DNA of 64,000 bases, from NCBI RefSeq assembly GCF_921292975.1, contig NZ_CAKLCM010000003.1:496001-560000 (forward strand), read 5' to 3'. This document shows, in pieces, positions 1-64,000 of the stretch. A program made the position numbers and the translations under genes. The notes below the pieces were generated by a model. It had not been told where the DNA came from and searched no databases. It worked only from the letters and a program-made list of their open reading frames with translations. The stretch comes from Vibrio hippocampi. Its GTDB lineage: Bacteria; Pseudomonadota; Gammaproteobacteria; Enterobacterales; Vibrionaceae. Every line of letters begins with the position of its first letter. Position 1 is the first letter of the stretch.

Positions 1-2
1 GT

Positions 3-971
3 AATCTTGGGGTTCTATTGGCGATATCGGCGCTGGAACAGCTGCAAGACGTTGAGTTTCCGTTTCATATTGATGTGGTTGCTTTTGCCGATGAAGAAGG
101 CACACGATTTGACACCACCTTGATTGGCTCAAGCGCCGTGGCGGGTATATTCGACCCGCGCTGGTTAGCGATTGAAGATGGCGAACAGATCTCTATGGCG
201 CAAGCGATGCAAACCTTTGGTCTTGATCCGCAACAGGCAGGCAAAGATCGCTTAGCCTGCGAAAAGGTATTGGCGTATCTTGAGGTTCATATTGAACAAG
301 GACCGGTATTGGAAGCCGCTGATCGCGCCGTCGGTGTGGTCACGGGCATTGCTGGGGCGAAGCGTTATCAATTGAGCGTTAAAGGTATGGCGGGACATGC
401 TGGCACGGTGCCGATTGGTATGCGCGCCGATGCCATGTGTGGCGCTGCGCAGATGACCTCGGCGATTGAGGCGTATGCCAAGCAACACAATTTGGTGGCG
501 ACGGTGGGTAAATGCGATGTGGTGTCGGGTTCTGTCAATGTGATCCCCGGCGAGGTCAATTTTACCCTCGATATTCGTAGCTTAGAGCAAGATAGCCTTG
601 AGAAAGCGTGCGACGACCTGCTTACTGAGTTAAGTGTGATTGCTGAGCAACGAGGACTGACGTTTGCCCATCAACTGTTTTATCAGGCGCAAGCCGTACC
701 GTGCAGCGAACGTTTGCAGCAAGCTTGGGGTGATGTGGTGGCAAAAGTCACCGATAAATCGGTCACTTTCTTGCCAAGCGGTGCGGGTCATGACGCTTTG
801 GCGATGGCGCATTTAACCGAAGTCGGTATGTTGTTTGTACGCTGCGAAAAAGGCATCAGCCATCACCCGTTAGAGTCGGTGATGCAAGAAGATGTGGCGG
901 TTGCTCTGGAATGTACCAAGCAGATGTTATTGGCTCAGTTAAGGGCTTATGGTGACCAAAGTGATCAATAG
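3..971 (+). CDS. Allantoate amidohydrolase / N-carbamoyl-L-amino acid hydrolase (M20 family), 5' truncated by window edge
   Basis: Zinc-dependent amidase that should release ammonia from allantoate or an N-carbamoyl amino acid. The frame is open from the first bases (NLGVLLAISALEQL), so the true start lies outside the window and the TTG at 18 is internal. Visible family motifs are ADEEGTRF (metal-ligand region), LEVHIEQGPVLE, GMAGHAGTVPIGMRADA in the dimerisation/lid domain, and the C-terminal SGAGHDALAMAH with a late HHPLE. About 320 residues of a roughly 410-residue family remain. The next gene starts 23 bp before this one ends, so they are probably co-transcribed. The substrate (allantoate, ureidoglycolate, carbamoyl amino acid) cannot be fixed from sequence. 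Confidence 0.85.
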   Translation, partial: NLGVLLAISALEQLQDVEFPFHIDVVAFADEEGTRFDTTLIGSSAVAGIFDPRWLAIEDGEQISMAQAMQTFGLDPQQAGKDRLACEKVLAYLEVHIEQGPVLEAADRAVGVVTGIAGAKRYQLSVKGMAGHAGTVPIGMRADAMCGAAQMTSAIEAYAKQHNLVATVGKCDVVSGSVNVIPGEVNFTLDIRSLEQDSLEKACDDLLTELSVIAEQRGLTFAHQLFYQAQAVPCSERLQQAWGDVVAKVTDKSVTFLPSGAGHDALAMAHLTEVGMLFVRCEKGISHHPLESVMQEDVAVALECTKQMLLAQLRAYGDQSDQ

Positions 972-1815
972 CAGTGACGATTTGGTGTTGGGGATCGCTG
1001 GCAACTCTCCCGGCTATTTGGCGCAAACAGGTGAGATTAAGGCATTTAGCGCCAATCAACGGCAACAGCATGGACCCAAAGCCCTGTTTCCTATTTATGT
1101 GAAAGGGCATGATAGCTTTCTGGGCACCGCGCCTTTTTGCCAAGTTCAACTACGTTTGCCTGCGTCGCGAGAGGCGGTAACGCAAATGGAACCTGAGTTG
1201 GCGGTACGATTTAAGGTAGAGTATGGTCAAGCGGGAGACGTTGCTGAGCTGCGCCCCTTTGCGCTGAGCTTGATTAACGACGCAACCCATAGAAACCGTG
1301 TCGTGACCAAGTTAGCACAAAAGAAAAATTGGGGACCACAGTCTAAAGGCGCACTTGAACAGCAAATAGCGATTGATTCGCTGCAAATTGAGGGCATGGA
1401 ACACTATCGGATTTGCGGTTTTCTGGGGCGCGAAGGGCAGTGGCATCAATGCAGTGAGGATGTCTCGGTGTCACAATATACCGTGTTTTCTCAGGCACTG
1501 TGCGACTGGTTGGTTCAGCGTATTGCGCAGCAGCGCGATGAATCGGTACTGGATGATATCGGTCAACTCTTGGTGCAAGCCGGTTGCCCTCGTTCTATTA
1601 CGGTCGCCATTGGTGCGCCCAGTTACACCGAAGCGTGCCGTGACCATCAACTGCAACACGGTGATGAGATGGTCGTCTGTCTTTATGATCAGCGCCGTTA
1701 CCAATTTGATGAAATACAGACGCAGATAACAGAACCCGAGCTAGATAGTGTCGATTGCCAGCATAAGTTAGTGTTGCGACAGCGCGTGATCAGCGATCAA
1801 GAATCAGTGAAGTAA
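949..1815 (+). CDS. DUF5718-like protein (possible FAH-related fold)
   Basis: A 288-residue soluble protein without signal peptide or membrane segment. The N-terminal LVLGIAGNSPGYLAQTGE and the following KALFPIYVKG resemble DUF5718 proteins, which I recall as distantly related to fumarylacetoacetate hydrolases; this rests on remembered family resemblance, not on a search. No catalytic role can be assigned. The ATG at 949 has an AAGGG a few bases upstream and overlaps the amidohydrolase gene by 23 bp, suggesting translational coupling and a possible link to ureide breakdown. Confidence 0.55.
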   Translation: MVTKVINSSDDLVLGIAGNSPGYLAQTGEIKAFSANQRQQHGPKALFPIYVKGHDSFLGTAPFCQVQLRLPASREAVTQMEPELAVRFKVEYGQAGDVAELRPFALSLINDATHRNRVVTKLAQKKNWGPQSKGALEQQIAIDSLQIEGMEHYRICGFLGREGQWHQCSEDVSVSQYTVFSQALCDWLVQRIAQQRDESVLDDIGQLLVQAGCPRSITVAIGAPSYTEACRDHQLQHGDEMVVCLYDQRRYQFDEIQTQITEPELDSVDCQHKLVLRQRVISDQESVK

Positions 1816-1851
1816 CTTATTTATCAGTGCGTTAAGAAGTATGAGGATATA

Positions 1852-2478
1852 ATGCAAAAACAAAAAGACCTCGCCGCGGCGTTTTTCCGCATCGGCATAT
1901 TTGGGTTTGGTGGGGGACCGACCATGATCCCGCTTGTTCATAAGGAAGTGGTCGATAATTATAAGTGGATGTCGGATGATGAATTCTCCAACGTTCTCGC
2001 CATTGGTAATACGCTGCCGGGTCCTATCGCGACGAAGATGGCAGGCTATATTGGCTATAAAGTAGGCGGCACCATCGGCTGCATTAATGCCGTGATTGCG
2101 ACCATTATTCCTATTATCATCGTGATGATTGCGGGCTTAGGTTTGCTTAACGAATATCGTGATAAGCCTTGGGTTGCGGGGATGGCGCAAGGGGTGATTC
2201 CTGTAGTGACTTGGATGATGGTCAAGCTGAGCTATGACTTTTTGTTAAAAGGTCATAAAGCGCTTGGCATGGTCGCGATGGCTTTTGGCGTCGTGGCGTC
2301 GATAGCGCTGATCGCTTGGCTTAATGTTCATCCCGGATTGGTGGTGGGCGCGGTCATCGTTGCCGTTCTATGCAAGCCAAGCCAGTCTAAGCCCAAGCCA
2401 GAATCTGAGCCCAAACAAGAAGCTAAGCTTGAGCCAGAAACAACTCAAAAGTTAAACACAGAAGACAATAAGGGATAA
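1852..2478 (+). CDS. chrA: Chromate transporter, ChrA short-chain subunit 1
   Basis: Membrane protein of the CHR (chromate ion transporter) family in its short, single-domain form of 208 residues. The N-terminal GIFGFGGGPTMIPLVHKEVV and the LAIGNTLPGPIATKMAGYIGY block are the family signature. Several hydrophobic segments follow, and the last 30 residues are a hydrophilic tail rich in K, P and E. It lies 2 bp before a second CHR gene. Short CHR proteins usually work as such pairs, corresponding to the two halves of long ChrA. Substrate (chromate versus another oxyanion) is inferred from the family only. Confidence 0.88.
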   Translation: MQKQKDLAAAFFRIGIFGFGGGPTMIPLVHKEVVDNYKWMSDDEFSNVLAIGNTLPGPIATKMAGYIGYKVGGTIGCINAVIATIIPIIIVMIAGLGLLNEYRDKPWVAGMAQGVIPVVTWMMVKLSYDFLLKGHKALGMVAMAFGVVASIALIAWLNVHPGLVVGAVIVAVLCKPSQSKPKPESEPKQEAKLEPETTQKLNTEDNKG

Positions 2479-2480
2479 CT

Positions 2481-3008
2481 ATGCAGATCTATCTTGATAT
2501 CTTTCTTGCCTTCTTTATTCCCAACATCGTCGGTTACGGTGGCGGTCCTGCGATCATTCCACTGATTGAGGCGCAAGTGGTGGGGCATTATGCGTGGATG
2601 GACGCGGCACAATTTGCTGAAGTATTAGCGCTGGGTAACGCACTACCTTCACCTATCGCAACTAAAATGGCGGGCTATATTGGCTATGAAATGGGCGGGA
2701 CTTTAGGGGCATGCATCGCCATTTTTGCCACGGTGGCACCGACCATTATCATCATGCTGGTCGCGATGGGTGTGCTGTACAAATACCGCAACTCGCCAAA
2801 AGTCAAAGCGTTAAGTGCTTGGGTTCTGCCGATTATTTTTACCCTAATGGCACTGCTGAGCTACAAACTGGTGTTGTCAGGCACACAAGCAGGTTGGGGA
2901 CATTTTGTGCTGCTGTTTGTTGTCGCTGGCATCTGTTTGGAAAAGCTAAAGGTTCATCCAACCTATGTGATATGCGCCAGTTTAGCCTATGGGGCGATTC
3001 TGCTTTAG
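2481..3008 (+). CDS. chrA: Chromate transporter, ChrA short-chain subunit 2
   Basis: Second short CHR-family membrane protein, 175 residues, with the paralogous signatures NIVGYGGGPAIIPLIEAQVV and LALGNALPSPIATKMAGYIGY. It starts 2 bp after the stop of subunit 1, so the two are almost certainly one transcript and one heteromeric transporter. A terminator-like inverted repeat follows at 3034-3080. Confidence 0.88.
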   Translation: MQIYLDIFLAFFIPNIVGYGGGPAIIPLIEAQVVGHYAWMDAAQFAEVLALGNALPSPIATKMAGYIGYEMGGTLGACIAIFATVAPTIIIMLVAMGVLYKYRNSPKVKALSAWVLPIIFTLMALLSYKLVLSGTQAGWGHFVLLFVVAGICLEKLKVHPTYVICASLAYGAILL

Positions 3009-3033
3009 TGGTTGCAAAACAACGTGAATGAAC

Positions 3034-3080
3034 AGCCCATTGCGCTTATGTGTAATGGGCTTGTATGTAATGGGCTTTTT
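3034..3080 (+). terminator. Terminator-like hairpin after chrA pair with duplicated 3' arm
   Basis: AGCCCATT (3034-3041) can pair with AATGGGCT at 3054-3061 or with a second copy at 3069-3076. The second copy is followed by a run of T. The duplicated arm (TGTAATGGGCTT / TGTAATGGGCTT) gives two mutually exclusive hairpins. Confidence 0.6.
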
Positions 3081-3151
3081 GATGGAAAGGGCGCAAGGAA
3101 GTAGTATAAATATGTGCCATTTTTCATACCGCAGCGTGACCAAAGGTAGGC

Positions 3152-3781
3152 TTATATACGCACTTCCGACTGCCAATATTGATACAAACCTGCAATATCA
3201 CTGGAGCAAAGATGTTTCATCGCGTGCTTGAGAGTGGATTCTGACCAGTGCCACCATTCCATCTCTAGCAGCATGGCGATTTCCGTTTCGGTAAATCGAT
3301 ATTTAATGTGTTTCGCCGGATTAGAACCCACCACTTCATAAGGCGCGACATCCTTAGTGACCACGGCACGACTGGCAATAATGGCGCCATGTCCTACGTT
3401 GACGCCAGACATAATCATCGCTTCTGAGCCAATCCAGACATCGTTGCCGATCACGGTGTCACCTGCACGCAAAAAGCCATCTTGCGCTTCAGCAAAGTCC
3501 GCATGGTCTTGATAGAAAAATGGAAAGGTACTAATCCAATCGTTTCGGTGACCTTGGTTGCCTGCCATCATAAACACAGCACCAGAACCAATGGAGCAGT
3601 AACTGCCAATGATTAACTTATCGACATCATCCCTGTCCGGGTTGAGATAACGCGCACATTCATCAAAGCCGTGACCATGATAATAGCCGGAATAGTAGCT
3701 GTGTTTACCAACGATAATGTTGGGGTTGGTGACTTGTTCTAGGAGCGGTACTCCCGAAAAAGGCGATTCAAAATAATTCAT
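3152..3781 (-). CDS. catB: Type B chloramphenicol/xenobiotic O-acetyltransferase (CatB)
   Basis: Acetyl-CoA-dependent acetyltransferase of the left-handed beta-helix (hexapeptide repeat) class, 209 residues, the usual CatB length. Signatures include the N-terminal [19 protein letters not shown], the [20 protein letters not shown] segment holding the catalytic His, and hexapeptide rungs around [16 protein letters not shown]. An upstream-extended frame exists to 3907, but the family N-terminus begins at the ATG at 3781 (an adjacent in-frame ATG lies at 3784). It looks like the intrinsic CatB of vibrios rather than a recently acquired resistance cassette: I see no attC next to it. Actual chloramphenicol resistance is not shown by sequence. 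Confidence 0.88.
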
Positions 3782-4077
3782 CATTTCAATTTTCTTGCAA
3801 ACAACATAACGCTTATAAACACTATGGTAAGCTCCTGAATATTTGGACGACTGACAAGTAATGTCGCAGCGGGTCTCAATGGTATCAAAGTGACGCCCAT
3901 TACTCACTGTTAACCGCTTAATCTGTCACTATCGTCTACATTTGTATATACCCCGATAACTTCAAAATATGGCATTTTGAGGTAATTTGAATCCATTGGG
4001 GACATAGAGCGACTCAGCTCGCTAATAAATCCGTTGGCTGAGTGCTGTCGTTACACATTGCGCATGAGGGAATAGGA

Positions 4078-4719
4078 ATGCGATATTTATTAGCCACTGT
4101 TTTGTCTATCGTCACCTTGGTGGGTTGTGAGTCCACCTACTATTCGGCGATGGAACAGGTGGGATACCATAAACGAGATATTATGGTGGATAGGGTTGAA
4201 GACGCCAAAGAGTCACAACAAGACGCTCAGCAAGAGTTTACCAGCGCCTTGGAGGCGTTATCGGCGGTGACCAATTTTAATGGCGGTGAGTTAGAAACCA
4301 TTTACAACAACATTAACGCCAAATATGAAGCCAGTGAAGACGCGGCGCAAGAGGTCGCGGATCGTATCGAGGCGATTGAAAGTGTCTCGGATGCCTTGTT
4401 TGATGAATGGCAACAAGAGCTAGAGCTCTATTCAAGTGGCAATCTACGTCGCTCCAGTGAACAGAAGCTTCGTGACACCAAGGCGTCGTACAACACCATG
4501 CTGACGACCATGAAAAAAGCCGAACAGAAGATGCAACCGGTGTTAGACACCTTGCGCGACAATACGCTTTATCTAAAACACAACCTCAATGCCAGCGCCA
4601 TCGGGTCGCTACAGGGCGAGTTTGCCAACCTAGAGCAAGACATTGAATATGCGATTCAGCAGATGAACGACGCCATTGCGGAGTCGGATAAATTTTTAAG
4701 TCAACTTAATCAGCAATAA
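4078..4719 (+). CDS. DUF2959 family lipoprotein
   Basis: A 213-residue predicted lipoprotein. A short hydrophobic signal ends in a lipobox-like LVGC at about residues 14-17, after which the protein is almost entirely charged alpha-helix with heptad-like spacing, probably coiled coil. This matches the DUF2959 family of envelope proteins of unknown function. The ATG at 4078 is chosen because it has GAGGGAATAGG just upstream and directly precedes the signal peptide; an earlier GTG at 4042 would put polar residues in front of it. A strong terminator follows at 4803-4839. Confidence 0.8.
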   Translation: MRYLLATVLSIVTLVGCESTYYSAMEQVGYHKRDIMVDRVEDAKESQQDAQQEFTSALEALSAVTNFNGGELETIYNNINAKYEASEDAAQEVADRIEAIESVSDALFDEWQQELELYSSGNLRRSSEQKLRDTKASYNTMLTTMKKAEQKMQPVLDTLRDNTLYLKHNLNASAIGSLQGEFANLEQDIEYAIQQMNDAIAESDKFLSQLNQQ

Positions 4720-4753
4720 CAGCAGCAGTAGCAGTAACAATAACAACAACCAC
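4717..4753 (+). repeat. CAG/CAA-type triplet tract after the DUF2959 stop codon
   Basis: Directly after the stop codon the sequence is a low-complexity series of CAG, TAG, CAA and TAA triplets, continuing the polyglutamine-type codons at the end of the gene. It looks like triplet expansion that ran across the stop codon. Confidence 0.6.
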
Positions 4754-4796
4754 ACAATTCACGACATAGGCTTACCTCAAAATCGCTCATTTTGTA

Positions 4797-4812
4797 TGTA
4801 ATAAAGCGGACA
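4797..4812 (+). promoter_or_regulatory. NifA upstream activator site of nifH (TGT-N10-ACA)
   Basis: TGT at 4797-4799 and ACA at 4810-4812 with exactly 10 bases between, the known NifA enhancer spacing. It lies about 90 bp upstream of the -24 element, a normal NifA distance. Its right half falls inside the left arm of the terminator at 4803-4839. Confidence 0.7.
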
Positions 4813-4839
4813 ATAAATCAACAATTGTCCGCTTTTTTT
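4803..4839 (+). terminator. Rho-independent terminator between DUF2959 gene and nifH
   Basis: A perfect 12-bp stem (AAAGCGGACAAT, 4803-4814, with ATTGTCCGCTTT, 4824-4835) with a 9-base loop, followed by T residues. It should shield nifH from read-through. Confidence 0.9.
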
Positions 4840-4885
4840 GTGTTGGTGGAATGATAAGTTATTGAATTTAAATGCTTTGTCGGCT

Positions 4886-4901
4886 TGGTATGGTTCTCGC
4901 A
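4886..4901 (+). promoter_or_regulatory. Sigma-54 promoter of nifHDKTY
   Basis: GG at 4887-4888 and GC at 4899-4900 separated by exactly 10 bases (TTGGTATGGTTCTCGCAA), the -24/-12 pattern. The expected transcription start is near 4912, about 30 bp before the nifH ATG. Confidence 0.8.
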
Positions 4902-4937
4902 ATGTAAGCCATGAGTCTAAACATTTAAAGGAGATAG

Positions 4938-5822
<885 letters not shown>

Positions 5823-5871
5823 TTGCCCCGAGTAGGGAAACACAGGCAACAACGACAATCTGGAGGCAAGG

Positions 5872-7344
5872 ATGTCGATGAATAAACAAGATACGCAAGC
5901 CATTATCGATGAGATCTTGGAAGTCTATCCCGAGGTGGCAAGGGAAGATCGTAAAAAGCACTTAGCTGTAAACGATCCTGCTGCCGAGAGCTCGAAATGT
6001 ATTACCTCAAACCGTAAGTCACTACCCGGTGTTATGACGGTTCGTGGTTGTGCTTACGCAGGCTCGAAAGGGGTAGTGTGGGGACCGGTGAAAGATATGA
6101 TTCATATCTCGCATGGTCCGGTTGGGTGCGGTCAATACTCCCGTGCGGGTCGTCGAAATTACTACACAGGTACCACAGGTGTAGATAGCTTCGGCACCAT
6201 GAACTTCACTACAGATTTCCAAGAGCGCGACATCGTCTTTGGTGGTGATAACAAGCTGACCGCAGCACTGCAAGAAATTGATGCGCTGTTCCCGTTAGCC
6301 AAAGGTTACTCAGTGCAATCTGAGTGTCCCGTGGGCTTGATTGGTGATGACATTGAAGCGGTCGCGAAAACGCAAAGCGAGGCACTGGGCAAAACAATTG
6401 TGCCTGTGCGTTGTGAGGGTTTCCGTGGTGTGTCTCAATCTCTGGGTCACCATATCGCTAACGATACCATTCGTGACCATGTACTGGATAAAGCGGATGA
6501 GATTGAGTTTGAAACCACAGACTATGACGTCGCTATTATTGGTGACTACAACATCGGTGGTGATGCTTGGTCTTCGCGCATTATCCTAGAAGATATGGGT
6601 CTGCGAGTTGTGGCGCAATGGTCTGGTGACGGTACGTTATCGGAAATGGAAAACACGCCAAAAGTGAAGCTGAATCTGGTTCACTGCTACCGTTCAATGA
6701 ACTATATCGTTCGTTATATGGAAGAGAAACACGGCGTGCCTTGGGTAGAGTACAACCTGTTTGGACCAACTAAGATCGAAGAGTCGATGCGCAAGATTGC
6801 GGCTATGTTCGACGAAAAGATCCAAGCACAAACCGAGCAAGTGATTGAGCGCTATCGTCAAGAATGGCAAGCGGTGATCGATAAGTATCGTCCTCGCCTT
6901 GAGGGTAAAACCGTGATGCTGTATGTCGGTGGCTTACGTCCAAGACACATTATCGGTGCTTATGAAGATTTGGGCATGGAGATTGTCGGTGCGGGTTATG
7001 AATTTGCTCACAACGATGACTATGTCAAAACCATTCCAGACATGCAAGAAGCCACATTGCTGGTGGATGATGCAAGCAGCTATGAATTAGAAGAGATGGT
7101 GAAAAAGCTGAATCCTGATCTGATTGGTTCTGGTGTCAAAGAGAAGTATGTATTCCAAAAAATGGGCTTCCCATTCCGTCAGATGCACAGCTGGGACTAC
7201 TCCGGTCCTTATCACGGTGTTGATGGTTTTGCGATCTTTGCCCGAGATATGGATCTCACCCTAAACAACCCTTGCTGGGACAAGCTAGAGCCGCCTTGGA
7301 TGAAAACGGAAGATGACACCCAAGAGTTAGCGAAAAGCGCGTAA
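5872..7344 (+). CDS. nifD: Nitrogenase MoFe protein alpha chain NifD
   Basis: Alpha subunit of the MoFe protein, carrying FeMo-cofactor and sharing the P-cluster with NifK. Of 490 residues, [19 protein letters not shown] and [12 protein letters not shown] hold the P-cluster cysteines. [13 protein letters not shown] holds the cofactor Cys and [15 protein letters not shown] the cofactor His. These are typical of Mo nitrogenase; the VnfD/AnfD alternative is not supported because no delta-subunit gene follows. The ATG at 5872 has GGAGG five bases upstream. Confidence 0.98.
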
Positions 7345-7426
7345 TCTGCACCGTTAAGGTACAGATGAGTGAAGCAAAATTAACCGAACCACAGTTCACG
7401 GATGAGTGGCGTGGTAGGAGATGAGT

Positions 7427-8998
7427 ATGCCTCAGAATGTAGATGCAATAAAACCCGGCTTTCCGCTGTTTAGCGAGCCGGAATATCAGGAGATGTTAGC
7501 CAATAAGCAGGCTAATTTCGAACAATCGGTCGACACAGCCAAAGTCCGCGAAGTCTTTGACTGGACCACAACCCAAGAATACGCTGACCTTAACTTTGAG
7601 CGTAAGCACATCACGATTGACCCCGCTAAAGCGTGTCAGCCTCTTGGTAGTGTGCTTTGTGCCCTTGGTTTTGAGAATACCTTGCCTTATGTGCATGGTT
7701 CACAAGGCTGTGTGGCGTATTTTAGAACCTATTTTAACCGTCACTTTAAAGAGCCCGTGGCTTGTGTCTCGGACTCGATGACCGAAGACGCGGCGGTATT
7801 TGGTGGTCAGGATAATATCTTCTACGGACTGCAAAATGCTTACGCCTTGTATAAGCCAGAAGTGATTGCCGTTTCGACCACTTGTATGGCGGAGGTCATT
7901 GGTGATGACTTAAATGCCTTTATTGGTAACGCCAAAGAGAAAGAGTTTATCCCTAAAGATGTGCCGACGCCTTTTGCGCACACGCCAAGCTTTGTGGGTA
8001 GCCACTTAACCGGTTGGGACGCGATGCTTGAAGGTATGTTGAGCTACTTTACTAAAGCTGAGAAAGGTAACTACCAAGTCGCGAGTGAAAATAAGGTCAA
8101 CATCGTACCGGGTTTTGAAACCTATCTGGGTAACTACCGTGTTATCAAGCGTATGCTTGAGCAGATGGGCGTTGATTACACCATGCTGAGTGATCCATCT
8201 GAGGTGTTAGATACGCCTGCCGATGGTGAATATCGCATGTACGCTGGTGGTACTCCTGTTTCTGATGTGAAATCGGCACCGAATGCCAAAGCGACGCTGT
8301 TCCTGCAAGGGGAACATGCGGTGAAAAGCCGTAAGTTTGTTAAGACGGTTTGGGAGCAAGACGCACCAGAGATCAATCTGCCAATGGGTCTTGATTGGAC
8401 TGATGAGTTCTTAATGAAAGTCTCGGAAATCACCGGACAAGCCATCCCAGAAGAGTTAGCGAAAGAGCGTGGTCGCTTGGTCGACATGATGCAAGATTCT
8501 CATACTTGGCTGCATGGCGTAACCCTCTCACTTTATGGTGATCCAGATTACTTGATGGGGATGGTGAAGTTCTTAACTGAGCTAGGTTGTGAAATCAAGC
8601 ATGTGCTTTGTCATAACGCGACCAAACGCTGGCGTAAAAAGATGGAGGCATTGTGTGCTCAGTCTCCATATTCCGCAGAGGCGAAGGTATTTGTCGGTAA
8701 AGACTTATGGCATTTCCGTTCATTAATGTTTACCGAGAAACCGGATCTAATGATTGGTAACTCTTACGGTAAGTTTATTGAGCGCGACACCCTTGCCAAA
8801 GGTGCAGAGTTTGAGGTGCCACTTGTGCGCATTGGTTTCCCAATCTTCGACCGTCACCATCTACATCGCAACACCACCTTGGGTTATGAAGGCGGTATGC
8901 AGATGTTGACCACATTAGTGAACGAAGTCTTAAGCAAACTAGACCGCGACACTAATCAACTTGGTGTTACCGATTACGGCTTTGATTTAGTCCGTTAA
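7427..8998 (+). CDS. nifK: Nitrogenase MoFe protein beta chain NifK
   Basis: Beta subunit of the MoFe protein. P-cluster cysteines are visible in AKACQPLGSVLCALGF, YVHGSQGCVAYFRTYF and VSTTCMAEVIGDD; the C-terminus ends DYGFDLVR, as in the family. About 523 residues, normal length. Two in-frame ATGs lie 6 bp apart; I chose 7427 because TAGGAG then sits 6 bases upstream, whereas it would abut the ATG at 7421. It follows nifD after about 80 bp and is separated from nifT by a strong hairpin. Confidence 0.97.
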   Translation: MPQNVDAIKPGFPLFSEPEYQEMLANKQANFEQSVDTAKVREVFDWTTTQEYADLNFERKHITIDPAKACQPLGSVLCALGFENTLPYVHGSQGCVAYFRTYFNRHFKEPVACVSDSMTEDAAVFGGQDNIFYGLQNAYALYKPEVIAVSTTCMAEVIGDDLNAFIGNAKEKEFIPKDVPTPFAHTPSFVGSHLTGWDAMLEGMLSYFTKAEKGNYQVASENKVNIVPGFETYLGNYRVIKRMLEQMGVDYTMLSDPSEVLDTPADGEYRMYAGGTPVSDVKSAPNAKATLFLQGEHAVKSRKFVKTVWEQDAPEINLPMGLDWTDEFLMKVSEITGQAIPEELAKERGRLVDMMQDSHTWLHGVTLSLYGDPDYLMGMVKFLTELGCEIKHVLCHNATKRWRKKMEALCAQSPYSAEAKVFVGKDLWHFRSLMFTEKPDLMIGNSYGKFIERDTLAKGAEFEVPLVRIGFPIFDRHHLHRNTTLGYEGGMQMLTTLVNEVLSKLDRDTNQLGVTDYGFDLVR

Positions 8999-9006
8999 CC
9001 CAAGTC

Positions 9007-9069
9007 CAATCATGGCGCTACTGGATAGCGCCATGATTGATTGCGATATGACTGATCACCACCGATCAG
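9007..9069 (+). promoter_or_regulatory. Two tandem hairpins between nifK and nifT
   Basis: A 14-bp perfect stem (CAATCATGGCGCTA with TAGCGCCATGATTG, 9007-9039) is followed by a 6-bp stem (CTGATC/GATCAG, 9052-9069). Neither has a T tract, so they look like mRNA-stabilising or processing structures rather than full terminators. They may set nifHDK expression above that of nifTY. Confidence 0.65.
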
Positions 9070-9103
9070 CGCCCCAAGGATGGACAGAAAGTAAGGAATC
9101 GAA

Positions 9104-9325
9104 ATGGCAAATGTAATGATCCAATATACTGAACAAGGTCAATTGTCTCTGTATCTTGCAAAAAAAGATCTCGAAGAACACATCACATCAATTGAATTTG
9201 ATAGCGACAGCAAATGGGGAGGAGAGCTTGAGCTAGCCAATGGCGCGGTTTATTTTATCGAACCTTTCGGCAATAAGCCCAAGTTACCCATCTCTGTGCG
9301 GGCTCGCCGACTCAAAGCGGCGTAA
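9104..9325 (+). CDS. nifT: NifT/FixU protein
   Basis: Small 73-residue protein of the NifT (FixU) family, with MANVMIQ at the start, LYLAKKDLEE, WGGELELANG and an ending in LPISVRARRL. NifT usually follows nifHDK, as here; its biochemical role is unknown and it is dispensable in several diazotrophs. The stop is 10 bp before nifY. Confidence 0.92.
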   Translation: MANVMIQYTEQGQLSLYLAKKDLEEHITSIEFDSDSKWGGELELANGAVYFIEPFGNKPKLPISVRARRLKAA

Positions 9326-9335
9326 GGAGGCACAG

Positions 9336-10022
9336 ATGACAGAGGATACGCTTGAGCACAATAATCCGACAACGTCACAGGTTGATATTGCGCCAAATGT
9401 TGCACAACGATTAGCAAAAGCGGTCAGCGCATTGCCGGAGACTCAGCCCCGTGAAGTGGTGGATCTGTTGATCACCAACCTCGGGCTGCCTTTGACGGAG
9501 CAAAAGCTGGCGGCACTGAGTCCAAAGCGATGGCGCGGTATGTTAGCGAAACTGCCGCAAAGCTACACTCGCCAGCAGGCTGATAATGCCTATGCGACCT
9601 TTAGCTCGGTGCTGGTGGAAGACGAGACTTCCGACCTGACGCTGCAACCGCCACTCGATACCCTAAAATTGCGCGTCGCGGTGACGTCCAATGCCTCTCA
9701 ATGGCTGGATGGACATTTCGGTTCTTGTCTCAGAATCTTGGTTTATGAGGTCAATCATAAAGAGCATCGCTTGGTGGACGTTCGCACCGTGGACAGCGAA
9801 GCAAAAGGCGAGTTAAGAACGGTTTACCTAGTGTCTTTGCTCGAAGGCTGTGACATTCTCTTTACCCTTTCTATCGGTGGTCCCGCCGCTGCCAAAGTCA
9901 CACGCGCCAATATTCATCCGGTTAAAGTACCAACACCGCAACTGGCACAAGAACAACTCACCCGCCTACAACAAACGCTGAGTAGCGGTGCCCCCAAATG
10001 GATGGTGAACCGACTCAAATAA
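9336..10022 (+). CDS. nifY: NifY, nitrogenase FeMo-cofactor-associated protein
   Basis: NifX/NifY-superfamily protein (dinitrogenase iron-molybdenum cofactor domain) that binds FeMo-co or apo-MoFe protein during maturation. The N-terminal half (residues 1-100) is a helical region with the NifY-type LSPKRWRGMLAKLP. The C-terminal domain begins at LKLRVAVTSN and includes LDGHFGSCLRILVYEV. 228 residues, close to Klebsiella NifY. The start at 9336 has TAAGGAGG five bases upstream; a longer frame from 9240 overlaps nifT and lacks support. Last gene of the nifHDKTY unit. Confidence 0.9.
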   Translation: MTEDTLEHNNPTTSQVDIAPNVAQRLAKAVSALPETQPREVVDLLITNLGLPLTEQKLAALSPKRWRGMLAKLPQSYTRQQADNAYATFSSVLVEDETSDLTLQPPLDTLKLRVAVTSNASQWLDGHFGSCLRILVYEVNHKEHRLVDVRTVDSEAKGELRTVYLVSLLEGCDILFTLSIGGPAAAKVTRANIHPVKVPTPQLAQEQLTRLQQTLSSGAPKWMVNRLK

Positions 10023-10045
10023 TCATTAAGCCCCAGCAGTTAGAA

Positions 10046-10111
10046 AGCCCAAATTACCTCAAGTGGCAGTAAACCCAGCACCTTGAGGTAACTTGGGTTT
10101 TGTTGTTTTTG
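10046..10111 (+). terminator. Rho-independent terminator of nifHDKTY
   Basis: AGCCCAAATTACCTCAAG pairs with CTTGAGGTAACTTGGGTTTT (one mismatch region), followed by T-rich sequence. The long loop could allow alternative folding. Confidence 0.85.
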
Positions 10112-10259
10112 TTTCCCCAAAAAATCCCCACCATCTTGCAGATCTACAAAAATAGCTTTATTCCCGATAACCATTTCAAAGCCATTGAAGCGTGGATCCT
10201 ATCGATAGCCTTTTACGCCAAAAAGCGAGATCAATCCAAGGATAAACTTTAATCACCAT

Positions 10260-10305
10260 CCCTAGCCCCCTAGAACCTAGAACCTAGAGCCTAGCCCCTA
10301 AATAG
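10260..10305. repeat. CCTAGAA-type heptamer repeat, copy 1
   Basis: Tandem degenerate 7-mers (CCTAGAA, CCTAGAA, CCTAGAG, CCTAGCC) lie between the nifY terminator and the nifE enhancer. A longer tract of the same type occurs at 14942-15049. Confidence 0.7.
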
Positions 10306-10342
10306 ATCAGTAACCTAGCAATACAACACGAGTCGAATAAAT

Positions 10343-10358
10343 TGTCACAAACCCGACA
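10343..10358 (+). promoter_or_regulatory. NifA upstream activator site of nifE (TGT-N10-ACA)
   Basis: TGT at 10343-10345 and ACA at 10356-10358 with exactly 10 bases between, about 65 bp upstream of the -24 element. A second near-site with 9-base spacing (TGT 10362, ACA 10374) follows. Confidence 0.8.
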
Positions 10359-10419
10359 ATTTGTAACGAATTGACAGCGACGCATAGCGATCAAGCCTCG
10401 ATTAACAAGGGATCGAGTT

Positions 10420-10435
10420 TGGTTCAAAGCTTGCA
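10420..10435 (+). promoter_or_regulatory. Sigma-54 promoter of nifENX-fdx
   Basis: TTTGGTTCAAAGCTTGCAA: GG at 10421-10422 and GC at 10433-10434, 10 bases apart, with the preferred TTGCA at -12. It is 40 bp before the nifE ATG. Confidence 0.85.
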
Positions 10436-10473
10436 ATGCTTAACGCATCAACAGCAAAATTTAGAGGTTTGCA

Positions 10474-11958
10474 ATGGATGCGAAGAGAATAGCCGAGCTG
10501 CAGGATGAGCCAGCTTGCGAGCATAACAGCGGAGAAAAATCGGGCTGTTCACGACCCACACCGGGTGCGACGGCGGGCGGATGCAGCTTAGATGGCGCAC
10601 AAATCAGTCTATTTCCAATTGCTGACGCCGCCCACATTGTGCATGGTCCCATCGGATGTGCCGGAAACAGTTGGAACAATCGTGGCACCAAAGCGGTTGG
10701 CTCAAATCTGTTTCGCTATGGATTCACCACCGACCTCGACGAGCAAGATGTCATTATGGGGCGGGCAGAAAAACGCCTGCTCCACGCAATCAAAGACCTG
10801 ATAGAGCGTTACGACCCGCCGGCGGTATTTGTCTATATCACGTGTGTGCCTTCATTAGAGGGCAATGATGTGGAAGCCATTTGTAAGCTGGCGGAAGATA
10901 AGTGGTCAGTCCCGGTGATTTGTGTCGATGCCGCAGGGTTTTATGGCAGCAAAAACTTGGGTAACCGAATCGCTGGTGAGGTGATTGTTGATAAGGTGGT
11001 AGGTCGAGCCGAGCCGCCACCGAAGCCAGCCATGTTGCATGATGAAACGCGCTTGGTTCACGATATCGTGATGATTGGTGAATACAATATTGCGGGTGAA
11101 ATTTGGCATGTAACGCCACTGTTTGAACGCTTAGGTATCCGCATGCTTTGCTGTTTAGCGGGGGACACTCAGTTTCATCAAATTCCGACCATGCATAGAG
11201 CTGACGCCGCAATGGTGGTCTGCTCGCGGGCGCAAATTAATGTCGCAAGACGTCTGGAAGAAAAATGGCAGATCCCGTGGTTTGAGGGCAGCTTTTATGG
11301 CATTGAAGATACCTCGAATGCGTTGCGTCAGTTTGCCTCGCTACTGGGTGACGACAAGCTAACCCAAGAAACCGAACAGCTGATCGCCGAAGAAGAGCAG
11401 GCGATTCGCGCGCAACTGAAACCCTATAAAGACAAACTCAGCGGTAAGCGCGCATTGCTCTATACCGGAGGGGTGAAGTCTTGGTCGGTGGTCGCCGCTC
11501 TGCAAGAGTTGGGGATACAGGTCATTGCGACTGGCACCAAGAAATCGACTCTGGCTGACAAGGCACGTATTCACAATATTATGGGTGAAGACGCCTTAAT
11601 GCTCGAGGAGGGCGGCGCAAGGCTGCTATTGGACACCTGTTATCAATACCACGCCGATATCATGATTGCTGGCGGTCGAAATATGTACACCGCGATAAAA
11701 GCCAAGATCCCTTTCCTCGATATTAACCAAGAGCGTGAACACGCCTACGCCGGTTATCAGGGCATGTTAACCCTAGCGAAAGAGTTGCTGCGCACCATCG
11801 AAAGTCCGGTTTGGAAGCATGGGCGAAGCGTTGCCCCTTGGCAGCGAGAGCCGTTAGCCGATTCGACGCCAACGCTGACTCTGCATAGTGCTGACACTCA
11901 GTCATCGTCTTGTGTCGCGTTGCAGCCGAGCCAAACCACGACGGAGGAGATGGAATGA
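10474..11958 (+). CDS. nifE: FeMo-cofactor scaffold protein NifE
   Basis: NifD paralogue that with NifN forms the scaffold where the NifB-co precursor is completed to FeMo-co. 494 residues. The N-terminal [18 protein letters not shown] and [22 protein letters not shown] are characteristic of NifE, and [17 protein letters not shown] carries another cluster Cys. The C-terminal 40 residues after the conserved ESPVW segment are variable. Its stop overlaps the nifN start as ATGA. First gene of a second sigma-54 unit. Confidence 0.96.
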
Positions 11959-13415
11959 GCAAGTTTATAACGAGTAAAGATCTAACCAATAAAGATCGAA
12001 CTAATAAAGAGTTAGCCAATAAAGGTTTAGCTAATAAAAAGTTAACGAAAAAGCCTGTCATCAGTCATGTGACGAATCATCAGAATGCGTTGGTGACCAA
12101 ACCGTTAAAAACCAGTCAATCCACCGGTGCTGCGCTGGCGACCATGGGGTTTGCGGGCAGTATTCCGCTGATTCATGGCTCTCAGGGATGCAGCGCCTTT
12201 AGTAAGGTTTACTTGATTTCGCACTTTCGCGAGCCGTTTCCAATTCAAAATAGCGCCATTGACCAAGTGGCGGCGGTGATGGGGTCGGAAGAGAACCTTA
12301 TCGTGGCGTTGAATAATCTGTGTGAGAAACATCAACCGCAATGCATTGCGGTATTAACTACGGGTTTGACGGAGATGCAGGGCAGCGATATCTGGCTAAC
12401 GATAAAGAATTTTAAGCGAGATTTCCCCCAACATGCCCAGATAGAGGTGGTGCCAGTTTCAACCCCAGACTTTAAGGGGTCGATGGAGTCAGGCTTTGCT
12501 GCAATGGTCAGCGCGGTGGTCAAGCAATGTGCCGATCCGATGCCGACAAAAATACTTAAGCAGCAAGTCAATGTGCTGTGTTCGGTCACGACAACGCCGG
12601 CGGATATTGAGCTGATTAGCCGGTATTTAGAGGCATTTGGTCTTGAAGGGCTTTTTCTGCCGGACATTTCACAGTCATTAGATGGTCATCTGCAAAGCGA
12701 CGACCTGTCGCAAACCTCAACCGGTGGCACCACTATTGAACAGCTTGCCACTGTGTCGGCGAGTGGCTTAACCCTGTGTTTGGGTGAGTCGATGTTGCCA
12801 CTGGCGAAATGGTTAAATCAGCGATTTGCTATTCCGATGCTCTCCCTATCGATGGGATTGGAATCGTGCGACGAGCTGATCCACCACCTCACGATTTACA
12901 GCAAGAAACCCGTCCCCAAATGGATCGAGCGCAGCCGTCAGCGTCTATTGGATGCGATGCTCGATAGCCACTTTGTTCTTTCTGATGCGCATTATGGGGT
13001 CGCTGCGGAATCGGATCAGGCAGCCGGTTTTTCTCGCTTGCTACAAGAAATTGGCGCGGGATATGTGCATATGGTAACCACCAAACAGGGCGCGTGGTGT
13101 GCTGACACGCCGTTCCAAGTGGTGATTGGCGATATGGCGGAATTGGATCAAGAGTATCACCATTTAGACCTAGTACTTGGCAACTCTCATCTGGCAGATT
13201 TTGTTCCTCACGACTTGGCTCATATGCGTATTGGCTTTCCATGTTATGACCAATTCGGCAACAGCGACCGGCTCTATTTAGGCTACGAAGGGGCACGAGC
13301 CTGCCTATTTGAAATGGCGAATTTATGCTTGCGTCATCATAAAGAAGAAGTGACGCCCCATGTCAGTCGTTATGCGTTTAGTGCGCAGGAGGTAGTGTGG
13401 AATGGTCGTGCGTAA
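11955..13415 (+). CDS. nifN: FeMo-cofactor scaffold protein NifN with repeat-built N-terminus
   Basis: NifK paralogue, partner of NifE. The family-conserved part begins at about residue 43 with [18 protein letters not shown], followed by [12 protein letters not shown] and [12 protein letters not shown]. In front of it lies an unusual lysine-rich extension made of five-residue units ([25 protein letters not shown]), encoded by five 15-bp repeats at 11970-12044. The ATG at 11955 overlaps nifE by 4 bp and has GGAGGAGA upstream. No internal start near the conserved region is clearly better, so the extension is probably translated. Confidence 0.93.
11970..12053 (+). repeat. Five 15-bp tandem repeats in nifN
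   Basis: Five consecutive 15-bp units plus a partial sixth, each of the form RCN-AAT-AAA-RRN-YTA, in frame with nifN. Confidence 0.9.
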
Positions 13416-13884
13416 ATTGCATGTAGAAAGCGATGATAACCAATTTACGGCAATCGCGCGTGTCGCGTTTGCTACCGCGGATAGAGTGCATGTTGATCAA
13501 CATTTTGGTCAGACTAAGAGCTTGGTGATCTATGAAGTAAACAAAGAGAGTCATCATTTGGTCGATGCTATCGACTTTGTCTCTGGTGAGCAGCGGGGAC
13601 ATCAACATTTAGCGGATAAGATCAAGATGCTGGAAGATTGTGATGCGGTGTATTGCAACGCCTGTGGCGTCTCTGCTTTACGGCAGTTATTGGCTCAGGA
13701 TACCTATCCGATCAAAGTCGAGCAGGGCATGGCAATCAAAGTTTGTTTAGCGACGCTACACCATGAATTATCAATGGGCAGTGTGCGTTGGATAAAATCT
13801 TCCAATAAAAAATCAGCCGTCAAGAGTGAGTCGAGATCAGACTTGGACTTGTTACTTGATGAGCCTTGGAATCAAACCGAATAA
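13402..13884 (+). CDS. nifX: NifX, FeMo-cofactor/NifB-co carrier
   Basis: NifX family protein of 160 residues, a carrier of cofactor precursors between NifB, NifEN and MoFe protein. The core runs from about [22 protein letters not shown] through [18 protein letters not shown] to the C-terminal helix. The tail after residue 135 is charged and variable. It starts 14 bp before the nifN stop, with AGGAGG upstream, so translation is coupled. Confidence 0.93.
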
Positions 13885-13904
13885 TATTCACAAGAGGGAA
13901 CGCA

Positions 13905-14162
13905 ATGGGATTAACAAAAGGAGGTGCAACTTGGGCACCGATGTTTATACAGAGCTTAGATCAAACCACCTGTATTGGTTGTGGTCGCTGTTTTAAGGTC
14001 TGTTCACGCGATGTTTTCGACTTGGAAGAAGCCGAGTTTGAAGACGATTATGGCGATGACCAAGTGATGATGGTGATGAAGATAAAAGACGACAGCGACT
14101 GTATTGGTTGCCAATCATGCAGCAAGGTGTGCAGTAAACGCTGCCACACGTTCGCGGCGTAG
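13905..14162 (+). CDS. Nif-specific ferredoxin III (2[4Fe-4S])
   Basis: An 85-residue ferredoxin with two clusters: [16 protein letters not shown] and [11 protein letters not shown], followed by SKRCHTF. It matches the nif-specific ferredoxin III family that follows nifENX in many diazotrophs and probably feeds electrons to cofactor assembly or to NifH. The ATG at 13905, preceded by GAGGGAACGC, is preferred over an earlier frame start at 13866 that overlaps nifX. Last gene of the first nif block. Confidence 0.92.
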
Positions 14163-14219
14163 TTGACTGTACGGTGCAGATAGGAACTCTACTGCGCTTG
14201 TGACTAGTGAAATGGTGAA

Positions 14220-14247
14220 GTAGTGAAGAGTGTGCTCTCTTCACTAC
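14220..14247. terminator. Bidirectional hairpin between converging genes
   Basis: An 11-bp perfect stem (GTAGTGAAGAG with CTCTTCACTAC) and a 6-base loop between the rightward ferredoxin gene and a leftward hypothetical gene. No T tract, so termination strength is uncertain. Confidence 0.6.
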
Positions 14248-14264
14248 ATAAAATCCAATAGCGT

Positions 14265-14795
14265 TTACAGCTGAGGATCAACAACGACAAACTGATTGGT
14301 GCCAGAAATAGGCGCATACCAACTCTTGCCAATAACGTAAAACGTCGCACCATTCACGGTTACTGTGGTGGCGTTAGAAGGCACAAACTCAACAATATCG
14401 CCTTTCGACATCTGCGATGAGTTGCTGATGTTCTGATTCTCCACGGGTGGTGACGCTTCATAGGTGTAAGTATCTTGATCTTGTCGGTAGTAAGCATTGT
14501 CAACAATGGCATAGGTTATACCAGCAATAATCGCGAATGCAGCGGTTTCGGGAAGATTGCTTTTTTTGTAAACCGTTTTCGAGGGGGATTTATTGCTGGG
14601 CTTGTATCCAGGCTTAACCACCACGACAGGAGACCGACCAGAGTTACCTCCGGGGTTATTGGGTTTGGCACCCGAACCGGATCCTGAACCCGAATTCGGA
14701 ATCGGCTGTGCCGGCGGTTTAGCGTTGATGGTAGGGGCAACCATCCCTAGTAACGCGCACATAGCGAGTGTTTTCATCGACAGCGAATAATTCAT
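14265..14795 (-). CDS. Secreted hypothetical protein, Gly/Pro/Ser-rich (possibly DUF6515-like)
   Basis: A 176-residue exported protein. A signal peptide (MNYSLSMKTLAMCALLGMVAPTINA, cut after about residue 25) is followed by a low-complexity segment rich in Pro, Gly and Ser, one short hydrophobic stretch (TAAFAIIAGITYAIV), and a C-terminal beta-rich part with GATFYVIGKSWYAPI. The last part is reminiscent of small periplasmic YYV-type domains such as DUF6515. Function unknown. A weak AAGGTGA lies upstream of the chosen ATG. Confidence 0.55.
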   Translation of the reverse strand: MNYSLSMKTLAMCALLGMVAPTINAKPPAQPIPNSGSGSGSGAKPNNPGGNSGRSPVVVVKPGYKPSNKSPSKTVYKKSNLPETAAFAIIAGITYAIVDNAYYRQDQDTYTYEASPPVENQNISNSSQMSKGDIVEFVPSNATTVTVNGATFYVIGKSWYAPISGTNQFVVVDPQL

Positions 14796-14941
14796 CTCAG
14801 GTCACCTTGTTTTCAAACTCTAAGGACTACCGCGCTGCCAAGTTGCGCGCGATAAAGACACATAGGCTTAAAATGTGTCTCCGTAAACTGTAGTTGCTTT
14901 ATGCCGACTTGAATACCTGCGATGCGTTGGTTCTCATTAAT

Positions 14942-15049
14942 GAGTTAGGAAATAGGAAGTAGGGGGTAGAGACTAGGAAGTAGAGGCTAGGAACTAGGGG
15001 TAGAGTCTAGAACCTAGAACCTAAAATCTAGATTCTAAAACCTAACATC
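14942..15049. repeat. AGGAACT/CCTAGAA heptamer repeat tract, copy 2
   Basis: About 14 degenerate 7-mers. The left part reads AGGAAGT, AGAGGCT, AGGAACT; the right part reads AGAACCT, AGAACCT, AAAATCT, AGATTCT, AAAACCT, so the tract is partly self-complementary. It reaches into the last codons of the yqfB gene. Confidence 0.75.
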
Positions 15050-15349
15050 AAAAGATATGACGTAGAATTGCTGTTGGTCTGGGTAAATCTCTTGAATCAC
15101 AGCAATTAACTGCTCTAGCGTCATATTTTCTTGTCGCGCATGTTCTTCAGATAGTTGATCTAGAGTAATGGCTTGGACATCGGTAATGGTGAACTGACAA
15201 AACCAGCGGTCGTCTTCATAGGTCGAAACCTGCACCACACTGCCGATGGCAAAATCTCTTTCGCTGCTATCGCGGATAGTAATGGTCTTTTTTCCAGACA
15301 GAATATCGGTCTCGAAGCGTTGGAAGAAGGTGATTTTGGTTAATGACAT
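15035..15349 (-). CDS. yqfB: N4-acetylcytidine amidohydrolase YqfB (ASCH domain)
   Basis: A 104-residue ASCH-fold protein matching E. coli YqfB, which hydrolyses N4-acetylcytidine to cytidine. Conserved segments are ITFFQRFETDILSGKKTITIRD (with the catalytic Lys/Thr region), the HARQENMTLEQL block and the final QQQFYVISF. The ATG at 15349 is chosen by alignment with YqfB; an in-frame ATG lies 18 bp upstream. The C-terminus overlaps the heptamer repeat tract. Confidence 0.9.
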   Translation of the reverse strand: MSLTKITFFQRFETDILSGKKTITIRDSSERDFAIGSVVQVSTYEDDRWFCQFTITDVQAITLDQLSEEHARQENMTLEQLIAVIQEIYPDQQQFYVISFDVRF

Positions 15350-15423
15350 CGCTTTGGTTCGGCTCAATAGAGAATAGTGAGCGGATAGTAGTGGCTGTTT
15401 GTTAAGGAATCAACCAAGAAATT

Positions 15424-15451
15424 AATAAGGACGAGCGGGCTCGTCCTTATT
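15424..15451. terminator. Strong bidirectional hairpin
   Basis: A 13-bp perfect inverted repeat (AATAAGGACGAGC with GCTCGTCCTTATT) with a two-base loop upstream of yqfB and downstream of the pyrophosphatase gene. It likely ends leftward transcription from the pyrophosphatase gene. Confidence 0.7.
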
Positions 15452-15520
15452 GTTTATCCCATTAGAAATGTAGCCGTCGCTTTCACCGCCCTCGATCACA
15501 GCACATTGCAGCAAAGGGCT

Positions 15521-15591
15521 GTGCAGTAAAAGATAGTGCAGTGAAAGACAGTACAGCAGCAGACAATACGGCAACAGAAAGCACAGTAATC
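15521..15591. repeat. Degenerate 15-bp tandem repeats
   Basis: Four and a half 15-bp units starting GTGCAGTAAAAGATA and GTGCAGTGAAAGACA, decaying rightward, directly downstream of the pyrophosphatase stop codon. Confidence 0.7.
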
Positions 15592-15593
15592 GC

Positions 15594-17129
15594 CTATTGC
15601 GCTAAAGTGGCGTAGCTCGCTTTCGCTTGTTGCAACACCTGCATCGCTTGATCTGCTTCGCCCCAGCCAGTCACTTGCATACCGCCGTCTTTGCCTTTGT
15701 AGCTCTCGAACCAGATTTTGACAATATCACTCACGCCAATAAACTCTTGATTCAGTTGAGCGATGGTTTGGATCTCAGAGAACGGTGAATCTTGGGTCAG
15801 CACGGCGATCAACTTATCGTCTTGCTCGCCATCATCAAGCATTTTCAGAATACCGATAAGACGAACATTCACCACCTGACCTCGAGGGATTGCTTGCCCT
15901 AACACCAATACATCCAGCGGGTCACCATCGCCACCAAGCTCTTTGGGTAGCGCGGTCTGCGGCAGCGTGCCGTAGTTACCCGGATAGCCTAGATAGTTCA
16001 CAATGCGCGGCGCATCATTTTTAAGTTCCCAAATAATCTGTTTGTCGTTGTCTTTATTCAGTTCCCACTTGGCTGAGGTGCCTGTTGGGATCTCGACAAT
16101 GGCATTAATTGAACCGTCAGCGCTGACAACCGGATAATCATTAAAGCTACGTTTCTGCTGTAAAGTAAAGCTATCAACCAGACTCAAGCTCGCAGGAGTG
16201 ATGGTGGTGGCATCATACGCCAGTCCATGACCGGATTGGACTGTTTTGTAGCGCAACATATAGTCGAGCTTCCCTTTTGATTTAGAGAGTTTTTTCAGCC
16301 CTTTGTCGCTAAATTGTTTAAATAGCCCCATTTCAGAGGCAGATTTGCCCGAGCCACCAATGTTATCGCTATCAATGGACAATAGGTGTTTGGCGACGTC
16401 CTCAATCGCAAATTGATAACCCGTTAATGAAGCTAGGTCATATTGGCTCGCATCGGTCAGTTGGCGCAGTTCCTTTGAGCAATAGAACTCAAGGAAGGGA
16501 ACGGGATTTTTCGGTTTATTCCAACTGACATCGCGAGAGAAGTACATCAGCGAGCGATACAAGTCGTTGTCAAAATTGCTCATGCCAAGACGAGTCGGCA
16601 GATCAGCGGGCGTGATAGGCTCGCCGTTAAGATCATACTGCCACGTATTGCCGTCCTTAATCATCGCATCCCAAAACTGCGGCATATTGTCTAAGTCACG
16701 GTAGTCTTTATCCACCAAGACATTGACGCGATAGTTTAGACCGCCCCCTTGCATATGGGTAAATGTGTTGAAGGTGTGGTGACCATCGGTAAGATAGACA
16801 TCGCCATTGGGTGCCAATACCACGGTTTTCATGTCTTTTTTGTTCGCGCCAACCTCTTGTTCACATTCAAACGAGCTCGGCACACCGGGAACCGAGGTGT
16901 CAGAATAGTGCTTTAGTCCTTTTTGACCAGAGGCTTCGCAAATCTCATCGAATTGCTTTTTCTGATCGAACTGGTAGCGTCCTAGCTTATACATGACTTG
17001 GTCGTAACCGATAGAAGGTTGAGTTGGCTTGAGGTCTGCAAGAGGCAGATTGACAACATCGCCGACTTGGTAAGCAAAGGTCGGCATAGACAAGACCATT
17101 GCCCAAGGTAATAGGTAGACTTTGTTCAT
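15594..17129 (-). CDS. Exported fusion: ParB-like N-terminal domain + family I inorganic pyrophosphatase
   Basis: A 511-residue two-domain protein. A signal peptide (cut near PTFA-YQVGD, residue 19) indicates export. Residues about 25-300 resemble the ParB-like family (ParBc_2), with VYLTDGHHTFNTFTH as the DGHH motif. Residues about 330-500 are a family I pyrophosphatase that keeps the expected catalytic set: AKWEL, RIVNYLGYPGNYG, DGDPLDVLVL, DDGEQDDKLIAV and the late SYKGK. A periplasmic pyrophosphatase is unusual because the enzyme normally works in the cytosol. The two halves may act on the same phosphorylated ligand, but that is inference. Confidence 0.85.
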   Translation of the reverse strand: MNKVYLLPWAMVLSMPTFAYQVGDVVNLPLADLKPTQPSIGYDQVMYKLGRYQFDQKKQFDEICEASGQKGLKHYSDTSVPGVPSSFECEQEVGANKKDMKTVVLAPNGDVYLTDGHHTFNTFTHMQGGGLNYRVNVLVDKDYRDLDNMPQFWDAMIKDGNTWQYDLNGEPITPADLPTRLGMSNFDNDLYRSLMYFSRDVSWNKPKNPVPFLEFYCSKELRQLTDASQYDLASLTGYQFAIEDVAKHLLSIDSDNIGGSGKSASEMGLFKQFSDKGLKKLSKSKGKLDYMLRYKTVQSGHGLAYDATTITPASLSLVDSFTLQQKRSFNDYPVVSADGSINAIVEIPTGTSAKWELNKDNDKQIIWELKNDAPRIVNYLGYPGNYGTLPQTALPKELGGDGDPLDVLVLGQAIPRGQVVNVRLIGILKMLDDGEQDDKLIAVLTQDSPFSEIQTIAQLNQEFIGVSDIVKIWFESYKGKDGGMQVTGWGEADQAMQVLQQAKASYATLAQ

Positions 17130-17292
17130 TGTTATTCCATTAAATCTATCAAGAGAAGTGATGTCTATTAGTAGGAAAAAATGATGATGGAAATATTACA
17201 AAATGTACGATTTAACAATTGGTTACATTAAATAGAGGATTGCTTGTGGTCGATCTTAGCGGGGAGCCGAGCACCCTAATCTAGCGAAAACC

Positions 17293-18340
17293 AAAAGGAC
17301 AGGCATACGACTGTAAGACAGGTTCAACTCAACAACAATCTAACCATATGATTCATCTTGATTAAGTCAGTGAGCACTAATATTCTTAGGTACACTACGA
17401 ACTTATCTTCTTATAGGTTCTACTCTCAATCTAAATGGAAATACAAACGTGAATGGACGAAATATAGACGAATCTGGGTTTATCTCATGCGATATTTCGA
17501 TTAGCAATGTAAATTTAAGGTTTAAGTCTACTCTAGATATAGTAATCCAGCGAATTACCGAGTCTTTAGGAAGTCTCATACACTCGATTTATTTATACGG
17601 GAGCGTTGGTCGCGGAACAGCAGTTTATGCTGTATCAGATCTGGACTTGAGCGTAATAGTTTTTAAACCCCTAACAGAGCGTCAGAAAGACTCCTTTCAA
17701 AAACTAGAAGTGGAACTGTGCAGTGAACTTGACGCGATCTCTAAACTTGAGTTTGACATTGGTACATTCGAGGAATCATACATTCAGAACGATTTTGAAT
17801 GGCGTTTCTGGCTGAAGCACATGTGTGTGTTTGGGGAAAAGACCTAAGATCTACTATTAAACCGTATCGTCCCTCAATCAATGTTGGTCTAGAGATGAAC
17901 AAAGATATTGAAGAGTGGATTGATCTGCGCAGCAATGGACTTACACGTGAGAACTATGTTGCGAAAGGCAAATCTATAGCAAAGAAAATACTGAGAACTC
18001 ACTATTCTTTATATTGCCAGATAGACAATAGTTTTTACTCAGATCTTTATAAAATAGCTGAAGTCTTAATATCCTTTGAGCCATATCAATCTGCATGTAT
18101 AAAGGAAGCTTTGCAGATCTCACAGGGCAAGATAGATAGCTTCTCTCAAGTCACTAACCTAATTGAGGATTATGGGAAAACCGTTTCCAGTCTACTTTTT
18201 TCTATTAAAACAGGTACGCATACGCTCAGCCCAACTATGAAAAACTGATTAGGTATGCGTCTTAATCAACAGACAAAAAATTGCGCAACGCACGAAATTG
18301 GGAGTAAGTGAGCGCTACTTTTTAATTTGCCTGTCCTTTT
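17293..18340. repeat. 13-bp perfect inverted repeats flanking the nucleotidyltransferase gene
   Basis: AAAAGGACAGGCA at 17293-17305 and its exact reverse complement TGCCTGTCCTTTT at 18328-18340 bracket a 1.05-kb segment that holds only the frameshifted nucleotidyltransferase gene. This suggests a small mobilisable unit, although no transposase lies inside and I could not define target duplications. Confidence 0.5.
17449..18248 (+). pseudogene. Nucleotidyltransferase-domain gene (aminoglycoside-adenylyltransferase-like), frameshifted
   Basis: The first 132 codons carry a Pol-beta-type nucleotidyltransferase signature, IYLYGSVGRGTAVYAVSDLDLSVIV (GS-x10-D-x-D). They end prematurely at 17847 just after HMCVFGEKT. 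The adjoining frame, open from before 17799 to 18248, continues with KDLRSTIKPYRPSINVG and a helical C-terminal domain typical of such enzymes. One additional A in the GGGGAAAA run near 17837-17844 would join the two frames into a protein of about 266 residues. The break may be a real mutation or a sequence error. Low-GC codon use differs from the nif genes and suggests acquisition. Confidence 0.75.
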
Positions 18341-18378
18341 ATGCTATCTTTTCAGTGTTAATAAAGTTATGTTGCAGA

Positions 18379-18720
18379 TCAATGACTAACAGACGTTGAA
18401 AACAAATTTATGATCACTGTTCCGATTAAAATTAGGCTAATTCCAGCAATCGCATAGATATCCAACTTCTGCCCGTAAAGCAACCACGAGATCGAAGCGA
18501 CGAAGACCACACCGACGCCACACCAAATTGCATAGGCCACGCCAAGAGACATGCTTTGAACTGCGATCGACAGCAAATAAAATGCCAATCCATAGCTAAC
18601 TAAGACCACCAAGGTTGGAATCGGTGCTGTAAATTGATTGGTTTTTGGCAGGTAAGAAGTGGCAAAGACTTCAAAAATAATGGCTAGAGATAGTGTGACA
18701 AAAGGAGGTAGGGAAAACAT
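18379..18720 (-). CDS. SMR-family multidrug efflux protein (EmrE/QacE-like)
   Basis: A 113-residue protein with four hydrophobic helices. The helix 1 glutamate appears in AIIFEVFATSYLP, and AYAIWCGVGVVFVA in helix 3 is the SMR signature with the conserved Trp. It would work as an inner-membrane homodimer exporting cationic compounds with proton antiport. It could also be a guanidinium-type exporter; the AIWCG sequence fits the EmrE/Qac branch better. Confidence 0.88.
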   Translation of the reverse strand: MFSLPPFVTLSLAIIFEVFATSYLPKTNQFTAPIPTLVVLVSYGLAFYLLSIAVQSMSLGVAYAIWCGVGVVFVASISWLLYGQKLDIYAIAGISLILIGTVIINLFSTSVSH

Positions 18721-18829
18721 GTATGCCTTAAAAGTAACAAAAGATACATTTTCTTCTCCCTAAATGACAATCATATTAAGGAATGTGCAAAAAATGCTAA
18801 TGGGGAAAACTAGTTCTTTCACCAGTAAA

Positions 18830-18863
18830 GCGTAGACATCCAGAATAGTGAAAGGATGTCTAC
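18830..18863. terminator. Inverted repeat downstream of the cytochrome c peroxidase gene
   Basis: An 11-bp perfect stem (CGTAGACATCC with GGATGTCTACG) and a 12-base loop, just past the stop of the leftward gene. It lacks a clear T tract on the transcribed strand. Confidence 0.45.
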
Positions 18864-18889
18864 GGATAACGCAGAACGTTTAGTAAAAA

Positions 18890-19888
18890 TCAATTAACCG
18901 TCGGTCTTGGTGTTTCTATAGTTGAAGGAGGTAGGTGTGGCAGTGTAACTTGTGGTATCTCTCCGGTAAGCGTTTTTAGAAATGCAGTGATGCTTTCCGC
19001 TTCCTCTTGCGTTATAGGCAGTCCAAGTTGGATGTCTGACATTGTAATTACAGCTTGCGTCAAATCCCACTCTGCACCGTCATGGAAATAGGGATAGGTC
19101 AGTTCAATGTTTCTTAACGTCGGCACTTTAAAAACAAACTTATCAGATTCATTCTTCGTGACAGCATAGCGACCAACTTCTTCGTTATCAGTAATATATT
19201 TTTTAACTATCCCCATCTTTTGATACATATTGCCACCTAAGAGGCTACCATTATGACAAGCTGTGCATCCTTTCGCTTTAAAGGTGTTGTAACCGGCTAA
19301 CTCAGTACTGGTGATCGCCGAATCATCCCCCATTAACCATTGATCGAATCGAGAGTTTGGGGTGCGGAGAGTTTTTTCAAATTCAGCAATGGCATGGGTT
19401 AGTTCGGTCATCGTAATTGTTTCACTACCATATGCTTGTTTAAACTTAGCTCGGTACTGAGGAATCGTCGAAATGGTGTCCACGGCGAGGTTGTGCGTAA
19501 AAGCCATCTCTTTTGGATTCTCGATAGGACCAGCGGCCTGCTCTTGAAGATCTTTCGCTCTGCCATCCCAAAATTGAACAAAATTCAGTTCGGAGTTAAG
19601 TACGGTTGGCGAATTGATTGGTCCAAGTACCCACTTGTGCCCAACACTTGATTTCAGATTATCAACCCCGCCAGTCGCAAGGTTGTGACAAGAATTACAG
19701 CTAATGTAATTTGAACTCGATAAACGAGGGTCAAAAAAGAGCATTTTTCCTAACTCAGCTTGAACTTCATTTATGTTACTGGCTTGCTCGATGATTTTAA
19801 CTGGCTCTACAGACTGTCGGTCGGAACTGGCTGCGAATACCAAACTTGGTAGCAGTAAAGTTAACAAGAGTGTTTTTGTTGATCTCAT
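18890..19888 (-). CDS. Di-haem cytochrome c peroxidase (CcpA/MauG family)
   Basis: Periplasmic enzyme reducing hydrogen peroxide with electrons from cytochrome c. A signal peptide (MRSTKTLLLTLLLPSLVFAAS) is followed by two haem-c motifs, CNSCHN near residue 70 and CTACHN near residue 213. MLFFDPRLSSSNYISCNSC and the TPNSRFDQWL segment are family-typical. 332 residues, normal length. An FNR-like box lies about 85 bp upstream of the ATG, consistent with induction at low oxygen, which would fit the conditions of nitrogen fixation. Confidence 0.9.
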   Translation of the reverse strand: MRSTKTLLLTLLLPSLVFAASSDRQSVEPVKIIEQASNINEVQAELGKMLFFDPRLSSSNYISCNSCHNLATGGVDNLKSSVGHKWVLGPINSPTVLNSELNFVQFWDGRAKDLQEQAAGPIENPKEMAFTHNLAVDTISTIPQYRAKFKQAYGSETITMTELTHAIAEFEKTLRTPNSRFDQWLMGDDSAITSTELAGYNTFKAKGCTACHNGSLLGGNMYQKMGIVKKYITDNEEVGRYAVTKNESDKFVFKVPTLRNIELTYPYFHDGAEWDLTQAVITMSDIQLGLPITQEEAESITAFLKTLTGEIPQVTLPHLPPSTIETPRPTVN

Positions 19889-19968
19889 ATAACGCCCCTT
19901 ATATTTATTGTTGTTCTATTCGATTGCTCATGCAAACAAAAGATTACCAAGGGTTAAATTTACGTTAG

Positions 19969-19982
19969 ATGATCGTGATCAA
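19969..19982 (-). promoter_or_regulatory. FNR-like box upstream of the peroxidase gene
   Basis: ATGAT-CGTG-ATCAA differs from the FNR consensus TTGAT-N4-ATCAA at one position. It lies 81-94 bp upstream of the peroxidase start codon and could serve that gene. CRP is an alternative binder of such palindromes. Confidence 0.5.
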
Positions 19983-20206
19983 TAAGCGTATCTAAGGTTA
20001 CTCCATTCCGACAATTACACGCTCTTGATTTTATTATGCCAGTCTCGGGTTTGTCGGATAAATTCATGCTCATCTGTGGTAAGGTGCAACCCAACAACTG
20101 GGCAGTTAACTGCCTTGACTCTACCACTCTTGATATGAGCTGAAGTGGTTAGGTCAATATAAAGCGTACTCTCGCATTAAAAACAACAAAGATTAAGACA
20201 TCAACT

Positions 20207-21433
20207 ATGCCGTTTACTAAGCTATCCCTAAATCAAAAATTGGTTGCTGCGCTGCCTGTTTCGTTCAGTGCGCCTACCGAAATCCAGACGCTCGTTATTC
20301 CTGCGATTTTAAATCAGAGCGATGTGTTGGCAATCGCTCAGACGGGTAGTGGTAAAACATTGGCATATGGATTACCAGTCTTAGAGCAGATCATAGCAAA
20401 GCCATCGCATTTCAAAGCTCTGATCCTTGTGCCTACTCGCGAGCTTGCGACACAAGTGAATGACGCGCTGAAGTTGGTTGCGAAAAACACCAATATTAGG
20501 TCACTGTGTCTTTGTGGTGGTGTTGATAAACAACAGCAGAAAGACGAGCTTGCTACCGGCTGTGAAGTGATTGTCGCGACACCCGGTCGACTTCTTGAGT
20601 TCTTAGGTGAAAACGCATTCGATGCGAGTAATATCAGTACCTTGGTGCTCGACGAAGCTGATCGAATGTTAGAGATGGGTTTTTGGACAGACGTTCAGCG
20701 CATCATTCAAATGCTACCAGAGCAACGCCAGACGTTGATGTTTTCGGCGACATTCCCTGAGCCGTTGGAACAAAAAGCGAAAACGTTACTGACTTCCCCG
20801 TTAATGATTCAGGCAAAACAAGCGGCAGATACAGCAGAAGCGATCGAAGAGACGCTGTATTTGGTCAATAAAGGGAGCAAAACCAAAGCGTTGATTGATC
20901 AAATAACCCGCAACGACTGGCGTCAGGTATTGGTCTTCATCGGAGCCAAAGATAACGCCGATGCATTATGTAAGAAGCTGAGCAAGGCGGGACTGTCCAC
21001 TGCAGCATTGCATGGAAACAAAGATCAGGCGGAGAGAGAAGCCACGCTCGATCGATTTAAACAGCAACAAGTGAATGTGCTTATCGCCACGGATCTACTG
21101 GCTCGTGGTATTCATGTGGACAGTTTACCTGTGGTGATAAACTTTGAACTGCCATCAAATGCGGAGACCTATGTTCATCGAGTTGGTCGCACCGCAAGGG
21201 CTGGTGAAAAAGGCGTCGCCGTTTCTCTGGTTTGTCATGGTGAGACAGATTATCTGACCGCTATCAGAAAGACCACCCAACGTGAACTTCCCCTAAAGGA
21301 ACTGGACGGCTTTCCTGTAACCGACAAACCCTCTACGGGTGAAAGTAAACGGGCTCCGAGGGATAAACAAGCCAATCGCAGAACGAATAAGAAGAAAAGC
21401 ATCAAACAATTTCAGGGTAAAACCAAGCGTTAA
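20207..21433 (+). CDS. DEAD-box ATP-dependent RNA helicase (RhlE-like)
   Basis: A 408-residue RNA helicase with the full motif set: Q motif region FSAPTEIQ, motif I AQTGSGKT (residues 44-51), PTRELA, TPGR, DEAD, SAT, and in the second RecA domain ARGIHV and HRVGRTARAG. The C-terminal 40 residues are basic (RAPRDKQANRRTNKKK), as in RhlE-type enzymes that act on ribosomal or cold-shock RNA. The exact orthologue cannot be fixed from sequence alone. Confidence 0.92.
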   Translation: MPFTKLSLNQKLVAALPVSFSAPTEIQTLVIPAILNQSDVLAIAQTGSGKTLAYGLPVLEQIIAKPSHFKALILVPTRELATQVNDALKLVAKNTNIRSLCLCGGVDKQQQKDELATGCEVIVATPGRLLEFLGENAFDASNISTLVLDEADRMLEMGFWTDVQRIIQMLPEQRQTLMFSATFPEPLEQKAKTLLTSPLMIQAKQAADTAEAIEETLYLVNKGSKTKALIDQITRNDWRQVLVFIGAKDNADALCKKLSKAGLSTAALHGNKDQAEREATLDRFKQQQVNVLIATDLLARGIHVDSLPVVINFELPSNAETYVHRVGRTARAGEKGVAVSLVCHGETDYLTAIRKTTQRELPLKELDGFPVTDKPSTGESKRAPRDKQANRRTNKKKSIKQFQGKTKR

Positions 21434-21549
21434 GTCCCTCTCAATCTTGTTGCAGACAAGGGGGCGATAGTCGGTTCTCTTTTACAAAGTATCTCCCACA
21501 CAATCGCTCCCTATACGCAATCGCTTCTTATACATGACCGACATGCGCT

Positions 21550-22134
21550 CTATTGAATCCCGCAAAGCAACAAGTCGGTTGCTTCAATGGCATGCTGTTC
21601 GATCTGTTGGTCAGTGAGGGCGGCTATTCCTAAAAGTGCCCCAGAGCGTGGTGCCAGTAGCATGCCGAGCCAAAGTTCAATTTTGGTATTTGGCTGCGGT
21701 ACATCAAACCGCTCAGCAAAAAACAGGTTCAAAGCTCGGTTGGTGTCGTTGGGACCAATACCCATAAAGGTCTCGACGATTTCAGGTGCTTGGGTCGCTT
21801 CGGTAATTAATAGTCGCTGTGTTGCAATATGTTCTGGCGATAAATGAAATCGCATAAACTCAGTGGCAAACGCAATCAATGCGTCTCGAGTATTGTCTAA
21901 CGCAAGATGTTGTGAATATCGGTCGTGATAACTTTCACCTATCTGTTGCAAAGTTGCTTGGAAAAGTTCGATTTTGGACGGGAAGTATCGATATAGCGTC
22001 TGCTTTGTTAGCTTCGCCTGTGCAGCAACACCATCCATTCTAGCCGATGTGTATCCCTCAGATAAAAAGACCGATTTGGCAGCCGCCAGAATCGCTTGTT
22101 TTTTCTTTTCTCTGTTTTGTTCAATTTTACTCAT
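21550..22134 (-). CDS. TetR/AcrR-family transcriptional repressor
   Basis: A 194-residue regulator. The N-terminal helix-turn-helix spans about residues 10-55 (ILAAAKSVFLSEGYTSARMDGVAAQAKLTKQTLYRYF, typical TetR). The remaining helices form a ligand-binding domain with no recognisable specificity. It is divergent from an EamA exporter gene, and two matching palindromes lie between them, so it probably represses itself and the exporter. Confidence 0.92.
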   Translation of the reverse strand: MSKIEQNREKKKQAILAAAKSVFLSEGYTSARMDGVAAQAKLTKQTLYRYFPSKIELFQATLQQIGESYHDRYSQHLALDNTRDALIAFATEFMRFHLSPEHIATQRLLITEATQAPEIVETFMGIGPNDTNRALNLFFAERFDVPQPNTKIELWLGMLLAPRSGALLGIAALTDQQIEQHAIEATDLLLCGIQ

Positions 22135-22153
22135 TGCATTCCTCAGAAAATAA

Positions 22154-22177
22154 AAATCACACTATCCGGTATGATTT
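22154..22177. promoter_or_regulatory. TetR operator 1
   Basis: AAATCACAC-N6-GTATGATTT, one mismatch from the operator 2 palindrome, closest to the tetR-type gene start. Confidence 0.75.
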
Positions 22178-22199
22178 ATGTTGACACGATAACACTTAA

Positions 22200-22223
22200 A
22201 AATCATACTCGCCAGTATGATTT
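22200..22223. promoter_or_regulatory. TetR operator 2
   Basis: Perfect palindrome AAATCATAC-N6-GTATGATTT, extending to 12-bp arms with flanking A/T, 17 bp before the exporter start codon. The same sequence recurs at operator 1 with 46 bp between centres. Confidence 0.8.
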
Positions 22224-22239
22224 TTAATAAGGATAGATT

Positions 22240-23127
22240 ATGACTGCTTTTACACTCTCTTCTTTGGCAGTAAACAACAGCCGCACTACGGGTTTTGTGG
22301 TCGCGCTTCTGGGGGCTGCATTGATGAGTATCGACCCGATATTTATCCGTTTTGCTGGGGTTAGTGGCTTCGATACCGCCTTTCTTTTCGGTTTGTTTAG
22401 TGCGATTTCAATGCCGATTTTGCTCAAAGTGACCGACAAACGGGGCATAACAAAGTCCGTCATTCAGAGTGGTTGGCCGCTAATGTTCGCTGGGATATTG
22501 ATGCTTGGTAGTGCGACGGGGTTGGTGTTTAGCATCAAGAATACCTCGATTGCCAATACCTTCATTATTCTGAGCGCCTCACCAGCCGTGGCTGCGATTT
22601 TTAGTTGGTTATTACTGCGTGAGAAAACCAGCCGTTTAACGGTGATCGCAATCATTACCGTGATGATTGGTATTGGCGTTGTTGTGTCAGGCTCTTTTAG
22701 CTCAGGGAATGGGCTTGGTGATGCTTTGGCTGTGTTCTCGGTCATCTGTTTGTCGTTGATGTTTACCTTGCTGCGCAAATATCAGGATGTCAGCAGATTG
22801 GCGAGCGTTGCCTTAGGCGGTTTACTACTCGCAGTTGTGATGTCGTTTTTCGCAGAGCCGATCAATTACAGTGTCAATACTTGGCTGATTATGGCTGCGA
22901 TGGGGCTGTTTACCGCGCCATTAGGCAGAGTGATGTCGATGGTAGCGACCCGTTATATCACCGCTGCAGAGGTGTCGATGACGTTGATGCTGGAAACGGT
23001 GCTGGCACCAGTGTGGGGATTTTTATTCTTCGCCGAGATACCGGGCATCTCCAGTATTGTGGGTGGCTCAATTATCTTAGTCACCATTTTTATCTATACC
23101 TTTGTCACCATGAAAAATAACCCGTAA
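22240..23127 (+). CDS. EamA-domain (DMT superfamily) transporter
   Basis: A 295-residue inner-membrane protein with about ten hydrophobic helices arranged as two EamA repeats. The first contains FVVALLGAALMSIDPIFIRF and the second begins near GNGLGDALAVFSVICLSLMF. The C-terminal region includes AEVSMTLMLETVLAPVWGFLFFAE, which is typical of the family. Probably an exporter controlled by the divergent TetR-type repressor; the ligand is unknown. The trmO-like gene follows 13 bp after its stop. Confidence 0.88.
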   Translation: MTAFTLSSLAVNNSRTTGFVVALLGAALMSIDPIFIRFAGVSGFDTAFLFGLFSAISMPILLKVTDKRGITKSVIQSGWPLMFAGILMLGSATGLVFSIKNTSIANTFIILSASPAVAAIFSWLLLREKTSRLTVIAIITVMIGIGVVVSGSFSSGNGLGDALAVFSVICLSLMFTLLRKYQDVSRLASVALGGLLLAVVMSFFAEPINYSVNTWLIMAAMGLFTAPLGRVMSMVATRYITAAEVSMTLMLETVLAPVWGFLFFAEIPGISSIVGGSIILVTIFIYTFVTMKNNP

Positions 23128-23140
23128 TTAAGGATTACCG

Positions 23141-23539
23141 ATGACAGCAACACTGAACTTTATTGGAAAAATTTCCACACCTTATACGTCTGTTGAGGCG
23201 TGTCCAAACAACATTCAGGCTCAGGGTCCAACCTGCCGGATTACGCTTTTTGAGGAATTCAAACCAGGTTTAAGCGGGTTAGCCGTTGGCGATAACATTC
23301 TGGTACTTTATTGGTTAGCGGATGCACAGCGTGATCAAGTTGTTCAAGTGAGTAGAGGAGGGGACAGAAAAGGCACATTCGCGCTTCGTTCTCCACATCG
23401 TCCTAATCCGATTGGAGCGGCGGTATTACCTATAACCGCCATCGACAATGGTGTGATCAGCGTAAGGGGACTTGATTGTTTGGATAACACGCCTCTGATT
23501 GATATTAAACCGGCGATATATCGAGAAAACGTCAACTGA
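23141..23539 (+). CDS. TrmO/TsaA-like tRNA (adenine-N6)-methyltransferase domain protein
   Basis: A 132-residue protein of the TsaA/YaeB (UPF0066) family, whose E. coli member TrmO methylates t6A37 in tRNA-Thr. The SAM-binding RSPHRPNPIGAAVLPI is the family signature, followed by GLDCLDNTPLIDIKP. It is shorter than E. coli TrmO (about 235 residues) and lacks the C-terminal domain, so it belongs to the short version common alongside a full copy. Probably co-transcribed with the EamA gene. Confidence 0.85.
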   Translation: MTATLNFIGKISTPYTSVEACPNNIQAQGPTCRITLFEEFKPGLSGLAVGDNILVLYWLADAQRDQVVQVSRGGDRKGTFALRSPHRPNPIGAAVLPITAIDNGVISVRGLDCLDNTPLIDIKPAIYRENVN

Positions 23540-23955
23540 CCTCGAATTTAACGCCAAAATAAGGCATAAAATATAGGTTTTCCATATCACCTATGCGCCG
23601 TGATATGGTCATTCCAGATAGGTTGGTGCTTGAAAGTTTTACGGGGAAATTACAAAGAAAAATATGCGTGCTGCATACACCACTCGGCAAGTTTGTGGAT
23701 AAAAACTTGTCAACAAATTAGTATTTTATGAACAAAGACAGATATAGAAAATCCCTCAGTTTGGTGTTCAATGTTGAAAGTTTAGATTCTTTGACTTATC
23801 GAATCACTATTTGCAGTTTAAAATACAAAAGTCGCCCTGTTATCAATTAGCGCTATATGAACTGGGCTAGATATAACTCTTTTCCGTACAGTAATTCATC
23901 GCCATTACTAGTACAATAGCTGCCTATATTATGATTTACACCTAAATAAATACAC
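23540..23955. other. AT-rich intergenic region without a gene
   Basis: No convincing coding frame. A 9-bp perfect inverted repeat (CCATATCAC, 23582-23590, with GTGATATGG, 23600-23608) could be an operator or hairpin for an unknown regulator. The rest is AT-rich DNA before the next transporter gene. Confidence 0.6.
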
Positions 23956-24861
23956 ATGGGCTACTTAATTTCATTTATCACCGTTGCTATATGGGCAGGA
24001 AGTTACATTGTTAGTAAGATGGCTGTCGGTGTCATCGAACCTGCGACACTTGCGTTCTACCGATGCTTGTTTGCATTCTTAGTTCTAACACCGGTCTGTT
24101 TGCCTAAGATAAAACAAAATATTGATGTTATTAAGAAAAACTACCGAACTCTAGTGTATTTAGGTTTTTGGGGGATGGGATTGAGTCAATCCATGACTTA
24201 CTTCTCTGGTCATTACACCTCTTCCATCAATATGTCATTGGTTAACTCGCTAATCCCTGCTGTCACTTTGGCGATGAGCATTATCATTCTAAAAACTAGG
24301 CTGTCAATTGTTCAATATATTGGGGTGCTAGTATCATTGAGCGGCGTTGTTTATGTTCTTGTTAAAGGGGACATCAACGTTTTAAAGAACTTAGAGTTTA
24401 ATTATGGGGATATCCTGATGCTAGTCGGAACATTCTCGTATTCTCTGTATGGCATTATTCTAAATAGAAACCCTAGTATAATGTCAGGTTGGACATTGTT
24501 GTATTGCCAACTGTTTGTTGCTTCAGTGCTATTGTGTCCCCTTATGTTAGTGACGAGTGAATCTTATATTCCTTCGACCACGTCAATCCCACTCATAATC
24601 TATGCGGTATTCTTCCTTTCTATTATTTCACCTTATTTTTGGAAAGTGGCAATCGACAAGATTGGAGCGATGAAATCATCACTATCAATGAATTTTATGC
24701 CTGTGATTGCTGCGATATTAAGTTACATCATCTTGGGTGAAGATATTGAGACTTACCATGTTATTGGCACAGTTATTATCGTTTCAGGACTTGTTGCTAT
24801 TAATTTAACACGCCAAAAAAGATCATCGCGTAGCACACCCGCCGAGTCAAACCTGAGCTAG
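23956..24861 (+). CDS. EamA-domain (DMT superfamily) transporter
   Basis: Second EamA-family membrane protein, 301 residues with ten hydrophobic segments. The N-terminus MGYLISFITVAIWAGSYIVSK begins at once with helix 1, and the second repeat starts around NYGDILMLVGTFSYSLYGI. The basic C-terminal tail (RQKRSSRSTPAE) faces the cytosol. Its AT-rich codon use differs from the nif genes. Substrate unknown. Confidence 0.85.
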   Translation: MGYLISFITVAIWAGSYIVSKMAVGVIEPATLAFYRCLFAFLVLTPVCLPKIKQNIDVIKKNYRTLVYLGFWGMGLSQSMTYFSGHYTSSINMSLVNSLIPAVTLAMSIIILKTRLSIVQYIGVLVSLSGVVYVLVKGDINVLKNLEFNYGDILMLVGTFSYSLYGIILNRNPSIMSGWTLLYCQLFVASVLLCPLMLVTSESYIPSTTSIPLIIYAVFFLSIISPYFWKVAIDKIGAMKSSLSMNFMPVIAAILSYIILGEDIETYHVIGTVIIVSGLVAINLTRQKRSSRSTPAESNLS

Positions 24862-24903
24862 ATTGTCGCTTTCAGTCTAACTATTTGTATTTTAGGTCGA
24901 ATA

Positions 24904-24930
24904 AAAAAGGAGCGCCCAAAGCGCTCCTTC
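24904..24930 (-). terminator. Terminator of the M42 peptidase gene
   Basis: A 9-bp stem (AAGGAGCGC with GCGCTCCTT) preceded on the plus strand by AAAAAA, giving a U tract for leftward transcription. Confidence 0.75.
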
Positions 24931-25015
24931 AATCATAATGCTATTTACTGAACGGGATCTTCTATTCTAAACGAGGTCCTCTATTCTAAACCAATAGCAA
25001 AGACTGTCTGACGGT

Positions 25016-26245
25016 TTACAGATTATCCAAACGAATGTGGCTGTTTTTCAGATCATCTCGGGTGATGCCAGTGTCGCCGTTGTATTGGTTGAAGTGGCGT
25101 AATAACTCGGCGATAGCGTGGATTGACGCGAGTAGATCGCCAGTGTGTGCCGACTCAGAAGCGGTGTGCATGTTTCGGATTGGGTAGCCAATCGAGATTG
25201 ACGCACTATCCACTCCTGCAAGCGCTGCTGCCATGCCGTCGGTACCCATATCACGACCAGAAAAGTCGAGTTGGCATGGGATATCGTTTTCGCGGCAGAC
25301 GTTTTCAACACTTTGTACTAAGAACTCAGAGGCGACTGAACCGCGACCAATAGTAAAGCCTTGACCCATTTTCAGCGGGTTCATATTGCGCGGAGCAATA
25401 CCGGGAGCGGCTTCGTAGTCGTGGTTTACGTCAGTGGCGATAAGCACATCTGGCTTTAGTTCACCAACGATTTGCGTGGAACCGAAACGACCGATCTCTT
25501 CATGAGTCGCGATAGTGTAGAGCACGCGAATATTGTCTAAGTTCTCTTTCGCCAACATACGTGCAATCTCAGTAACTGAGAAGCAACCAAGACCATTGTC
25601 GAGGTAAGCGCCGTAGAAGGTATCTGCACCCACGCCACGTTTGATAGGGCGATCAAGTAGAATTGGGTCACCAACGCGTAAGCCAAGAGCTTCAACTTGC
25701 TGCTGGCGGTCTTCACCGTGAATGTGCATCTCTAGGTAGATAGATTCAGGTTTGATACCTTGCTCGCCACTGCGCTGTGATGGCGTCGAGAAGTGGATAG
25801 CCCCTAGAGCCTCTACCGTACAGCCTTCAATCGCTTTATAACTGCCCGGTTGGTCTGGTGATTGACAGAACACTTTGACTTCATGGCCAATCAGCGTTGT
25901 TGGCAGGAAAGAATCGGTGTTGATCCACACCTTACCATCTTGGTCAATTTTGCGGACTTGCATACGAATTTTATCCGCATGACCAACGATCATCACGCTG
26001 GTCAGATCGTCACGACCAGGGTGAGAGTCGAACACAAGGCTAGCATTGCCTTTGAATTGGTGAATGCCCCAACCTTGTGGCATAAAGGCTTCAAATTCTG
26101 GCTTGATTACGCCATAGCTCATCGCAGCTTCAAAGCCGATTGGTGAAGGGGCAGCCAGTACTTTTGACATAAATTCAAACTGCTGTTGTGGCATCGACTC
26201 GGTCCAAGGTTGACTCGATGGCGCGTTGTTGCTTTTTGTGTTCAT
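25016..26245 (-). CDS. M42-family metallopeptidase/hydrolase
   Basis: A 409-residue cytosolic enzyme of the M42 (glutamyl aminopeptidase/endoglucanase M-like) group, usually with two metal ions. Likely metal and catalytic residues lie in IVGHADKI (near residue 89), FYGAYLDNGLGC, ATHEEIGRFG, ATDVNHDY and the late MHTASESAH. The N-terminal 17 residues are extra and polar. The substrate is unknown. M42 proteins also occur in N-acetylglutaminylglutamine amide (osmolyte) loci, but no such partner genes are next to it. Confidence 0.8.
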   Translation of the reverse strand: MNTKSNNAPSSQPWTESMPQQQFEFMSKVLAAPSPIGFEAAMSYGVIKPEFEAFMPQGWGIHQFKGNASLVFDSHPGRDDLTSVMIVGHADKIRMQVRKIDQDGKVWINTDSFLPTTLIGHEVKVFCQSPDQPGSYKAIEGCTVEALGAIHFSTPSQRSGEQGIKPESIYLEMHIHGEDRQQQVEALGLRVGDPILLDRPIKRGVGADTFYGAYLDNGLGCFSVTEIARMLAKENLDNIRVLYTIATHEEIGRFGSTQIVGELKPDVLIATDVNHDYEAAPGIAPRNMNPLKMGQGFTIGRGSVASEFLVQSVENVCRENDIPCQLDFSGRDMGTDGMAAALAGVDSASISIGYPIRNMHTASESAHTGDLLASIHAIAELLRHFNQYNGDTGITRDDLKNSHIRLDNL

Positions 26246-26430
26246 TGGTGACTTCTTATATCCATGGATTAACTGCAGTTAAATTAATCATACATGGCAA
26301 ACAATTCAAGGGCTTTGGCTATTGATTCAGCAATTAATGGTGAAAATAGCCCGCGTTTGCTTGGTTTTACACCATAATATTTGGCGGTATAAACGGGAGA
26401 TAGAGTGACAAAATGTGGCTAAAAATGAAA

Positions 26431-26463
26431 AAAAGCCCTCAATAATGTAATTATTGAGGGCTG
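26431..26463 (-). terminator. Rho-independent terminator of the large lipoprotein gene
   Basis: AGCCCTCAATAA pairs with TTATTGAGGGCT (12 bp, 5-base loop); plus-strand A residues on its left give a U tract for leftward transcripts. Confidence 0.9.
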
Positions 26464-26486
26464 GATATTAGCTAAAAATAACGATC

Positions 26487-29174
26487 TTAATCATTCTCGA
26501 AACTATCGCCATCATAAGTGATGTTGAAGTTTAGATCGGCAACATGCTCGTCGTCATTGCTCGCGAAAGAGATACGATATTTTTTATCAAGTTCGTGTTG
26601 ATAAGCGAAATCAAAGTCATAGCCCACGTAATGGTATGAACCGTCATTCTCTTCGTTGTCGAAGCAAGTGGCGTTTTGCGAACCGCTGAAGGTTTTCGCG
26701 TAAAACAGTGGTGCGACTTGATCACAAGTTAAGTTGCCGCCGTCAACGCGGTCAAAGAATAGATCCGCATCAGCTGCTTCATCATTACCGCCGTCATCAC
26801 TGTTTTCCATCTGCGTGGTGACATAGACATCCACATACTCGCCATCAATGTATAAGCTGGTTTGTTGCATACGGGATAGAGAGTCGGTGTTGGACTTCAT
26901 GTCAACTCGCGATTCTGCTTCCGATACCGATTCCATCACTTCCATGCTCGCAACATAGTTGTCTTCATTGCTACGCAGTTCAGTCGTTCGGATGATAAAA
27001 CGCTGAACGCCATCTTTACCGGTGACGTTAAGCAGTTCCATTGTCATTGGGTCATAGTCGTCTTCGACGATGGTAATGACGTCATCAGCCACGGTGTAAG
27101 TTGCGGATGCTTGTGAAGAGACAGGAGCGCAACTTTCAGTCAGGTCGCCTTGATAGTTTTCGTCACCAAAATAGACTTGTCCATCTTCGAGTTTAAAGCT
27201 TTCACAGCGGTTATCGACAATATCGCCATTAGCTTCTGGTGTTTCGATAAAGTAGAGATCCTTGCCGATAATCAAGTCCGCAGAGGGGAGTTCTGGCTCA
27301 GAGGTTTCGCCTTCGCTTACCGCAGGAAGCTTAATCGTTACCGCTTCGGAAATGATTTCATTGTCGCTATCAACATTGGAACCCGCCATCAGAACGAATT
27401 CGCCATCTTCAGCCGTCACCGTTGGACTGCCGTAGATAGCAAGTATCGCGGAGTCATCGACCATAGTGACCGAAATACCGGCAATCGACGTTTCGCCTTC
27501 GTCATCGTTTGCGCTACCTGCATAGTATTCAACATTCTCAAGTCCGGTGGTAGCAAAGACCTCGGTGACATCAAATGTTTGCTGGAAGCTGTCCATACCG
27601 ACTGTCAGCTCAAGGGCTTCCAGTGTTTTGGTGATTTCTGCTTGCAGAGCTGTGAGCTTGTCTTGATCGATGGTAATTTCGCTTGGCAATGAGACTGGCT
27701 CGGCAACCTCAGGCAGTTCAAGTTCTGCTGAGGTTGATAGACCGTTTTGGTCAGTTGCCATTAGCTTAATGGTGTATTCTGTCTCGTCATCTTCGCTGCT
27801 ACGAAGTGGTGTGCCCTGAATACCAATCAGACCTGTTCCCATATTGTCGAAGATCAGACCATTGCTTTCCGCATTCGATGAGAAGCTCAATTCTAATTCG
27901 CTGTCACCGCTAAACAGTTCACTGAAATCGATGAAGTACCCTTCACCCAAGGATTCACCTTGCACCAGTTGCCATAAATCGACCTCGTCTTGCAGACCTT
28001 GCAATGTATCTTCCGAATATTCAGGAGCTTCTGCTTCGCCTTCGTCGATTTCGAATTCGAATACCGCGTGGGTTTCATTGGTGTCATCAGAATCGGCAAG
28101 TGTCACGACAATGGCAAAGTCACCCGCTTTAGCAATACTGTCTGATGGGCTAACGCCAAGGTTAAGAGCGCCATTACTCGGGTTATAAACCACTTGAACA
28201 TTAGAATCGGCAAGCTGACTCTGATCGATAGAAATCAGGCTTAGGTCGATGTTGTCCACGTCTTTGTCACTAAATAGGCTAGTGATGTCCGCAGTGAGCA
28301 GGTAATCACTTGAGCCGACTTGGCCGTGCTCAAGTTCAAGGTCATCAAACTTATCTTGAACCGTTTCATAGATCGCGTGGTCAACGATGGTCTTGTAGCT
28401 TGGAGTTTCGATGCCGCTGTTCGTATCACCGTCAACGATGACCACATAGCTTGGATCATCAAGATCTTCCGGATTGTTTTCGACGATATCGTCAACAACC
28501 TGTTTGGCTTCATCTGCCATTGCGGTCGCTTTACCATCCTGCTGGTAAGCAACGGGGTCATCCGCTTTGGTTTCACTAAGAATCTGTGCCACTTTGTGCA
28601 TGGCAGGATCTTCGTCAGCGCCTGATACAAAATCAACATACGGGTCAAAATCTTCGTCTTCTACACCGTCATTCAACGATTTATTGACGACACTGATGGC
28701 TTCTTCTTCTGTTAAAGAAGCATCGTTGTGCATCTCGATTGCCACTAGGTCAGTGATTGGAGAAATGACATCTGAAGATTGAGGAGCGCGGAAAACCAGC
28801 TCGGTTGATAGAGGTTGACCCGGTAGATCTTGGTCAACGGTATAAACGCCAGAGTACAGTTCTGGGTCTAAATCGATAAGATCTTGTTGAGCATCACCAC
28901 CTGGGATAAGAGTTTGAAGCGCGAGCGTACCATCTACGGTTGTGTCGCCAATATCGACTCGACCTTGAATGTCGGTTAAACCTAAGAAAGTATCTGAATT
29001 GGCATCCCATACGCCGTCGGCGTCTTTATCAATAAAGACTACGGCATTGTGTAAATAGCCATCAAAGCCAGTGATATAGTTACTGACTGATGGGTCACTA
29101 TCTGAGCCATTATCTGAGCCACAGCCCGATAGTGCCACGACAACAGACGTGGCAAGTAAAGACATTTTTTTCAT
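26487..29174 (-). CDS. Large acidic surface lipoprotein of unknown function
   Basis: An 895-residue exported protein with signal peptide and lipobox ALSGC (Cys 18), followed by a Gly/Ser/Asp linker. Near residue 50 a calcium-loop-like DKDADGVWDANSD lies before a transthyretin-like GLTDIQGRVDI strand. The middle (about 270-620) contains repeated cadherin/Ig-like beta-sandwich-type segments, such as FAIVVTLADSDDTNETHAVFEFE and YTIKLMATDQNGLSTSAELEL. The composition is strongly acidic, normal for marine surface proteins. Five Cys in the C-terminal third may form disulphides. Function unrecognised; adhesion or matrix binding is only a guess. Long antisense frames inside are composition shadows. 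Confidence 0.75.
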   Translation of the reverse strand: MKKMSLLATSVVVALSGCGSDNGSDSDPSVSNYITGFDGYLHNAVVFIDKDADGVWDANSDTFLGLTDIQGRVDIGDTTVDGTLALQTLIPGGDAQQDLIDLDPELYSGVYTVDQDLPGQPLSTELVFRAPQSSDVISPITDLVAIEMHNDASLTEEEAISVVNKSLNDGVEDEDFDPYVDFVSGADEDPAMHKVAQILSETKADDPVAYQQDGKATAMADEAKQVVDDIVENNPEDLDDPSYVVIVDGDTNSGIETPSYKTIVDHAIYETVQDKFDDLELEHGQVGSSDYLLTADITSLFSDKDVDNIDLSLISIDQSQLADSNVQVVYNPSNGALNLGVSPSDSIAKAGDFAIVVTLADSDDTNETHAVFEFEIDEGEAEAPEYSEDTLQGLQDEVDLWQLVQGESLGEGYFIDFSELFSGDSELELSFSSNAESNGLIFDNMGTGLIGIQGTPLRSSEDDETEYTIKLMATDQNGLSTSAELELPEVAEPVSLPSEITIDQDKLTALQAEITKTLEALELTVGMDSFQQTFDVTEVFATTGLENVEYYAGSANDDEGETSIAGISVTMVDDSAILAIYGSPTVTAEDGEFVLMAGSNVDSDNEIISEAVTIKLPAVSEGETSEPELPSADLIIGKDLYFIETPEANGDIVDNRCESFKLEDGQVYFGDENYQGDLTESCAPVSSQASATYTVADDVITIVEDDYDPMTMELLNVTGKDGVQRFIIRTTELRSNEDNYVASMEVMESVSEAESRVDMKSNTDSLSRMQQTSLYIDGEYVDVYVTTQMENSDDGGNDEAADADLFFDRVDGGNLTCDQVAPLFYAKTFSGSQNATCFDNEENDGSYHYVGYDFDFAYQHELDKKYRISFASNDDEHVADLNFNITYDGDSFEND

Positions 29175-29550
29175 TCATCCACCCTTTAATGAATAATATT
29201 TTTGATTTTTTATATTGGTAACAATCGCGCTGCGAAAACCGATGTGACATTTCCCCTTATTATTCACATACGGACGGTTATATAGATCCCCGGCAGAGCG
29301 AGAAATATTTATAATCATCGTGAAACAAATTGCAATACTTTTGAGGGTGGGTTTGTATAATATTTGTACTGAAAAACAAGTAGTTAAGCAATGTTTGTGA
29401 TGTATCTCATTTTTGAGGATTTAATGTAGGAAGTGCTTGAAATATTTCGAGTTTAGTGGGAGAGGGATTATATCCCACACCCTATTTATGATGTGGGATG
29501 ATATTCTATATACGATAAGTGATCGATAGAATATCCTTATTTTTCCCTAA
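29175..29550. other. Intergenic region upstream of the large lipoprotein gene
   Basis: AT-rich, no coding frame. It should hold the lipoprotein promoter. An inverted repeat TATCCCACA ... TGTGGGATG near 29470-29505 can form a hairpin. Nothing else recognisable. Confidence 0.5.
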
Positions 29551-29579
29551 ACATAAAATTGCGCCAAATAACTGGCGCT
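29550..29579 (-). terminator. Terminator of azlCD
   Basis: GCGCCA/TGGCGC stem with plus-strand A-rich sequence on its left, giving a hairpin plus U-rich tail for leftward transcription. Confidence 0.6.
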
Positions 29580-29590
29580 AGTCTCTCTTT

Positions 29591-29665
29591 AAGACAATAA
29601 ATTGACTACCAAGTTAAGGCAATAAATAAATTATCAATTTAAGGAAATAAATAAACCACTAAGCC
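29591..29665. repeat. Three 25-bp tandem repeats at the 3' end of azlD
   Basis: Units begin AAGACAATAAATTGAC (29591), AAGGCAATAAATAAAT (29616) and AAGGAAATAAATAAAC (29641), each 25 bp. The last one includes the azlD stop codon and final codons, so the 3' end of the gene was apparently duplicated downstream. Confidence 0.7.
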
Positions 29666-29977
29666 AAAGCTTAGAACCCCGATTAATACCGGCAAGCCTA
29701 ATGAACGCTTCCAATACCAACACAGTGATGTGGTGACTACGCCTATTACGGTTGCAAGCCAAGTGCTGGTCGATGGGTGAGCGGGAACTAATGAAGTTCC
29801 GAACATCGCCGCAATCATAGCGGGTCCCAATACGCTGATCCACAGTGGAAGGGTGTCGTTTGTTGTGTCGTGTTGCTTTTTTTGAGCTCGTCTTCGCAGC
29901 CAAATAATCGGTAGCAAGCGCATTAAATAAGTCGCGATGGCAATAACCAACATTGCGATCCAGAGAGTTGTATTCAT
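29639..29977 (-). CDS. azlD: AzlD-type branched-chain amino acid exporter subunit
   Basis: A 112-residue membrane protein of the AzlD family with four hydrophobic segments (MNTTLWIAMLVIAIATYLMRLLPI at the start, with the family RLLP motif). It partners AzlC/YgaZ as a two-component exporter of branched-chain amino acids (YgaZH type). Its start overlaps the azlC stop by 4 bp. A competing frame at 29634-29984 is not hydrophobic and is a shadow. Confidence 0.88.
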   Translation of the reverse strand: MNTTLWIAMLVIAIATYLMRLLPIIWLRRRAQKKQHDTTNDTLPLWISVLGPAMIAAMFGTSLVPAHPSTSTWLATVIGVVTTSLCWYWKRSLGLPVLIGVLSFGLVVYLFP

Positions 29978-30774
29978 GACTCACCTCGTTGATGTTGAAG
30001 GTGCTTTATAACGTAGAAAAGCATGGTGCCCAACACGGCTGCTAAAGGAATCGCCAGATTAGGGAATCCATATAACTTGACGATCACGGCGATAGCGGTG
30101 GTGGTTAGGAGGCTAATCGTCCACTTGATTGAGTCGAATTTGGGTGCCAGCAACACCAAAAACAGTGCAGGGAGGGCGAAAGGCAGTATTTCTCCCAATA
30201 GCGGCCACTGTTTTACTAACTCACTGCCGACGATGACCCCAAGTGCCGTACCTAGGATCCAGCTTAGCCAAGCGATAACCGCCGCTGAGGTATACCATTG
30301 AATACGCTGAGGCTCGCTCAGTTGGGGGAAGCGCGTGAGCGCTAGGGCAAAAATTTGGTCGGTGAGTCCATGCATCAAGGGAATCCACCAACGACTCCGA
30401 TTTAAATAAGGCGCGATGTTGGGACCATAAACCAAATGTCGAGCATTGACTAACAGAGTCATCACAATCACTAATAAAATGGGTGCGCCAGACGCGACCA
30501 TGGCGACAAATAAGAACTGGGATGCGCCGGCATAGATTAAGCTGGAAATAACAATGGTTTCCCAAATACCAAAGCCGGATTGTAACGAAATTAAGCCAAA
30601 CGAGATGGCGACAGGAATATAACCGCTCATTAGCGGGATGGCATCTTTCACCCCTAATAACCAAGCATTGCTTAGCTTTTTATCCGTTTGCTCATTTTTA
30701 CTAGGTTTATTATCAGTAAACCTATTCTTATTAAACTCTGTATCGCGGCTTCCATTCTGAGTGCCTTGGCTCAT
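29974..30774 (-). CDS. azlC: AzlC-family branched-chain amino acid exporter large subunit
   Basis: A 266-residue membrane protein of the AzlC/YgaZ family. After a 40-residue polar, Lys/Asn-rich N-terminus comes GVKDAIPLMSGYIPVAISFGLISLQSGF, then SSLIYAGASQFLFVAM, the classic AzlC signature, and VNARHLVYGPNIAPYL. With AzlD it would export valine and related amino acids. GAGGGTGT upstream supports the ATG at 30774. The polar N-terminus is longer than in YgaZ. Confidence 0.9.
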   Translation of the reverse strand: MSQGTQNGSRDTEFNKNRFTDNKPSKNEQTDKKLSNAWLLGVKDAIPLMSGYIPVAISFGLISLQSGFGIWETIVISSLIYAGASQFLFVAMVASGAPILLVIVMTLLVNARHLVYGPNIAPYLNRSRWWIPLMHGLTDQIFALALTRFPQLSEPQRIQWYTSAAVIAWLSWILGTALGVIVGSELVKQWPLLGEILPFALPALFLVLLAPKFDSIKWTISLLTTTAIAVIVKLYGFPNLAIPLAAVLGTMLFYVIKHLQHQRGES

Positions 30775-30952
30775 ACACCCTCATCCTTACTGGTGGTGCT
30801 TTCTTATAAATTGAAAGCTATCGATTTCATCTTCTTGATTTAGCCATAGTGCGCTAATTAAAACAAATATCAAGCAGATAAGTGTATCGGTTATTTTCTA
30901 GACTGGCGGGTTACGGGAGTGACCGATTACCCAATCTATGTTTGAAGTAAAA

Positions 30953-30972
30953 CCGACAATATGACATGTCGG
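30953..30972. promoter_or_regulatory. Inverted repeat overlapping the nifU enhancer
   Basis: CCGACA at 30953-30958 and TGTCGG at 30967-30972 can pair; the right arm starts with the TGT of the NifA site, repeating the hairpin/enhancer overlap seen at nifH. Confidence 0.5.
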
Positions 30973-30982
30973 CTTTGTGACA
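30967..30982 (+). promoter_or_regulatory. NifA upstream activator site of nifU (TGT-N10-ACA)
   Basis: TGT at 30967-30969, ACA at 30980-30982, 10 bases between, about 85 bp upstream of the -24 element. It is followed by ATTTGC, close to the ATTTGT found after the nifE and rnfA sites. Confidence 0.8.
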
Positions 30983-31063
30983 ATTTGCGAGTTTTATTGA
31001 TTCGAAACCCCGTTAAAGCCAGTGCTATCAATAGGTTCTCTGATTCTATCCGGCTTTTTAAGT

Positions 31064-31079
31064 TGGAGTGCTCCTTGCA
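31064..31079 (+). promoter_or_regulatory. Sigma-54 promoter of nifUSVWZM-mod
   Basis: GTTGGAGTGCTCCTTGCAA: GG at 31065-31066 and GC at 31077-31078, 10 bases apart, with TTGCA at -12. It is 60 bp before the nifU ATG. Confidence 0.85.
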
Positions 31080-31139
31080 ATAGTTCTTTGCAACAGCGTT
31101 ATTACAATCATTACAACTACTAGGAAGCAAGGAGCGCTC

Positions 31140-31982
31140 ATGTGGGACTATTCGGAAAAAGTAAAACAGCATTTTTTTCAACCACACAATGCCAAAGTGG
31201 TTCAAGAAGCGAATGCCGTCGGTGAAGTGGGTTCACTGAGTTGTGGCGACGCATTGAGCTTAACGTTAAAGGTGAACCCCGAAACGGAAGTAATAGAAGA
31301 TGCCGGCTTTCAAACGTTTGGCTGCGGCAGTGCCATCGCTTCTTCCTCGGCGTTAACGACCTTAATTATCGGCAAAACGTTAGATCAAGCGAGTGAGTTG
31401 ACCAATCAAGATATCGCCAACTATTTAGACGGCTTACCGCCAGAAAAAATGCATTGCAGCGTGATGGGCATGGAAGCCCTTGAGGCCGCCGTTGCCAATT
31501 ATCGAGGCATTGAACTCGGTGAGCATCATGAAGAAGGGGAACTCATTTGTAAGTGCTACGCCATTGACGATGTGCTGATCAAAAAGGTCGTAGCAGAAAA
31601 CCAACTGACCAGTTTAGAACAAGTGATCAACTACACCAAAGCGGGCGGTGCCTGTACTTCTTGTCATGAAAAAATTGAGTGGGTGTTGGAGCAGTGTGTC
31701 GCTGAGCAAGTTATTGAGCATGATGAACAAGAGTTAGCCATCATCAATCGAGTCATTGCCGAATTAAGACCCACGGTGCAGGCCGATGGCGGAGACATTC
31801 AACTGAGTGATGTTGAGCAAGATATGGTGTTTGTTGTTTTATCGGGCGCATGTTCGGGGTGCGGCATGTCTGGGATGACCTTATCTCATTTGGAAAACAG
31901 ATTATCACACGCTTTAGGTCGAAGTATGACCGTATTCCCAGTTCAAGACTCTGCCGCTCACAAGGAGGTGTCAAATGGCTAA
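31140..31982 (+). CDS. nifU: Fe-S cluster scaffold protein NifU
   Basis: Three-domain scaffold that assembles [4Fe-4S] clusters for nitrogenase with NifS. The N-terminal IscU-like domain starts [13 protein letters not shown] and has Cys in [19 protein letters not shown] and KMHCSVMG. A central [2Fe-2S] domain has LICKCYAI and [12 protein letters not shown]. The C-terminal Nfu domain has [12 protein letters not shown]. 280 residues, normal for NifU. The ATG at 31140 has AAGGAG upstream; an upstream frame to 31068 runs through the sigma-54 promoter and is rejected. It overlaps nifS by 8 bp. Confidence 0.97.
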
Positions 31983-33267
31983 CTTAAACGCTGGAAACGA
32001 CAATGAGCTTGGCAAGCAAGGTCACGGTTACTCTGAAAACGGTTACCTCGACAACTGTTACCTTGACAACTGTTACCTTGACAATAACGCCACAACGAAG
32101 ATTGATCCGCAAGTATTAGAAGTCATGATGCCTTACTTGACCGATTACTATGGCAATCCATCGTCTATACACCAAGTCGGTTCGCAGGTAGGTAAAGCGA
32201 TTCAGCATGCACGCCGACAAGTGGCGGATCTATTGGGGGCGGAGCACGATTCAGAAATCATTTTTACTTCTTGCGCTACTGAGGCGACCAGTACCGCCAT
32301 TTTATCTGCATTAGAGGCTACCCCAGAGCGTAAAGAAATCATCACTACAGAGGTGGAGCACCCGGCAACTCTTGCTCTCTGCGAATACTTGGAGCGCAAA
32401 GGCTATACCGTGCATTGGATTGGCGTTGATAAAAAGGGTCGACTCGATATGCAGGCGTATCAAGCCGCACTCAGTGACAATGTGGCGATAGTGAGTGTGA
32501 TGTGGGCAAATAATGAGACGGGAACCCTGTTTCCGATTGAAAAAATTGCCAAATTTGCCAAGGCGTTTGGTATTCAGGTTCATGTTGATGCGGTGCAGGT
32601 GACCGGAAAAATTCGTTACCGTGTTGCTGACACCAGTGTCGATATGTTGTCGGTATCGGCTCATAAATTTCATGGACCGAAAGGTGTCGGTGCCCTCTAT
32701 TTGCGTAGAGGCACTCGTTTTAGACCCTTAATGCGAGGCGGGCACCAAGAGCGTGGTCGACGCGCGGGCACGGAAAATGCCGCTTCGATTATTGGAATGG
32801 GGCAGGCATGTGAATTGGCGAAAGCCGCTATGGCTGAGTACTCAACAGAGATACAACGATTGCGCGACAGGTTGGAGCAAGGATTGCTCCAGCAAATCAG
32901 TCACTGTTTTGTCACCGGCGATACTCAGCACCGCGTACCGAATACCAGCAACATTGCGTTTGAGTTTATTGAAGGGGAAGCGCTTCTCTTGCTGCTCAAT
33001 CAGGCGAACATTGCAACTTCATCCGGTTCTGCATGCACTTCCGGTGCTTTGGAACCTTCCCATGTGATGAAAGCGATGCAGATCCCATTAACTGCGGCAC
33101 ACGGCACGCTACGTTTTTCCTTATCTAAATACACCACAGAGCAAGAAGTCGATCATGTGTTACAGACGTTGCCGACCATTGTTAGCCGTTTAAGAGCGTT
33201 ATCGCCGTATTGGGACAACGAGACGCAGCAACAAAAGCAAGATGCTTTTGAACCTGTTTATGGTTAA
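31975..33267 (+). CDS. nifS: Cysteine desulfurase NifS with repeat-built N-terminal extension
   Basis: PLP enzyme taking sulphur from cysteine for NifU clusters. The family core begins [12 protein letters not shown], with [14 protein letters not shown] holding the PLP lysine and [15 protein letters not shown] the active-site Cys. Standard NifS starts almost directly at YLDNNATT, but here about 36 residues precede it, ending in [20 protein letters not shown]. The motif was copied by 15-bp tandem duplication (32026-32085). The start at 31975 overlaps nifU by 8 bp and has AAGGAGG upstream. The rest has normal length. Confidence 0.96.
32026..32085 (+). repeat. Four 15-bp tandem repeats in nifS
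   Basis: Units encode [15 protein letters not shown] and CYLDN; the last two are almost identical at DNA level. They merge into the conserved YLDNNATT core. Confidence 0.92.
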
Positions 33268-33276
33268 GGAGTCGCT

Positions 33277-34431
33277 ATGCAGCCAAGTTCCGTTAACCGT
33301 AATCATTTAAATCGGACGGTGGTATTTAACGATACCACCTTAAGAGATGGTGAACAGAGTCCGGGCGTCGCTTTCACTCGAAACGAAAAACTCGAACTTG
33401 CCCAGACCCTTTGGCAATTGGGAGTCCGTGAGTTGGAGGTGGGCATTCCCGCGATGGGAAGTAGAGAGCGCGAAACTATCGCTGCCATGAGAGAAACATT
33501 GCCGGAAGCCGCACTGATGGTGTGGGCCAGAATGGTGCCGCAGGATGTGGATCTCTGTCTCGATCTTGGCATCGACTGGGTTAACATCTCGATCCCCGCT
33601 TCACAGCAGCATCGCCAACATAAATTGTCGCTTTCTATGGCGCAGTTGTTTGCTCAGTTGCGACCGTTGATTGATGCGGTTAAATCTCAGGGGCTTAAGG
33701 TCTCTTTGGGGTTGGAGGATGCTTCTCGAGCCAGTTTAGATGAGCTTCTAGTGCTGATGGAATTTGCCTCAATTCATGGGGTATCACGAGTCCGTTACGC
33801 CGACACCTTAGGGGTTTTGGACCCATTCACCACTTATAACCAGATCAGCCAATTGATTGCCAATAGTGATGTGGCGATAGAAATGCATGCCCATAACGAT
33901 CTTGGCTTAGCAACGGCCAACTCCTTAGCAGCGATCAGCGCTGGCGTTGAGTCGGTGAACACCACGATTTGTGGTTTAGGTGAGCGAGCAGGTAATGCGC
34001 CGTTGGAAGAAGTCAGTGTTGCGGTTGAGGTGTTAGGCAAGGGCATCACGGGTATTGCGCTCGAACAACTCCCCAAGTTGGTTGGATTAGCAAAACAGTC
34101 CGCAGGGCTCGATTTGTCGCCGCATAAACCGATTATTGGTAAGCAGGTCTTTACGCATGAATCGGGGATCCATGTCGACGGATTACTCAAAGACTTCAAT
34201 AACTACCAAGGCTTTGATCCGCATATGGTTGGCAGAGAGCATCAACTGGTACTGGGTAAACATTCGGGCACACACGCCATGTTGGCGCTGCTATCACAAA
34301 TGGGCGTGGGACTGGATAAGATGCAACTGCCACAAATGCAGAACTTGCTCACCCATTGGAGTGAACGCAATAAGCGCATACCCAGTGTGCAAGATTTACA
34401 ACGTTTGGTGGAGGCGATTGATGGTAGATAA
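33277..34431 (+). CDS. nifV: Homocitrate synthase NifV
   Basis: Condenses acetyl-CoA with 2-oxoglutarate to give homocitrate, the organic ligand of FeMo-co. 384 residues. The conserved [14 protein letters not shown] opens the TIM barrel; [22 protein letters not shown] gives the metal-binding His pair and [13 protein letters not shown] the second signature. HESGIHVDG and [10 protein letters not shown] complete the family pattern. It starts 9 bp after nifS with AAGGAG upstream, and its 3' end overlaps nifW by 11 bp. Confidence 0.96.
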
Positions 34432-34474
34432 CGGTTTCATGTTAGATAGCGGATTGATGGGAGATGGCGGATTA
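34421..34474 (+). repeat. Three 18-bp tandem repeats at the start of nifW
   Basis: Units encode [12 protein letters not shown] and MGDGGL, each beginning with ATG. The first overlaps the nifV stop codon, so the repeats created new upstream start codons. Confidence 0.88.
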
Positions 34475-34771
34475 AATTCAGAGAGTCATCGCTCTGCCCC
34501 AAGTCCCGATTGGCAGATAGAAATGGAAAGCTTTGTCGATTTAGAACAGTACTTCGAACTGTTTGATGTCAGCTTTGATAGTGAGGTGTTAGCCGGACGT
34601 CGCGTGGCGATTTTGGGCTGGTTTAACAAGGAGCTGAGTTGTGATGCTGAACCAGCTGTAGATTATCACCAATATCAGGCGGCGTTGCGTCGCGCGTACT
34701 GCAAGGCGATGCGAGGAGAGACTTGGCTCAAACCCGTTAACCTGTGTGGGAGTTGTCGCGACTGCGACTAG
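34421..34771 (+). CDS. nifW: Nitrogenase-stabilising/protective protein NifW, extended at both ends
   Basis: NifW-type protein associated with MoFe-protein stability. The recognisable core is [35 protein letters not shown], matching the NifW pattern of a FF-type helix followed by a V-Y-pocket and a ILxxFN helix. The 116 residues exceed usual NifW (about 85-110). The N-terminus adds about 35 residues from three 18-bp repeats, and the C-terminus ends CGSCRDCD, a Cys cluster I do not know from NifW. GGAGG lies six bases before the ATG at 34421. Two further repeat ATGs are possible alternative starts. Confidence 0.82.
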
Positions 34772-34791
34772 TTGATTGAGAGGGAAGGAAT

Positions 34792-35298
34792 ATGTACAAG
34801 GAAACTCGTTTTGATGTTGGTGACCAAGCCAGAGTGGTACGCACGGTTCGCAATGATGGCTCGTTTGAGCATGGTTCAAAAAAGGGTGACTGTTTAGTGG
34901 AAGCCGGCGCAGTCGGGTTTGTACGCAGTTTTGGCTACTACTTGCAAAATAAAGTGGTGTATCGGGTTTACTTTCCTGATGTCGATCGAGAGATCGGAGT
35001 GAAAAGTGAAGAACTGATTAGTGCCGAGTTGAACTGGCACCCCAATCCTTACCATTTAAAACAAGAAGTAGTGCTTGCCTCTGGCTTAGCCCACCACGGG
35101 CAGTTGATTGCTAAAAAAGGCGATGTCGTGACTATCATTCGTATTCACCGGGATATGGACTCTGGTGAGTTGAGTTATCAGGTGCAGTTTTCTGGTCGTT
35201 GGGTTTGGTTGCCATTAAAGGCGATTGCGCAGGGTGCCGAGCTTGACACGGACGTTGAGCTTGATACGGACGTTAAGTTGATGGCACAAGTCGGTTAA
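34792..35298 (+). CDS. nifZ: NifZ, MoFe-protein P-cluster maturation
   Basis: NifZ-family protein, needed for formation of the second P-cluster. 168 residues. The NifZ core appears twice as SH3-like beta units: FDVGDQARVVRTVRNDG near the start and LKQEVVLASGLAHHGQLIAKKGDVVTII later, with VVYRVYFPDVDREIGV between. The C-terminus carries the duplicated ELDTDV sequence. AGGGAAGGA precedes the ATG. Confidence 0.9.
   Translation: MYKETRFDVGDQARVVRTVRNDGSFEHGSKKGDCLVEAGAVGFVRSFGYYLQNKVVYRVYFPDVDREIGVKSEELISAELNWHPNPYHLKQEVVLASGLAHHGQLIAKKGDVVTIIRIHRDMDSGELSYQVQFSGRWVWLPLKAIAQGAELDTDVELDTDVKLMAQVG
35239..35274 (+). repeat. Two 18-bp tandem repeats in nifZ
   Basis: GAGCTTGACACGGACGTT and GAGCTTGATACGGACGTT, one base different, encode ELDTDV twice at the C-terminus. 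Confidence 0.95.
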
Positions 35299-35311
35299 TG
35301 GGAGGCGATCA

Positions 35312-36166
35312 ATGAGCAATAATCAGAAACTACAACAACTTGACAGTGATCAGTCACTCGCTTATCAAAAACTCAAAGTTGCCCAACAGCAATTTGGGGT
35401 CAACCCGCAATCTCTGACGACCCAAGAGTTACAACAAGTTGATCGACTGGCGAATCACAGCTTAGCCATTCAGCAAAAAATATGTCGCTCACCAGAAGCA
35501 AGGCTGATTCATATTGATGAAGAGCAAGTGAATCAGACGATCAATAGTTTGGTCGAGCAGTGCGGAGATATCTACCAATTTCAGTTGATGCTAAATAAGC
35601 ATCAAATCAGCGAATCGGCGCTGCGCTTGATCGTCAAACAAGAGTTAGTTTGTGACACGGCGTTAGAGCTCGTTAGCGGTCAAATTCCGCCACTGGCAGA
35701 GCAAGATGCGCTGGACTACTACCATAAGCATCTTGATAAATTCAGTCGTAAACGAACTTGGAAGGTGAGTCAGATCCTGATCACTATTAACAACGACTTT
35801 GCTGAAAATCGTGCCGGCGAAGCCAAGAAGCGAATCGAACAAGTCTATCAGCAAGCTAACGCCGATAATTTCCCCCAGTTAGCGCTGAAATACTCGGAGT
35901 GCCCAAGTGCCGTTGAGGGCGGACAGTTGGGTTGGTGCGAGCAAGGCAAATTGTTTAATGAGATAGAATCGGTGTTGCAGTGGCTACCCAAAGGTGTGGT
36001 TAGTGCGCCTATCCAAACAGAAGTGGGTTATCACATCGTAGTGTGTCACGAAGAAAAACCCGAGCAGGTCGCGACGTTTGAGCAAGCGTATCCATCAATA
36101 GAAGAATTGCATAGTAAGCGAGCAAAAACCTTTCTGCAAAAGGCATGGATTGCTGAATTAAAATAG
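35312..36166 (+). CDS. nifM: NifM, peptidyl-prolyl isomerase for NifH maturation
   Basis: PpiC/parvulin-type prolyl isomerase required to activate the Fe protein in Klebsiella and Azotobacter. 284 residues, no signal peptide. The N-terminal half is helical, and the parvulin domain starts near residue 140 (SRKRTWKVSQILITIN) and includes SECPSAVEGGQLGWCEQGKLFNE and PIQTEVGYHIVVCHEE. It is 12 bp upstream of modA, so molybdate uptake is probably co-expressed with nif. Confidence 0.93.
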   Translation: MSNNQKLQQLDSDQSLAYQKLKVAQQQFGVNPQSLTTQELQQVDRLANHSLAIQQKICRSPEARLIHIDEEQVNQTINSLVEQCGDIYQFQLMLNKHQISESALRLIVKQELVCDTALELVSGQIPPLAEQDALDYYHKHLDKFSRKRTWKVSQILITINNDFAENRAGEAKKRIEQVYQQANADNFPQLALKYSECPSAVEGGQLGWCEQGKLFNEIESVLQWLPKGVVSAPIQTEVGYHIVVCHEEKPEQVATFEQAYPSIEELHSKRAKTFLQKAWIAELK

Positions 36167-36178
36167 GATGGAATCGGT

Positions 36179-37012
36179 ATGTTTCTACGATGGGCTAAAT
36201 GGCTATTGTTTTCAACGGTAATGCCTTCAGCGGTAATGTCGTCTTCAGTAATGTTGTCTGCGTTAACGCTGTCTGCGGTGATATTAATACCTCAAGGCGC
36301 TGTCGCAAGTGAAAGTCATCACCTCACAGTCGCGGTGGCGAACAACTTTTATCGCCCGATGCAAGCACTTGCGCAACGTTACCAGCAACAAACGGGCGTC
36401 AAGGTGCAGTTGTCCACAGGCAGTAGTGGGCAGCTGGCAACACAGATTGAACAAGGCGCACCGTTTGATGTTTTCTTCTCGGCAGACCAAACTCGACCGA
36501 AAAGATTAGAGCAGCTGGGTTTAGTGGACAGTCGTGTCACTTATGCGCAAGGCAAGCTGGTACTCTGGACTCGTGACGCCTCATGGACACCAAGCAGTGA
36601 CGGACATTTATCGTCAATGTTACACGGACGAATCGCGCTAGCCGAGCCCAGTGTTGCGCCTTACGGCAAGGCAGCGATGGAGTGTTTAAACAATCAAGAT
36701 TTACTCGAAACATTTAACAAGCAGTTGGTCTATGGCAAGGGACTAAATGCCACGTTTCAGTTTGCTGAGACAGGCAATGCACAGTTCGCTTTTTTGTCTT
36801 TATCACAGGTTAAAAATCAAGCATTAGGTCGCTACTGGCTGATTCCCCAATCTCTCTATTCACCTATCAACCAACAAGCCGCGGTGATTACACATCGCCC
36901 AAACCATGCAGAAGCCAAGGCATTTTTATTGTTTGTGACTTCTCAGGCGGTGCAACCGTTGTTAGAGAGCTATGGCTATGGCTTAAATCATGATGAATTA
37001 GCGAAATCATGA
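36179..37012 (+). CDS. modA: Molybdate-binding protein ModA
   Basis: Periplasmic substrate-binding protein of the ModABC transporter. The mature part starts near SESHHLTVAVANNFYRPMQAL, with STGSSGQLATQIEQGAPFDVFFSAD as the ModA oxyanion-binding signature. It has 277 residues. The signal peptide is unusual: its hydrophobic core is built from four 15-bp repeats giving (V/L)-M/T-x-S-A-like units. The link to nifM suggests a nif-dedicated molybdate supply; tungstate cannot be excluded. Confidence 0.92.
   Translation: MFLRWAKWLLFSTVMPSAVMSSSVMLSALTLSAVILIPQGAVASESHHLTVAVANNFYRPMQALAQRYQQQTGVKVQLSTGSSGQLATQIEQGAPFDVFFSADQTRPKRLEQLGLVDSRVTYAQGKLVLWTRDASWTPSSDGHLSSMLHGRIALAEPSVAPYGKAAMECLNNQDLLETFNKQLVYGKGLNATFQFAETGNAQFAFLSLSQVKNQALGRYWLIPQSLYSPINQQAAVITHRPNHAEAKAFLLFVTSQAVQPLLESYGYGLNHDELAKS
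36218..36277 (+). repeat. Four degenerate 15-bp repeats in the modA signal peptide
   Basis: Units read GTAATGCCTTCAGCG, GTAATGTCGTCTTCA, GTAATGTTGTCTGCG and TTAACGCTGTCTGCG, in frame, enlarging the hydrophobic core of the signal peptide. Confidence 0.85.
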
Positions 37013-37041
37013 TGAATTAGTTTAATCGTAATGGAGTCACT

Positions 37042-37719
37042 ATGGATGGAACCGTCGTTTGGCTAACACTTCAGCTTGCCTGTGTGGTGACGGGTTTTTT
37101 ATTGCTGATCGCAGTGCCTTTAGCTTGGTGGCTATCGCAGACGCATTCACCATGGCGCAATATCATTGCGACACTGACCACGATGCCGATGGTGCTGCCT
37201 CCGACTGTGCTGGGCTTCTATCTGCTCGTGGGATTAAGTCCCAGTGGTTGGTTGGGTCAAGGATTGCTTCACCTTGGAATAGGACCGCTACCGTTTAGTT
37301 TTGCCGGTATTGCCATTGCCTGCATTATTCACTCGCTTCCTTTTGTGGTGCAGCCCTTGCGCAGTGGCTTTGAGGCGCTGGGGCACGGGGCATTTGAAGC
37401 CGCAGCTACTTTGGGTGCTTCGCCTTTGCGAGTGTTTACTCATGTCGCGATTCCACTTGCGTGGCCGCATATTTTCTCTGCCGCCATCATGGGCTTTTGT
37501 CATACGTTAGGGGAGTTCGGCATTGTCTTGATGATTGGCGGCAATATACCGGGTTCAACTCGAGTTATGTCGGTCGAGATTTATAATCTGGTCGAGTCGA
37601 TGCAGTACCAAGAAGCGCATTATCTTGCAGGTATGCTGATGGCGTTTTCGTTTATTGCTTTGATGTTGGCGTTTGGTCTGAATCAATACGCGCAGCGCCA
37701 TAAGGAACCAAGATGTTAG
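37042..37719 (+). CDS. modB: Molybdate ABC transporter permease ModB
   Basis: Inner-membrane permease of 225 residues with about five to six helices. The permease loop signature EAAATLGASPLRVFTHVAIPLAWPHI is followed by HTLGEFGIVLMIGGNIPG, specific for ModB. TTMPMVLPPTVLGFYLL marks the second helix. It overlaps modC by 7 bp. Confidence 0.95.
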   Translation: MDGTVVWLTLQLACVVTGFLLLIAVPLAWWLSQTHSPWRNIIATLTTMPMVLPPTVLGFYLLVGLSPSGWLGQGLLHLGIGPLPFSFAGIAIACIIHSLPFVVQPLRSGFEALGHGAFEAAATLGASPLRVFTHVAIPLAWPHIFSAAIMGFCHTLGEFGIVLMIGGNIPGSTRVMSVEIYNLVESMQYQEAHYLAGMLMAFSFIALMLAFGLNQYAQRHKEPRC

Positions 37720-38825
37720 ATGTTCAGCTTAACGCGCACTTTCCTGACTTCAAACTGGCGATAGATGTCAATATCCCCACATCGGGTGTCACCGCTTTGT
37801 TTGGTGCTTCCGGCAGCGGTAAGACGACGACCCTGAGAGCCATTGCGGGATTGACTCAGCTGACGAATAGCTGTGTTCGTTTTAATGGCGAGATCTGGCA
37901 GTCGAATCGTACTCAAAAAAAACACAGTCAAAAAACGCCCACTCAAAGAATAGACAGTCGCGATTATCTCCCCACGCATCAGCGGCAAATCGGCTATGTG
38001 TTTCAACAGCCGAATTTGTTTCCTCACCTGAATGTACAAGGCAATCTTGCGTTTGGTTGTCCATCCTTTAAACAGACAAAAACGCAACGACAGCTAGATG
38101 ACTTGGTTGAGATGTTAGATATTGGACATTTACTCAAGCGTCGTGTCCAGCAACTCTCCGGGGGAGAGCAGCAGCGTGTTGCCATTGCGCGAACTCTGTT
38201 GACTAACCCAAGGCTGTTATTGATGGATGAACCGTTATCGGCACTGGATCAAAAGCGCAAAAATGAGGTGCTACCTTATCTACAAAGGTTAACTCAAGAG
38301 TTGGCGACGCCAATAATCTATGTCACCCATTCATTAAATGAAGTCGTGAAGCTTGCCCACAATATTGTGCTATTTGAGCAAGGTAGGGTGAATTATAGCG
38401 GTAGTATCGCTGAAGCTTGGCCTCGTTTGCAGAACATAAATGGCAGTGAAGAACCCAGTGCTGTGCTTGAATTATCTTTAGTCGAACACTGCCATGATGG
38501 TTTAACGTTATTGCAAAGCCAGAGTGTCGAGTTATTGCATGGGCAAATTGAGCAAACTGTTGGCAGCCGAGTTCGATGTCAAATTATGGCGTCTGATGTC
38601 AGTATTAGCCTGAGTCACCGTGATCAGTCATCTATTCTCAACCGTTTGCCCGCGACAATCGTTCAACTCTGTCCATCAGCAAAACTTGGTGAAGTGTTGG
38701 TATCGCTGCGACTTGAAGACAATCAGCGTATTTACGCTTTGCTAACCCAGCGTTCTTGTGACTTTTTACAATTGATGAACAATATGCAGGTTTGGATACA
38801 AATAAAAACCTTGGCAATTGTATGA
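37713..38825 (+). CDS. modC: Molybdate ABC transporter ATPase ModC
   Basis: ATPase of the molybdate importer, 370 residues. Walker A FGASGSGKTTT, signature LSGGEQQRVAIAR, Walker B LLLMDEPLSALD and the H-loop YVTHSLNE are intact. The C-terminal TOBE/Mop domain begins near NRLPATIVQLCPSAKLGEVLV and may bind molybdate for feedback. A basic insert (NRTQKKHSQKTPTQR) lies between Walker A and the Q-loop YVFQQP. Last gene of the nifU-to-mod unit. Confidence 0.95.
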   Translation: MLDVQLNAHFPDFKLAIDVNIPTSGVTALFGASGSGKTTTLRAIAGLTQLTNSCVRFNGEIWQSNRTQKKHSQKTPTQRIDSRDYLPTHQRQIGYVFQQPNLFPHLNVQGNLAFGCPSFKQTKTQRQLDDLVEMLDIGHLLKRRVQQLSGGEQQRVAIARTLLTNPRLLLMDEPLSALDQKRKNEVLPYLQRLTQELATPIIYVTHSLNEVVKLAHNIVLFEQGRVNYSGSIAEAWPRLQNINGSEEPSAVLELSLVEHCHDGLTLLQSQSVELLHGQIEQTVGSRVRCQIMASDVSISLSHRDQSSILNRLPATIVQLCPSAKLGEVLVSLRLEDNQRIYALLTQRSCDFLQLMNNMQVWIQIKTLAIV

Positions 38826-38975
38826 CTTATTCTTTGGTGATAAATTGCAATACAGATAGTGATGAAAGTTTGATTTCAAAACGATATTTTGTTGATTTTT
38901 CGATGAAAGCTCCTTTTGTTATAAATTGTTTGTTACAATTTCCGCAACTTGGGGAAGTTAATTATCAATAGAGTT

Positions 38976-39920
38976 ATGGAACGACGATTGTTATCAAAGC
39001 AACAGTATTTGGATATTTTGGAGCAGATGCCTGCCCATGTTTTTATTTTTTCTGAGCAAGGTGTCTATCTGGATATCTTTGGTGGGGTAGACAATAATAT
39101 TGATTCGGACTTTAAGCAGTATATCGGAAAAAATATTAATGATATTTTCCCACAAGACTTAGCGCAATTATTCCTTGGTTACATCAGCCAAACGTTGGAT
39201 GCCAATGCGACACAAGTTGTTAAATATCACTTCAGTCCGGAACATTTGAAGGTCTTACCTACTTTTATTTTTGGTCAAGTTGAATTGTGGATAGAAGGAA
39301 TCATCAAGCCCTATGTGATGGAAGATGGACAACGAGTGGTGATTTGGACTGCACGTAATGTTACCGAAAAACATAGTTTAGAAGAAAAACTTCGTCAACT
39401 GTCTGAGACCGATGTATTAACACAAGTGTTCAACCGTCGAGCTTTTATGGATCGCTTGTTTTCGTGTATTGAGCGCTTTGAACATACCGAACAAAATACG
39501 TCATTCTTAATGATGGATATTGATTACTTTAAGCGAATTAATGACAGCCTCGGTCATCAGTTGGGTGATGTGGTTATTAAGCATGTCACAGAAGTTATTA
39601 CTCGTGAATTAAGAGAATCCGATATTATTGGGCGTATTGGTGGTGAAGAGTTCGGAATTATTCTCCCAAATACTAATATTAGTGATGCCGAGGACATTGC
39701 CGAGCGATTAAGGTATCAAATCCAAAACACGCCTTGTTTCGTTGATGATAGAAATATATCTGTGACGGTGAGCATCGGTGTATCGAAACTCGCGTCAGGG
39801 GAAGATGAGTGTAAGTATGTATTGACTCGTTCTGACCGTGCTATGTACTACTCCAAAAACAGTGGTCGTAATTGTGTGACCGTCTATTGTGAAGCACTGT
39901 GCCAAGAATTATTTTCTTAA
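38976..39920 (+). CDS. PAS-GGDEF diguanylate cyclase
   Basis: Cyclic-di-GMP synthase candidate. An N-terminal PAS-like domain (about residues 5-125, DILEQMPAHVFIFSEQGVYLDIFGG) is joined by a short coil to a GGDEF domain starting DVLTQVFNRRAFMDRL. The active site reads GGEEF, a functional variant, and the SDRAMYYSKNSGRN end is typical. An RxxD inhibitory site is visible as RESD five residues before the active-site strand. The ATG at 38976 is favoured over a TTG at 38949, but neither has a strong ribosome site. It sits between modC and nifQ inside the nif region, so a role in coupling lifestyle to nitrogen fixation is possible but unproven. Confidence 0.88.
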   Translation: MERRLLSKQQYLDILEQMPAHVFIFSEQGVYLDIFGGVDNNIDSDFKQYIGKNINDIFPQDLAQLFLGYISQTLDANATQVVKYHFSPEHLKVLPTFIFGQVELWIEGIIKPYVMEDGQRVVIWTARNVTEKHSLEEKLRQLSETDVLTQVFNRRAFMDRLFSCIERFEHTEQNTSFLMMDIDYFKRINDSLGHQLGDVVIKHVTEVITRELRESDIIGRIGGEEFGIILPNTNISDAEDIAERLRYQIQNTPCFVDDRNISVTVSIGVSKLASGEDECKYVLTRSDRAMYYSKNSGRNCVTVYCEALCQELFS

Positions 39921-39933
39921 ACGGATTAGCTTT

Positions 39934-39981
39934 ACCTCAGTACAAATATACCTCAGTACAAATTTACTCAAGCACAAAAAT
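39934..39981. repeat. Three 16-bp tandem repeats between converging genes
   Basis: ACCTCAGTACAAATAT, ACCTCAGTACAAATTT and the degenerate ACTCAAGCACAAAAAT follow each other without gaps downstream of the cyclase gene and of nifQ. Confidence 0.85.
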
Positions 39982-39991
39982 AGCCAGCGGT

Positions 39992-40582
39992 TTATTCTGC
40001 AAAGCACTGTTTAAAACTGCTGCATTGTAAACAGTTTGGTGCTTTGCAGACATAGTCGCCTTCTTGGTCACAAAGCTGTTTATAGAAGAAACGTTTCCAG
40101 CGCATATTGAGATTGTTTTTGGCAAACAATTTGGGGAAATAGAGCGCAATGATATTACTTAACGTTGCTCTGTCCGGTAGCGCGAGTGTTTCCCAAAGAT
40201 GGTTGGGAGCCACACAGCCGGTCGCCAATACTTTCGCCATTTCATGCCCCAGTGGCACTTGTCCATCAAGATGAGCGAGCAATAAGCAGAATAAGTCGTC
40301 TCGCTCTTCCTCTCTGCTATATAGCAGGTCAGTAAATATATCTTGGGTCAGTCTTTGTTTCATTTGTTGAATAAGCGGCGCGGGTTGGCGGTCGTTAGCG
40401 ATAAATCGCAGACGCAGGCGCTCATAGTTGTCTTTCGACAGTCCCATCGAATGGGGCAGTCGAGCCCGACCACAAACAAAGCCCTCAAGTAATAGCTGCC
40501 AATAATACTGTTCGTGATAGTGATTGGTGCTCTCTTCCTCAAAAGCTTTGAGTGACTTATCTAGTTCTCGGTTCACTAACAT
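39992..40582 (-). CDS. nifQ: NifQ, molybdenum donor for FeMo-cofactor synthesis
   Basis: NifQ supplies Mo to NifEN on a Mo-Fe-S cluster. The 196-residue protein ends with the diagnostic C-x4-C-x2-C-x5-C motif (CKAPNCLQCSSFKQC). Upstream parts such as LYFPKLFAKNNLNMRWKRFFYKQLC are family-typical. It starts 7 bp before the end of the ferredoxin gene (GGGAG upstream), as third gene of nifB-fdx-nifQ. Proximity to modABC fits a Mo-handling role. Confidence 0.95.
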   Translation of the reverse strand: MLVNRELDKSLKAFEEESTNHYHEQYYWQLLLEGFVCGRARLPHSMGLSKDNYERLRLRFIANDRQPAPLIQQMKQRLTQDIFTDLLYSREEERDDLFCLLLAHLDGQVPLGHEMAKVLATGCVAPNHLWETLALPDRATLSNIIALYFPKLFAKNNLNMRWKRFFYKQLCDQEGDYVCKAPNCLQCSSFKQCFAE

Positions 40583-40815
40583 GCTGTCAAACTCCCTGCT
40601 GGGTTGGCAGGAATACCATCACGGGTAATGGCTTCCTCAATCGGGCAAATAGAGACACATTGTGAATGTTCAAACTGCCCAATACAGTCATTGCATCGCT
40701 TTTGGTGAATCGCAAATTTTGGGCTACTTTCGCCAGTTTTGTAGATCGCTTTGTTAGGACAAACCAAATAGCAGGCGTGGCAACCAGTGCATTGTTGATT
40801 AATGGTCAGTGTCAT
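40576..40815 (-). CDS. 2[4Fe-4S] ferredoxin between nifB and nifQ
   Basis: A 79-residue ferredoxin with CTGCHACYLVCP at the N-terminus and CNDCIGQFEHSQCVSICP in the second half; the long spacing in the second motif is typical of nifB-linked FdxN-like ferredoxins. It probably donates electrons to NifB radical-SAM chemistry or to NifH. GAGGAG lies six bases upstream. Overlaps nifQ by 7 bp. Confidence 0.92.
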   Translation of the reverse strand: MTLTINQQCTGCHACYLVCPNKAIYKTGESSPKFAIHQKRCNDCIGQFEHSQCVSICPIEEAITRDGIPANPAGSLTAC

Positions 40816-40832
40816 GTCGTGCTCCTCTCTGG

Positions 40833-42131
40833 TTAAGCCAACTGTTGCTGAGTCGTTAAACGGTTATCGACCTGTTTAGCTTGTGATTTCGCAATACACA
40901 GTTTCGCAATACACAGTAGCGATAATGCCTCACGAATCGACATAAACGCGAAGTCCACATTGGGGGCAATACCGTGCTGCTTCAATTCCTCCCACGGACC
41001 CAGACCGATGCGGCTTGAGAGAACTTCTTTACAATCCATCAGAGCGTCAAGCGGTAAAGGTTGGTCGCATTCAGACTGACCATTGCAATAAGGCGTTACA
41101 TGACGAGTTTCGACAAATCGTGCCTCGTTTTCGGTTAGCTGATAAATATCAAATTGTGTCGCGTGACCAAAATGACAATCAATAACATCCCCTTGTTTGC
41201 TGGCGACTGCCACAAGGTATTTATCTTCGGTCGATTGATTGGTGCTACAGGCGGTATCAAGCGTGCCAACGGCATCGGCGCGACACTGCTGACAGTGCGT
41301 CATCTGTGGCACATGCATAACAGATTGGCTTCGTGCTTGAGCAATTTCCTCTTCGGTCGGGGCAGGGTGATGATTTAGACCAAAATAGGTGCCGTGCTCG
41401 GGGGCAGAGATTAAAGGCATGATGTTATGTAGCATAGCGCCGGCGTGCTTGAGTTGCTCCGATAATGCCTCAATGCCCTCTTGGTTGATATTGGGGATCA
41501 GCACGGTATTCACTTTGACCAACATGCCTGATTCAGCTGCCTTTTTGAGTCCTTTCAGTTGTTGCTCGATTAACAACTCCGCGGCTTCTTCTCCATGCCA
41601 ACGGCGATGGTTCCAAAAGATCCAAGGGTAAATTTTTGCGGCGATTTTAGGGTCGGTGGTATTGATCGTTACCGTGAGGTGATCAACCCCCAACGCGGCT
41701 AATCGGTCAACGTGTCGATACAGATCAAGCCCATTGGTGGAGATACATAACTTAACATCCGGACTCGCTTGGTGAATCAACTCTAAGGTTTTAAAGGTGT
41801 AATCTGGGTTGGCTAACGCATCACCGGGTCCGGCAATGCCAACCACGGTGAGGTTTGGCATCCGCTGCTTGATTGCATGGAAGCGCGCCAGTGCTTCGAC
41901 CGGACTGAGTAGGTTAGAAACCACGCCAGGTCTTGACTCATTACTGCAATCGTATTTTCGATTACAGTAATTACACTGAATATTACACGCCGGAGCGACG
42001 GGTAAGTGGATGCGCGCATAGTTGCCAGCAGATTTAGAATAGCAGGGGTGCTCCGCGATACGACTCTGTATCGATTTATCAAAAAAATGCACCACTGAAT
42101 GATTATCGGGTTGGTTTGACAAATTTGTCAT
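40833..42131 (-). CDS. nifB: NifB, radical-SAM FeMo-cofactor core synthase with C-terminal NifX domain
   Basis: Builds NifB-co (8Fe-9S-C) from Fe-S clusters. The radical-SAM motif is in PACNIQCNYCNRKYDC (CxxxCxxC), followed by VGIAGPGDALANPD and CISTNGLDLY. Residues from about 310 form a NifX-like domain (YLVAVASKQGDVIDCHFGHATQFDIY). The C-terminal tail contains a perfect duplication, LCIAK-LCIAK. A GTG at 42137 abuts the ribosome site; the ATG at 42131 has AAGGAG five bases upstream and is preferred. It has its own sigma-54 promoter and NifA site. Confidence 0.96.
   Translation of the reverse strand: MTNLSNQPDNHSVVHFFDKSIQSRIAEHPCYSKSAGNYARIHLPVAPACNIQCNYCNRKYDCSNESRPGVVSNLLSPVEALARFHAIKQRMPNLTVVGIAGPGDALANPDYTFKTLELIHQASPDVKLCISTNGLDLYRHVDRLAALGVDHLTVTINTTDPKIAAKIYPWIFWNHRRWHGEEAAELLIEQQLKGLKKAAESGMLVKVNTVLIPNINQEGIEALSEQLKHAGAMLHNIMPLISAPEHGTYFGLNHHPAPTEEEIAQARSQSVMHVPQMTHCQQCRADAVGTLDTACSTNQSTEDKYLVAVASKQGDVIDCHFGHATQFDIYQLTENEARFVETRHVTPYCNGQSECDQPLPLDALMDCKEVLSSRIGLGPWEELKQHGIAPNVDFAFMSIREALSLLCIAKLCIAKSQAKQVDNRLTTQQQLA
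40887..40916 (-). repeat. Perfect 2 x 15-bp tandem duplication in nifB
   Basis: TTTCGCAATACACAG occurs twice in direct succession without mismatch, encoding the LCIAK repeat close to the NifB C-terminus. Confidence 0.97.
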
Positions 42132-42171
42132 TGACACTCCTTGTCAATTTATCAGGTATTAGCGATTAACT

Positions 42172-42187
42172 TGCAAAGCATGTGCCT
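42172..42187 (-). promoter_or_regulatory. Sigma-54 promoter of nifB-fdx-nifQ
   Basis: On the minus strand AGGCACATGCTTTGCAAG: GG at 42186-42185 and GC at 42174-42173, 10 bases apart, the best match to TGGCAC-N5-TTGCA in the window. It lies about 42 bp before the nifB ATG. Confidence 0.88.
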
Positions 42188-42256
42188 AGCTTGGTTGATT
42201 TTATTTATATTATTTTCAATAAGTTATAGTTAGGTTTGTTCGGTGTGAGTAAAGAA

Positions 42257-42272
42257 TGTTCATAAGCGAACA
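42257..42272. promoter_or_regulatory. NifA upstream activator site of nifB (TGT-N10-ACA)
   Basis: TGT at 42257-42259 and ACA at 42270-42272, 10 bases between, about 70 bp upstream of the nifB -24 element. It abuts the nifA terminator hairpin. Confidence 0.8.
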
Positions 42273-42307
42273 AAAAAGGATGTCGTAAAACTGACGACAT
42301 CCTTTTT
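42272..42307 (-). terminator. Rho-independent terminator of nifLA
   Basis: AAAAGGATGTCGT pairs with ACGACATCCTTTT (13 bp, 7-base loop); U tracts on both strands. It separates leftward nifLA from the leftward nifB unit. Confidence 0.92.
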
Positions 42308-42326
42308 AAGTGCGTGGGAGTAAAGA

Positions 42327-44018
42327 CTAGATCTGTTTCATCTCAATATTCATGGTCTTAATTCGATAAGCGATCTGTCTTGGCGTCATATTTAAGATCC
42401 GCGCGGCTTTCGCTTTTACCCAACCAGATTGTTCTAGGGCGTTAATGACGCGGCTTCTTTCATTGCTGTCATATTCAAGGTTAATCCCTCCATAACCAGA
42501 ATTCGCCGCACGTTCGCCGCCGTGTAGGGGTGAAGTTGGCATAGAACCTGTCGGCATAGAACCAGTCGGCATAGAACCAGCAGGCATCGAAGTCGGCATA
42601 GAAGCGGGCATGGAAGGCGGCGAATAACTGGCAGGAGGCGGGGTTTGCACACTGCGCTGCAAGGCGGCAAAGTCTCGTGTCGGGTTAAATCGGATTAGCT
42701 TTTCGGTAATCATACCTTCACCACTTAGCACCGCTGCACGCTCGATGGTGTTTTCAAGCTCCCTGACGTTACCGGGCCAGTGATAGCTCATCAAATGGCT
42801 CATGGCTTCATCGCTGATGGAAAGCTTACGGCTCTGTATTCCTGAGAGTTTATCTAAAATTGAACTGGCCAGTTGTGGTATATCTTCCAATCGATCTCTG
42901 AGTGGTGGAAGGTTAATTGGCATCACGTTTAAGCGATAGTAAATATCCTCTCGAAAGTTGCCAGCCAGTACTTCTTCTTCCAGACATCGGTTGGTGGCGG
43001 CGATAATGCGCACATCAACGGTGATGGGTTCTGTCCCTCCGACACGGTCGAAGGTTTTTTCTTGTAGCACTCGTAACAGTTTGGTTTGGAAAGCAGGACT
43101 GGTTTCGCCGATTTCATCCAAAAAGATGGTGCCGCCATGGGCGAGCTCAAAGCGTCCTTTCTTCTGCTTTACTGCGCCAGTAAATGCGCCTTTTTCATGT
43201 CCAAAAAGCTCCGATTCCAATAAGTTATCTGGCAGTGCGGCACAGTTAAGCTTCACAAATGGAAAATTAGCGCGGGGCGAGTTGTAATGGATGGCATTGG
43301 CGATCAACTCTTTACCTGTCCCTGATTCCCCACGAACTAAAATGGTCGAATCCCAGCGAGAAACCAGACGCACTTGGTCGAAAATTTCTCGCATCACTTC
43401 AGTATGACCCACCATAGATTGGACGCCATAGTCTTTGCGTAGTTTACGTCGTAATCCATCGCGTTCATTGACGATATGTTTCTGTTTGATCGCGACGTTA
43501 TGACCCAGTTGAATATTGACGGTGAGTAGGTTGGCGATCATTTCAAGAAAGCTGTGCAACTGACGAATGTCTTGTTCCAATTTGGTGTTGGGCTGGGCGC
43601 AAATGACGCCAATAACTTGCTTATTGACGCTCTTAAGAGGCACGCAAATAAAGGGTTTACCGTAATCGTAAATAGCAAGCTTATCGACAAAGCGGTTATC
43701 ACTGCCAAGGTTCATCAACACAATGGAGCCGCCATGCTTCATCACGGTGCCAATTAAACCTTCGCCCTGTTTATAGCTGATGTTTTTGTTGTTTGCGGTT
43801 GCGTCAAGTGACGGCGCATGAACGGTTTCAACCAGCATGATGTTTTTTTCTCGATCCAACACCGATAGCATGCCACCAAAAAGGGCGCATTCATCGTGTA
43901 ATATCTTCAGCACTTCAGGCAGCGTCTTTTTATAGTCAAGGCTTTGGTTTAGGTGGGTGCAGATTTTATAGAGAGTTTGTAACAATCCCTCACTGCTCAA
44001 TGACATGGTCTGGCTCAT
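42327..44018 (-). CDS. nifA: NifA, sigma-54-dependent activator of nif genes
   Basis: Enhancer-binding activator of 563 residues. An N-terminal GAF domain (about 20-170) precedes an AAA+ domain with Walker [12 protein letters not shown], the sigma-54 contact loop GAFTGA and [12 protein letters not shown] Fis-type helix-turn-helix ([19 protein letters not shown]) binds TGT-N10-ACA. The AAA+ to HTH linker is expanded by repeated MP(A/T)(G)S units and has no Cys motif, so it belongs to the NifL-controlled, not the intrinsically oxygen-sensitive, class. Its start overlaps nifL by 4 bp (ATGA), which supports stoichiometric expression. Confidence 0.96.
42538..42606 (-). repeat. 15- and 12-bp tandem repeats in the nifA linker
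   Basis: Three 15-bp units (42538-42552, 42553-42567, 42568-42582; GGCATAGAACCNGTC-like on the plus strand) followed by 12-bp units give the linker [14 protein letters not shown] and related MPAS/MPTS blocks. Confidence 0.92.
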
Positions 44019-45514
44019 TGTTCAACCCCCCAAAGATTAACGGGCAGGATCAGACTTAGTTTAGCGCCACCTAGGTTGTCGCTGGTGTCGATATTGATGA
44101 TGCCTTGATGGTCATTGACGACTTGTTGCACGATGGCAAGTCCCATGCCTCGGCAATCGCTGTGACAGGGTGATTTGCTGGAATAAAACGGCTCAAACAC
44201 CTTGTTATGCAGATCAGTCGAAATGCCGTTGCCACTGTCTTCGATAGTGATAAACAACTCTTGCTCATAGTAATCGGAGCGCAAGATCAGTCCTCGGTCT
44301 CTGGGCTTAGACAATACGATGGATTCAATGGCATTGTCGATCAATTGCACCAGCGCCAAACGTAGTCGCTCAGGCATGGCATTGATGGTTGGCAAGCAAG
44401 GTGAAAGTTGTAACTCACACTCGATATACTCGTGCAACAATCTTGATGAACTGATGGAACAGGCGTCGCTGATCACTTGGTTGACGTTGGTTGCCTGCAT
44501 ACTTTCAGGGGCGCGTTCGGGGATCGCGTTTTGAATGAATTTAAGTGCATCAAAACCTTCGGTAACGGCATCTTTCATCATCGATAAACCCGCACAGGCG
44601 TGATTACGGCTGCGTAATATATTGACGGCAGAATCAATCATGTTCAATGGCGCTTGCAGTTGATGTATGGTCGCCATCAAGACTTCTTGCATACTGTGGA
44701 CATGTTTACTTTCGTACGCCACCAGTTTTAGCGCGTCGATACGCTTTTGTTCCATCAGGCGCTTTTCGCGCGTGCGTTCATTGATAACGACCACGAGATA
44801 TTGCTGTATCTGGGGATGGAAAAAGGTATCGTTGCTGCCTGCTTGCCACTGCACGGGTTCTAAACTGTATTCAAAATGGCGCAGTTCACCTCTAAAGAAA
44901 ACCTCAATCTCCCGTTTAAATAAGCGGTCCAACCTGCCGCCTTGTTGACGGATATCAATCAATAACTGCGGATAGAGATAGTCCTGAAAATAGTCCTCGC
45001 CGATGGTCTGTTTCATGCCTTTGTTGGTAAAAGCAATCTTTTGGTTGGCATCTAAAATGACGCTGGATATTGAGGCAAGATTTAATACTGACTCAAATAA
45101 AGATTGATGGTTTCGACTCGATTGTTGCAGTGAAAACTGTTCAGAAACATCTCTATGTATGGCGTGATACCTTTGATTTTGTCCATCAAATTCCGGTGTG
45201 ATGGACAGTTCAGTGATATATAACTCGCCACTTTTCTTTCGATTGACCAGATGTCCTCGCCAACTGTACCCCTGAGAAATGGTGTCCCACAACTCTTGAT
45301 ATATAGCTCTCGGAGTAAACTGGTTGGAAAACAAAGAGCAATTTTTCCCCACGAGCTCTTTTTCGTTGTATCCGGTTAATGTCTGTAGTTGATGGTTCGC
45401 ATACAGAATTTCTCCCCGGCTATCGGTCAATAGATAGGCCTCGGTATGCATTAATTTTTGTGACGGTAAGCCTAATTCTTGGTACTTATTGGCTTCAGTT
45501 GTTCTCGGTTCCAT
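44015..45514 (-). CDS. nifL: NifL, redox/nitrogen-sensing anti-activator of NifA
   Basis: Flavoprotein that inhibits NifA in oxygen or fixed nitrogen. PAS1 (about 25-140) has [31 protein letters not shown], typical of the FAD-binding domain, followed by PAS2. The transmitter-like region has [17 protein letters not shown] in place of the kinase H-box (the His is kept), and N, G1 (IEDSGNGIS) and G2 ([10 protein letters not shown]) boxes remain, so nucleotide binding is likely though kinase activity is not expected. The ATG at 45514 has AGGAG upstream; a GTG at 45535 is the alternative. Confidence 0.94.
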
Positions 45515-45557
45515 AAGAACTCCTATCTCATACACCTTCCTGGTTTATGAACAACTA

Positions 45558-45573
45558 AGCATAAAATGTTCCG
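45558..45573 (-). promoter_or_regulatory. Possible sigma-54 promoter of nifLA (weak)
   Basis: On the minus strand CGGAACATTTTATGCTTA has GG and GC 10 bases apart, but ATGC replaces TTGC at -12. The location 45 bp before the nifL start suits it. No clear NtrC site was found. Confidence 0.4.
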
Positions 45574-45658
45574 AGTTGGCATAAGTAGCACAACCTTGGC
45601 CTGTTAAGTGCTTTGCTGTTGATCGAGATTAAATTTGACCAACAAAATCGTCCACGTT

Positions 45659-45674
45659 TGTCGGGAAGCAGACA
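45659..45674 (+). promoter_or_regulatory. NifA upstream activator site of rnfA (TGT-N10-ACA)
   Basis: TGT at 45659-45661 and ACA at 45672-45674 with 10 bases between, about 90 bp upstream of the rnfA -24 element, followed by ATTTGT as in the nifE site. It could also serve the divergent nifL. Confidence 0.8.
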
Positions 45675-45759
45675 ATTTGTTATCCGAAATCTCGCTTTAG
45701 ATGCCCGAGAAAAGGTCGATTTGCCTTGTAATAGGGCGCTTACAGCCAGTTTCGACCCT

Positions 45760-45775
45760 TGGCATTATTTCTGCA
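45760..45775 (+). promoter_or_regulatory. Sigma-54 promoter of rnfABCDGEH-nifF
   Basis: CTTGGCATTATTTCTGCAAC: GG at 45761-45762 and GC at 45773-45774, 10 bases apart. It lies 36 bp before the rnfA ATG. Confidence 0.85.
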
Positions 45776-45810
45776 ACTTGTCACTTCGTATCATCACGGG
45801 AGAGACGATT

Positions 45811-46383
45811 ATGGATGAGTGGACAGTGTTTCTTAGTGCAGCCTTTGTGAATAACGTCGTGTTGGCGAAGTTTTTGGGTCTGTGTCCTTTTATGGGGGTG
45901 TCGAAAAACATCGACAGCGCTTTAGGTATGGGATTAGCCACGACGTTTGTTATTACGGTGGCGGCACTGGCGGCATGGTTATTAGAGCGATTTGTCCTAC
46001 TTCCGCTCGATTTACAGGTACTCAGAACCCTGTCATTTATTGTTGTCATTGCGTCGGTAGTGCAAGTGACCGAGCTATATATTCAAAAAAATAGCCCGAC
46101 CTTGTATCAATCTCTGGGTGTGTTCCTACCGTTAATTACCACCAACTGTGCCGTGTTTGGCGTTGCGCTATTAGTGGTTCAGCAACAGCTCTCTTTTCTT
46201 ACTACCGTGATGTTCAGTTTAGGAAGTGCATTGGGGTTCACCGCGGTTATTGTCATTTTTTCTGGAATGCGTATTCAACTGTCGTTAAGTCGTGTCCCTC
46301 AGAGTTTAGCGGGCAATCCCATCGCCTTTATCACCGCCGGATTACTGTCGATGGCGTTTATGGGTTTTGCAGGAATGGCATAG
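45811..46383 (+). CDS. rnfA: Rnf complex subunit A (nif-linked)
   Basis: Membrane subunit of the Na+/H+-driven NADH:ferredoxin oxidoreductase that gives low-potential electrons to nitrogenase. 190 residues, six hydrophobic helices. LAKFLGLCPFMGVSKNI and FLPLITTNCAVFGVAL carry the conserved cysteines of the RnfA/E type. The ATG at 45811 is chosen by family start and the GGGAGAGA upstream; the longer frame to 45613 runs through the promoter. First gene of the unit, divergent from nifL as in Azotobacter rnf1. Confidence 0.95.
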   Translation: MDEWTVFLSAAFVNNVVLAKFLGLCPFMGVSKNIDSALGMGLATTFVITVAALAAWLLERFVLLPLDLQVLRTLSFIVVIASVVQVTELYIQKNSPTLYQSLGVFLPLITTNCAVFGVALLVVQQQLSFLTTVMFSLGSALGFTAVIVIFSGMRIQLSLSRVPQSLAGNPIAFITAGLLSMAFMGFAGMA

Positions 46384-46395
46384 GAAGGGATAACA

Positions 46396-46917
46396 ATGGC
46401 GATGATGATGTTTGCGCTAATGGGCGCGTTATTAGGACTTGGATTGGGATTGGCGGCTCGACGATTCTATGTCGCCTCAAATCCCATTGTGGATGATATT
46501 GAGTCGATTATGCCCGGCGGTCAATGTGGTCAATGCGGTAAGGCAGGATGCCGACAAGCCGCTGAGGCTATGGTTAGTGGTGAGCTAAATATTACCGATT
46601 GTCCACCCGGTGGCAGTGCGCTGGCGGCGGAAATTGGCAAGTTACTCGGGGTATCGTTGAGTGAGCAAGGGGAAAGTCAGCCGATGCTCGCCAGCATTGA
46701 TGAGTCGCAGTGCAGCGGTTGTACACGCTGTTATAAGGCATGCCCGTTTGATGCCATCGTCGGCGCGACGAAGCAGATGCATACCGTGGTCAGCGATGTC
46801 TGTACCGGATGCCAACTGTGTGTCTCGGTGTGTCCTCAATCCTGCGTCTCGGTTGATATTGCCCCGATTGACACATTGAGCTGGCACTGGCCGAAACCCA
46901 ATATGACGTTAAGTTAA
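46396..46917 (+). CDS. rnfB: Rnf complex subunit B, Fe-S protein
   Basis: 173 residues. A membrane anchor (MAMMMFALMGALLGLGLGLAA) precedes a four-Cys cluster domain GGQCGQCGKAGC and a ferredoxin domain with CSGCTRCYKACP and CTGCQLCVSVCP. It passes electrons between RnfC/ferredoxin and the membrane part. It is 12 bp downstream of rnfA. Confidence 0.95.
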   Translation: MAMMMFALMGALLGLGLGLAARRFYVASNPIVDDIESIMPGGQCGQCGKAGCRQAAEAMVSGELNITDCPPGGSALAAEIGKLLGVSLSEQGESQPMLASIDESQCSGCTRCYKACPFDAIVGATKQMHTVVSDVCTGCQLCVSVCPQSCVSVDIAPIDTLSWHWPKPNMTLS

Positions 46918-46926
46918 GGAAAGACG

Positions 46927-48423
46927 ATGTCGACTATTGATAAAGGGATGAGTTTTTTCAGCAAACCTTTTTCCGGCGGGGTACACCCGATTGCCAACAA
47001 GCACCTGACCAATCATGAATCAGGTCGCTTGCAAACCTTTACGCCTAAGCGAGTCTATCAATCTCTATTACTGCCGAATGGGACTCACCTAAGACCGGTC
47101 GTGAACGAGGGGGATGAGGTGATGCGAGGTCAATTGATTGCGGTTGGCAGCAATGGAATGCAGCCGCCCATGCATGCTTCGGTCAACGGCAGAGTGAGTG
47201 CGATTAAATCTTATAGCGCGAATCATCCATCACACATTAAAGCCAACACTATCGTTATCGACAGCTTCAATAATCAAAGTTGGTCTAAGGATTATCGCTC
47301 GCGCTCAGTGGCGAACTTAGAGCCAGAAGCCATAGAAAATTTAGTGGAAAAAGCGGGTATCGTCGGGCTTGGCGGTGCGGCGTTTCCCACGGGATTGAAA
47401 ATCAAATTTGCGCGTAGGGCTGGGGTGGAGACACTGATCATTAATGGTGGTGAATGTGAACCTTATATCACCTGTGACGACCGCTTGATGAAGGATTTCA
47501 CGGCGGAAGTGGTGACAGGGATTCGGTTGTTACTGACGGCCGTGGGCGCTAAACGCGCCTTAGTAGGTATCGAAGATAACAAACCCGTGAGCTTGGAGCG
47601 CATGCGAGCTGCGGTGGCGGATGATAGCAATATTGAGGTTCACAGCGTTCCGACGTTATACCCAATGGGATCGGCTAAGCACTTAGTTAAAGCGCTAACG
47701 GGCATCACTGTGCCTGCCGGAACCAGAACCACGGATTTGGGTTTGGTTGTGAATAATATCGGTACAGCACGCGCGGTTTACCACGCGGTTCGCTGGGGAC
47801 GACCTTTAGTGTCGAAAGTCGTGACCATATCCGGCGCGGGCATCGAGCGTCCGATGAATGTCGAGGTGCCAATAGGCACTCGTGTCCGCGATATTCTGCA
47901 ATATTGCGGTGGTGTGAGTCTAACCTGCGAGCGTTTGGTGCTAGGTGGTCCAATGATGGGTGACGTTGTCACTGATATTGATACGCCAATAGACAAAACC
48001 GTCAATGGTTTGCTGGCATTAACCAGCGAAGAAATGCCACGCAGTGAGGTACAAGCGTGTATTCGCTGTGGTCAATGTGTTCGTGCGTGCCCTATGGGAT
48101 TAATGCCATTTATGATGCGTTCCGCTTGTTACGCGTCGGAATATGAACGCGCGCAAGATCTTGGGGTGAAAACCTGTATGTCTTGCGGTGCTTGTAGCTA
48201 TGTCTGTCCATCAAATATCCCGTTGGTTCACTATTTCCAACACGCCAAAGGGGTGTTAACTCAGCGTCAGCGCAGTCAACATCGTCAGGCACGAGCCAAG
48301 GAACTCTCACAAGCCAGAGAACAACGTTTACGCCTTGAGGCAGAGCAGAAAAAAGCGGCAAAAGCCAACAAGCGACGTCGCCGAACCTCTTCCAGACGTG
48401 AACAAAAGGAGGTAGACGCATGA
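46927..48423 (+). CDS. rnfC: Rnf complex subunit C, NADH-binding
   Basis: NADH/FMN-binding subunit of 498 residues with the Rossmann motif GIVGLGGAAFPTGLK, NGGECEPYITCDD, and two ferredoxin motifs CIRCGQCVRACP and CMSCGACSYVCP. The tail after the second motif is short and ends in a basic segment (KANKRRRRTSSRR). This lacks the long Ala/Lys-rich repeat tail of the housekeeping RnfC of E. coli and Vibrio, marking it as the nif-specific paralogue. The stop overlaps rnfD by 4 bp. Confidence 0.95.
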   Translation: MSTIDKGMSFFSKPFSGGVHPIANKHLTNHESGRLQTFTPKRVYQSLLLPNGTHLRPVVNEGDEVMRGQLIAVGSNGMQPPMHASVNGRVSAIKSYSANHPSHIKANTIVIDSFNNQSWSKDYRSRSVANLEPEAIENLVEKAGIVGLGGAAFPTGLKIKFARRAGVETLIINGGECEPYITCDDRLMKDFTAEVVTGIRLLLTAVGAKRALVGIEDNKPVSLERMRAAVADDSNIEVHSVPTLYPMGSAKHLVKALTGITVPAGTRTTDLGLVVNNIGTARAVYHAVRWGRPLVSKVVTISGAGIERPMNVEVPIGTRVRDILQYCGGVSLTCERLVLGGPMMGDVVTDIDTPIDKTVNGLLALTSEEMPRSEVQACIRCGQCVRACPMGLMPFMMRSACYASEYERAQDLGVKTCMSCGACSYVCPSNIPLVHYFQHAKGVLTQRQRSQHRQARAKELSQAREQRLRLEAEQKKAAKANKRRRRTSSRREQKEVDA

Positions 48424-49409
48424 TTAATTTTAAACCCGGTGTCGGGCCTCATGCCCACTCACATCACTCATCAACGAAAATCATGTACTTGGTGGTGCTC
48501 GCTCTGTTGCCCGCAACCTTGTTTGGTTTGATCAGTTTTGGTCCTCAAGTCGCGCGCGTCGTGGCGGCTTGTGTGGTCGCTTGTGTGGTCTCAGAAGCGC
48601 TTTGTCTGTTGGCGATGGGTAAGCGGATCAGTCATTGTTTCGATGGCTCAGCGGTGTTGACCGGATTGCTACTCGCGATGAGTTTACCCCCGGCATTTCC
48701 GACTCATTTATGTGTCGTTGGGGCGCTGTTTGCGATTGTTGTCGGCAAGCAAGCGTACGGTGGGCTAGGGCAGAATCTGTTTAATCCTGCCATGCTCGCT
48801 CGGGTATTTCTGCTCGTCTGCTTTCCGGTTGAAATGACCGCTTGGTTAGCCCCTGAGGGATTAGCGCAAGTCTCGGTTGCGGATTGGATGCAGTTTGATG
48901 CGGTGAGTTCCGCAACGGTGTTGTCGGAGAGTCGCCCTGAAGTGACGACGAGAGCATTACTGACTGGAGGACAATCAGGAAGTTTAGGTGAAACCCATGC
49001 GATTTGGTTGTTGATGGGCGGTCTGTTTTTGATTTATCAACGCATCATCACTTGGGTCATTCCGACTTTCTTTTGTGTTGGTTTGTTAGTTCCGGCCGTT
49101 CTCGGTTATTGGATCGATCCTGAAATGTACCTGGCCCCTAGCGTTCATCTCTTTTCTGGAGGCGCGATCTTATGTGCTTTCTTTATCGCGACCGATCTGG
49201 TGACGTCGCCTTCAAGCGCCAAAGGGCAGGTGGTGTACGCCTTAGGTTGTGGCTTATTAGTGTGGCTGATCCGCAGCCTCGGAAGTTATCCGGAAGGTGT
49301 CGCGTTCGCGGTGTTAATTATGAATTCCCTCAGTCCGCTTATTGACTACTACGTGCAGCCGGCTTGGTTTGGTAGTCGTAAGTTAAAACAAGGAGGGAAA
49401 GCAGAATGA
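48420..49409 (+). CDS. rnfD: Rnf complex subunit D
   Basis: Membrane subunit of 329 residues with about nine helices and a covalently bound FMN. The flavinylation site is probably SSATV in [13 protein letters not shown], fitting the S/T-x-A-T pattern. [18 protein letters not shown] and [16 protein letters not shown] are family signatures. Overlaps rnfC and rnfG by 4 bp each. Confidence 0.94.
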
Positions 49410-50086
49410 ATACATTGAACTGGCAGAAAACCGCAAAAACAGTGTGGGAAAAGTTGAGTGATGAGCCCTTTAGCAAGGATGCGTTAATCCTCCAAGCGGG
49501 TGCGTTGGCGTTAACTTGCTCTATCGCTGCGGGTGGTTTGACGGCGGTGGACGAGATCACCAGTCCCATTATTCAAGCCAATGAAAAAGCTCAGAGACGA
49601 CAACTCATCTCGGAACTGGTGCCGATCACGCCGATCAGCGACGAACAGCTTGATGCAGCCCAACAGTTGGAATTTGCGGGATATTCCTATCAGTTTATTA
49701 CCTTAAAAGATTCACTCGGTGTACCAAGTTATCAAGTGATCACCTCGGCGATCCCCGGCTACAGCGGTGACATCCGATTTATGGTCGGTGTCGATATGCA
49801 GGGTGTGATCAGTAATGTCAGAGTGGTCAGCCATACCGAAACCCCCGGTTTAGGCGACAAAATCGAACTGGCTAAAAGTGATTGGGTATTAAGCTTTAGC
49901 GCCAAATCACTCGCCAATACCTCGATCTGGAAAGTCGAGAAAGATGGCGGCGAATTTGAGCAGTTCACTGGCGCAACGATCACTCCAAGAGCGGTGGTGA
50001 AAGGGGTTCATCATGCTCTGCAAGCGCAGCAAGCCTTGGTATTAGAGCCGAGTTTGGATTCTCAGGCAGAGGAGGAGAACAAATGA
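49406..50086 (+). CDS. rnfG: Rnf complex subunit G
   Basis: 226 residues: one transmembrane helix near residues 25-50, then a periplasmic FMN domain. The flavinylation motif is [12 protein letters not shown] (S/T-G-A-T), and [12 protein letters not shown] is conserved. Overlaps rnfD and rnfE by 4 bp. Flavin attachment requires ApbE, which is not encoded in this window. Confidence 0.95.
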
Positions 50087-50763
50087 AACAAGAGTCATCA
50101 CTTGAACTTGTCTACAGCGGTTTATGGAAGAACAATATCGTTTTAACGCAATTGCTTGCGCTCTGTCCTCTACTCGCCGTTACCAACAGTGCCACGAATG
50201 GTGTCGGGCTTGGTCTTGCGTCCACAGCGGTCATGTTGATGTCGAACATTTTAGCGTCGTGTGCAAAGCGTTGGGTGAGTCGTGCGATTCGTATTCCTAT
50301 TAATATCCTTATTATCGCCACTTTGGTGACCTTAACCGATGTATTTATGCACGCTTATTTAGCGCAACTGCATCAGGTGCTCGGGCTGTTTATTCCATTG
50401 ATCGTGACCAACTGCGCCATTCTTGGTCGAGTAGAATCTTTTGCTAGTCGTCACTCGGTGTTCAAGTCGGCGGTGGATGGCTTGGCCATGGGCGTCGGAT
50501 TTACTTGGGTGTTAGTCGTGTTGGGCGGGATAAGGGAAATACTGGGTTCGGGTACGTTATTTGAAAATGCGCCACTTCTTTTAGGTTCCCATTTTGCGTT
50601 CCTTGAGGTAACGGTGATTGAGCAGTATCAAGGCGTTCTGGTTGCCATTCTGCCTCCGGGGGGATTTTTGGTGCTGGGAGGGATGCTTGCGGCAAAACAG
50701 AAACTCGAACTCTATTTGCAGTCCAGAGATAAGGTTCAAAAGGGGGTGATTTATGAAAGCTAG
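50083..50763 (+). CDS. rnfE: Rnf complex subunit E
   Basis: 226-residue membrane protein paralogous to RnfA, with [27 protein letters not shown] and [20 protein letters not shown] carrying the conserved Cys residues. Six helices. Overlaps rnfG by 4 bp and rnfH by 11 bp. Confidence 0.95.
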
Positions 50764-51013
50764 CGTGATTTACGCCCTACCAGAGGAGCAATTTTGGAAA
50801 CAACTCACACTTGATGCCCCAGCGACACTATTAAGTGCCATTACCGAGTCCGGCGTATTGAACCTCTATCCAGAGATCGATTTAAACCTCAGTAAAGTGG
50901 GCGTGTTCGGTAAGGTCAAGCCACTGGATAGTGAGTTGTGTGAAGGGGACCGAGTAGAGATCTATCGACCAATTACCTTTGTCAGTCCCAGTGACGACGA
51001 AGATGACGATTGA
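50753..51013 (+). CDS. rnfH: RnfH, accessory protein of the Rnf operon
   Basis: Small 86-residue protein of the RnfH (UPF0125) ubiquitin-like fold with VIYALPEEQFWKQLTL, VGVFGKVKPLDSELCEGDRVEIYRPI and an acidic tail. Its exact function is unsettled. It follows rnfE by overlap and closes the rnf part of the operon. Confidence 0.92.
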   Translation: MKASVIYALPEEQFWKQLTLDAPATLLSAITESGVLNLYPEIDLNLSKVGVFGKVKPLDSELCEGDRVEIYRPITFVSPSDDEDDD

Positions 51014-51071
51014 TAGTTGTGAACAGAAATCAACAGAAATGGAACAACAGTAAAATCACAGGGAGGCCGTT

Positions 51072-51605
51072 ATGGCAAAAGTAGGAATCTTTTTTGGTAC
51101 CGATACAGGCAGTACACGCAAAGTGGCGAAACTTATCGCGCAAAAACTGGGTGATAGCGCGGATAAGCCATTGAATGTCAATCGTATTGATGACAGTGCG
51201 TTGCTCGCATACGACTATCTTATTTTGGGCACGCCAACATTAGGCTCAGGACTATTACCGGGCTTAGAGGCGGATTGCGAGCTGAAAAGTTGGGCAGAGT
51301 TTTTAGAGCAATACGATGATCTGGATCTATCGGGTAAAAAGGTAGCGCTGTTCGGAATGGGCGATCAAGTCGGCTATCCGGATGAGTTTGTCGATGGATT
51401 AGGTGAACTGTTTGATTATGTCGAAGATTGTGGTGCGGAGCTATTTGGTCGTTGGCCAAATGTCGGCTACGAGTTCAATGAATCCGCCGCGTTAGATGGG
51501 GACGAGTTTGTGGGCTTGGTCGTGGATAAAGATAATCAAGCGAGTTTAACGGACGAGCGTGTCAGCCATTGGGTCGAGCAGGTTATCGCCGAGTTTGGTC
51601 TTTAG
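51072..51605 (+). CDS. nifF: Flavodoxin NifF, electron donor to NifH
   Basis: Long-chain flavodoxin of 177 residues. The FMN phosphate loop FGTDTGSTRKVA is at the N-terminus, GTPTLGSGLLPG and FGMGDQVGYPDEFVD follow, and the long-chain insertion is present. It carries electrons from Rnf to the Fe protein. GGGAGG precedes the ATG; 58 bp downstream of rnfH with no separate promoter seen. Confidence 0.94.
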   Translation: MAKVGIFFGTDTGSTRKVAKLIAQKLGDSADKPLNVNRIDDSALLAYDYLILGTPTLGSGLLPGLEADCELKSWAEFLEQYDDLDLSGKKVALFGMGDQVGYPDEFVDGLGELFDYVEDCGAELFGRWPNVGYEFNESAALDGDEFVGLVVDKDNQASLTDERVSHWVEQVIAEFGL

Positions 51606-51620
51606 AGGCAATCTGTAAAT

Positions 51621-51683
51621 TCAAGCAACAGCTTCTCTAGAACAGGGTGCTTGCTATAGCTGAATAGTGAGGCTGTTGCTTGA
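51621..51683 (+). terminator. Long hairpin after nifF
   Basis: TCAAGCAACAGC (51621-51632) pairs with GCTGTTGCTTGA (51672-51683) around a 39-base loop, followed by GTTTGCC. Probably the end of the rnf-nifF transcript. Confidence 0.6.
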
Positions 51684-51780
51684 GTTTGCCATTTTAAACT
51701 CTATCCCTACCGTTATTGTTTTTTTCGAGAAACGTTCAACAATCCACGGCAACTATAATTTCATTCTAGTTATAACAATG

Positions 51781-51808
51781 TTGACACTCTGAGTGAAAAG
51801 CATACAAT
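51781..51808 (+). promoter_or_regulatory. Sigma-70 promoter of mazEF with flanking inverted repeats
   Basis: TTGACA at 51781-51786 and TACAAT at 51803-51808, 16 bases apart. The motif GTTATAAC occurs on both sides (near 51769 and 51815) and AAAAGCAT...ATGCTTTT forms a palindrome over the -10, a plausible MazE operator. Confidence 0.6.
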
Positions 51809-51846
51809 GCTTTTGTTATAACATTGTAGCTACTGGAAGGTGAAAT

Positions 51847-52101
51847 ATGCGCACTCAAGTACGAAAGATTGGTAATAGCCTTGGCAATATCATTCCCGCC
51901 GCTTTTATCAAGCAGCTTGGCTTGGTCGAAGGTGCTGACATTGACGTTAAAACCGATGGTGGAAAAATCATTATTGAACCCATTAAGCGTCAAACGAAAC
52001 GTTTTCCATTTAGCGAAAAAGAGTTACTGAAAGGTCTAGACTCACACACGGCTCATGCTGATGAACTGGCGACAGTGTCCGCTAAGGAGTTAGGTGAGTA
52101 A
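51847..52101 (+). CDS. mazE: MazE-like antitoxin (AbrB/SpoVT fold)
   Basis: 84-residue DNA-binding antitoxin. VRKIGNSLGNIIPAAFIKQLGLVEGADIDVK is the swapped-hairpin AbrB domain; the acidic and flexible C-terminus would wrap the toxin. Its stop overlaps the toxin start as TAATG. It probably represses the mazEF promoter through the palindromes upstream. Confidence 0.9.
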   Translation: MRTQVRKIGNSLGNIIPAAFIKQLGLVEGADIDVKTDGGKIIIEPIKRQTKRFPFSEKELLKGLDSHTAHADELATVSAKELGE

Positions 52102-52454
52102 TGGCTCAGTACGTTCCTAAACGCAATGAGATTATTTGGTTGGACTTTGAGCCAACCAAAGGCAAAGAAGTCGGTAAATATCGTCCTGCCTTGGTGATTT
52201 CAAGTAAAGAATACAATCAGCAAACGGGTTTACTGATCTGTTGTCCAATTAGTACCAGTATTCGCGGTCAAGCAACGGAAGTTCCAGTAAATAATCTGAA
52301 CAAACCAAGTGTCGTGGCATCCAGTTTGATTCAAACACTTTCATGGAAAGAGCGTAACGTGAAGAAGATCACCACCGCCGAGCCTAGCGTGATGGAAGAT
52401 GTTTTACAGCGATTGATCCCGTTAATCGGGGCTGACTCATTATTCGACCAATAG
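52101..52454 (+). CDS. mazF: MazF/PemK-family mRNA interferase toxin
   Basis: 117-residue toxin. VPKRNEIIWLDFEPTKGKEVGKYRPALVIS is the typical MazF start, with the Arg in YRPALV and the Thr/Ser in CPISTS as catalytic-site positions. An endoribonuclease cutting mRNA at short sites; specificity cannot be read from sequence. Directly coupled to mazE. Confidence 0.92.
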   Translation: MAQYVPKRNEIIWLDFEPTKGKEVGKYRPALVISSKEYNQQTGLLICCPISTSIRGQATEVPVNNLNKPSVVASSLIQTLSWKERNVKKITTAEPSVMEDVLQRLIPLIGADSLFDQ

Positions 52455-52570
52455 CGAATATCCATCGCATTTCTTTTTTAAGCCACGGCTTTGATTGTTG
52501 CTTACAGACATCCTTAGCGCATAAGACAGTGGCGTAGTCATTTTCTACAAACAGTTCAGAGTCTCCGCAT

Positions 52571-52786
52571 ATGTTTCAAAAACAACACCTAGTTAAATTA
52601 GCCACCATGACCATGCCGTTTGGCAAATACGCGGGCAGAGTCTTGATTGACTTGCCGGAAGAGTATCTACTGTGGTTTGATAAAAAAGGCTGGCCCAACG
52701 GTGAATTGGGTGAGTTATTAAAACTTTGCCTAGCACTGAAAATCGAAGGGTTAGATAGCGTGGTTAAGCCTTTAAAGCGAATATAA
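52571..52786 (+). CDS. DUF3820 family protein
   Basis: A 71-residue protein of the DUF3820 family (also called putative quorum-sensing-regulated virulence factor). The core reads MPFGKYAGRVLIDLPEEYLLWF, then KKGWPNGELGELL and IEGLDSVVKPLKR. The fold is exonuclease-X-like at its C-terminus; function unproven. A broken second copy lies at 57856-57981. Confidence 0.85.
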   Translation: MFQKQHLVKLATMTMPFGKYAGRVLIDLPEEYLLWFDKKGWPNGELGELLKLCLALKIEGLDSVVKPLKRI

Positions 52787-52911
52787 CCTACCGAAGAAAC
52801 GTGTTCTCTGTTAGAGTCACCGTCAACTACGCTATTGAATAAAAACACCCACAGATCGCATGTAATTGATGGATTTTTATTCACCCATAGAACTCATTTT
52901 AGGAATCCCTA

Positions 52912-53391
52912 GTGACTAACAACGAAATTTTACGTCGTATCCAACACGCGTTAAACCTTAAAAACGCACAGATAATGAAAGCTTTCGAGCAGGTCGAAGT
53001 CACTGTGGCTCACGATAAAGTGGCAAACTGGTTAAAAGATGAAAGCGACAAATCTTGCGTTAAGATGAAGGATCAAGAGTTAGCGGTATTCTTAAATGGC
53101 TTTATTAACCTCAAGCGAGGCAAAAAAGACGGCGAGCAACCTAAGGCAGAAGTCGCGTTGACCAACAACATGATTCTCATGAAGCTGCGCATTGCGCTAG
53201 ACATGAAAGCAGAAGAAGTGTTGGATGTATTAGAAGTGGTTGGTATTAGTTTAAGTAAATACGAAATTGGTGCGTATTTCCGCAAGCCAAACAACAAAAA
53301 CTACAAACAGTGTGAAGACCAACTGCTGTGCGACTTCTTAAATGGTGTGCAGTTTACCAATCGTCCCGATTCTGAAGAGTTTACTGGGTAA
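52912..53391 (+). CDS. yehS: DUF1456 family protein (YehS-like)
   Basis: 159 residues made of two similar units of about 65 residues: TNNEILRRIQHALNLKNAQI... and TNNMILMKLRIALDMKAEEV..., each followed by a VANWLK/IGAYFR segment and FLNGF/FLNGV. This duplicated architecture is the DUF1456 signature. The start is a GTG at 52912 with AGGAA upstream; it aligns with the family start. Function unknown. Confidence 0.9.
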   Translation: MTNNEILRRIQHALNLKNAQIMKAFEQVEVTVAHDKVANWLKDESDKSCVKMKDQELAVFLNGFINLKRGKKDGEQPKAEVALTNNMILMKLRIALDMKAEEVLDVLEVVGISLSKYEIGAYFRKPNNKNYKQCEDQLLCDFLNGVQFTNRPDSEEFTG

Positions 53392-53586
53392 TTTTTATCT
53401 CGAATCAAACGTGGTAATTGATTAAAAAAGCGAGAACCATTTCATTTGGTTACTCGCTTTTATCATGTTAAAGACCGATATTAGAGCTTCACAATCACGT
53501 CTATTCTTTGTCCTTCTTCAGTAGATTTCTATTATCCAAAACGAGCTCACTTACTAATTAAATATTAAATGCCGAGGAGTGTGCAA

Positions 53587-54031
53587 ATGAGCCTTCTAAG
53601 TTTTTTTTAAGAAAAAGCAGCCTACCTTACAGAATAAAGATGCCTCTCCACAAAGCAGTGGAAAATTAATTACCGAGGTAACAGATGGAGTCAATTTGGT
53701 CGATGGTAAGCAAGCATGGGAATTAGCTGAAGAGAAGAAGCATGACATCGATGCTATGAAACGCTGTTGTGATGCTGAGCTAAAGACCATGAATAAGGCT
53801 GATTTGGTTCCTGCTTCTTACTATTTTGAGCGTGTCGCCATCCTTTCTAGGAAAGAAAAAAACGATAAGTAAGAGGTTTATTATTGCGAGCTGTATATTG
53901 AAAAGGTTGAGGCTTTTTATTTCAAAAACGGTACAGAATGTACAGCGGATGTTAGAAAAGGACCAAGGTATCAGGCCTTGGTAAAGCGGCTGACAAAAGC
54001 AAGGGAGCTATGTGCCAAGCATGAGACTTAA
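53587..54031 (+). pseudogene. Decayed hypothetical gene: T8 frameshift plus in-frame stop
   Basis: ATG at 53587 begins MSLLSFF and stops at once because of a run of eight T. With seven T the frame would read on as KKKQPTLQNKD and continue to KEKNDK, where a TAA stops it at about 53870-53872. The same frame then continues with EVYYCELYIEKVEAFY and ADVRKGPRYQALVKRL to a TAA at 54029. Together about 147 residues look like one former protein of unknown family. Two lesions make a pseudogene more likely than phase variation alone. Confidence 0.65.
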
Positions 54032-54494
54032 CGGCTTAATCTCAAGTGTTGGACAAGCTCGTTGCTTCTTAGCTATGGAAACTGTGCGGTAGTTGTGGTC
54101 AAAGTGGTTGCTGACTGCGAAACTGACTCAGAACTGCCCCAAAGTAATTTAGAGCTTTTGATCTGCGTATTTCACTACTCCAAATATACCCTAAATTTTT
54201 TAATGCTTACGTTCAGCTATGCCTGTCCCCTTGTTCTGGATATTTATACAGTTTATTAGGTTTGAATCTGGTTTGAGTATGAAAAATGGCTTGTTTTGTT
54301 GAGTGCTGAGTCTCGTTTTGTCGATAGAATATTTAGTAAGTTATTGTTTATGTGGATAGTTGTGATGATCATGCCTTAGATAACAGGCACTGTTAAAAAG
54401 TGATAACGCGCTGGCGCGTTTTTATGTGATCACAGAATACATAGCTCGATGTATTTGCTTTAATTTTTAGTGAGTTATGATAGCTTAATGGAAA
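54032..54494. other. Low-GC intergenic stretch, no supported gene
   Basis: A 65-codon frame at 54062-54259 has no ribosome site or recognisable feature and is rejected. A compact hairpin (AACGCGC/GCGCGTT, 54405-54420, followed by TTT) may be a terminator. Confidence 0.55.
54405..54423 (+). terminator. Short GC-rich hairpin with T tail
   Basis: AACGCGC-TG-GCGCGTT followed by TTT; the two-base loop is tight, so the real loop is probably four bases. Confidence 0.5.
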
Positions 54495-54565
54495 GTTAGG
54501 CAGACAGAAAAACGAGACTGCCTGTTATTAAGAATGTTAGAACTACATAGAGGAGTATTAGAGGT

Positions 54566-55573
54566 ATGGAAGTTAAACACCAAGTCTTCGTTTCTTCCAC
54601 ATATAGAGACTTAGTTGAAGAGCGTAAGGAGGTTATTCATGCTTTACTAGAGCTTGATTGTATTCCGGCTGGTATGGAGTTATTCCCAGCTACCGATGAA
54701 GACGCTTGGTCACTTATAACCGAAATAATTGATGGATGTGATTATTACATTTTGATCCTCGCAGGTAAGTATGGTTCCACGAATAGTGATGGTGTCGGAT
54801 ATACAGAAATGGAGTTTGATTATGCAGTCGCTACGGGAAAGCCAGTAATTTGCTTTGTCCATGAAAATATTGGTGACTTGTCATCGAGCAAAGTAGAGAG
54901 TTCAGAAGTTGGTAAAGAACGATTGGAAAAGTTTAGATCTAAAGCTCAGTTGAAACACTGTAAATTTTGGACAAGCCCCCATGACCTTGGCGGCAAAGTT
55001 TCGAGAAGCTTAATCCAATTAAAAAAGAAACATCCATCAGACGGCTGGGTTCCAGGAAGGTACGCTGCAGATCAAAATATGCTGTCAGAGATGGAGCGTT
55101 TGCGCTCAAGAGTGATAGAACTCGAGTCGTTAGCCAACGAAAATTCAGCCCCAAAAGATTTTGATGAACTTATTGGGGGGGAAGACGAATATAAAATCGC
55201 TTGGAACTTGTTCGTAGATAGTGAGGGAAATAGCGAAAATATCAATTTATCAGCAACATGGGATAGGATATTTTCTTATTGTGGTACAGCATTAGTCGGT
55301 GAATGTACGTCTCAAGATTTAGCTCAAAAAATAAGGCTTGTTTATTTTCATGCAATCCCTAAAGAATATCGAGATTTCAACAAATTTGAACGCATTGTTT
55401 TATACAAAAACTGTGAAGATCAGATTTGTGTACAGTTACAGGCTCTGGGGCTTATGACTACCGGCGATAAGAAGAGATCGGTGTCGGATACCAACACGTA
55501 TTGGAAACTTACCCCTTTTGGAGAAAAGTATTTAATTAAGGTAAGGGCTCTAAGAAGGAGCTCTAGTCGTTAA
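54566..55573 (+). CDS. DUF4062-domain protein (cassette-borne, possible defence role)
   Basis: 335 residues. The N-terminal DUF4062 domain (about 1-150) starts VKHQVFVSSTYRDLVEERKEVIHALLELDCIPAGMELFPA, with EIIDGCDYYILILAGKYGS and YTEMEFDYAVATGKPV, a Rossmann-like fold related to TIR/SLOG-type ligand domains. A short coiled coil (about 180-200) leads to a C-terminal winged-helix-like part (IVLYKNCEDQICVQLQALGLM...YWKLTPFGEKYL). DUF4062 domains are frequent in bacterial conflict proteins, but no partner effector is present. AGGAG lies upstream of the ATG. Confidence 0.82.
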   Translation: MEVKHQVFVSSTYRDLVEERKEVIHALLELDCIPAGMELFPATDEDAWSLITEIIDGCDYYILILAGKYGSTNSDGVGYTEMEFDYAVATGKPVICFVHENIGDLSSSKVESSEVGKERLEKFRSKAQLKHCKFWTSPHDLGGKVSRSLIQLKKKHPSDGWVPGRYAADQNMLSEMERLRSRVIELESLANENSAPKDFDELIGGEDEYKIAWNLFVDSEGNSENINLSATWDRIFSYCGTALVGECTSQDLAQKIRLVYFHAIPKEYRDFNKFERIVLYKNCEDQICVQLQALGLMTTGDKKRSVSDTNTYWKLTPFGEKYLIKVRALRRSSSR

Positions 55574-55603
55574 AAGTAATATTGTAAGTCGAGTATGTAG
55601 TTC

Positions 55604-55720
55604 TAACAATCTGTTTAAGAGTGATTCGCAACGCTTGGCATTTTTGCTATGCGTTGCGTTTAGTGTTTAAGGTGGTATGCGGGAGCTTAGGTATTGCGTT
55701 GCTCACACCTTAACAGGGCG
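55604..55720 (+). repeat. Vibrio-type attC site (VCR-like), cut from its last bases by an IS
   Basis: Starts TAACAATCTGTTTAAG, contains CGCAACGC and GCGTTGC as complementary arms, and ends CACCTTAACAGGGCG. Restoring the IS target gives ...CAGGGCGTTAAAT, so the final core site GTTAAAT is completed by bases 57055-57060. Layout and length fit attC sites of Vibrio chromosomal integrons as I remember them. Confidence 0.8.
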
Positions 55721-57045
55721 CTGGCGGATCCCCTCATAATTCCCCCAACCCACAGGTATGCGTGAGGCGCTGATATTCCACCATTGCCCAATGATATTGT
55801 GACTCTTTTATTCGGTATCTACGGTGGCAACGTACTTCCTTACCCAGTCTAGGGATCGAGAGCACACGCCGATGCTTGATGGTGTTGGCTTGGAAGTCAT
55901 AATGCCATTTAGCTTGCATGGCGATTAAGCCATTCCACCACATGATGATTTCTGCCATCAATGCCATGAGCAACAAGATATCAATGCGCTTAGTGCAACG
56001 TGTTCGATTGTGGCGTAGCGCTAACCCGTAAGCGGGGCTTTTCAAATCTCGGAACGACTCTTCAATTTGCATTCTTTTAGCGTACAAACGGGTGATTTTA
56101 ACGCCGTTAAGTACATGATTTGGGATGTTGGTGACCAGAAGCCAAGGTTCTTTTGCTCCTTTATGGAACACTTTTCCTGCCGAGTGTTTCTAGCAGGTTC
56201 GACTATGTCGATGCGCTTTTCTGCCTTTGGGATGACTCTTGTATAAGTAAGCAAAGCACTTAAGCGGTGAGCGCCTAGCAAGTTGGCTTTCTCCTAAAAA
56301 CAGCGGCTTATCTGTTGCTTGAGGATAAAACGTTTTGTTCCATTGCCAAGCACCCTCGCCACACTTAATCGAGACTTCGCCACGTACACGCCCAAGCCAG
56401 AACCAACCTTTGCTGGCGACTTGCTTGAACCACGTATTTCTAAAGCCAGCGTCGGAGATAATGATAGGCGTGCAGCCATGGGGGATCAGGGATTGCAGCT
56501 TATCGAGAAAGTGCTGATGGCTCTTGGGTGAGTTGTAGTTTTTGTACTCAAATGCCTGCTCATAAAGCGTGACGGCACGACCTTTAACGGATACCGAAGC
56601 GCGCAATGTCATATAGCGCAGTTGCTCATGAACATCCGACACCACTACAGGAAAAGGGTTGGCGCGGGTAATAAAGGAAGCATGCCATTTATATATGGAC
56701 TCTTTTTCACGGTGTAGATTGTGATTACCAAGCAATCGGTCGATACGTTTGATGGCATGTTTCACCGTGGTATCAGAGTCGAGAGCTCGTCCAATTTTGG
56801 TGAGTGTGAGGTCAGAGCCATCAAGTACAGTCTTGGTTGCAAGTATTAGAGATCTAAGTCGTTTTTTGTGAATTTCAGGGCATTGATTCTCAAGAGTTTG
56901 CTGTAGAATTTGAACATCGCGCATCGTTAGGACTCCCTATTAAATTCATTAAATCAGGTGTGTTTTTGGCGAAATTCATTAGATCAGAATGAGCGATGCG
57001 CGTCTACTCATTGTTTTATATAGAAATTATGAGGGGATTCGTAAG
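55721..57045 (-). mobile_element. IS4-family insertion sequence, 1325 bp
   Basis: Terminal inverted repeats start CTGGCGGATCCCCTCATAAT (left) and CTTACGAATCCCCTCATAAT (right, reverse complement), 18 of 21 bases matching. The 9-bp target duplication and the DDE transposase are consistent with the IS4/IS10-like group. It sits inside the attC of the cassette and reads leftward. Confidence 0.88.
55734..56924 (-). pseudogene. IS4-family transposase with internal amber codon
   Basis: DDE transposase frame of 396 codons. The first part (245 codons, 56924-56190) includes LTLTKIGRALDSDTTVKHAIKRIDRLLGN and the catalytic VVVSDVHE and IIISDAGFRNTWF Asp regions. It then meets a TAG at 56190-56192 after HRHSRTC. 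The same frame continues KHSAGKVFHKGAKEPWLLVTNI and YAKRMQIEESFRDLKS, the Y-x2-R-x3-E-x6-K motif of IS4 elements. Since no frame change is needed, a single base change would restore it. It may be inactive, or use read-through. Confidence 0.85.
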
Positions 57046-57139
57046 AACAGGGCGTTAAATTCTCTCTGCCACTTGAAACTTACTAGAACTGTTCATATAT
57101 ACATAAGTGATACTTATTGCTTAAAATTAAAGGTAGATT

Positions 57140-57691
57140 ATGTATAGAAAAGAATTTGAAAGTGCAGTAGATAGAACGAAAGGGTTTGGACTGAACTGTT
57201 CGACTGTGACTTACCAAGAAGGTCGACTGTTAACTCCTGAATTGATGAGTGGTTTTGCACAAGCATTTCAGGAACATATTGGTGAACCTGATGTTGAGGA
57301 TGTTGTTGCGCAATGTTTGTCTTTCCATTTCAGACTGTTAGAACCGATGAGCAAGATAGTGGGTATGCCGTGCCAGTTTACTATTGGTTATGTTGAAACT
57401 AACGAAAGGCTAATGTTCCATCAAACCGAAGAGAGTTTGTTGAATATCCTGAATAATGGAATCGACGGTTCAACTTTAAATATCCATGCTTGGTTGACTC
57501 TACCTACCATGGAAATAATCGATCTTTCACTTCCTACTAGCTATGCAGTGATTAACAATCACAAAGAAGGTATTGGTGGAGTTATAGCCCAACACCCAGA
57601 TGAGCTAACTGGAGGAATGAAGTATCACCCAATGTTAATTGGTGAGGATTTCCTAATAAAGTCGGGTGCGATGACTGGGTTCCGAATTTAA
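57140..57691 (+). CDS. Hypothetical protein downstream of the cassette
   Basis: 183 residues, soluble, acidic, no signal peptide, no family recognised. It contains CLSFHFRLLEPMSKIVGMPCQFTIGYVETNERLMFH, a cystatin/NTF2-like beta pattern, and HAWLTLPTMEIIDLSLP, which resembles a small cysteine-His type core but proves nothing. No good attC follows its stop codon, so I cannot show it is itself a cassette. Low-GC codon use matches the DUF4062 gene. Confidence 0.65.
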   Translation: MYRKEFESAVDRTKGFGLNCSTVTYQEGRLLTPELMSGFAQAFQEHIGEPDVEDVVAQCLSFHFRLLEPMSKIVGMPCQFTIGYVETNERLMFHQTEESLLNILNNGIDGSTLNIHAWLTLPTMEIIDLSLPTSYAVINNHKEGIGGVIAQHPDELTGGMKYHPMLIGEDFLIKSGAMTGFRI

Positions 57692-57855
57692 CAAATGATC
57701 TGCTCCAGTGATACTGGACACTCGACTAAGCGAGTTGCCATACTTTAATTAATTCATGCTTTGCTAAATTAGAAAAGACGCAAGTTAGAATTGTCCAAAA
57801 GTAAGTTATAAAGTGAGACGCACGCTATAAACCACGCCTCGTTTCCCGAAGGAAA

Positions 57856-57981
57856 CTGTTTTGTTTTTGGTTCCAGAAAAAAGGTTTCCCGGAGGGTGAA
57901 CTAGGCATGTTGATGGCGTTATCGTTGGAGTTAAAAATCGAAGGTTTAGATAGTGTTGTGAAGCCGTTAAAGCGCATGTGA
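57856..57981 (+). pseudogene. 3' remnant of a second DUF3820 gene
   Basis: An open frame without a start encodes FWFQKKGFPEGELGMLMALS and then LELKIEGLDSVVKPLKRM, closely matching the last 40 residues of the intact DUF3820 protein at 52571-52786. The 5' half is missing; just upstream, FPKE-like codons in another frame suggest one frameshift as well. Confidence 0.8.
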
Positions 57982-58130
57982 TTGCTGTCAATCTGTGTGA
58001 CTGATTTTTTGCAACAACCTCCTAAGATCACTCACGAATTTTGCCTTTTCAGTATCAATTCGTTAGCCTTTGCGCAAAAGCAGTGAACAACCACGGCATC
58101 AGATTAAGTATCGTCAACGAGGCTCAGACT

Positions 58131-58841
58131 TTGACCGACCAATCGACAGTCCTCATTATTGAGGATGAACCTGCCATTGCAGAAAACCTGATTCATGTAT
58201 TAGAGACGGACGGCTACCACGTGGCGTGGTTTGCAACGGCAGGAGAAGGCTTGATTTTTTTGCAGAATAATTCTGCGGCTTTGCTTGTGTTGGATGTCGG
58301 TTTACCTGATGGCAACGGTTTTGAACTGTGCAAAACCATCCGCGAATTTTCTGATATTCCGATTATCTTTCTAACCGCCAGAAGCGATGAAATCGACCGT
58401 GTAGTGGGTTTGGAGATTGGTGCGGATGATTACGTGATCAAGCCATTTAGTCCTCGCGAAATGCTGGCTCGTATCAAGCTTCGAATCAAAGCTAAAGCGC
58501 CGATGGCAGAACCAAAGTTAGTGCCAGATACAACCTCTGAACAAGCTCAACCTAGCCATGATCTAGTCGCAACGAACTTTGATTATGGTGTCGCTGGTCA
58601 AATGCTCGGGCTAACCGCCGTCGAATTCAAGATCCTCGATAAGCTGATTTCTGTTTCTTCAAACGTATTGAGCCGAGAGCAATTGATGATTGCCGCGGAC
58701 ATGGCACCAGAAGCCGCGTACGAGCGCAATATTGATACCCACATCAAAGCCATTCGCCATAAGTTGAAGTCGTTCGGTATGTCCGAACGAATCTGTACCA
58801 AACGCGGCTTTGGTTACTTCTACTGTATTAAGAGTGAATGA
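58131..58841 (+). CDS. creB: Response regulator CreB (OmpR family)
   Basis: Receiver domain with TVLIIEDEPAIAENLIHVLE, phosphoacceptor Asp in LLVLDVGLPDGNG, LTARSDEIDRVVGLEIGADDYVIKPFSPREML, then a winged-helix domain (LTAVEFKILDKLI ... NIDTHIKAIRHKLKS ... KRGFGYFY). The order creB-creC-creD downstream identifies it. Start is uncertain: I chose the TTG at 58131 (ACGAGG upstream) because it lies close before the receiver fold. A GTG at 58083 and a TTG at 58041 are possible. Confidence 0.82.
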   Translation: MTDQSTVLIIEDEPAIAENLIHVLETDGYHVAWFATAGEGLIFLQNNSAALLVLDVGLPDGNGFELCKTIREFSDIPIIFLTARSDEIDRVVGLEIGADDYVIKPFSPREMLARIKLRIKAKAPMAEPKLVPDTTSEQAQPSHDLVATNFDYGVAGQMLGLTAVEFKILDKLISVSSNVLSREQLMIAADMAPEAAYERNIDTHIKAIRHKLKSFGMSERICTKRGFGYFYCIKSE

Positions 58842-60283
58842 TGAATCGCTGGCCGAAGATCTCACTGGGGTTAAGACTGTTTTTCCTCTACTTTATCCTA
58901 GTAGGAATGACGGCTTATATGGTGAGTAAAACCGTTATCCAAGAGCTCAAGCCGACAGTGCGCCAAACCACGGAAGAGACGCTAGTCGATATGGCGAACT
59001 TGCTTGCGGTATTAGCAGAAGAAGACGTCGCCAATGGAAAGTTATCAGAAAGTCGTTTTTCTCAACTATTAGCGACTTACGGGCAACGAGCGCCACAAGC
59101 GCGCATTTGGGAAGTTGGTAAAAAAGCAATTAACCATCGAATTTATATCACGGACAAACTCGGCATTGTGATTGCGGATTCTTGGCAGCAAGACGTCGGC
59201 AAAGATTACTCACAATGGAACGATGTATATCTCACGCTTCGTGGTCAATATGGTGCACGCACTACCATCGAAGACCCGAAAGATCCCCTTTCAACCGTCA
59301 TGCATGTTGCCGCGCCGATCTATCATAAGGGTGGGATTATTGGCAGCGTGACGGTGGCAAAATCCAATCGTTCTGTGCAGCCGTTTATCGACCTTTCTAA
59401 ACGCAATGTGCTGTTTGGGATGGTGTGGATGAGTGGTTTGGTGCTACTAGTCGGTGCGTTGTTTGCTTGGCGAATTCATTCGGCGTTGAACAGACTGGAA
59501 GACTACGCGACCAAAATGGGCGAGGGCGAAAAGGTGTCTAAACCGACGTTTCGTATCTTTTACGAGTACGGCACACTAAGCGATGCGTTAGAGAAAATGC
59601 GCAATCAACTGGATGGTAAGCAGTATGTAGAAGAGTATGTTCAGACCTTGACCCATGAGTTAAAAAGCCCACTGTCAGCGATTAAAGGTGCGAGCGAAAT
59701 ATTGCAGATGCCGTTGCCTGAAGACAAGGTCACTCGCTTTGCAAGCAATATTGAGCGTGAAAGCGATCGCATGCAGTCGCTGGTTGATAAGTTGCTTGAA
59801 CTTGCTCGTATTGAAAAGCGACTGGAGCTAGAGCAAGTTCAGCCGATTTCACTAAAACAAATGGTGAGTGAAGTCGTTGCTTCGGCGGATGCGCGTTTGA
59901 GTGCTAAGTTAGTCACTGTGAGCATTAAGATTGATGAAAATATCGCCGTGCTGGGCGACACATTCTTACTTAAACAAGCGGTCTTTAACTTGATGGACAA
60001 TGCGCTGGATTTCGTTTACTCGGAAGGTGGTATTGAGTGGAGCACTGACATCTCGAAACAAAACGTACGCTTATCAATTTTCAACTCAGGTCCTCATATT
60101 CCAGACTACGCAATGCCTCGTTTAACGGAACGTTTCTATTCGCTCGCTCGTGAGAATGGCGTTAAGAGTACAGGGTTAGGACTTAACTTTGTCGAGCAAG
60201 TTACCAAGTTGCATCAAGGCACGTTGCAAGTGGAAAACGTTGAATCCGGCGTGAAAGTGACTCTGACTTTACCAACTCTATAG
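58838..60283 (+). CDS. creC: Sensor histidine kinase CreC
   Basis: 481 residues. The N-terminal helix (LGLRLFFLYFILVGMTAYMVSK) and a second near 195-215 bracket a periplasmic sensor domain of about 155 residues. HELKSPLSAIKGASEIL holds the phospho-His, and NLMDNALDFV, LSIFNSGP and STGLGLNFVEQV are the ATPase boxes. ATGA overlap with creB. In Enterobacteria CreBC responds to envelope or central-carbon signals. Confidence 0.92.
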   Translation: MMNRWPKISLGLRLFFLYFILVGMTAYMVSKTVIQELKPTVRQTTEETLVDMANLLAVLAEEDVANGKLSESRFSQLLATYGQRAPQARIWEVGKKAINHRIYITDKLGIVIADSWQQDVGKDYSQWNDVYLTLRGQYGARTTIEDPKDPLSTVMHVAAPIYHKGGIIGSVTVAKSNRSVQPFIDLSKRNVLFGMVWMSGLVLLVGALFAWRIHSALNRLEDYATKMGEGEKVSKPTFRIFYEYGTLSDALEKMRNQLDGKQYVEEYVQTLTHELKSPLSAIKGASEILQMPLPEDKVTRFASNIERESDRMQSLVDKLLELARIEKRLELEQVQPISLKQMVSEVVASADARLSAKLVTVSIKIDENIAVLGDTFLLKQAVFNLMDNALDFVYSEGGIEWSTDISKQNVRLSIFNSGPHIPDYAMPRLTERFYSLARENGVKSTGLGLNFVEQVTKLHQGTLQVENVESGVKVTLTLPTL

Positions 60284-60358
60284 AAACTACACATTAGCTC
60301 CATTCGTTTTCCAAATTGCTGATTTAGAGTACCTATATCAGCAAATGGAGAATGAAAC

Positions 60359-61705
60359 ATGAAAAATATCCTCAATAACCAACTCGGGATGAAGTTCGCC
60401 TTCGTACTGTTTTTGTTTGTCTTACTGCAAGTCCCGCTTTCAATGGTCAGTGAGCTGATCTCAGAACGCTCGTATCGCCAAGATGAAGTTAGGAATGACA
60501 TTGCACGAAGCAGCAGCGGTGAACAGCGTATTATTGGACCTTTCATAATGGTCAACTATACGGAGACCAGTTATCTAGATGACGAACTACAGATTAAAGA
60601 GCGTCGCAAATTCCTTTTACCCAGCACTTTCGATATGAGCGCTCATCTGGACAGTTTTGAAAAGTATCGTGGCATTTACCGTGCGCGTTTATACAAGGCG
60701 CAAGTGGCGCTAAAAGGTGCTTTCGATGCCGATGATTTAGCGTCGCTACAGGATGTCGATATTGATAGCATTAGCCTAGTGGTCGGTATTAAAGATAGCC
60801 GCGGATTGATTCGTCTCGATGATATGGTGTTCGCGAGCTCTGACATCGAAGTTATGCCAGGAACCGGTCTAGAACAACTACCACAGGGTTTCCACAGCCC
60901 GTTGAAACTAACCGATTTAAACAAAGAGCAGCCTCTGACATTCGATATTAACTTCCTACTGCAAGGCTTGGGGCAGCTACAAGTGACACCCATTGGGGGC
61001 CAAACCACGGTTGAGCTATCTTCAGCATGGGCACATCCAAGCTTTATCGGTGACTACTTACCCGTGTCGTCAGATATATCAGAGGATGGCTTTAAAGCGC
61101 AGTGGGTGAGCAATAACTTCTCGACCAATATCAACCAACTATTCCAAAGCTGTTTGTCCTCCAACAACGTCTGTCGTAAGCTAGAACAGCGACAAATGGG
61201 AGTGGATTTGATTGACCCAGTTGACCACTATCTGAAGTCTCACCGTGCGGTGAATTACTCACTGCTGGTTATCACGCTCGTGTTTGCCAGCTTCTTTTTA
61301 CTGGAGCTGTTCCAAGCGCGCCCCGTTCACCCTGTGCAGTACGGCTTTATTGGTTTGGCGTTGGCGCTTTTCTATCTACTGCTGATTTCGATGAGTGAGC
61401 ATCTAGGATTCAACTGGGCGTACGTGGTGTCAGCGGTGGCTTCCACCAGCCTTTTGAGTGTATACGTGAGTGGTATGTTGAATAACGTTAAGCATGGCGC
61501 GATATTTGGAGCATGCTTGCTGACCCTTTACGGCTTGTTGTTTGGTTTGCTGCAAGCAGAGAACTACGCGCTAGTGATGGGAGCATTGCTGTGCTTCGCG
61601 ATTTTGAGTTTTACTATGGTGATCACGCGTAATGTTGACTGGTATGCCTATGCCCGCGACTTGAAAACAGAAGAAACCATAAAGGTGACTCATGAAGACG
61701 CTTAA
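60359..61705 (+). CDS. creD: Inner-membrane protein CreD
   Basis: 448 residues. One N-terminal helix, a long periplasmic part (about 35-300), then several C-terminal helices, the CreD layout. QDEVRNDIARSSSGEQRIIGPFIMVNY and YGFIGLALALFYLLLISMSEHLGFNWAYV are family-typical; HPVQYGFIG is strongly conserved. Follows creC by 75 bp and overlaps the DUF2809 gene by 14 bp. Usually induced by CreBC. Confidence 0.92.
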   Translation: MKNILNNQLGMKFAFVLFLFVLLQVPLSMVSELISERSYRQDEVRNDIARSSSGEQRIIGPFIMVNYTETSYLDDELQIKERRKFLLPSTFDMSAHLDSFEKYRGIYRARLYKAQVALKGAFDADDLASLQDVDIDSISLVVGIKDSRGLIRLDDMVFASSDIEVMPGTGLEQLPQGFHSPLKLTDLNKEQPLTFDINFLLQGLGQLQVTPIGGQTTVELSSAWAHPSFIGDYLPVSSDISEDGFKAQWVSNNFSTNINQLFQSCLSSNNVCRKLEQRQMGVDLIDPVDHYLKSHRAVNYSLLVITLVFASFFLLELFQARPVHPVQYGFIGLALALFYLLLISMSEHLGFNWAYVVSAVASTSLLSVYVSGMLNNVKHGAIFGACLLTLYGLLFGLLQAENYALVMGALLCFAILSFTMVITRNVDWYAYARDLKTEETIKVTHEDA

Positions 61706-62120
61706 ACAACCTAATTTTTCTCGTCAGCAAAGTGCTGGGATTGATGAGAAGTCCGGTATCGCCCTTCGTTTTTCAGCGATACATGGGCTCAAAAGCCTCG
61801 TGTGCTTTATCGTTCTAGTCGTTATCGCGCTTTACGTTCGAGATAGCTTTATTCGTCCGACCTTCGGTGATGTTTTAGTTGTGGTTTGGCTTTACTACTT
61901 GCTGGCGAGTTTCCTATCAATGCCCGTCAAATGGTTGGTTTTGCTGGTGGTGTTAATTGCGTTTTTTGTTGAAATTGGACAACTATTGCAAGTGACGACT
62001 TGGCTCGGTATCGAGCCATCATCGCCTTTAGCCGTGATTTTAGGCGCCACGTTTGATTGGAAAGATTTGCTTGCTTATTGCGTTGGGGGAGGATTGTGTT
62101 GGTGGATGGAGACGAAGTGA
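61692..62120 (+). CDS. DUF2809 family membrane protein
   Basis: 142 residues. After a polar N-terminus come four hydrophobic segments, with VRDSFIRPTFGDVLVVVWLYYLL and IAFFVEIGQLLQVTTWLG characteristic of DUF2809. The final WKDLLAYCVGGGLCWWME is also typical. It overlaps creD and is probably a member of the cre operon. Function unknown. Confidence 0.85.
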   Translation: MKTLKQPNFSRQQSAGIDEKSGIALRFSAIHGLKSLVCFIVLVVIALYVRDSFIRPTFGDVLVVVWLYYLLASFLSMPVKWLVLLVVLIAFFVEIGQLLQVTTWLGIEPSSPLAVILGATFDWKDLLAYCVGGGLCWWMETK

Positions 62121-62401
62121 AAACAAAGTTGAAACTGGTTTCTAAAAGCCCCCGATGCAATCAGCCAAAACGACGTTTGCGCAAAAGAATCAGTTTGCTC
62201 AAGCGAGTCTACCTTTGGTCATTAATCAACAAAGAGCGGCTTTAGCGTGAATGTGTTTTCGTCTTTCCCTGCTCAAACTTGATACGAATTGCTGGTATGT
62301 CTTGAGTTGGATATGAGATTTTAGCAAGATAGACGGAAATCGAAGGTGGAATGATTCCGTCTAACAAACGTTACAACGCAAATGGAGTTTATACATTGGA
62401 A

Positions 62402-62482
62402 ATGGATATATTTATAGTTGATGCGTTTACAGATCAACAGTTTAGAGGTAATTCAGCCGCTGTGGTTCCTGTTACGCACTGA
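62402..62482 (+). pseudogene. 5' remnant of a PhzF-family gene
   Basis: MDIFIVDAFTDQQFRGNSAA followed by VVPVTH and a stop. It matches the first 27 residues of PhzF-type isomerases/epimerases (normally about 260-300). The rest is deleted. Confidence 0.75.
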
Positions 62483-62769
62483 AAACCGAAAACCAAAGGT
62501 CCAAACAGCACCGTTAAGACACAGAAACCCCTCCTGTTGGTGGTGCTGAGCAATTCAATACGAGTGGCGATTCAGCTCTCATTAAACGTGATATACCTCT
62601 AATTAGGTAGGTGAAAATGGAACTTACATCTCATTTTTTAATCAAAATTATTTACCTAGACAATGAAAAATGAGATTCAAACTAGGTTAGCAATTGGAAC
62701 GTATATACCCACAACTATCAGGCTCTCACAAAGAGTATCTCGGGTATCGAAACAAGTGACAGACTAATC

Positions 62770-62793
62770 GCTCCTTAGCTCAGCGGGTTAAGA
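62770..62793 (+). other. Possible 5' tRNA fragment (D-arm)
   Basis: GCTCCTTAGCTCAGCGGGTT resembles the acceptor and D-arm of a bacterial tRNA. No anticodon or T-arm follows, so it is not a functional tRNA. It may be a remnant from recombination at a tRNA gene. Confidence 0.35.
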
Positions 62794-62890
62794 AGGTTGT
62801 TTTAGCTGTCATGGAATAGTCTTAAAGCTGTCATGTCAATGTTACATAGCAAACGTAACTTAACAGACGGAATTTAGAAGGAGTTAACCC

Positions 62891-62989
62891 ATGAAAAAAA
62901 TGAGACGTGCTCAACTTCATCGTTGCCGAATCCAATACTGGAAAGAGACAAATCAAAAGTCGAACGGCAAAGATAAAGCGCAAGCATAA
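62891..62989 (+). CDS. Small basic protein, 32 residues
   Basis: An ORF too short for usual calling: MKKMRRAQLHRCRIQYWKET then NQKSNGKDKAQA, strongly basic. AGGAGTT lies 8-12 bases before the ATG, and a terminator follows 29 bp after the stop, so it looks like a transcribed unit. I do not recognise a family. It may be a chromosomal small protein similar to those near alx-type genes; no evidence for that here. Confidence 0.5.
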   Translation: MKKMRRAQLHRCRIQYWKETNQKSNGKDKAQA

Positions 62990-63017
62990 CAATAAAATTT
63001 AATCCAAAAAGACGTGA

Positions 63018-63046
63018 AACCAGCCTCCCTACAGTGCTGGTTTTTT
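63018..63046 (+). terminator. Rho-independent terminator after the small ORF
   Basis: AACCAGC/GCTGGTT stem, 11-base loop, six T residues. Confidence 0.85.
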
Positions 63047-63114
63047 GCTTTTTGAGCGGTAGCACTTTTTTCCATATTACATCTAGACAAAGGTGATACT
63101 GCTCCATATAATCG

Positions 63115-63262
63115 CTCTCGTTTTGGGGAGTAGTCACCCGTTTATTTGTCGTCATCTCGTTAAGCAAACGCTTATCCGGCAAATATAAGTACCGCAATCA
63201 ACCCTTGTTTGTGATAGGTAATCACTTATTCACAGCGAGTCGGTACTTTGACGAGACCAACG
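63115..63262 (+). promoter_or_regulatory. yybP-ykoY (Mn2+-sensing) riboswitch-like leader of alx
   Basis: Contains TTTTGGGGAGTAGTCACCCG, the conserved GGGGAGUA of the yybP-ykoY element, then CGTCATCTCG, and about 110 bases later GACGAGACCAACGC, matching its GAGACC end. It precedes a TerC/Alx gene, as in E. coli, where this riboswitch controls alx. The fold was checked only by eye. Confidence 0.7.
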
Positions 63263-63270
63263 CATTCAAA

Positions 63271-63305
63271 GCCCAGTCTGCTTAACCGCACTGGGGTGAT
63301 TTTTG
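63271..63305 (+). terminator. Possible riboswitch-controlled terminator
   Basis: CCCAGT/ACTGGG stem with a 12-base loop and GTGATTTTT after it, directly downstream of the aptamer. Confidence 0.5.
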
Positions 63306-63308
63306 TAT

Positions 63309-63344
63309 GCGGAAGGTCAGAACCCAACCTGTTCCTCCTTCCGC
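63309..63344 (+). promoter_or_regulatory. Hairpin close to the alx ribosome site
   Basis: GCGGAAGG (63309-63316) pairs with CCTTCCGC (63337-63344); the ribosome site CTGGAGG begins just after it. It may tune translation initiation. Confidence 0.55.
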
Positions 63345-63356
63345 CTGGAGGACGCT

Positions 63357-64000
63357 ATGACCCCGTCAATGTATATTTCATTCTTTGTCTTAACGCTGCT
63401 AATGGTCGCTTTAGACATCTATCAAACCCGTGGTGGGAATATCACCATTCGTAAAGCCGCTGTTTGGAGTGTTTTTTGGTTTCTGTCAGCTTTTCTATTT
63501 GCGGGTACCATTTTTCTGTTCTGGGATTTCTACGCACCAACTAGCGAATATACGCCTCTTAAGGCGACCATATCGTTTTTAACAGGCTACTTATTAGAGA
63601 AGTCACTCAGTGTCGATAATCTCTTCGTGTTTGCGATTATCTTCCATCAATACACCGTTCCTAAGCACCTTAGACCAAGAGCGTTACTGTGGGGCGTTAT
63701 CGGTGCATTGGTACTGCGTGCGCTCATGATTACGGTCGGGGTACAATTGTTAGAACAGTTCCACTGGGTGATGTACCTGTTTGCCGCTTTCCTTATCTGG
63801 ACTGGTGTTCAGTTGGCGCGTGAAAGTGATGATGGGGAAGAGGAGATCAGCCCTCTGCCTGAACGTTTGATTAGGAGAATGGTGCCGATTTCGGACGAGT
63901 TCCGTGGCAACAGCCTGTCTGTGGTTGAAAATGGCAAGCGCATCTTTACACCGATGTTGGTGGTGATTGGTGTGATTGCGTTTATGGATATTATGTTTGC
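63357..64000 (+). CDS. alx: TerC/Alx-family membrane protein, 3' truncated by window edge
   Basis: Inner-membrane protein linked to Mn2+ homeostasis or export. 214 residues are visible: several hydrophobic helices, with the TerC signature FLTGYLLEKSLSVDNLFVFAIIF (acidic EKSLSVDN in a helix) and FMDIMFA at the window end. GGAGG lies six bases before the ATG. The riboswitch-like leader upstream supports the assignment to the alx branch. Confidence 0.9.
   Translation, partial: MTPSMYISFFVLTLLMVALDIYQTRGGNITIRKAAVWSVFWFLSAFLFAGTIFLFWDFYAPTSEYTPLKATISFLTGYLLEKSLSVDNLFVFAIIFHQYTVPKHLRPRALLWGVIGALVLRALMITVGVQLLEQFHWVMYLFAAFLIWTGVQLARESDDGEEEISPLPERLIRRMVPISDEFRGNSLSVVENGKRIFTPMLVVIGVIAFMDIMF

Follow-up and report, generated by a model that had tools for sequence, protein, structure and literature searches.

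Bacterial minisatellites, or VNTRs, are built from head-to-tail units of 10–60 bp, and those used for typing usually make up a limited set of loci. In FEN1/Pol I flap-processing mutators, short tandem duplications arise from unprocessed flaps and are flanked by short direct repeats. According to the available excerpt of a study of prokaryotic satellites (PMC6749651), some species carry many of them, coding units tend to be multiples of three, and the kinds described are amino-acid-repeat genes, derivatives of GC-rich microsatellites and dispersed families; the word Vibrio is absent from its text. Heptameric intergenic repeats include TAACTGA in Beggiatoaceae (PMC4679880, in extract). In eukaryotes, small tandem duplications form by fill-in at breaks, ending in non-homologous end-joining, as set out in the accessible part of PMC8355091.

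Here, we describe short tandem arrays in the genome of Vibrio hippocampi, as seen in a 64,000-nucleotide stretch of contig NZ_CAKLCM010000003.1 (the window) and in further stretches of the genome. As in minisatellites, units lie head to tail both in and between genes; however, 152 arrays were counted in roughly one quarter of the genome, every array has a sequence of its own, and unit lengths form a narrow peak. As locus-specific duplications of 12–19 bp between genes, they differ from the kinds described in the excerpt of PMC6749651. They resemble eukaryotic fill-in duplications, as far as the accessible part of PMC8355091 describes them, in their small tandem copies, but no Ku was found in this genome. 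FEN1/Pol I mutators are alike in their short tandem duplications, whereas here those PolA 5'-nuclease residues that were compared are conserved and a second 5'-nuclease is present. A literature search covering titles and the starts of abstracts, with most subscription journals outside its scope, returned no report of such a duplication class in Vibrio, and the part of PMC2884548 available holds nothing on short tandem duplications of this class. We consider it likely that a single mutational process acting throughout the genome has produced the arrays, by duplicating stretches of about 12–19 bp head to tail, and that its rate is elevated in this lineage.

An earlier note on the window had called the repeats a genome-level habit, which is correct and can now be quantified: 152 arrays of score at least 50 and period up to 60 occur in 1.184 Mb (14 in the window and 138 in 1.12 Mb elsewhere), a total that leaves out two small contigs (40 kb) with zero arrays of this score. 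The sampled stretches were evenly spaced, except for two (L077 and L078) picked for their 5'-nuclease genes, and genes were called with a custom codon-score script, not a standard gene finder. Arrays are present on all three main contigs, at 28, 70 and 68 non-coding arrays per 100 kb on C1, C2 and C3, respectively. The lower density on C1 and the lack of such arrays on the small contigs count against the genome-wide reading. Outside the window, 112 of the 138 arrays are not inside coding sequence, and density is 62.5 per 100 kb of non-coding sequence versus 2.8 in coding sequence. The non-coding density elsewhere is 3.8 per 100 kb, a single array, in E. coli K-12 (200 kb) and 12.8 in other vibrios, a pool of 87 stretches (1.666 Mb) that includes one Photobacterium locus (L118) and in which about 43 kb were apparently counted twice (L120 with L073/L074; L127 with L071/L072). 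G093 and G098 were resampled because their first stretch looked rich, and the baseline is therefore raised. A second-order Markov control for chance, based on 30 of the stretches, yielded 2 arrays of score at least 50 in 644 kb, compared with 14 in the 64-kb window. Exact duplications of 11–22 bp number 38 in 1.184 Mb here, whereas the 1.666-Mb pool from other vibrios has 4, so that the excess is 13-fold. In nif loci of other bacteria, 23 such duplications, 13 of them at 12 bp, were counted over 1.32 Mb, which is roughly half the rate of this genome; G122 has 2 in 40 kb. Baselines for exact duplications differ widely among bacteria, which counts against the reading of a raised rate.

Arrays in the window were detected with Tandem Repeats Finder at a score of at least 30. 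The in-frame 15- and 18-bp tandem units previously noted in NifN, NifS, NifW, NifZ, ModA, NifB and NifA are real by this program or, for ModA, by a lag test. The features are as follows.

11975..12053, plus strand: NifN N-terminal array, about five 15-bp units (Tandem Repeats Finder)
32024..32084, plus strand: NifS N-terminal array of 15-bp units, with an exact run from 32050
34416..34473, plus strand: array of 3.2 units of 18 bp, running from the end of nifV into the beginning of nifW
35239..35274, plus strand: NifZ C-terminal array, two units of 18 bp, ELDTDV ELDTDV
36209..36283, plus strand: decayed array of about five 15-bp units in the ModA signal-peptide region
37911..37947, plus strand: weak ModC array, 2.5 units of 15 bp
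40887..40917, minus strand: NifB C-terminal array, two exact 15-bp units, LCIAK LCIAK
42534..42621, minus strand: NifA array in the linker that joins the AAA+ part to the HTH_8 domain, with 15-bp units (MPTGS) and further units that are shorter and decayed
2377..2439, plus strand: 3.6 units of 18 bp at the C-terminal end of a chromate-transporter-family gene that lies outside nif
10261..10300, no strand: non-coding CTAG heptamer array, a separate class (Tandem Repeats Finder)
14949..15049, no strand: CTAG heptamer-related arrays of period 7/14/21, the final stretch of which overlaps the end of a called gene
15503..15586, no strand: non-coding 15-bp arrays adjoining the 3' end of the gene at 15594–17129
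21501..21533, no strand: non-coding array, 1.9 units of 17 bp
29589..29663, no strand: non-coding array, 3.0 units of 25 bp
39933..39982, no strand: non-coding array, 2–3 units of 16 bp, between two convergent gene ends

The NifN units translate as K(D/E/G/K)(L/R)(T/A)N and add about 35 residues ahead of the conserved NifN start; none of the 24 other aligned NifN has the repeat, and two of them (P0129, P0138) carry unrelated N-terminal extensions. In NifS, the conserved CYLDN of the YLDNNATT motif itself forms the last unit, which means that the duplication drew on sequence native to the gene; CYLDN occurs once in the NifS orthologues of G007 and G008, and YLDN three times in that of G000. NifW was identified by Pfam PF03206. 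In ModA, the sequence agrees with itself at lag 15 in 34 of 45 positions, a value equalled in 0 of 5000 codon shuffles at any of the five lags tried, and Tandem Repeats Finder did not report the array because it is too decayed. The ModC array stretch is a gap in all six aligned orthologues, one of which (G122, 27%) is too distant to weigh. Orthologue alignments thus speak against the possibility, raised in the earlier note, that the repeats are fixed in all related species, a result that covers NifN, NifS, NifA and ModC, the ends of NifW, NifZ and NifB being too variable for judgement. Among the matches listed, the nearest other NifA has 70% or 74% identity and the nearest other NifN 61%; no protein of the same species is among the best 120 listed for NifA or the best 120 for NifN. 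Compared with plasmids, the nifN region gave one weak Pantoea match only. The genome-wide process fits the absence of the NifN, NifS, NifA and ModC repeats from aligned orthologues. Outside nif, six window arrays of score at least 50 lie wholly between genes and one more lies across a gene end (15006–15049); in four of the six, the unit length (14, 16, 17 and 25 bp) is not divisible by three. A 12-bp repeat in RnfD (48567–48590) was rejected as an insertion, as six of seven aligned orthologues are ungapped there and the seventh (G007) is gapped.

The view that the pattern recurs across the nif regulon misplaces it, as non-coding DNA is, across the sampled genome, far denser in arrays than coding sequence, nif included. 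Special targeting of nif genes, with a role of the repeats in nitrogen fixation or its regulation, appears quite improbable. The nif/mod blocks are indeed locally rich, their 21.6 kb of coding sequence holding 5 arrays against an expectation of 0.6, but the P value of 0.0004 is pointwise only, the region having been picked after looking. A genome-scan simulation places a 31-kb span with at least 5 coding arrays somewhere in 38% of simulated genomes, and we therefore reject the claim of nif-specific enrichment. The NifA linker of Vibrio sp. WXL103 also bears a repeat, an unrelated seven-residue one, yet this linker varies throughout the 24 sequences compared, and other diazotrophic vibrios lack the repeats described here in their aligned NifN and NifA. 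The majority of sampled arrays are, moreover, non-coding and elsewhere in the genome.

Unit lengths are multiples of three in 30 of 32 coding arrays, as opposed to 37 of 109 arrays outside genes (Fisher P 6e-10). The earlier statement that units come in multiples of three hence stands for coding arrays and fails as a property of the process; because of this difference, codon phasing represents a reading-frame filter on one general process. Outside genes, phase is unrestricted and lengths peak near 16 bp. Exact units measure 15.0 +/- 2.0 bp (range 12–19 bp), and none of 20–37 bp were found. Arrays crowd at gene 3' ends, and 19 of the 32 coding arrays lie at most 30 residues from a protein end; selection against promoter insertions could account for the 3'-end bias. 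Frame-breaking and core-disrupting duplications would be removed by selection, so that mainly in-frame copies in tolerant places would persist in genes. Contingency repeats as in phase variation were dismissed, since 30 of the 32 coding arrays preserve the reading frame and would cause no frame switching.

As to mechanism, we tentatively propose that a slipped or displaced strand of 12–19 nt may arise in replication or repair synthesis and may be retained and joined with only a small requirement for base-pairing homology, and that the second copy would then permit ordinary slippage to third and fourth copies. Alternatively, ordinary slippage between pre-existing short direct repeats might operate at the usual bacterial rate, with arrays frequent here only through weak selection, a possibility that we take seriously without thinking it probable. 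Arrays of three or more copies are common, as slippage would have it, and the pooled other vibrios show similar unit lengths and share the 3'-end bias at lower density. Homology at the junctions is at least 4 bp in 4 of 19 plain two-copy exact duplications, where about 2% would be expected if none were required; however, it is at most 3 bp in the other 15, although apparent homology may be shortened by later mutation, and 1 bp in the NifB duplication. Slippage also sits poorly with exact unit lengths that stop at 19 bp, and the 13-fold excess of exact copies, which being exact are therefore recent, cannot come from tolerance of old copies alone: either the rate must be raised or selection must be unusually relaxed. 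That decayed copies stand next to exact ones gives the idea of ongoing duplication only indirect support.

In their short units and scant junction homology, the duplications resemble the products of end-joining described in the accessible part of PMC8355091, and staggered breaks could be filled in and joined by Ku-type end-joining as in eukaryotic small tandem duplications. This reading is weakened because Ku (PF02735) was not found in the genome by a search that does find it in B. subtilis; neither was Argonaute (PF02171), a possible source of guide-length cuts, and we regard end-joining as very unlikely indeed. An assembly or sequencing artefact is hardly conceivable, given copies decayed to all degrees, a reading frame kept in genes and three main contigs of 0.5–2.4 Mb. 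Returning to the genome-wide process, a 12–19-bp ruler that is almost homology-free, independent of Ku, active mostly at gene 3' ends, perhaps linked to termination or convergent transcription, and steadily lengthening protein ends would be a hitherto unrecognised form of it, which we consider rather unlikely.

Searches for Ku, Argonaute, 5'-nucleases, ExoI, ExoVII, RecJ and SbcC revealed no gene lesion that would explain the duplication rate. Two proteins with a PF02739 (5'-nuclease) domain are encoded in frames of 956 and 263 residues, the latter taken to be Xni/ExoIX. PolA is identical to that of E. coli at 10 of 11 compared positions, which we take to be 5'-nuclease residues, the remaining one being E72 to D. 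With both genes present and the compared PolA residues kept, a PolA/ExoIX flap-processing defect through loss of 5'-nuclease was rejected, as was loss of ExoI, ExoVII or RecJ, each of which has one match above the family cut-off and no internal stop. The SbcC motif is located in a 1274-residue frame, with a second motif copy 3.7 kb on.

If the rate is truly raised, this genome would be a natural mutator for one class of change, the origin of short tandem repeats, whose rarity elsewhere makes it difficult to investigate. It would offer tests of how proteins gain new termini and linkers and of which repair function normally restrains short duplications, and it would caution against demanding a nif-specific explanation for repeat-rich nif genes.

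A dispersed repeat family or mobile small element was rejected as the source, as units are locus-specific: 40 of 8128 unit pairs have a common 9-mer, compared with a mean of 23.8 and a maximum of 37 after shuffling, an excess partly due to the CTAG heptamer class. This minor class (11 of 152 arrays, with a common motif) is of the same kind as the heptameric intergenic repeats of Nostoc and Xanthomonas, as presented in the extract of PMC4692102. The CTAG unit differs from these in sequence, however, and the main 12–19-bp class is not heptameric and has no common sequence.

Tandem duplication is a property of the whole V. hippocampi genome and not a nif matter. The in-frame 15/18-bp repeats previously reported in at least seven nif-region genes, and described there as a genome habit with no known element behind it, are present: Tandem Repeats Finder returned one array (a head-to-tail repeat) apiece for NifN, NifS, NifZ, NifB and NifA in the window and one spanning the nifV/nifW boundary, and the decayed ModA repeat was recovered by a lag-15 test (34/45 matches, equalled in 0/5000 codon shuffles). 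Gene names agree with Pfam matches for the 10 proteins scanned, and the identities of NifA and NifN also with homologue searches. At a score of at least 50 and a period of at most 60, 56 stretches of 20 kb from the three main contigs plus the window yielded 14 arrays in the window and 138 in the remaining 1.12 Mb, which bears out the earlier view of a genome-level habit. At least one non-coding array occurred in 50 of 57 stretches (window counted), versus 21 of the 87 stretches pooled from other vibrios. The two small contigs (20-kb stretches L018 from C4 and L019 from C5), unlike the large ones, held zero arrays at score ≥50 in 40 kb. Non-coding arrays numbered 75.6 per 100 kb in the window versus 62.5 elsewhere in the genome, and coding arrays 11.2 versus 2.8. 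Coding arrays are in local excess, with P 0.0065 for the window and P 0.0004 for the nif/mod blocks. However, these values are discounted because the region was picked for its repeats: of the simulated genomes, 38% contain a 31-kb span with at least five coding arrays and 66% a 64-kb span with six.

Codon phasing is a filter. The earlier note had described unit lengths as multiples of three, which is true of 30/32 units in genes but of only 37/109 outside them (Fisher P 6e-10; 11 CTAG heptamer arrays excluded from the latter tally). In 19 of the 32 coding arrays a protein end is no more than 30 residues away, the N-terminus in 13 cases and the C-terminus in six. The duplication process itself has a characteristic size. 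The period distribution of non-coding arrays has its maximum at 15-17 bp (mean 16.3, s.d. 3.2, n = 99 of 8 to 26 bp), with two-copy units below about 13 bp undercounted at the score-50 threshold. The 38 exact duplications of 11-22 bp, identical copies that we take as the youngest events, have units of 12-19 bp (mean 15.0, s.d. 2.0); one further exact duplication measured 10 bp and two, both in one satellite-like stretch, 38 bp. No exact duplications with 20-37-bp units occurred in the sampled genome, in a count that has no inherent bar on longer units.

Judged from these counts, the duplication rate is raised in this genome. The 38 exact duplications in 1.184 Mb compare with four in 1.666 Mb of other vibrios, two of them from 40 kb of a single genome (G122), and with one in 644 kb under a Markov null. 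In the seven genomes with the highest PolA scores among 196 of the genus (PolA 86-88% identical), the 344 kb sampled held zero exact 11-22-bp duplications; arrays at score 50 numbered four in total, coding or not, and a single one of these was non-coding. Non-coding density was 12.8 per 100 kb in the pooled other vibrios and 3.8 in E. coli K-12 (one array, 200 kb). Single species vary widely, however, with 68 (G093), 44 (G122), 43 (G115), 32 (G168), 22 (G098) and 8 (G239) per 100 kb in small samples of 32-147 kb, and the V. hippocampi genome is therefore at the high end but not alone. A further point against uniqueness comes from nif loci in other bacteria, where 1.32 Mb yielded 23 exact events (12-bp units in 13 of them) and the non-coding density was 15.7 arrays per 100 kb.

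Orthologue alignments indicate that several nif repeats are lineage-specific insertions. Among 25 aligned NifN proteins, only that of V. hippocampi has the repeat-built extension, roughly 35 residues long; the N-terminal extensions of two other NifN proteins (P0129, P0138) are unrelated to it. The repeated NifS unit copies CYLDN, a conserved stretch of the gene itself, which occurs once in two other genomes (G007, G008). The NifA repeats occupy the linker that joins the AAA+ part to the helix-turn-helix part and is variable in 24/24 sequences shown. Species variation at the NifW, NifZ and NifB ends is too large for a firm insertion call. An insertion was rejected for the 12-bp RnfD repeat, as six of seven orthologues run through it. 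The best NifA match from another organism, that of Vibrio sp. WXL103 (P0002), carries its own seven-residue linker repeat, unrelated to the V. hippocampi units; the WXL103 genome may therefore share the repeat habit.

Among the 38 exact events, a recognisable third copy already exists in 13 of the 17 with an overhang of at least 4 bp. Junction homology in the 19 plain two-copy events is ≤3 bp in 15 and longer in four; by formula, about 98% should show ≤3 bp if homology were not required, and 4/19 against about 2% thus represents some excess of longer homologies. The low homology is suggestive of little pairing being needed, but no proof, because later mutation may mask some homology. Of 116 arrays, 87 lie closer to a 3' than to a 5' gene end (53 expected from intergenic base make-up); convergent gaps hold 45 arrays versus 22 expected and divergent gaps 11 versus 32, and 56 of the 110 arrays that have a nearby stop codon are no more than 30 bp from it. 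The pooled other vibrios share the 3'-end bias (20/27 versus 12 expected), which may reflect mechanism or simply the lack of promoters there.

With Ku and Argonaute not found in the genome and nucleases present (two 5'-nuclease proteins; ExoI, ExoVII and RecJ), and with 10 of the 11 PolA positions compared being retained, we chose, tentatively and with rather low confidence, a model in which replication or repair synthesis displaces or slips a strand by 12-19 nt and the product would be joined without much pairing; once two copies were present, ordinary slippage would add more. An SbcC-like gene (G000:C2:778389-782251) apparently has its 3' end present twice, 3.7 kb apart (second copy, L082 1949-2410), in a region that also holds other duplicated gene pieces.

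By kind, the arrays are newborn minisatellites and candidate VNTRs, a class usually marked by copy number that differs between strains. Unusual against minisatellites are the array number, narrow unit length and low junction homology. A separate class, 11 of the 152 arrays and none inside a called gene, consists of CTAG-core heptamers (ACCTAGA, ACCTAGC, TAGGTGC, AGCCTAG), a number of them long with almost no mismatches; in enteric bacteria the tetranucleotide CTAG is generally scarce. Such arrays lie at (L, sampled stretches):

Window 10261-10300, CTAG heptamer array
Window 14949-15049, CTAG heptamer array
L011 894-958, CTAG heptamer array
L080 8347-8450, CTAG heptamer array
L085 13331-13453, CTAG heptamer array
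L096 2959-3010, CTAG heptamer array

Satellite-like arrays with 106-220-bp units and a CTTCGNAGGAAGG-like palindromic core occur in at least two places (L014 17655-18161, L050 8672-9264), and L054 7164-8201 holds 2.2 copies, at 98% identity, of a 477-bp unit with tRNA-like sequence at its start.
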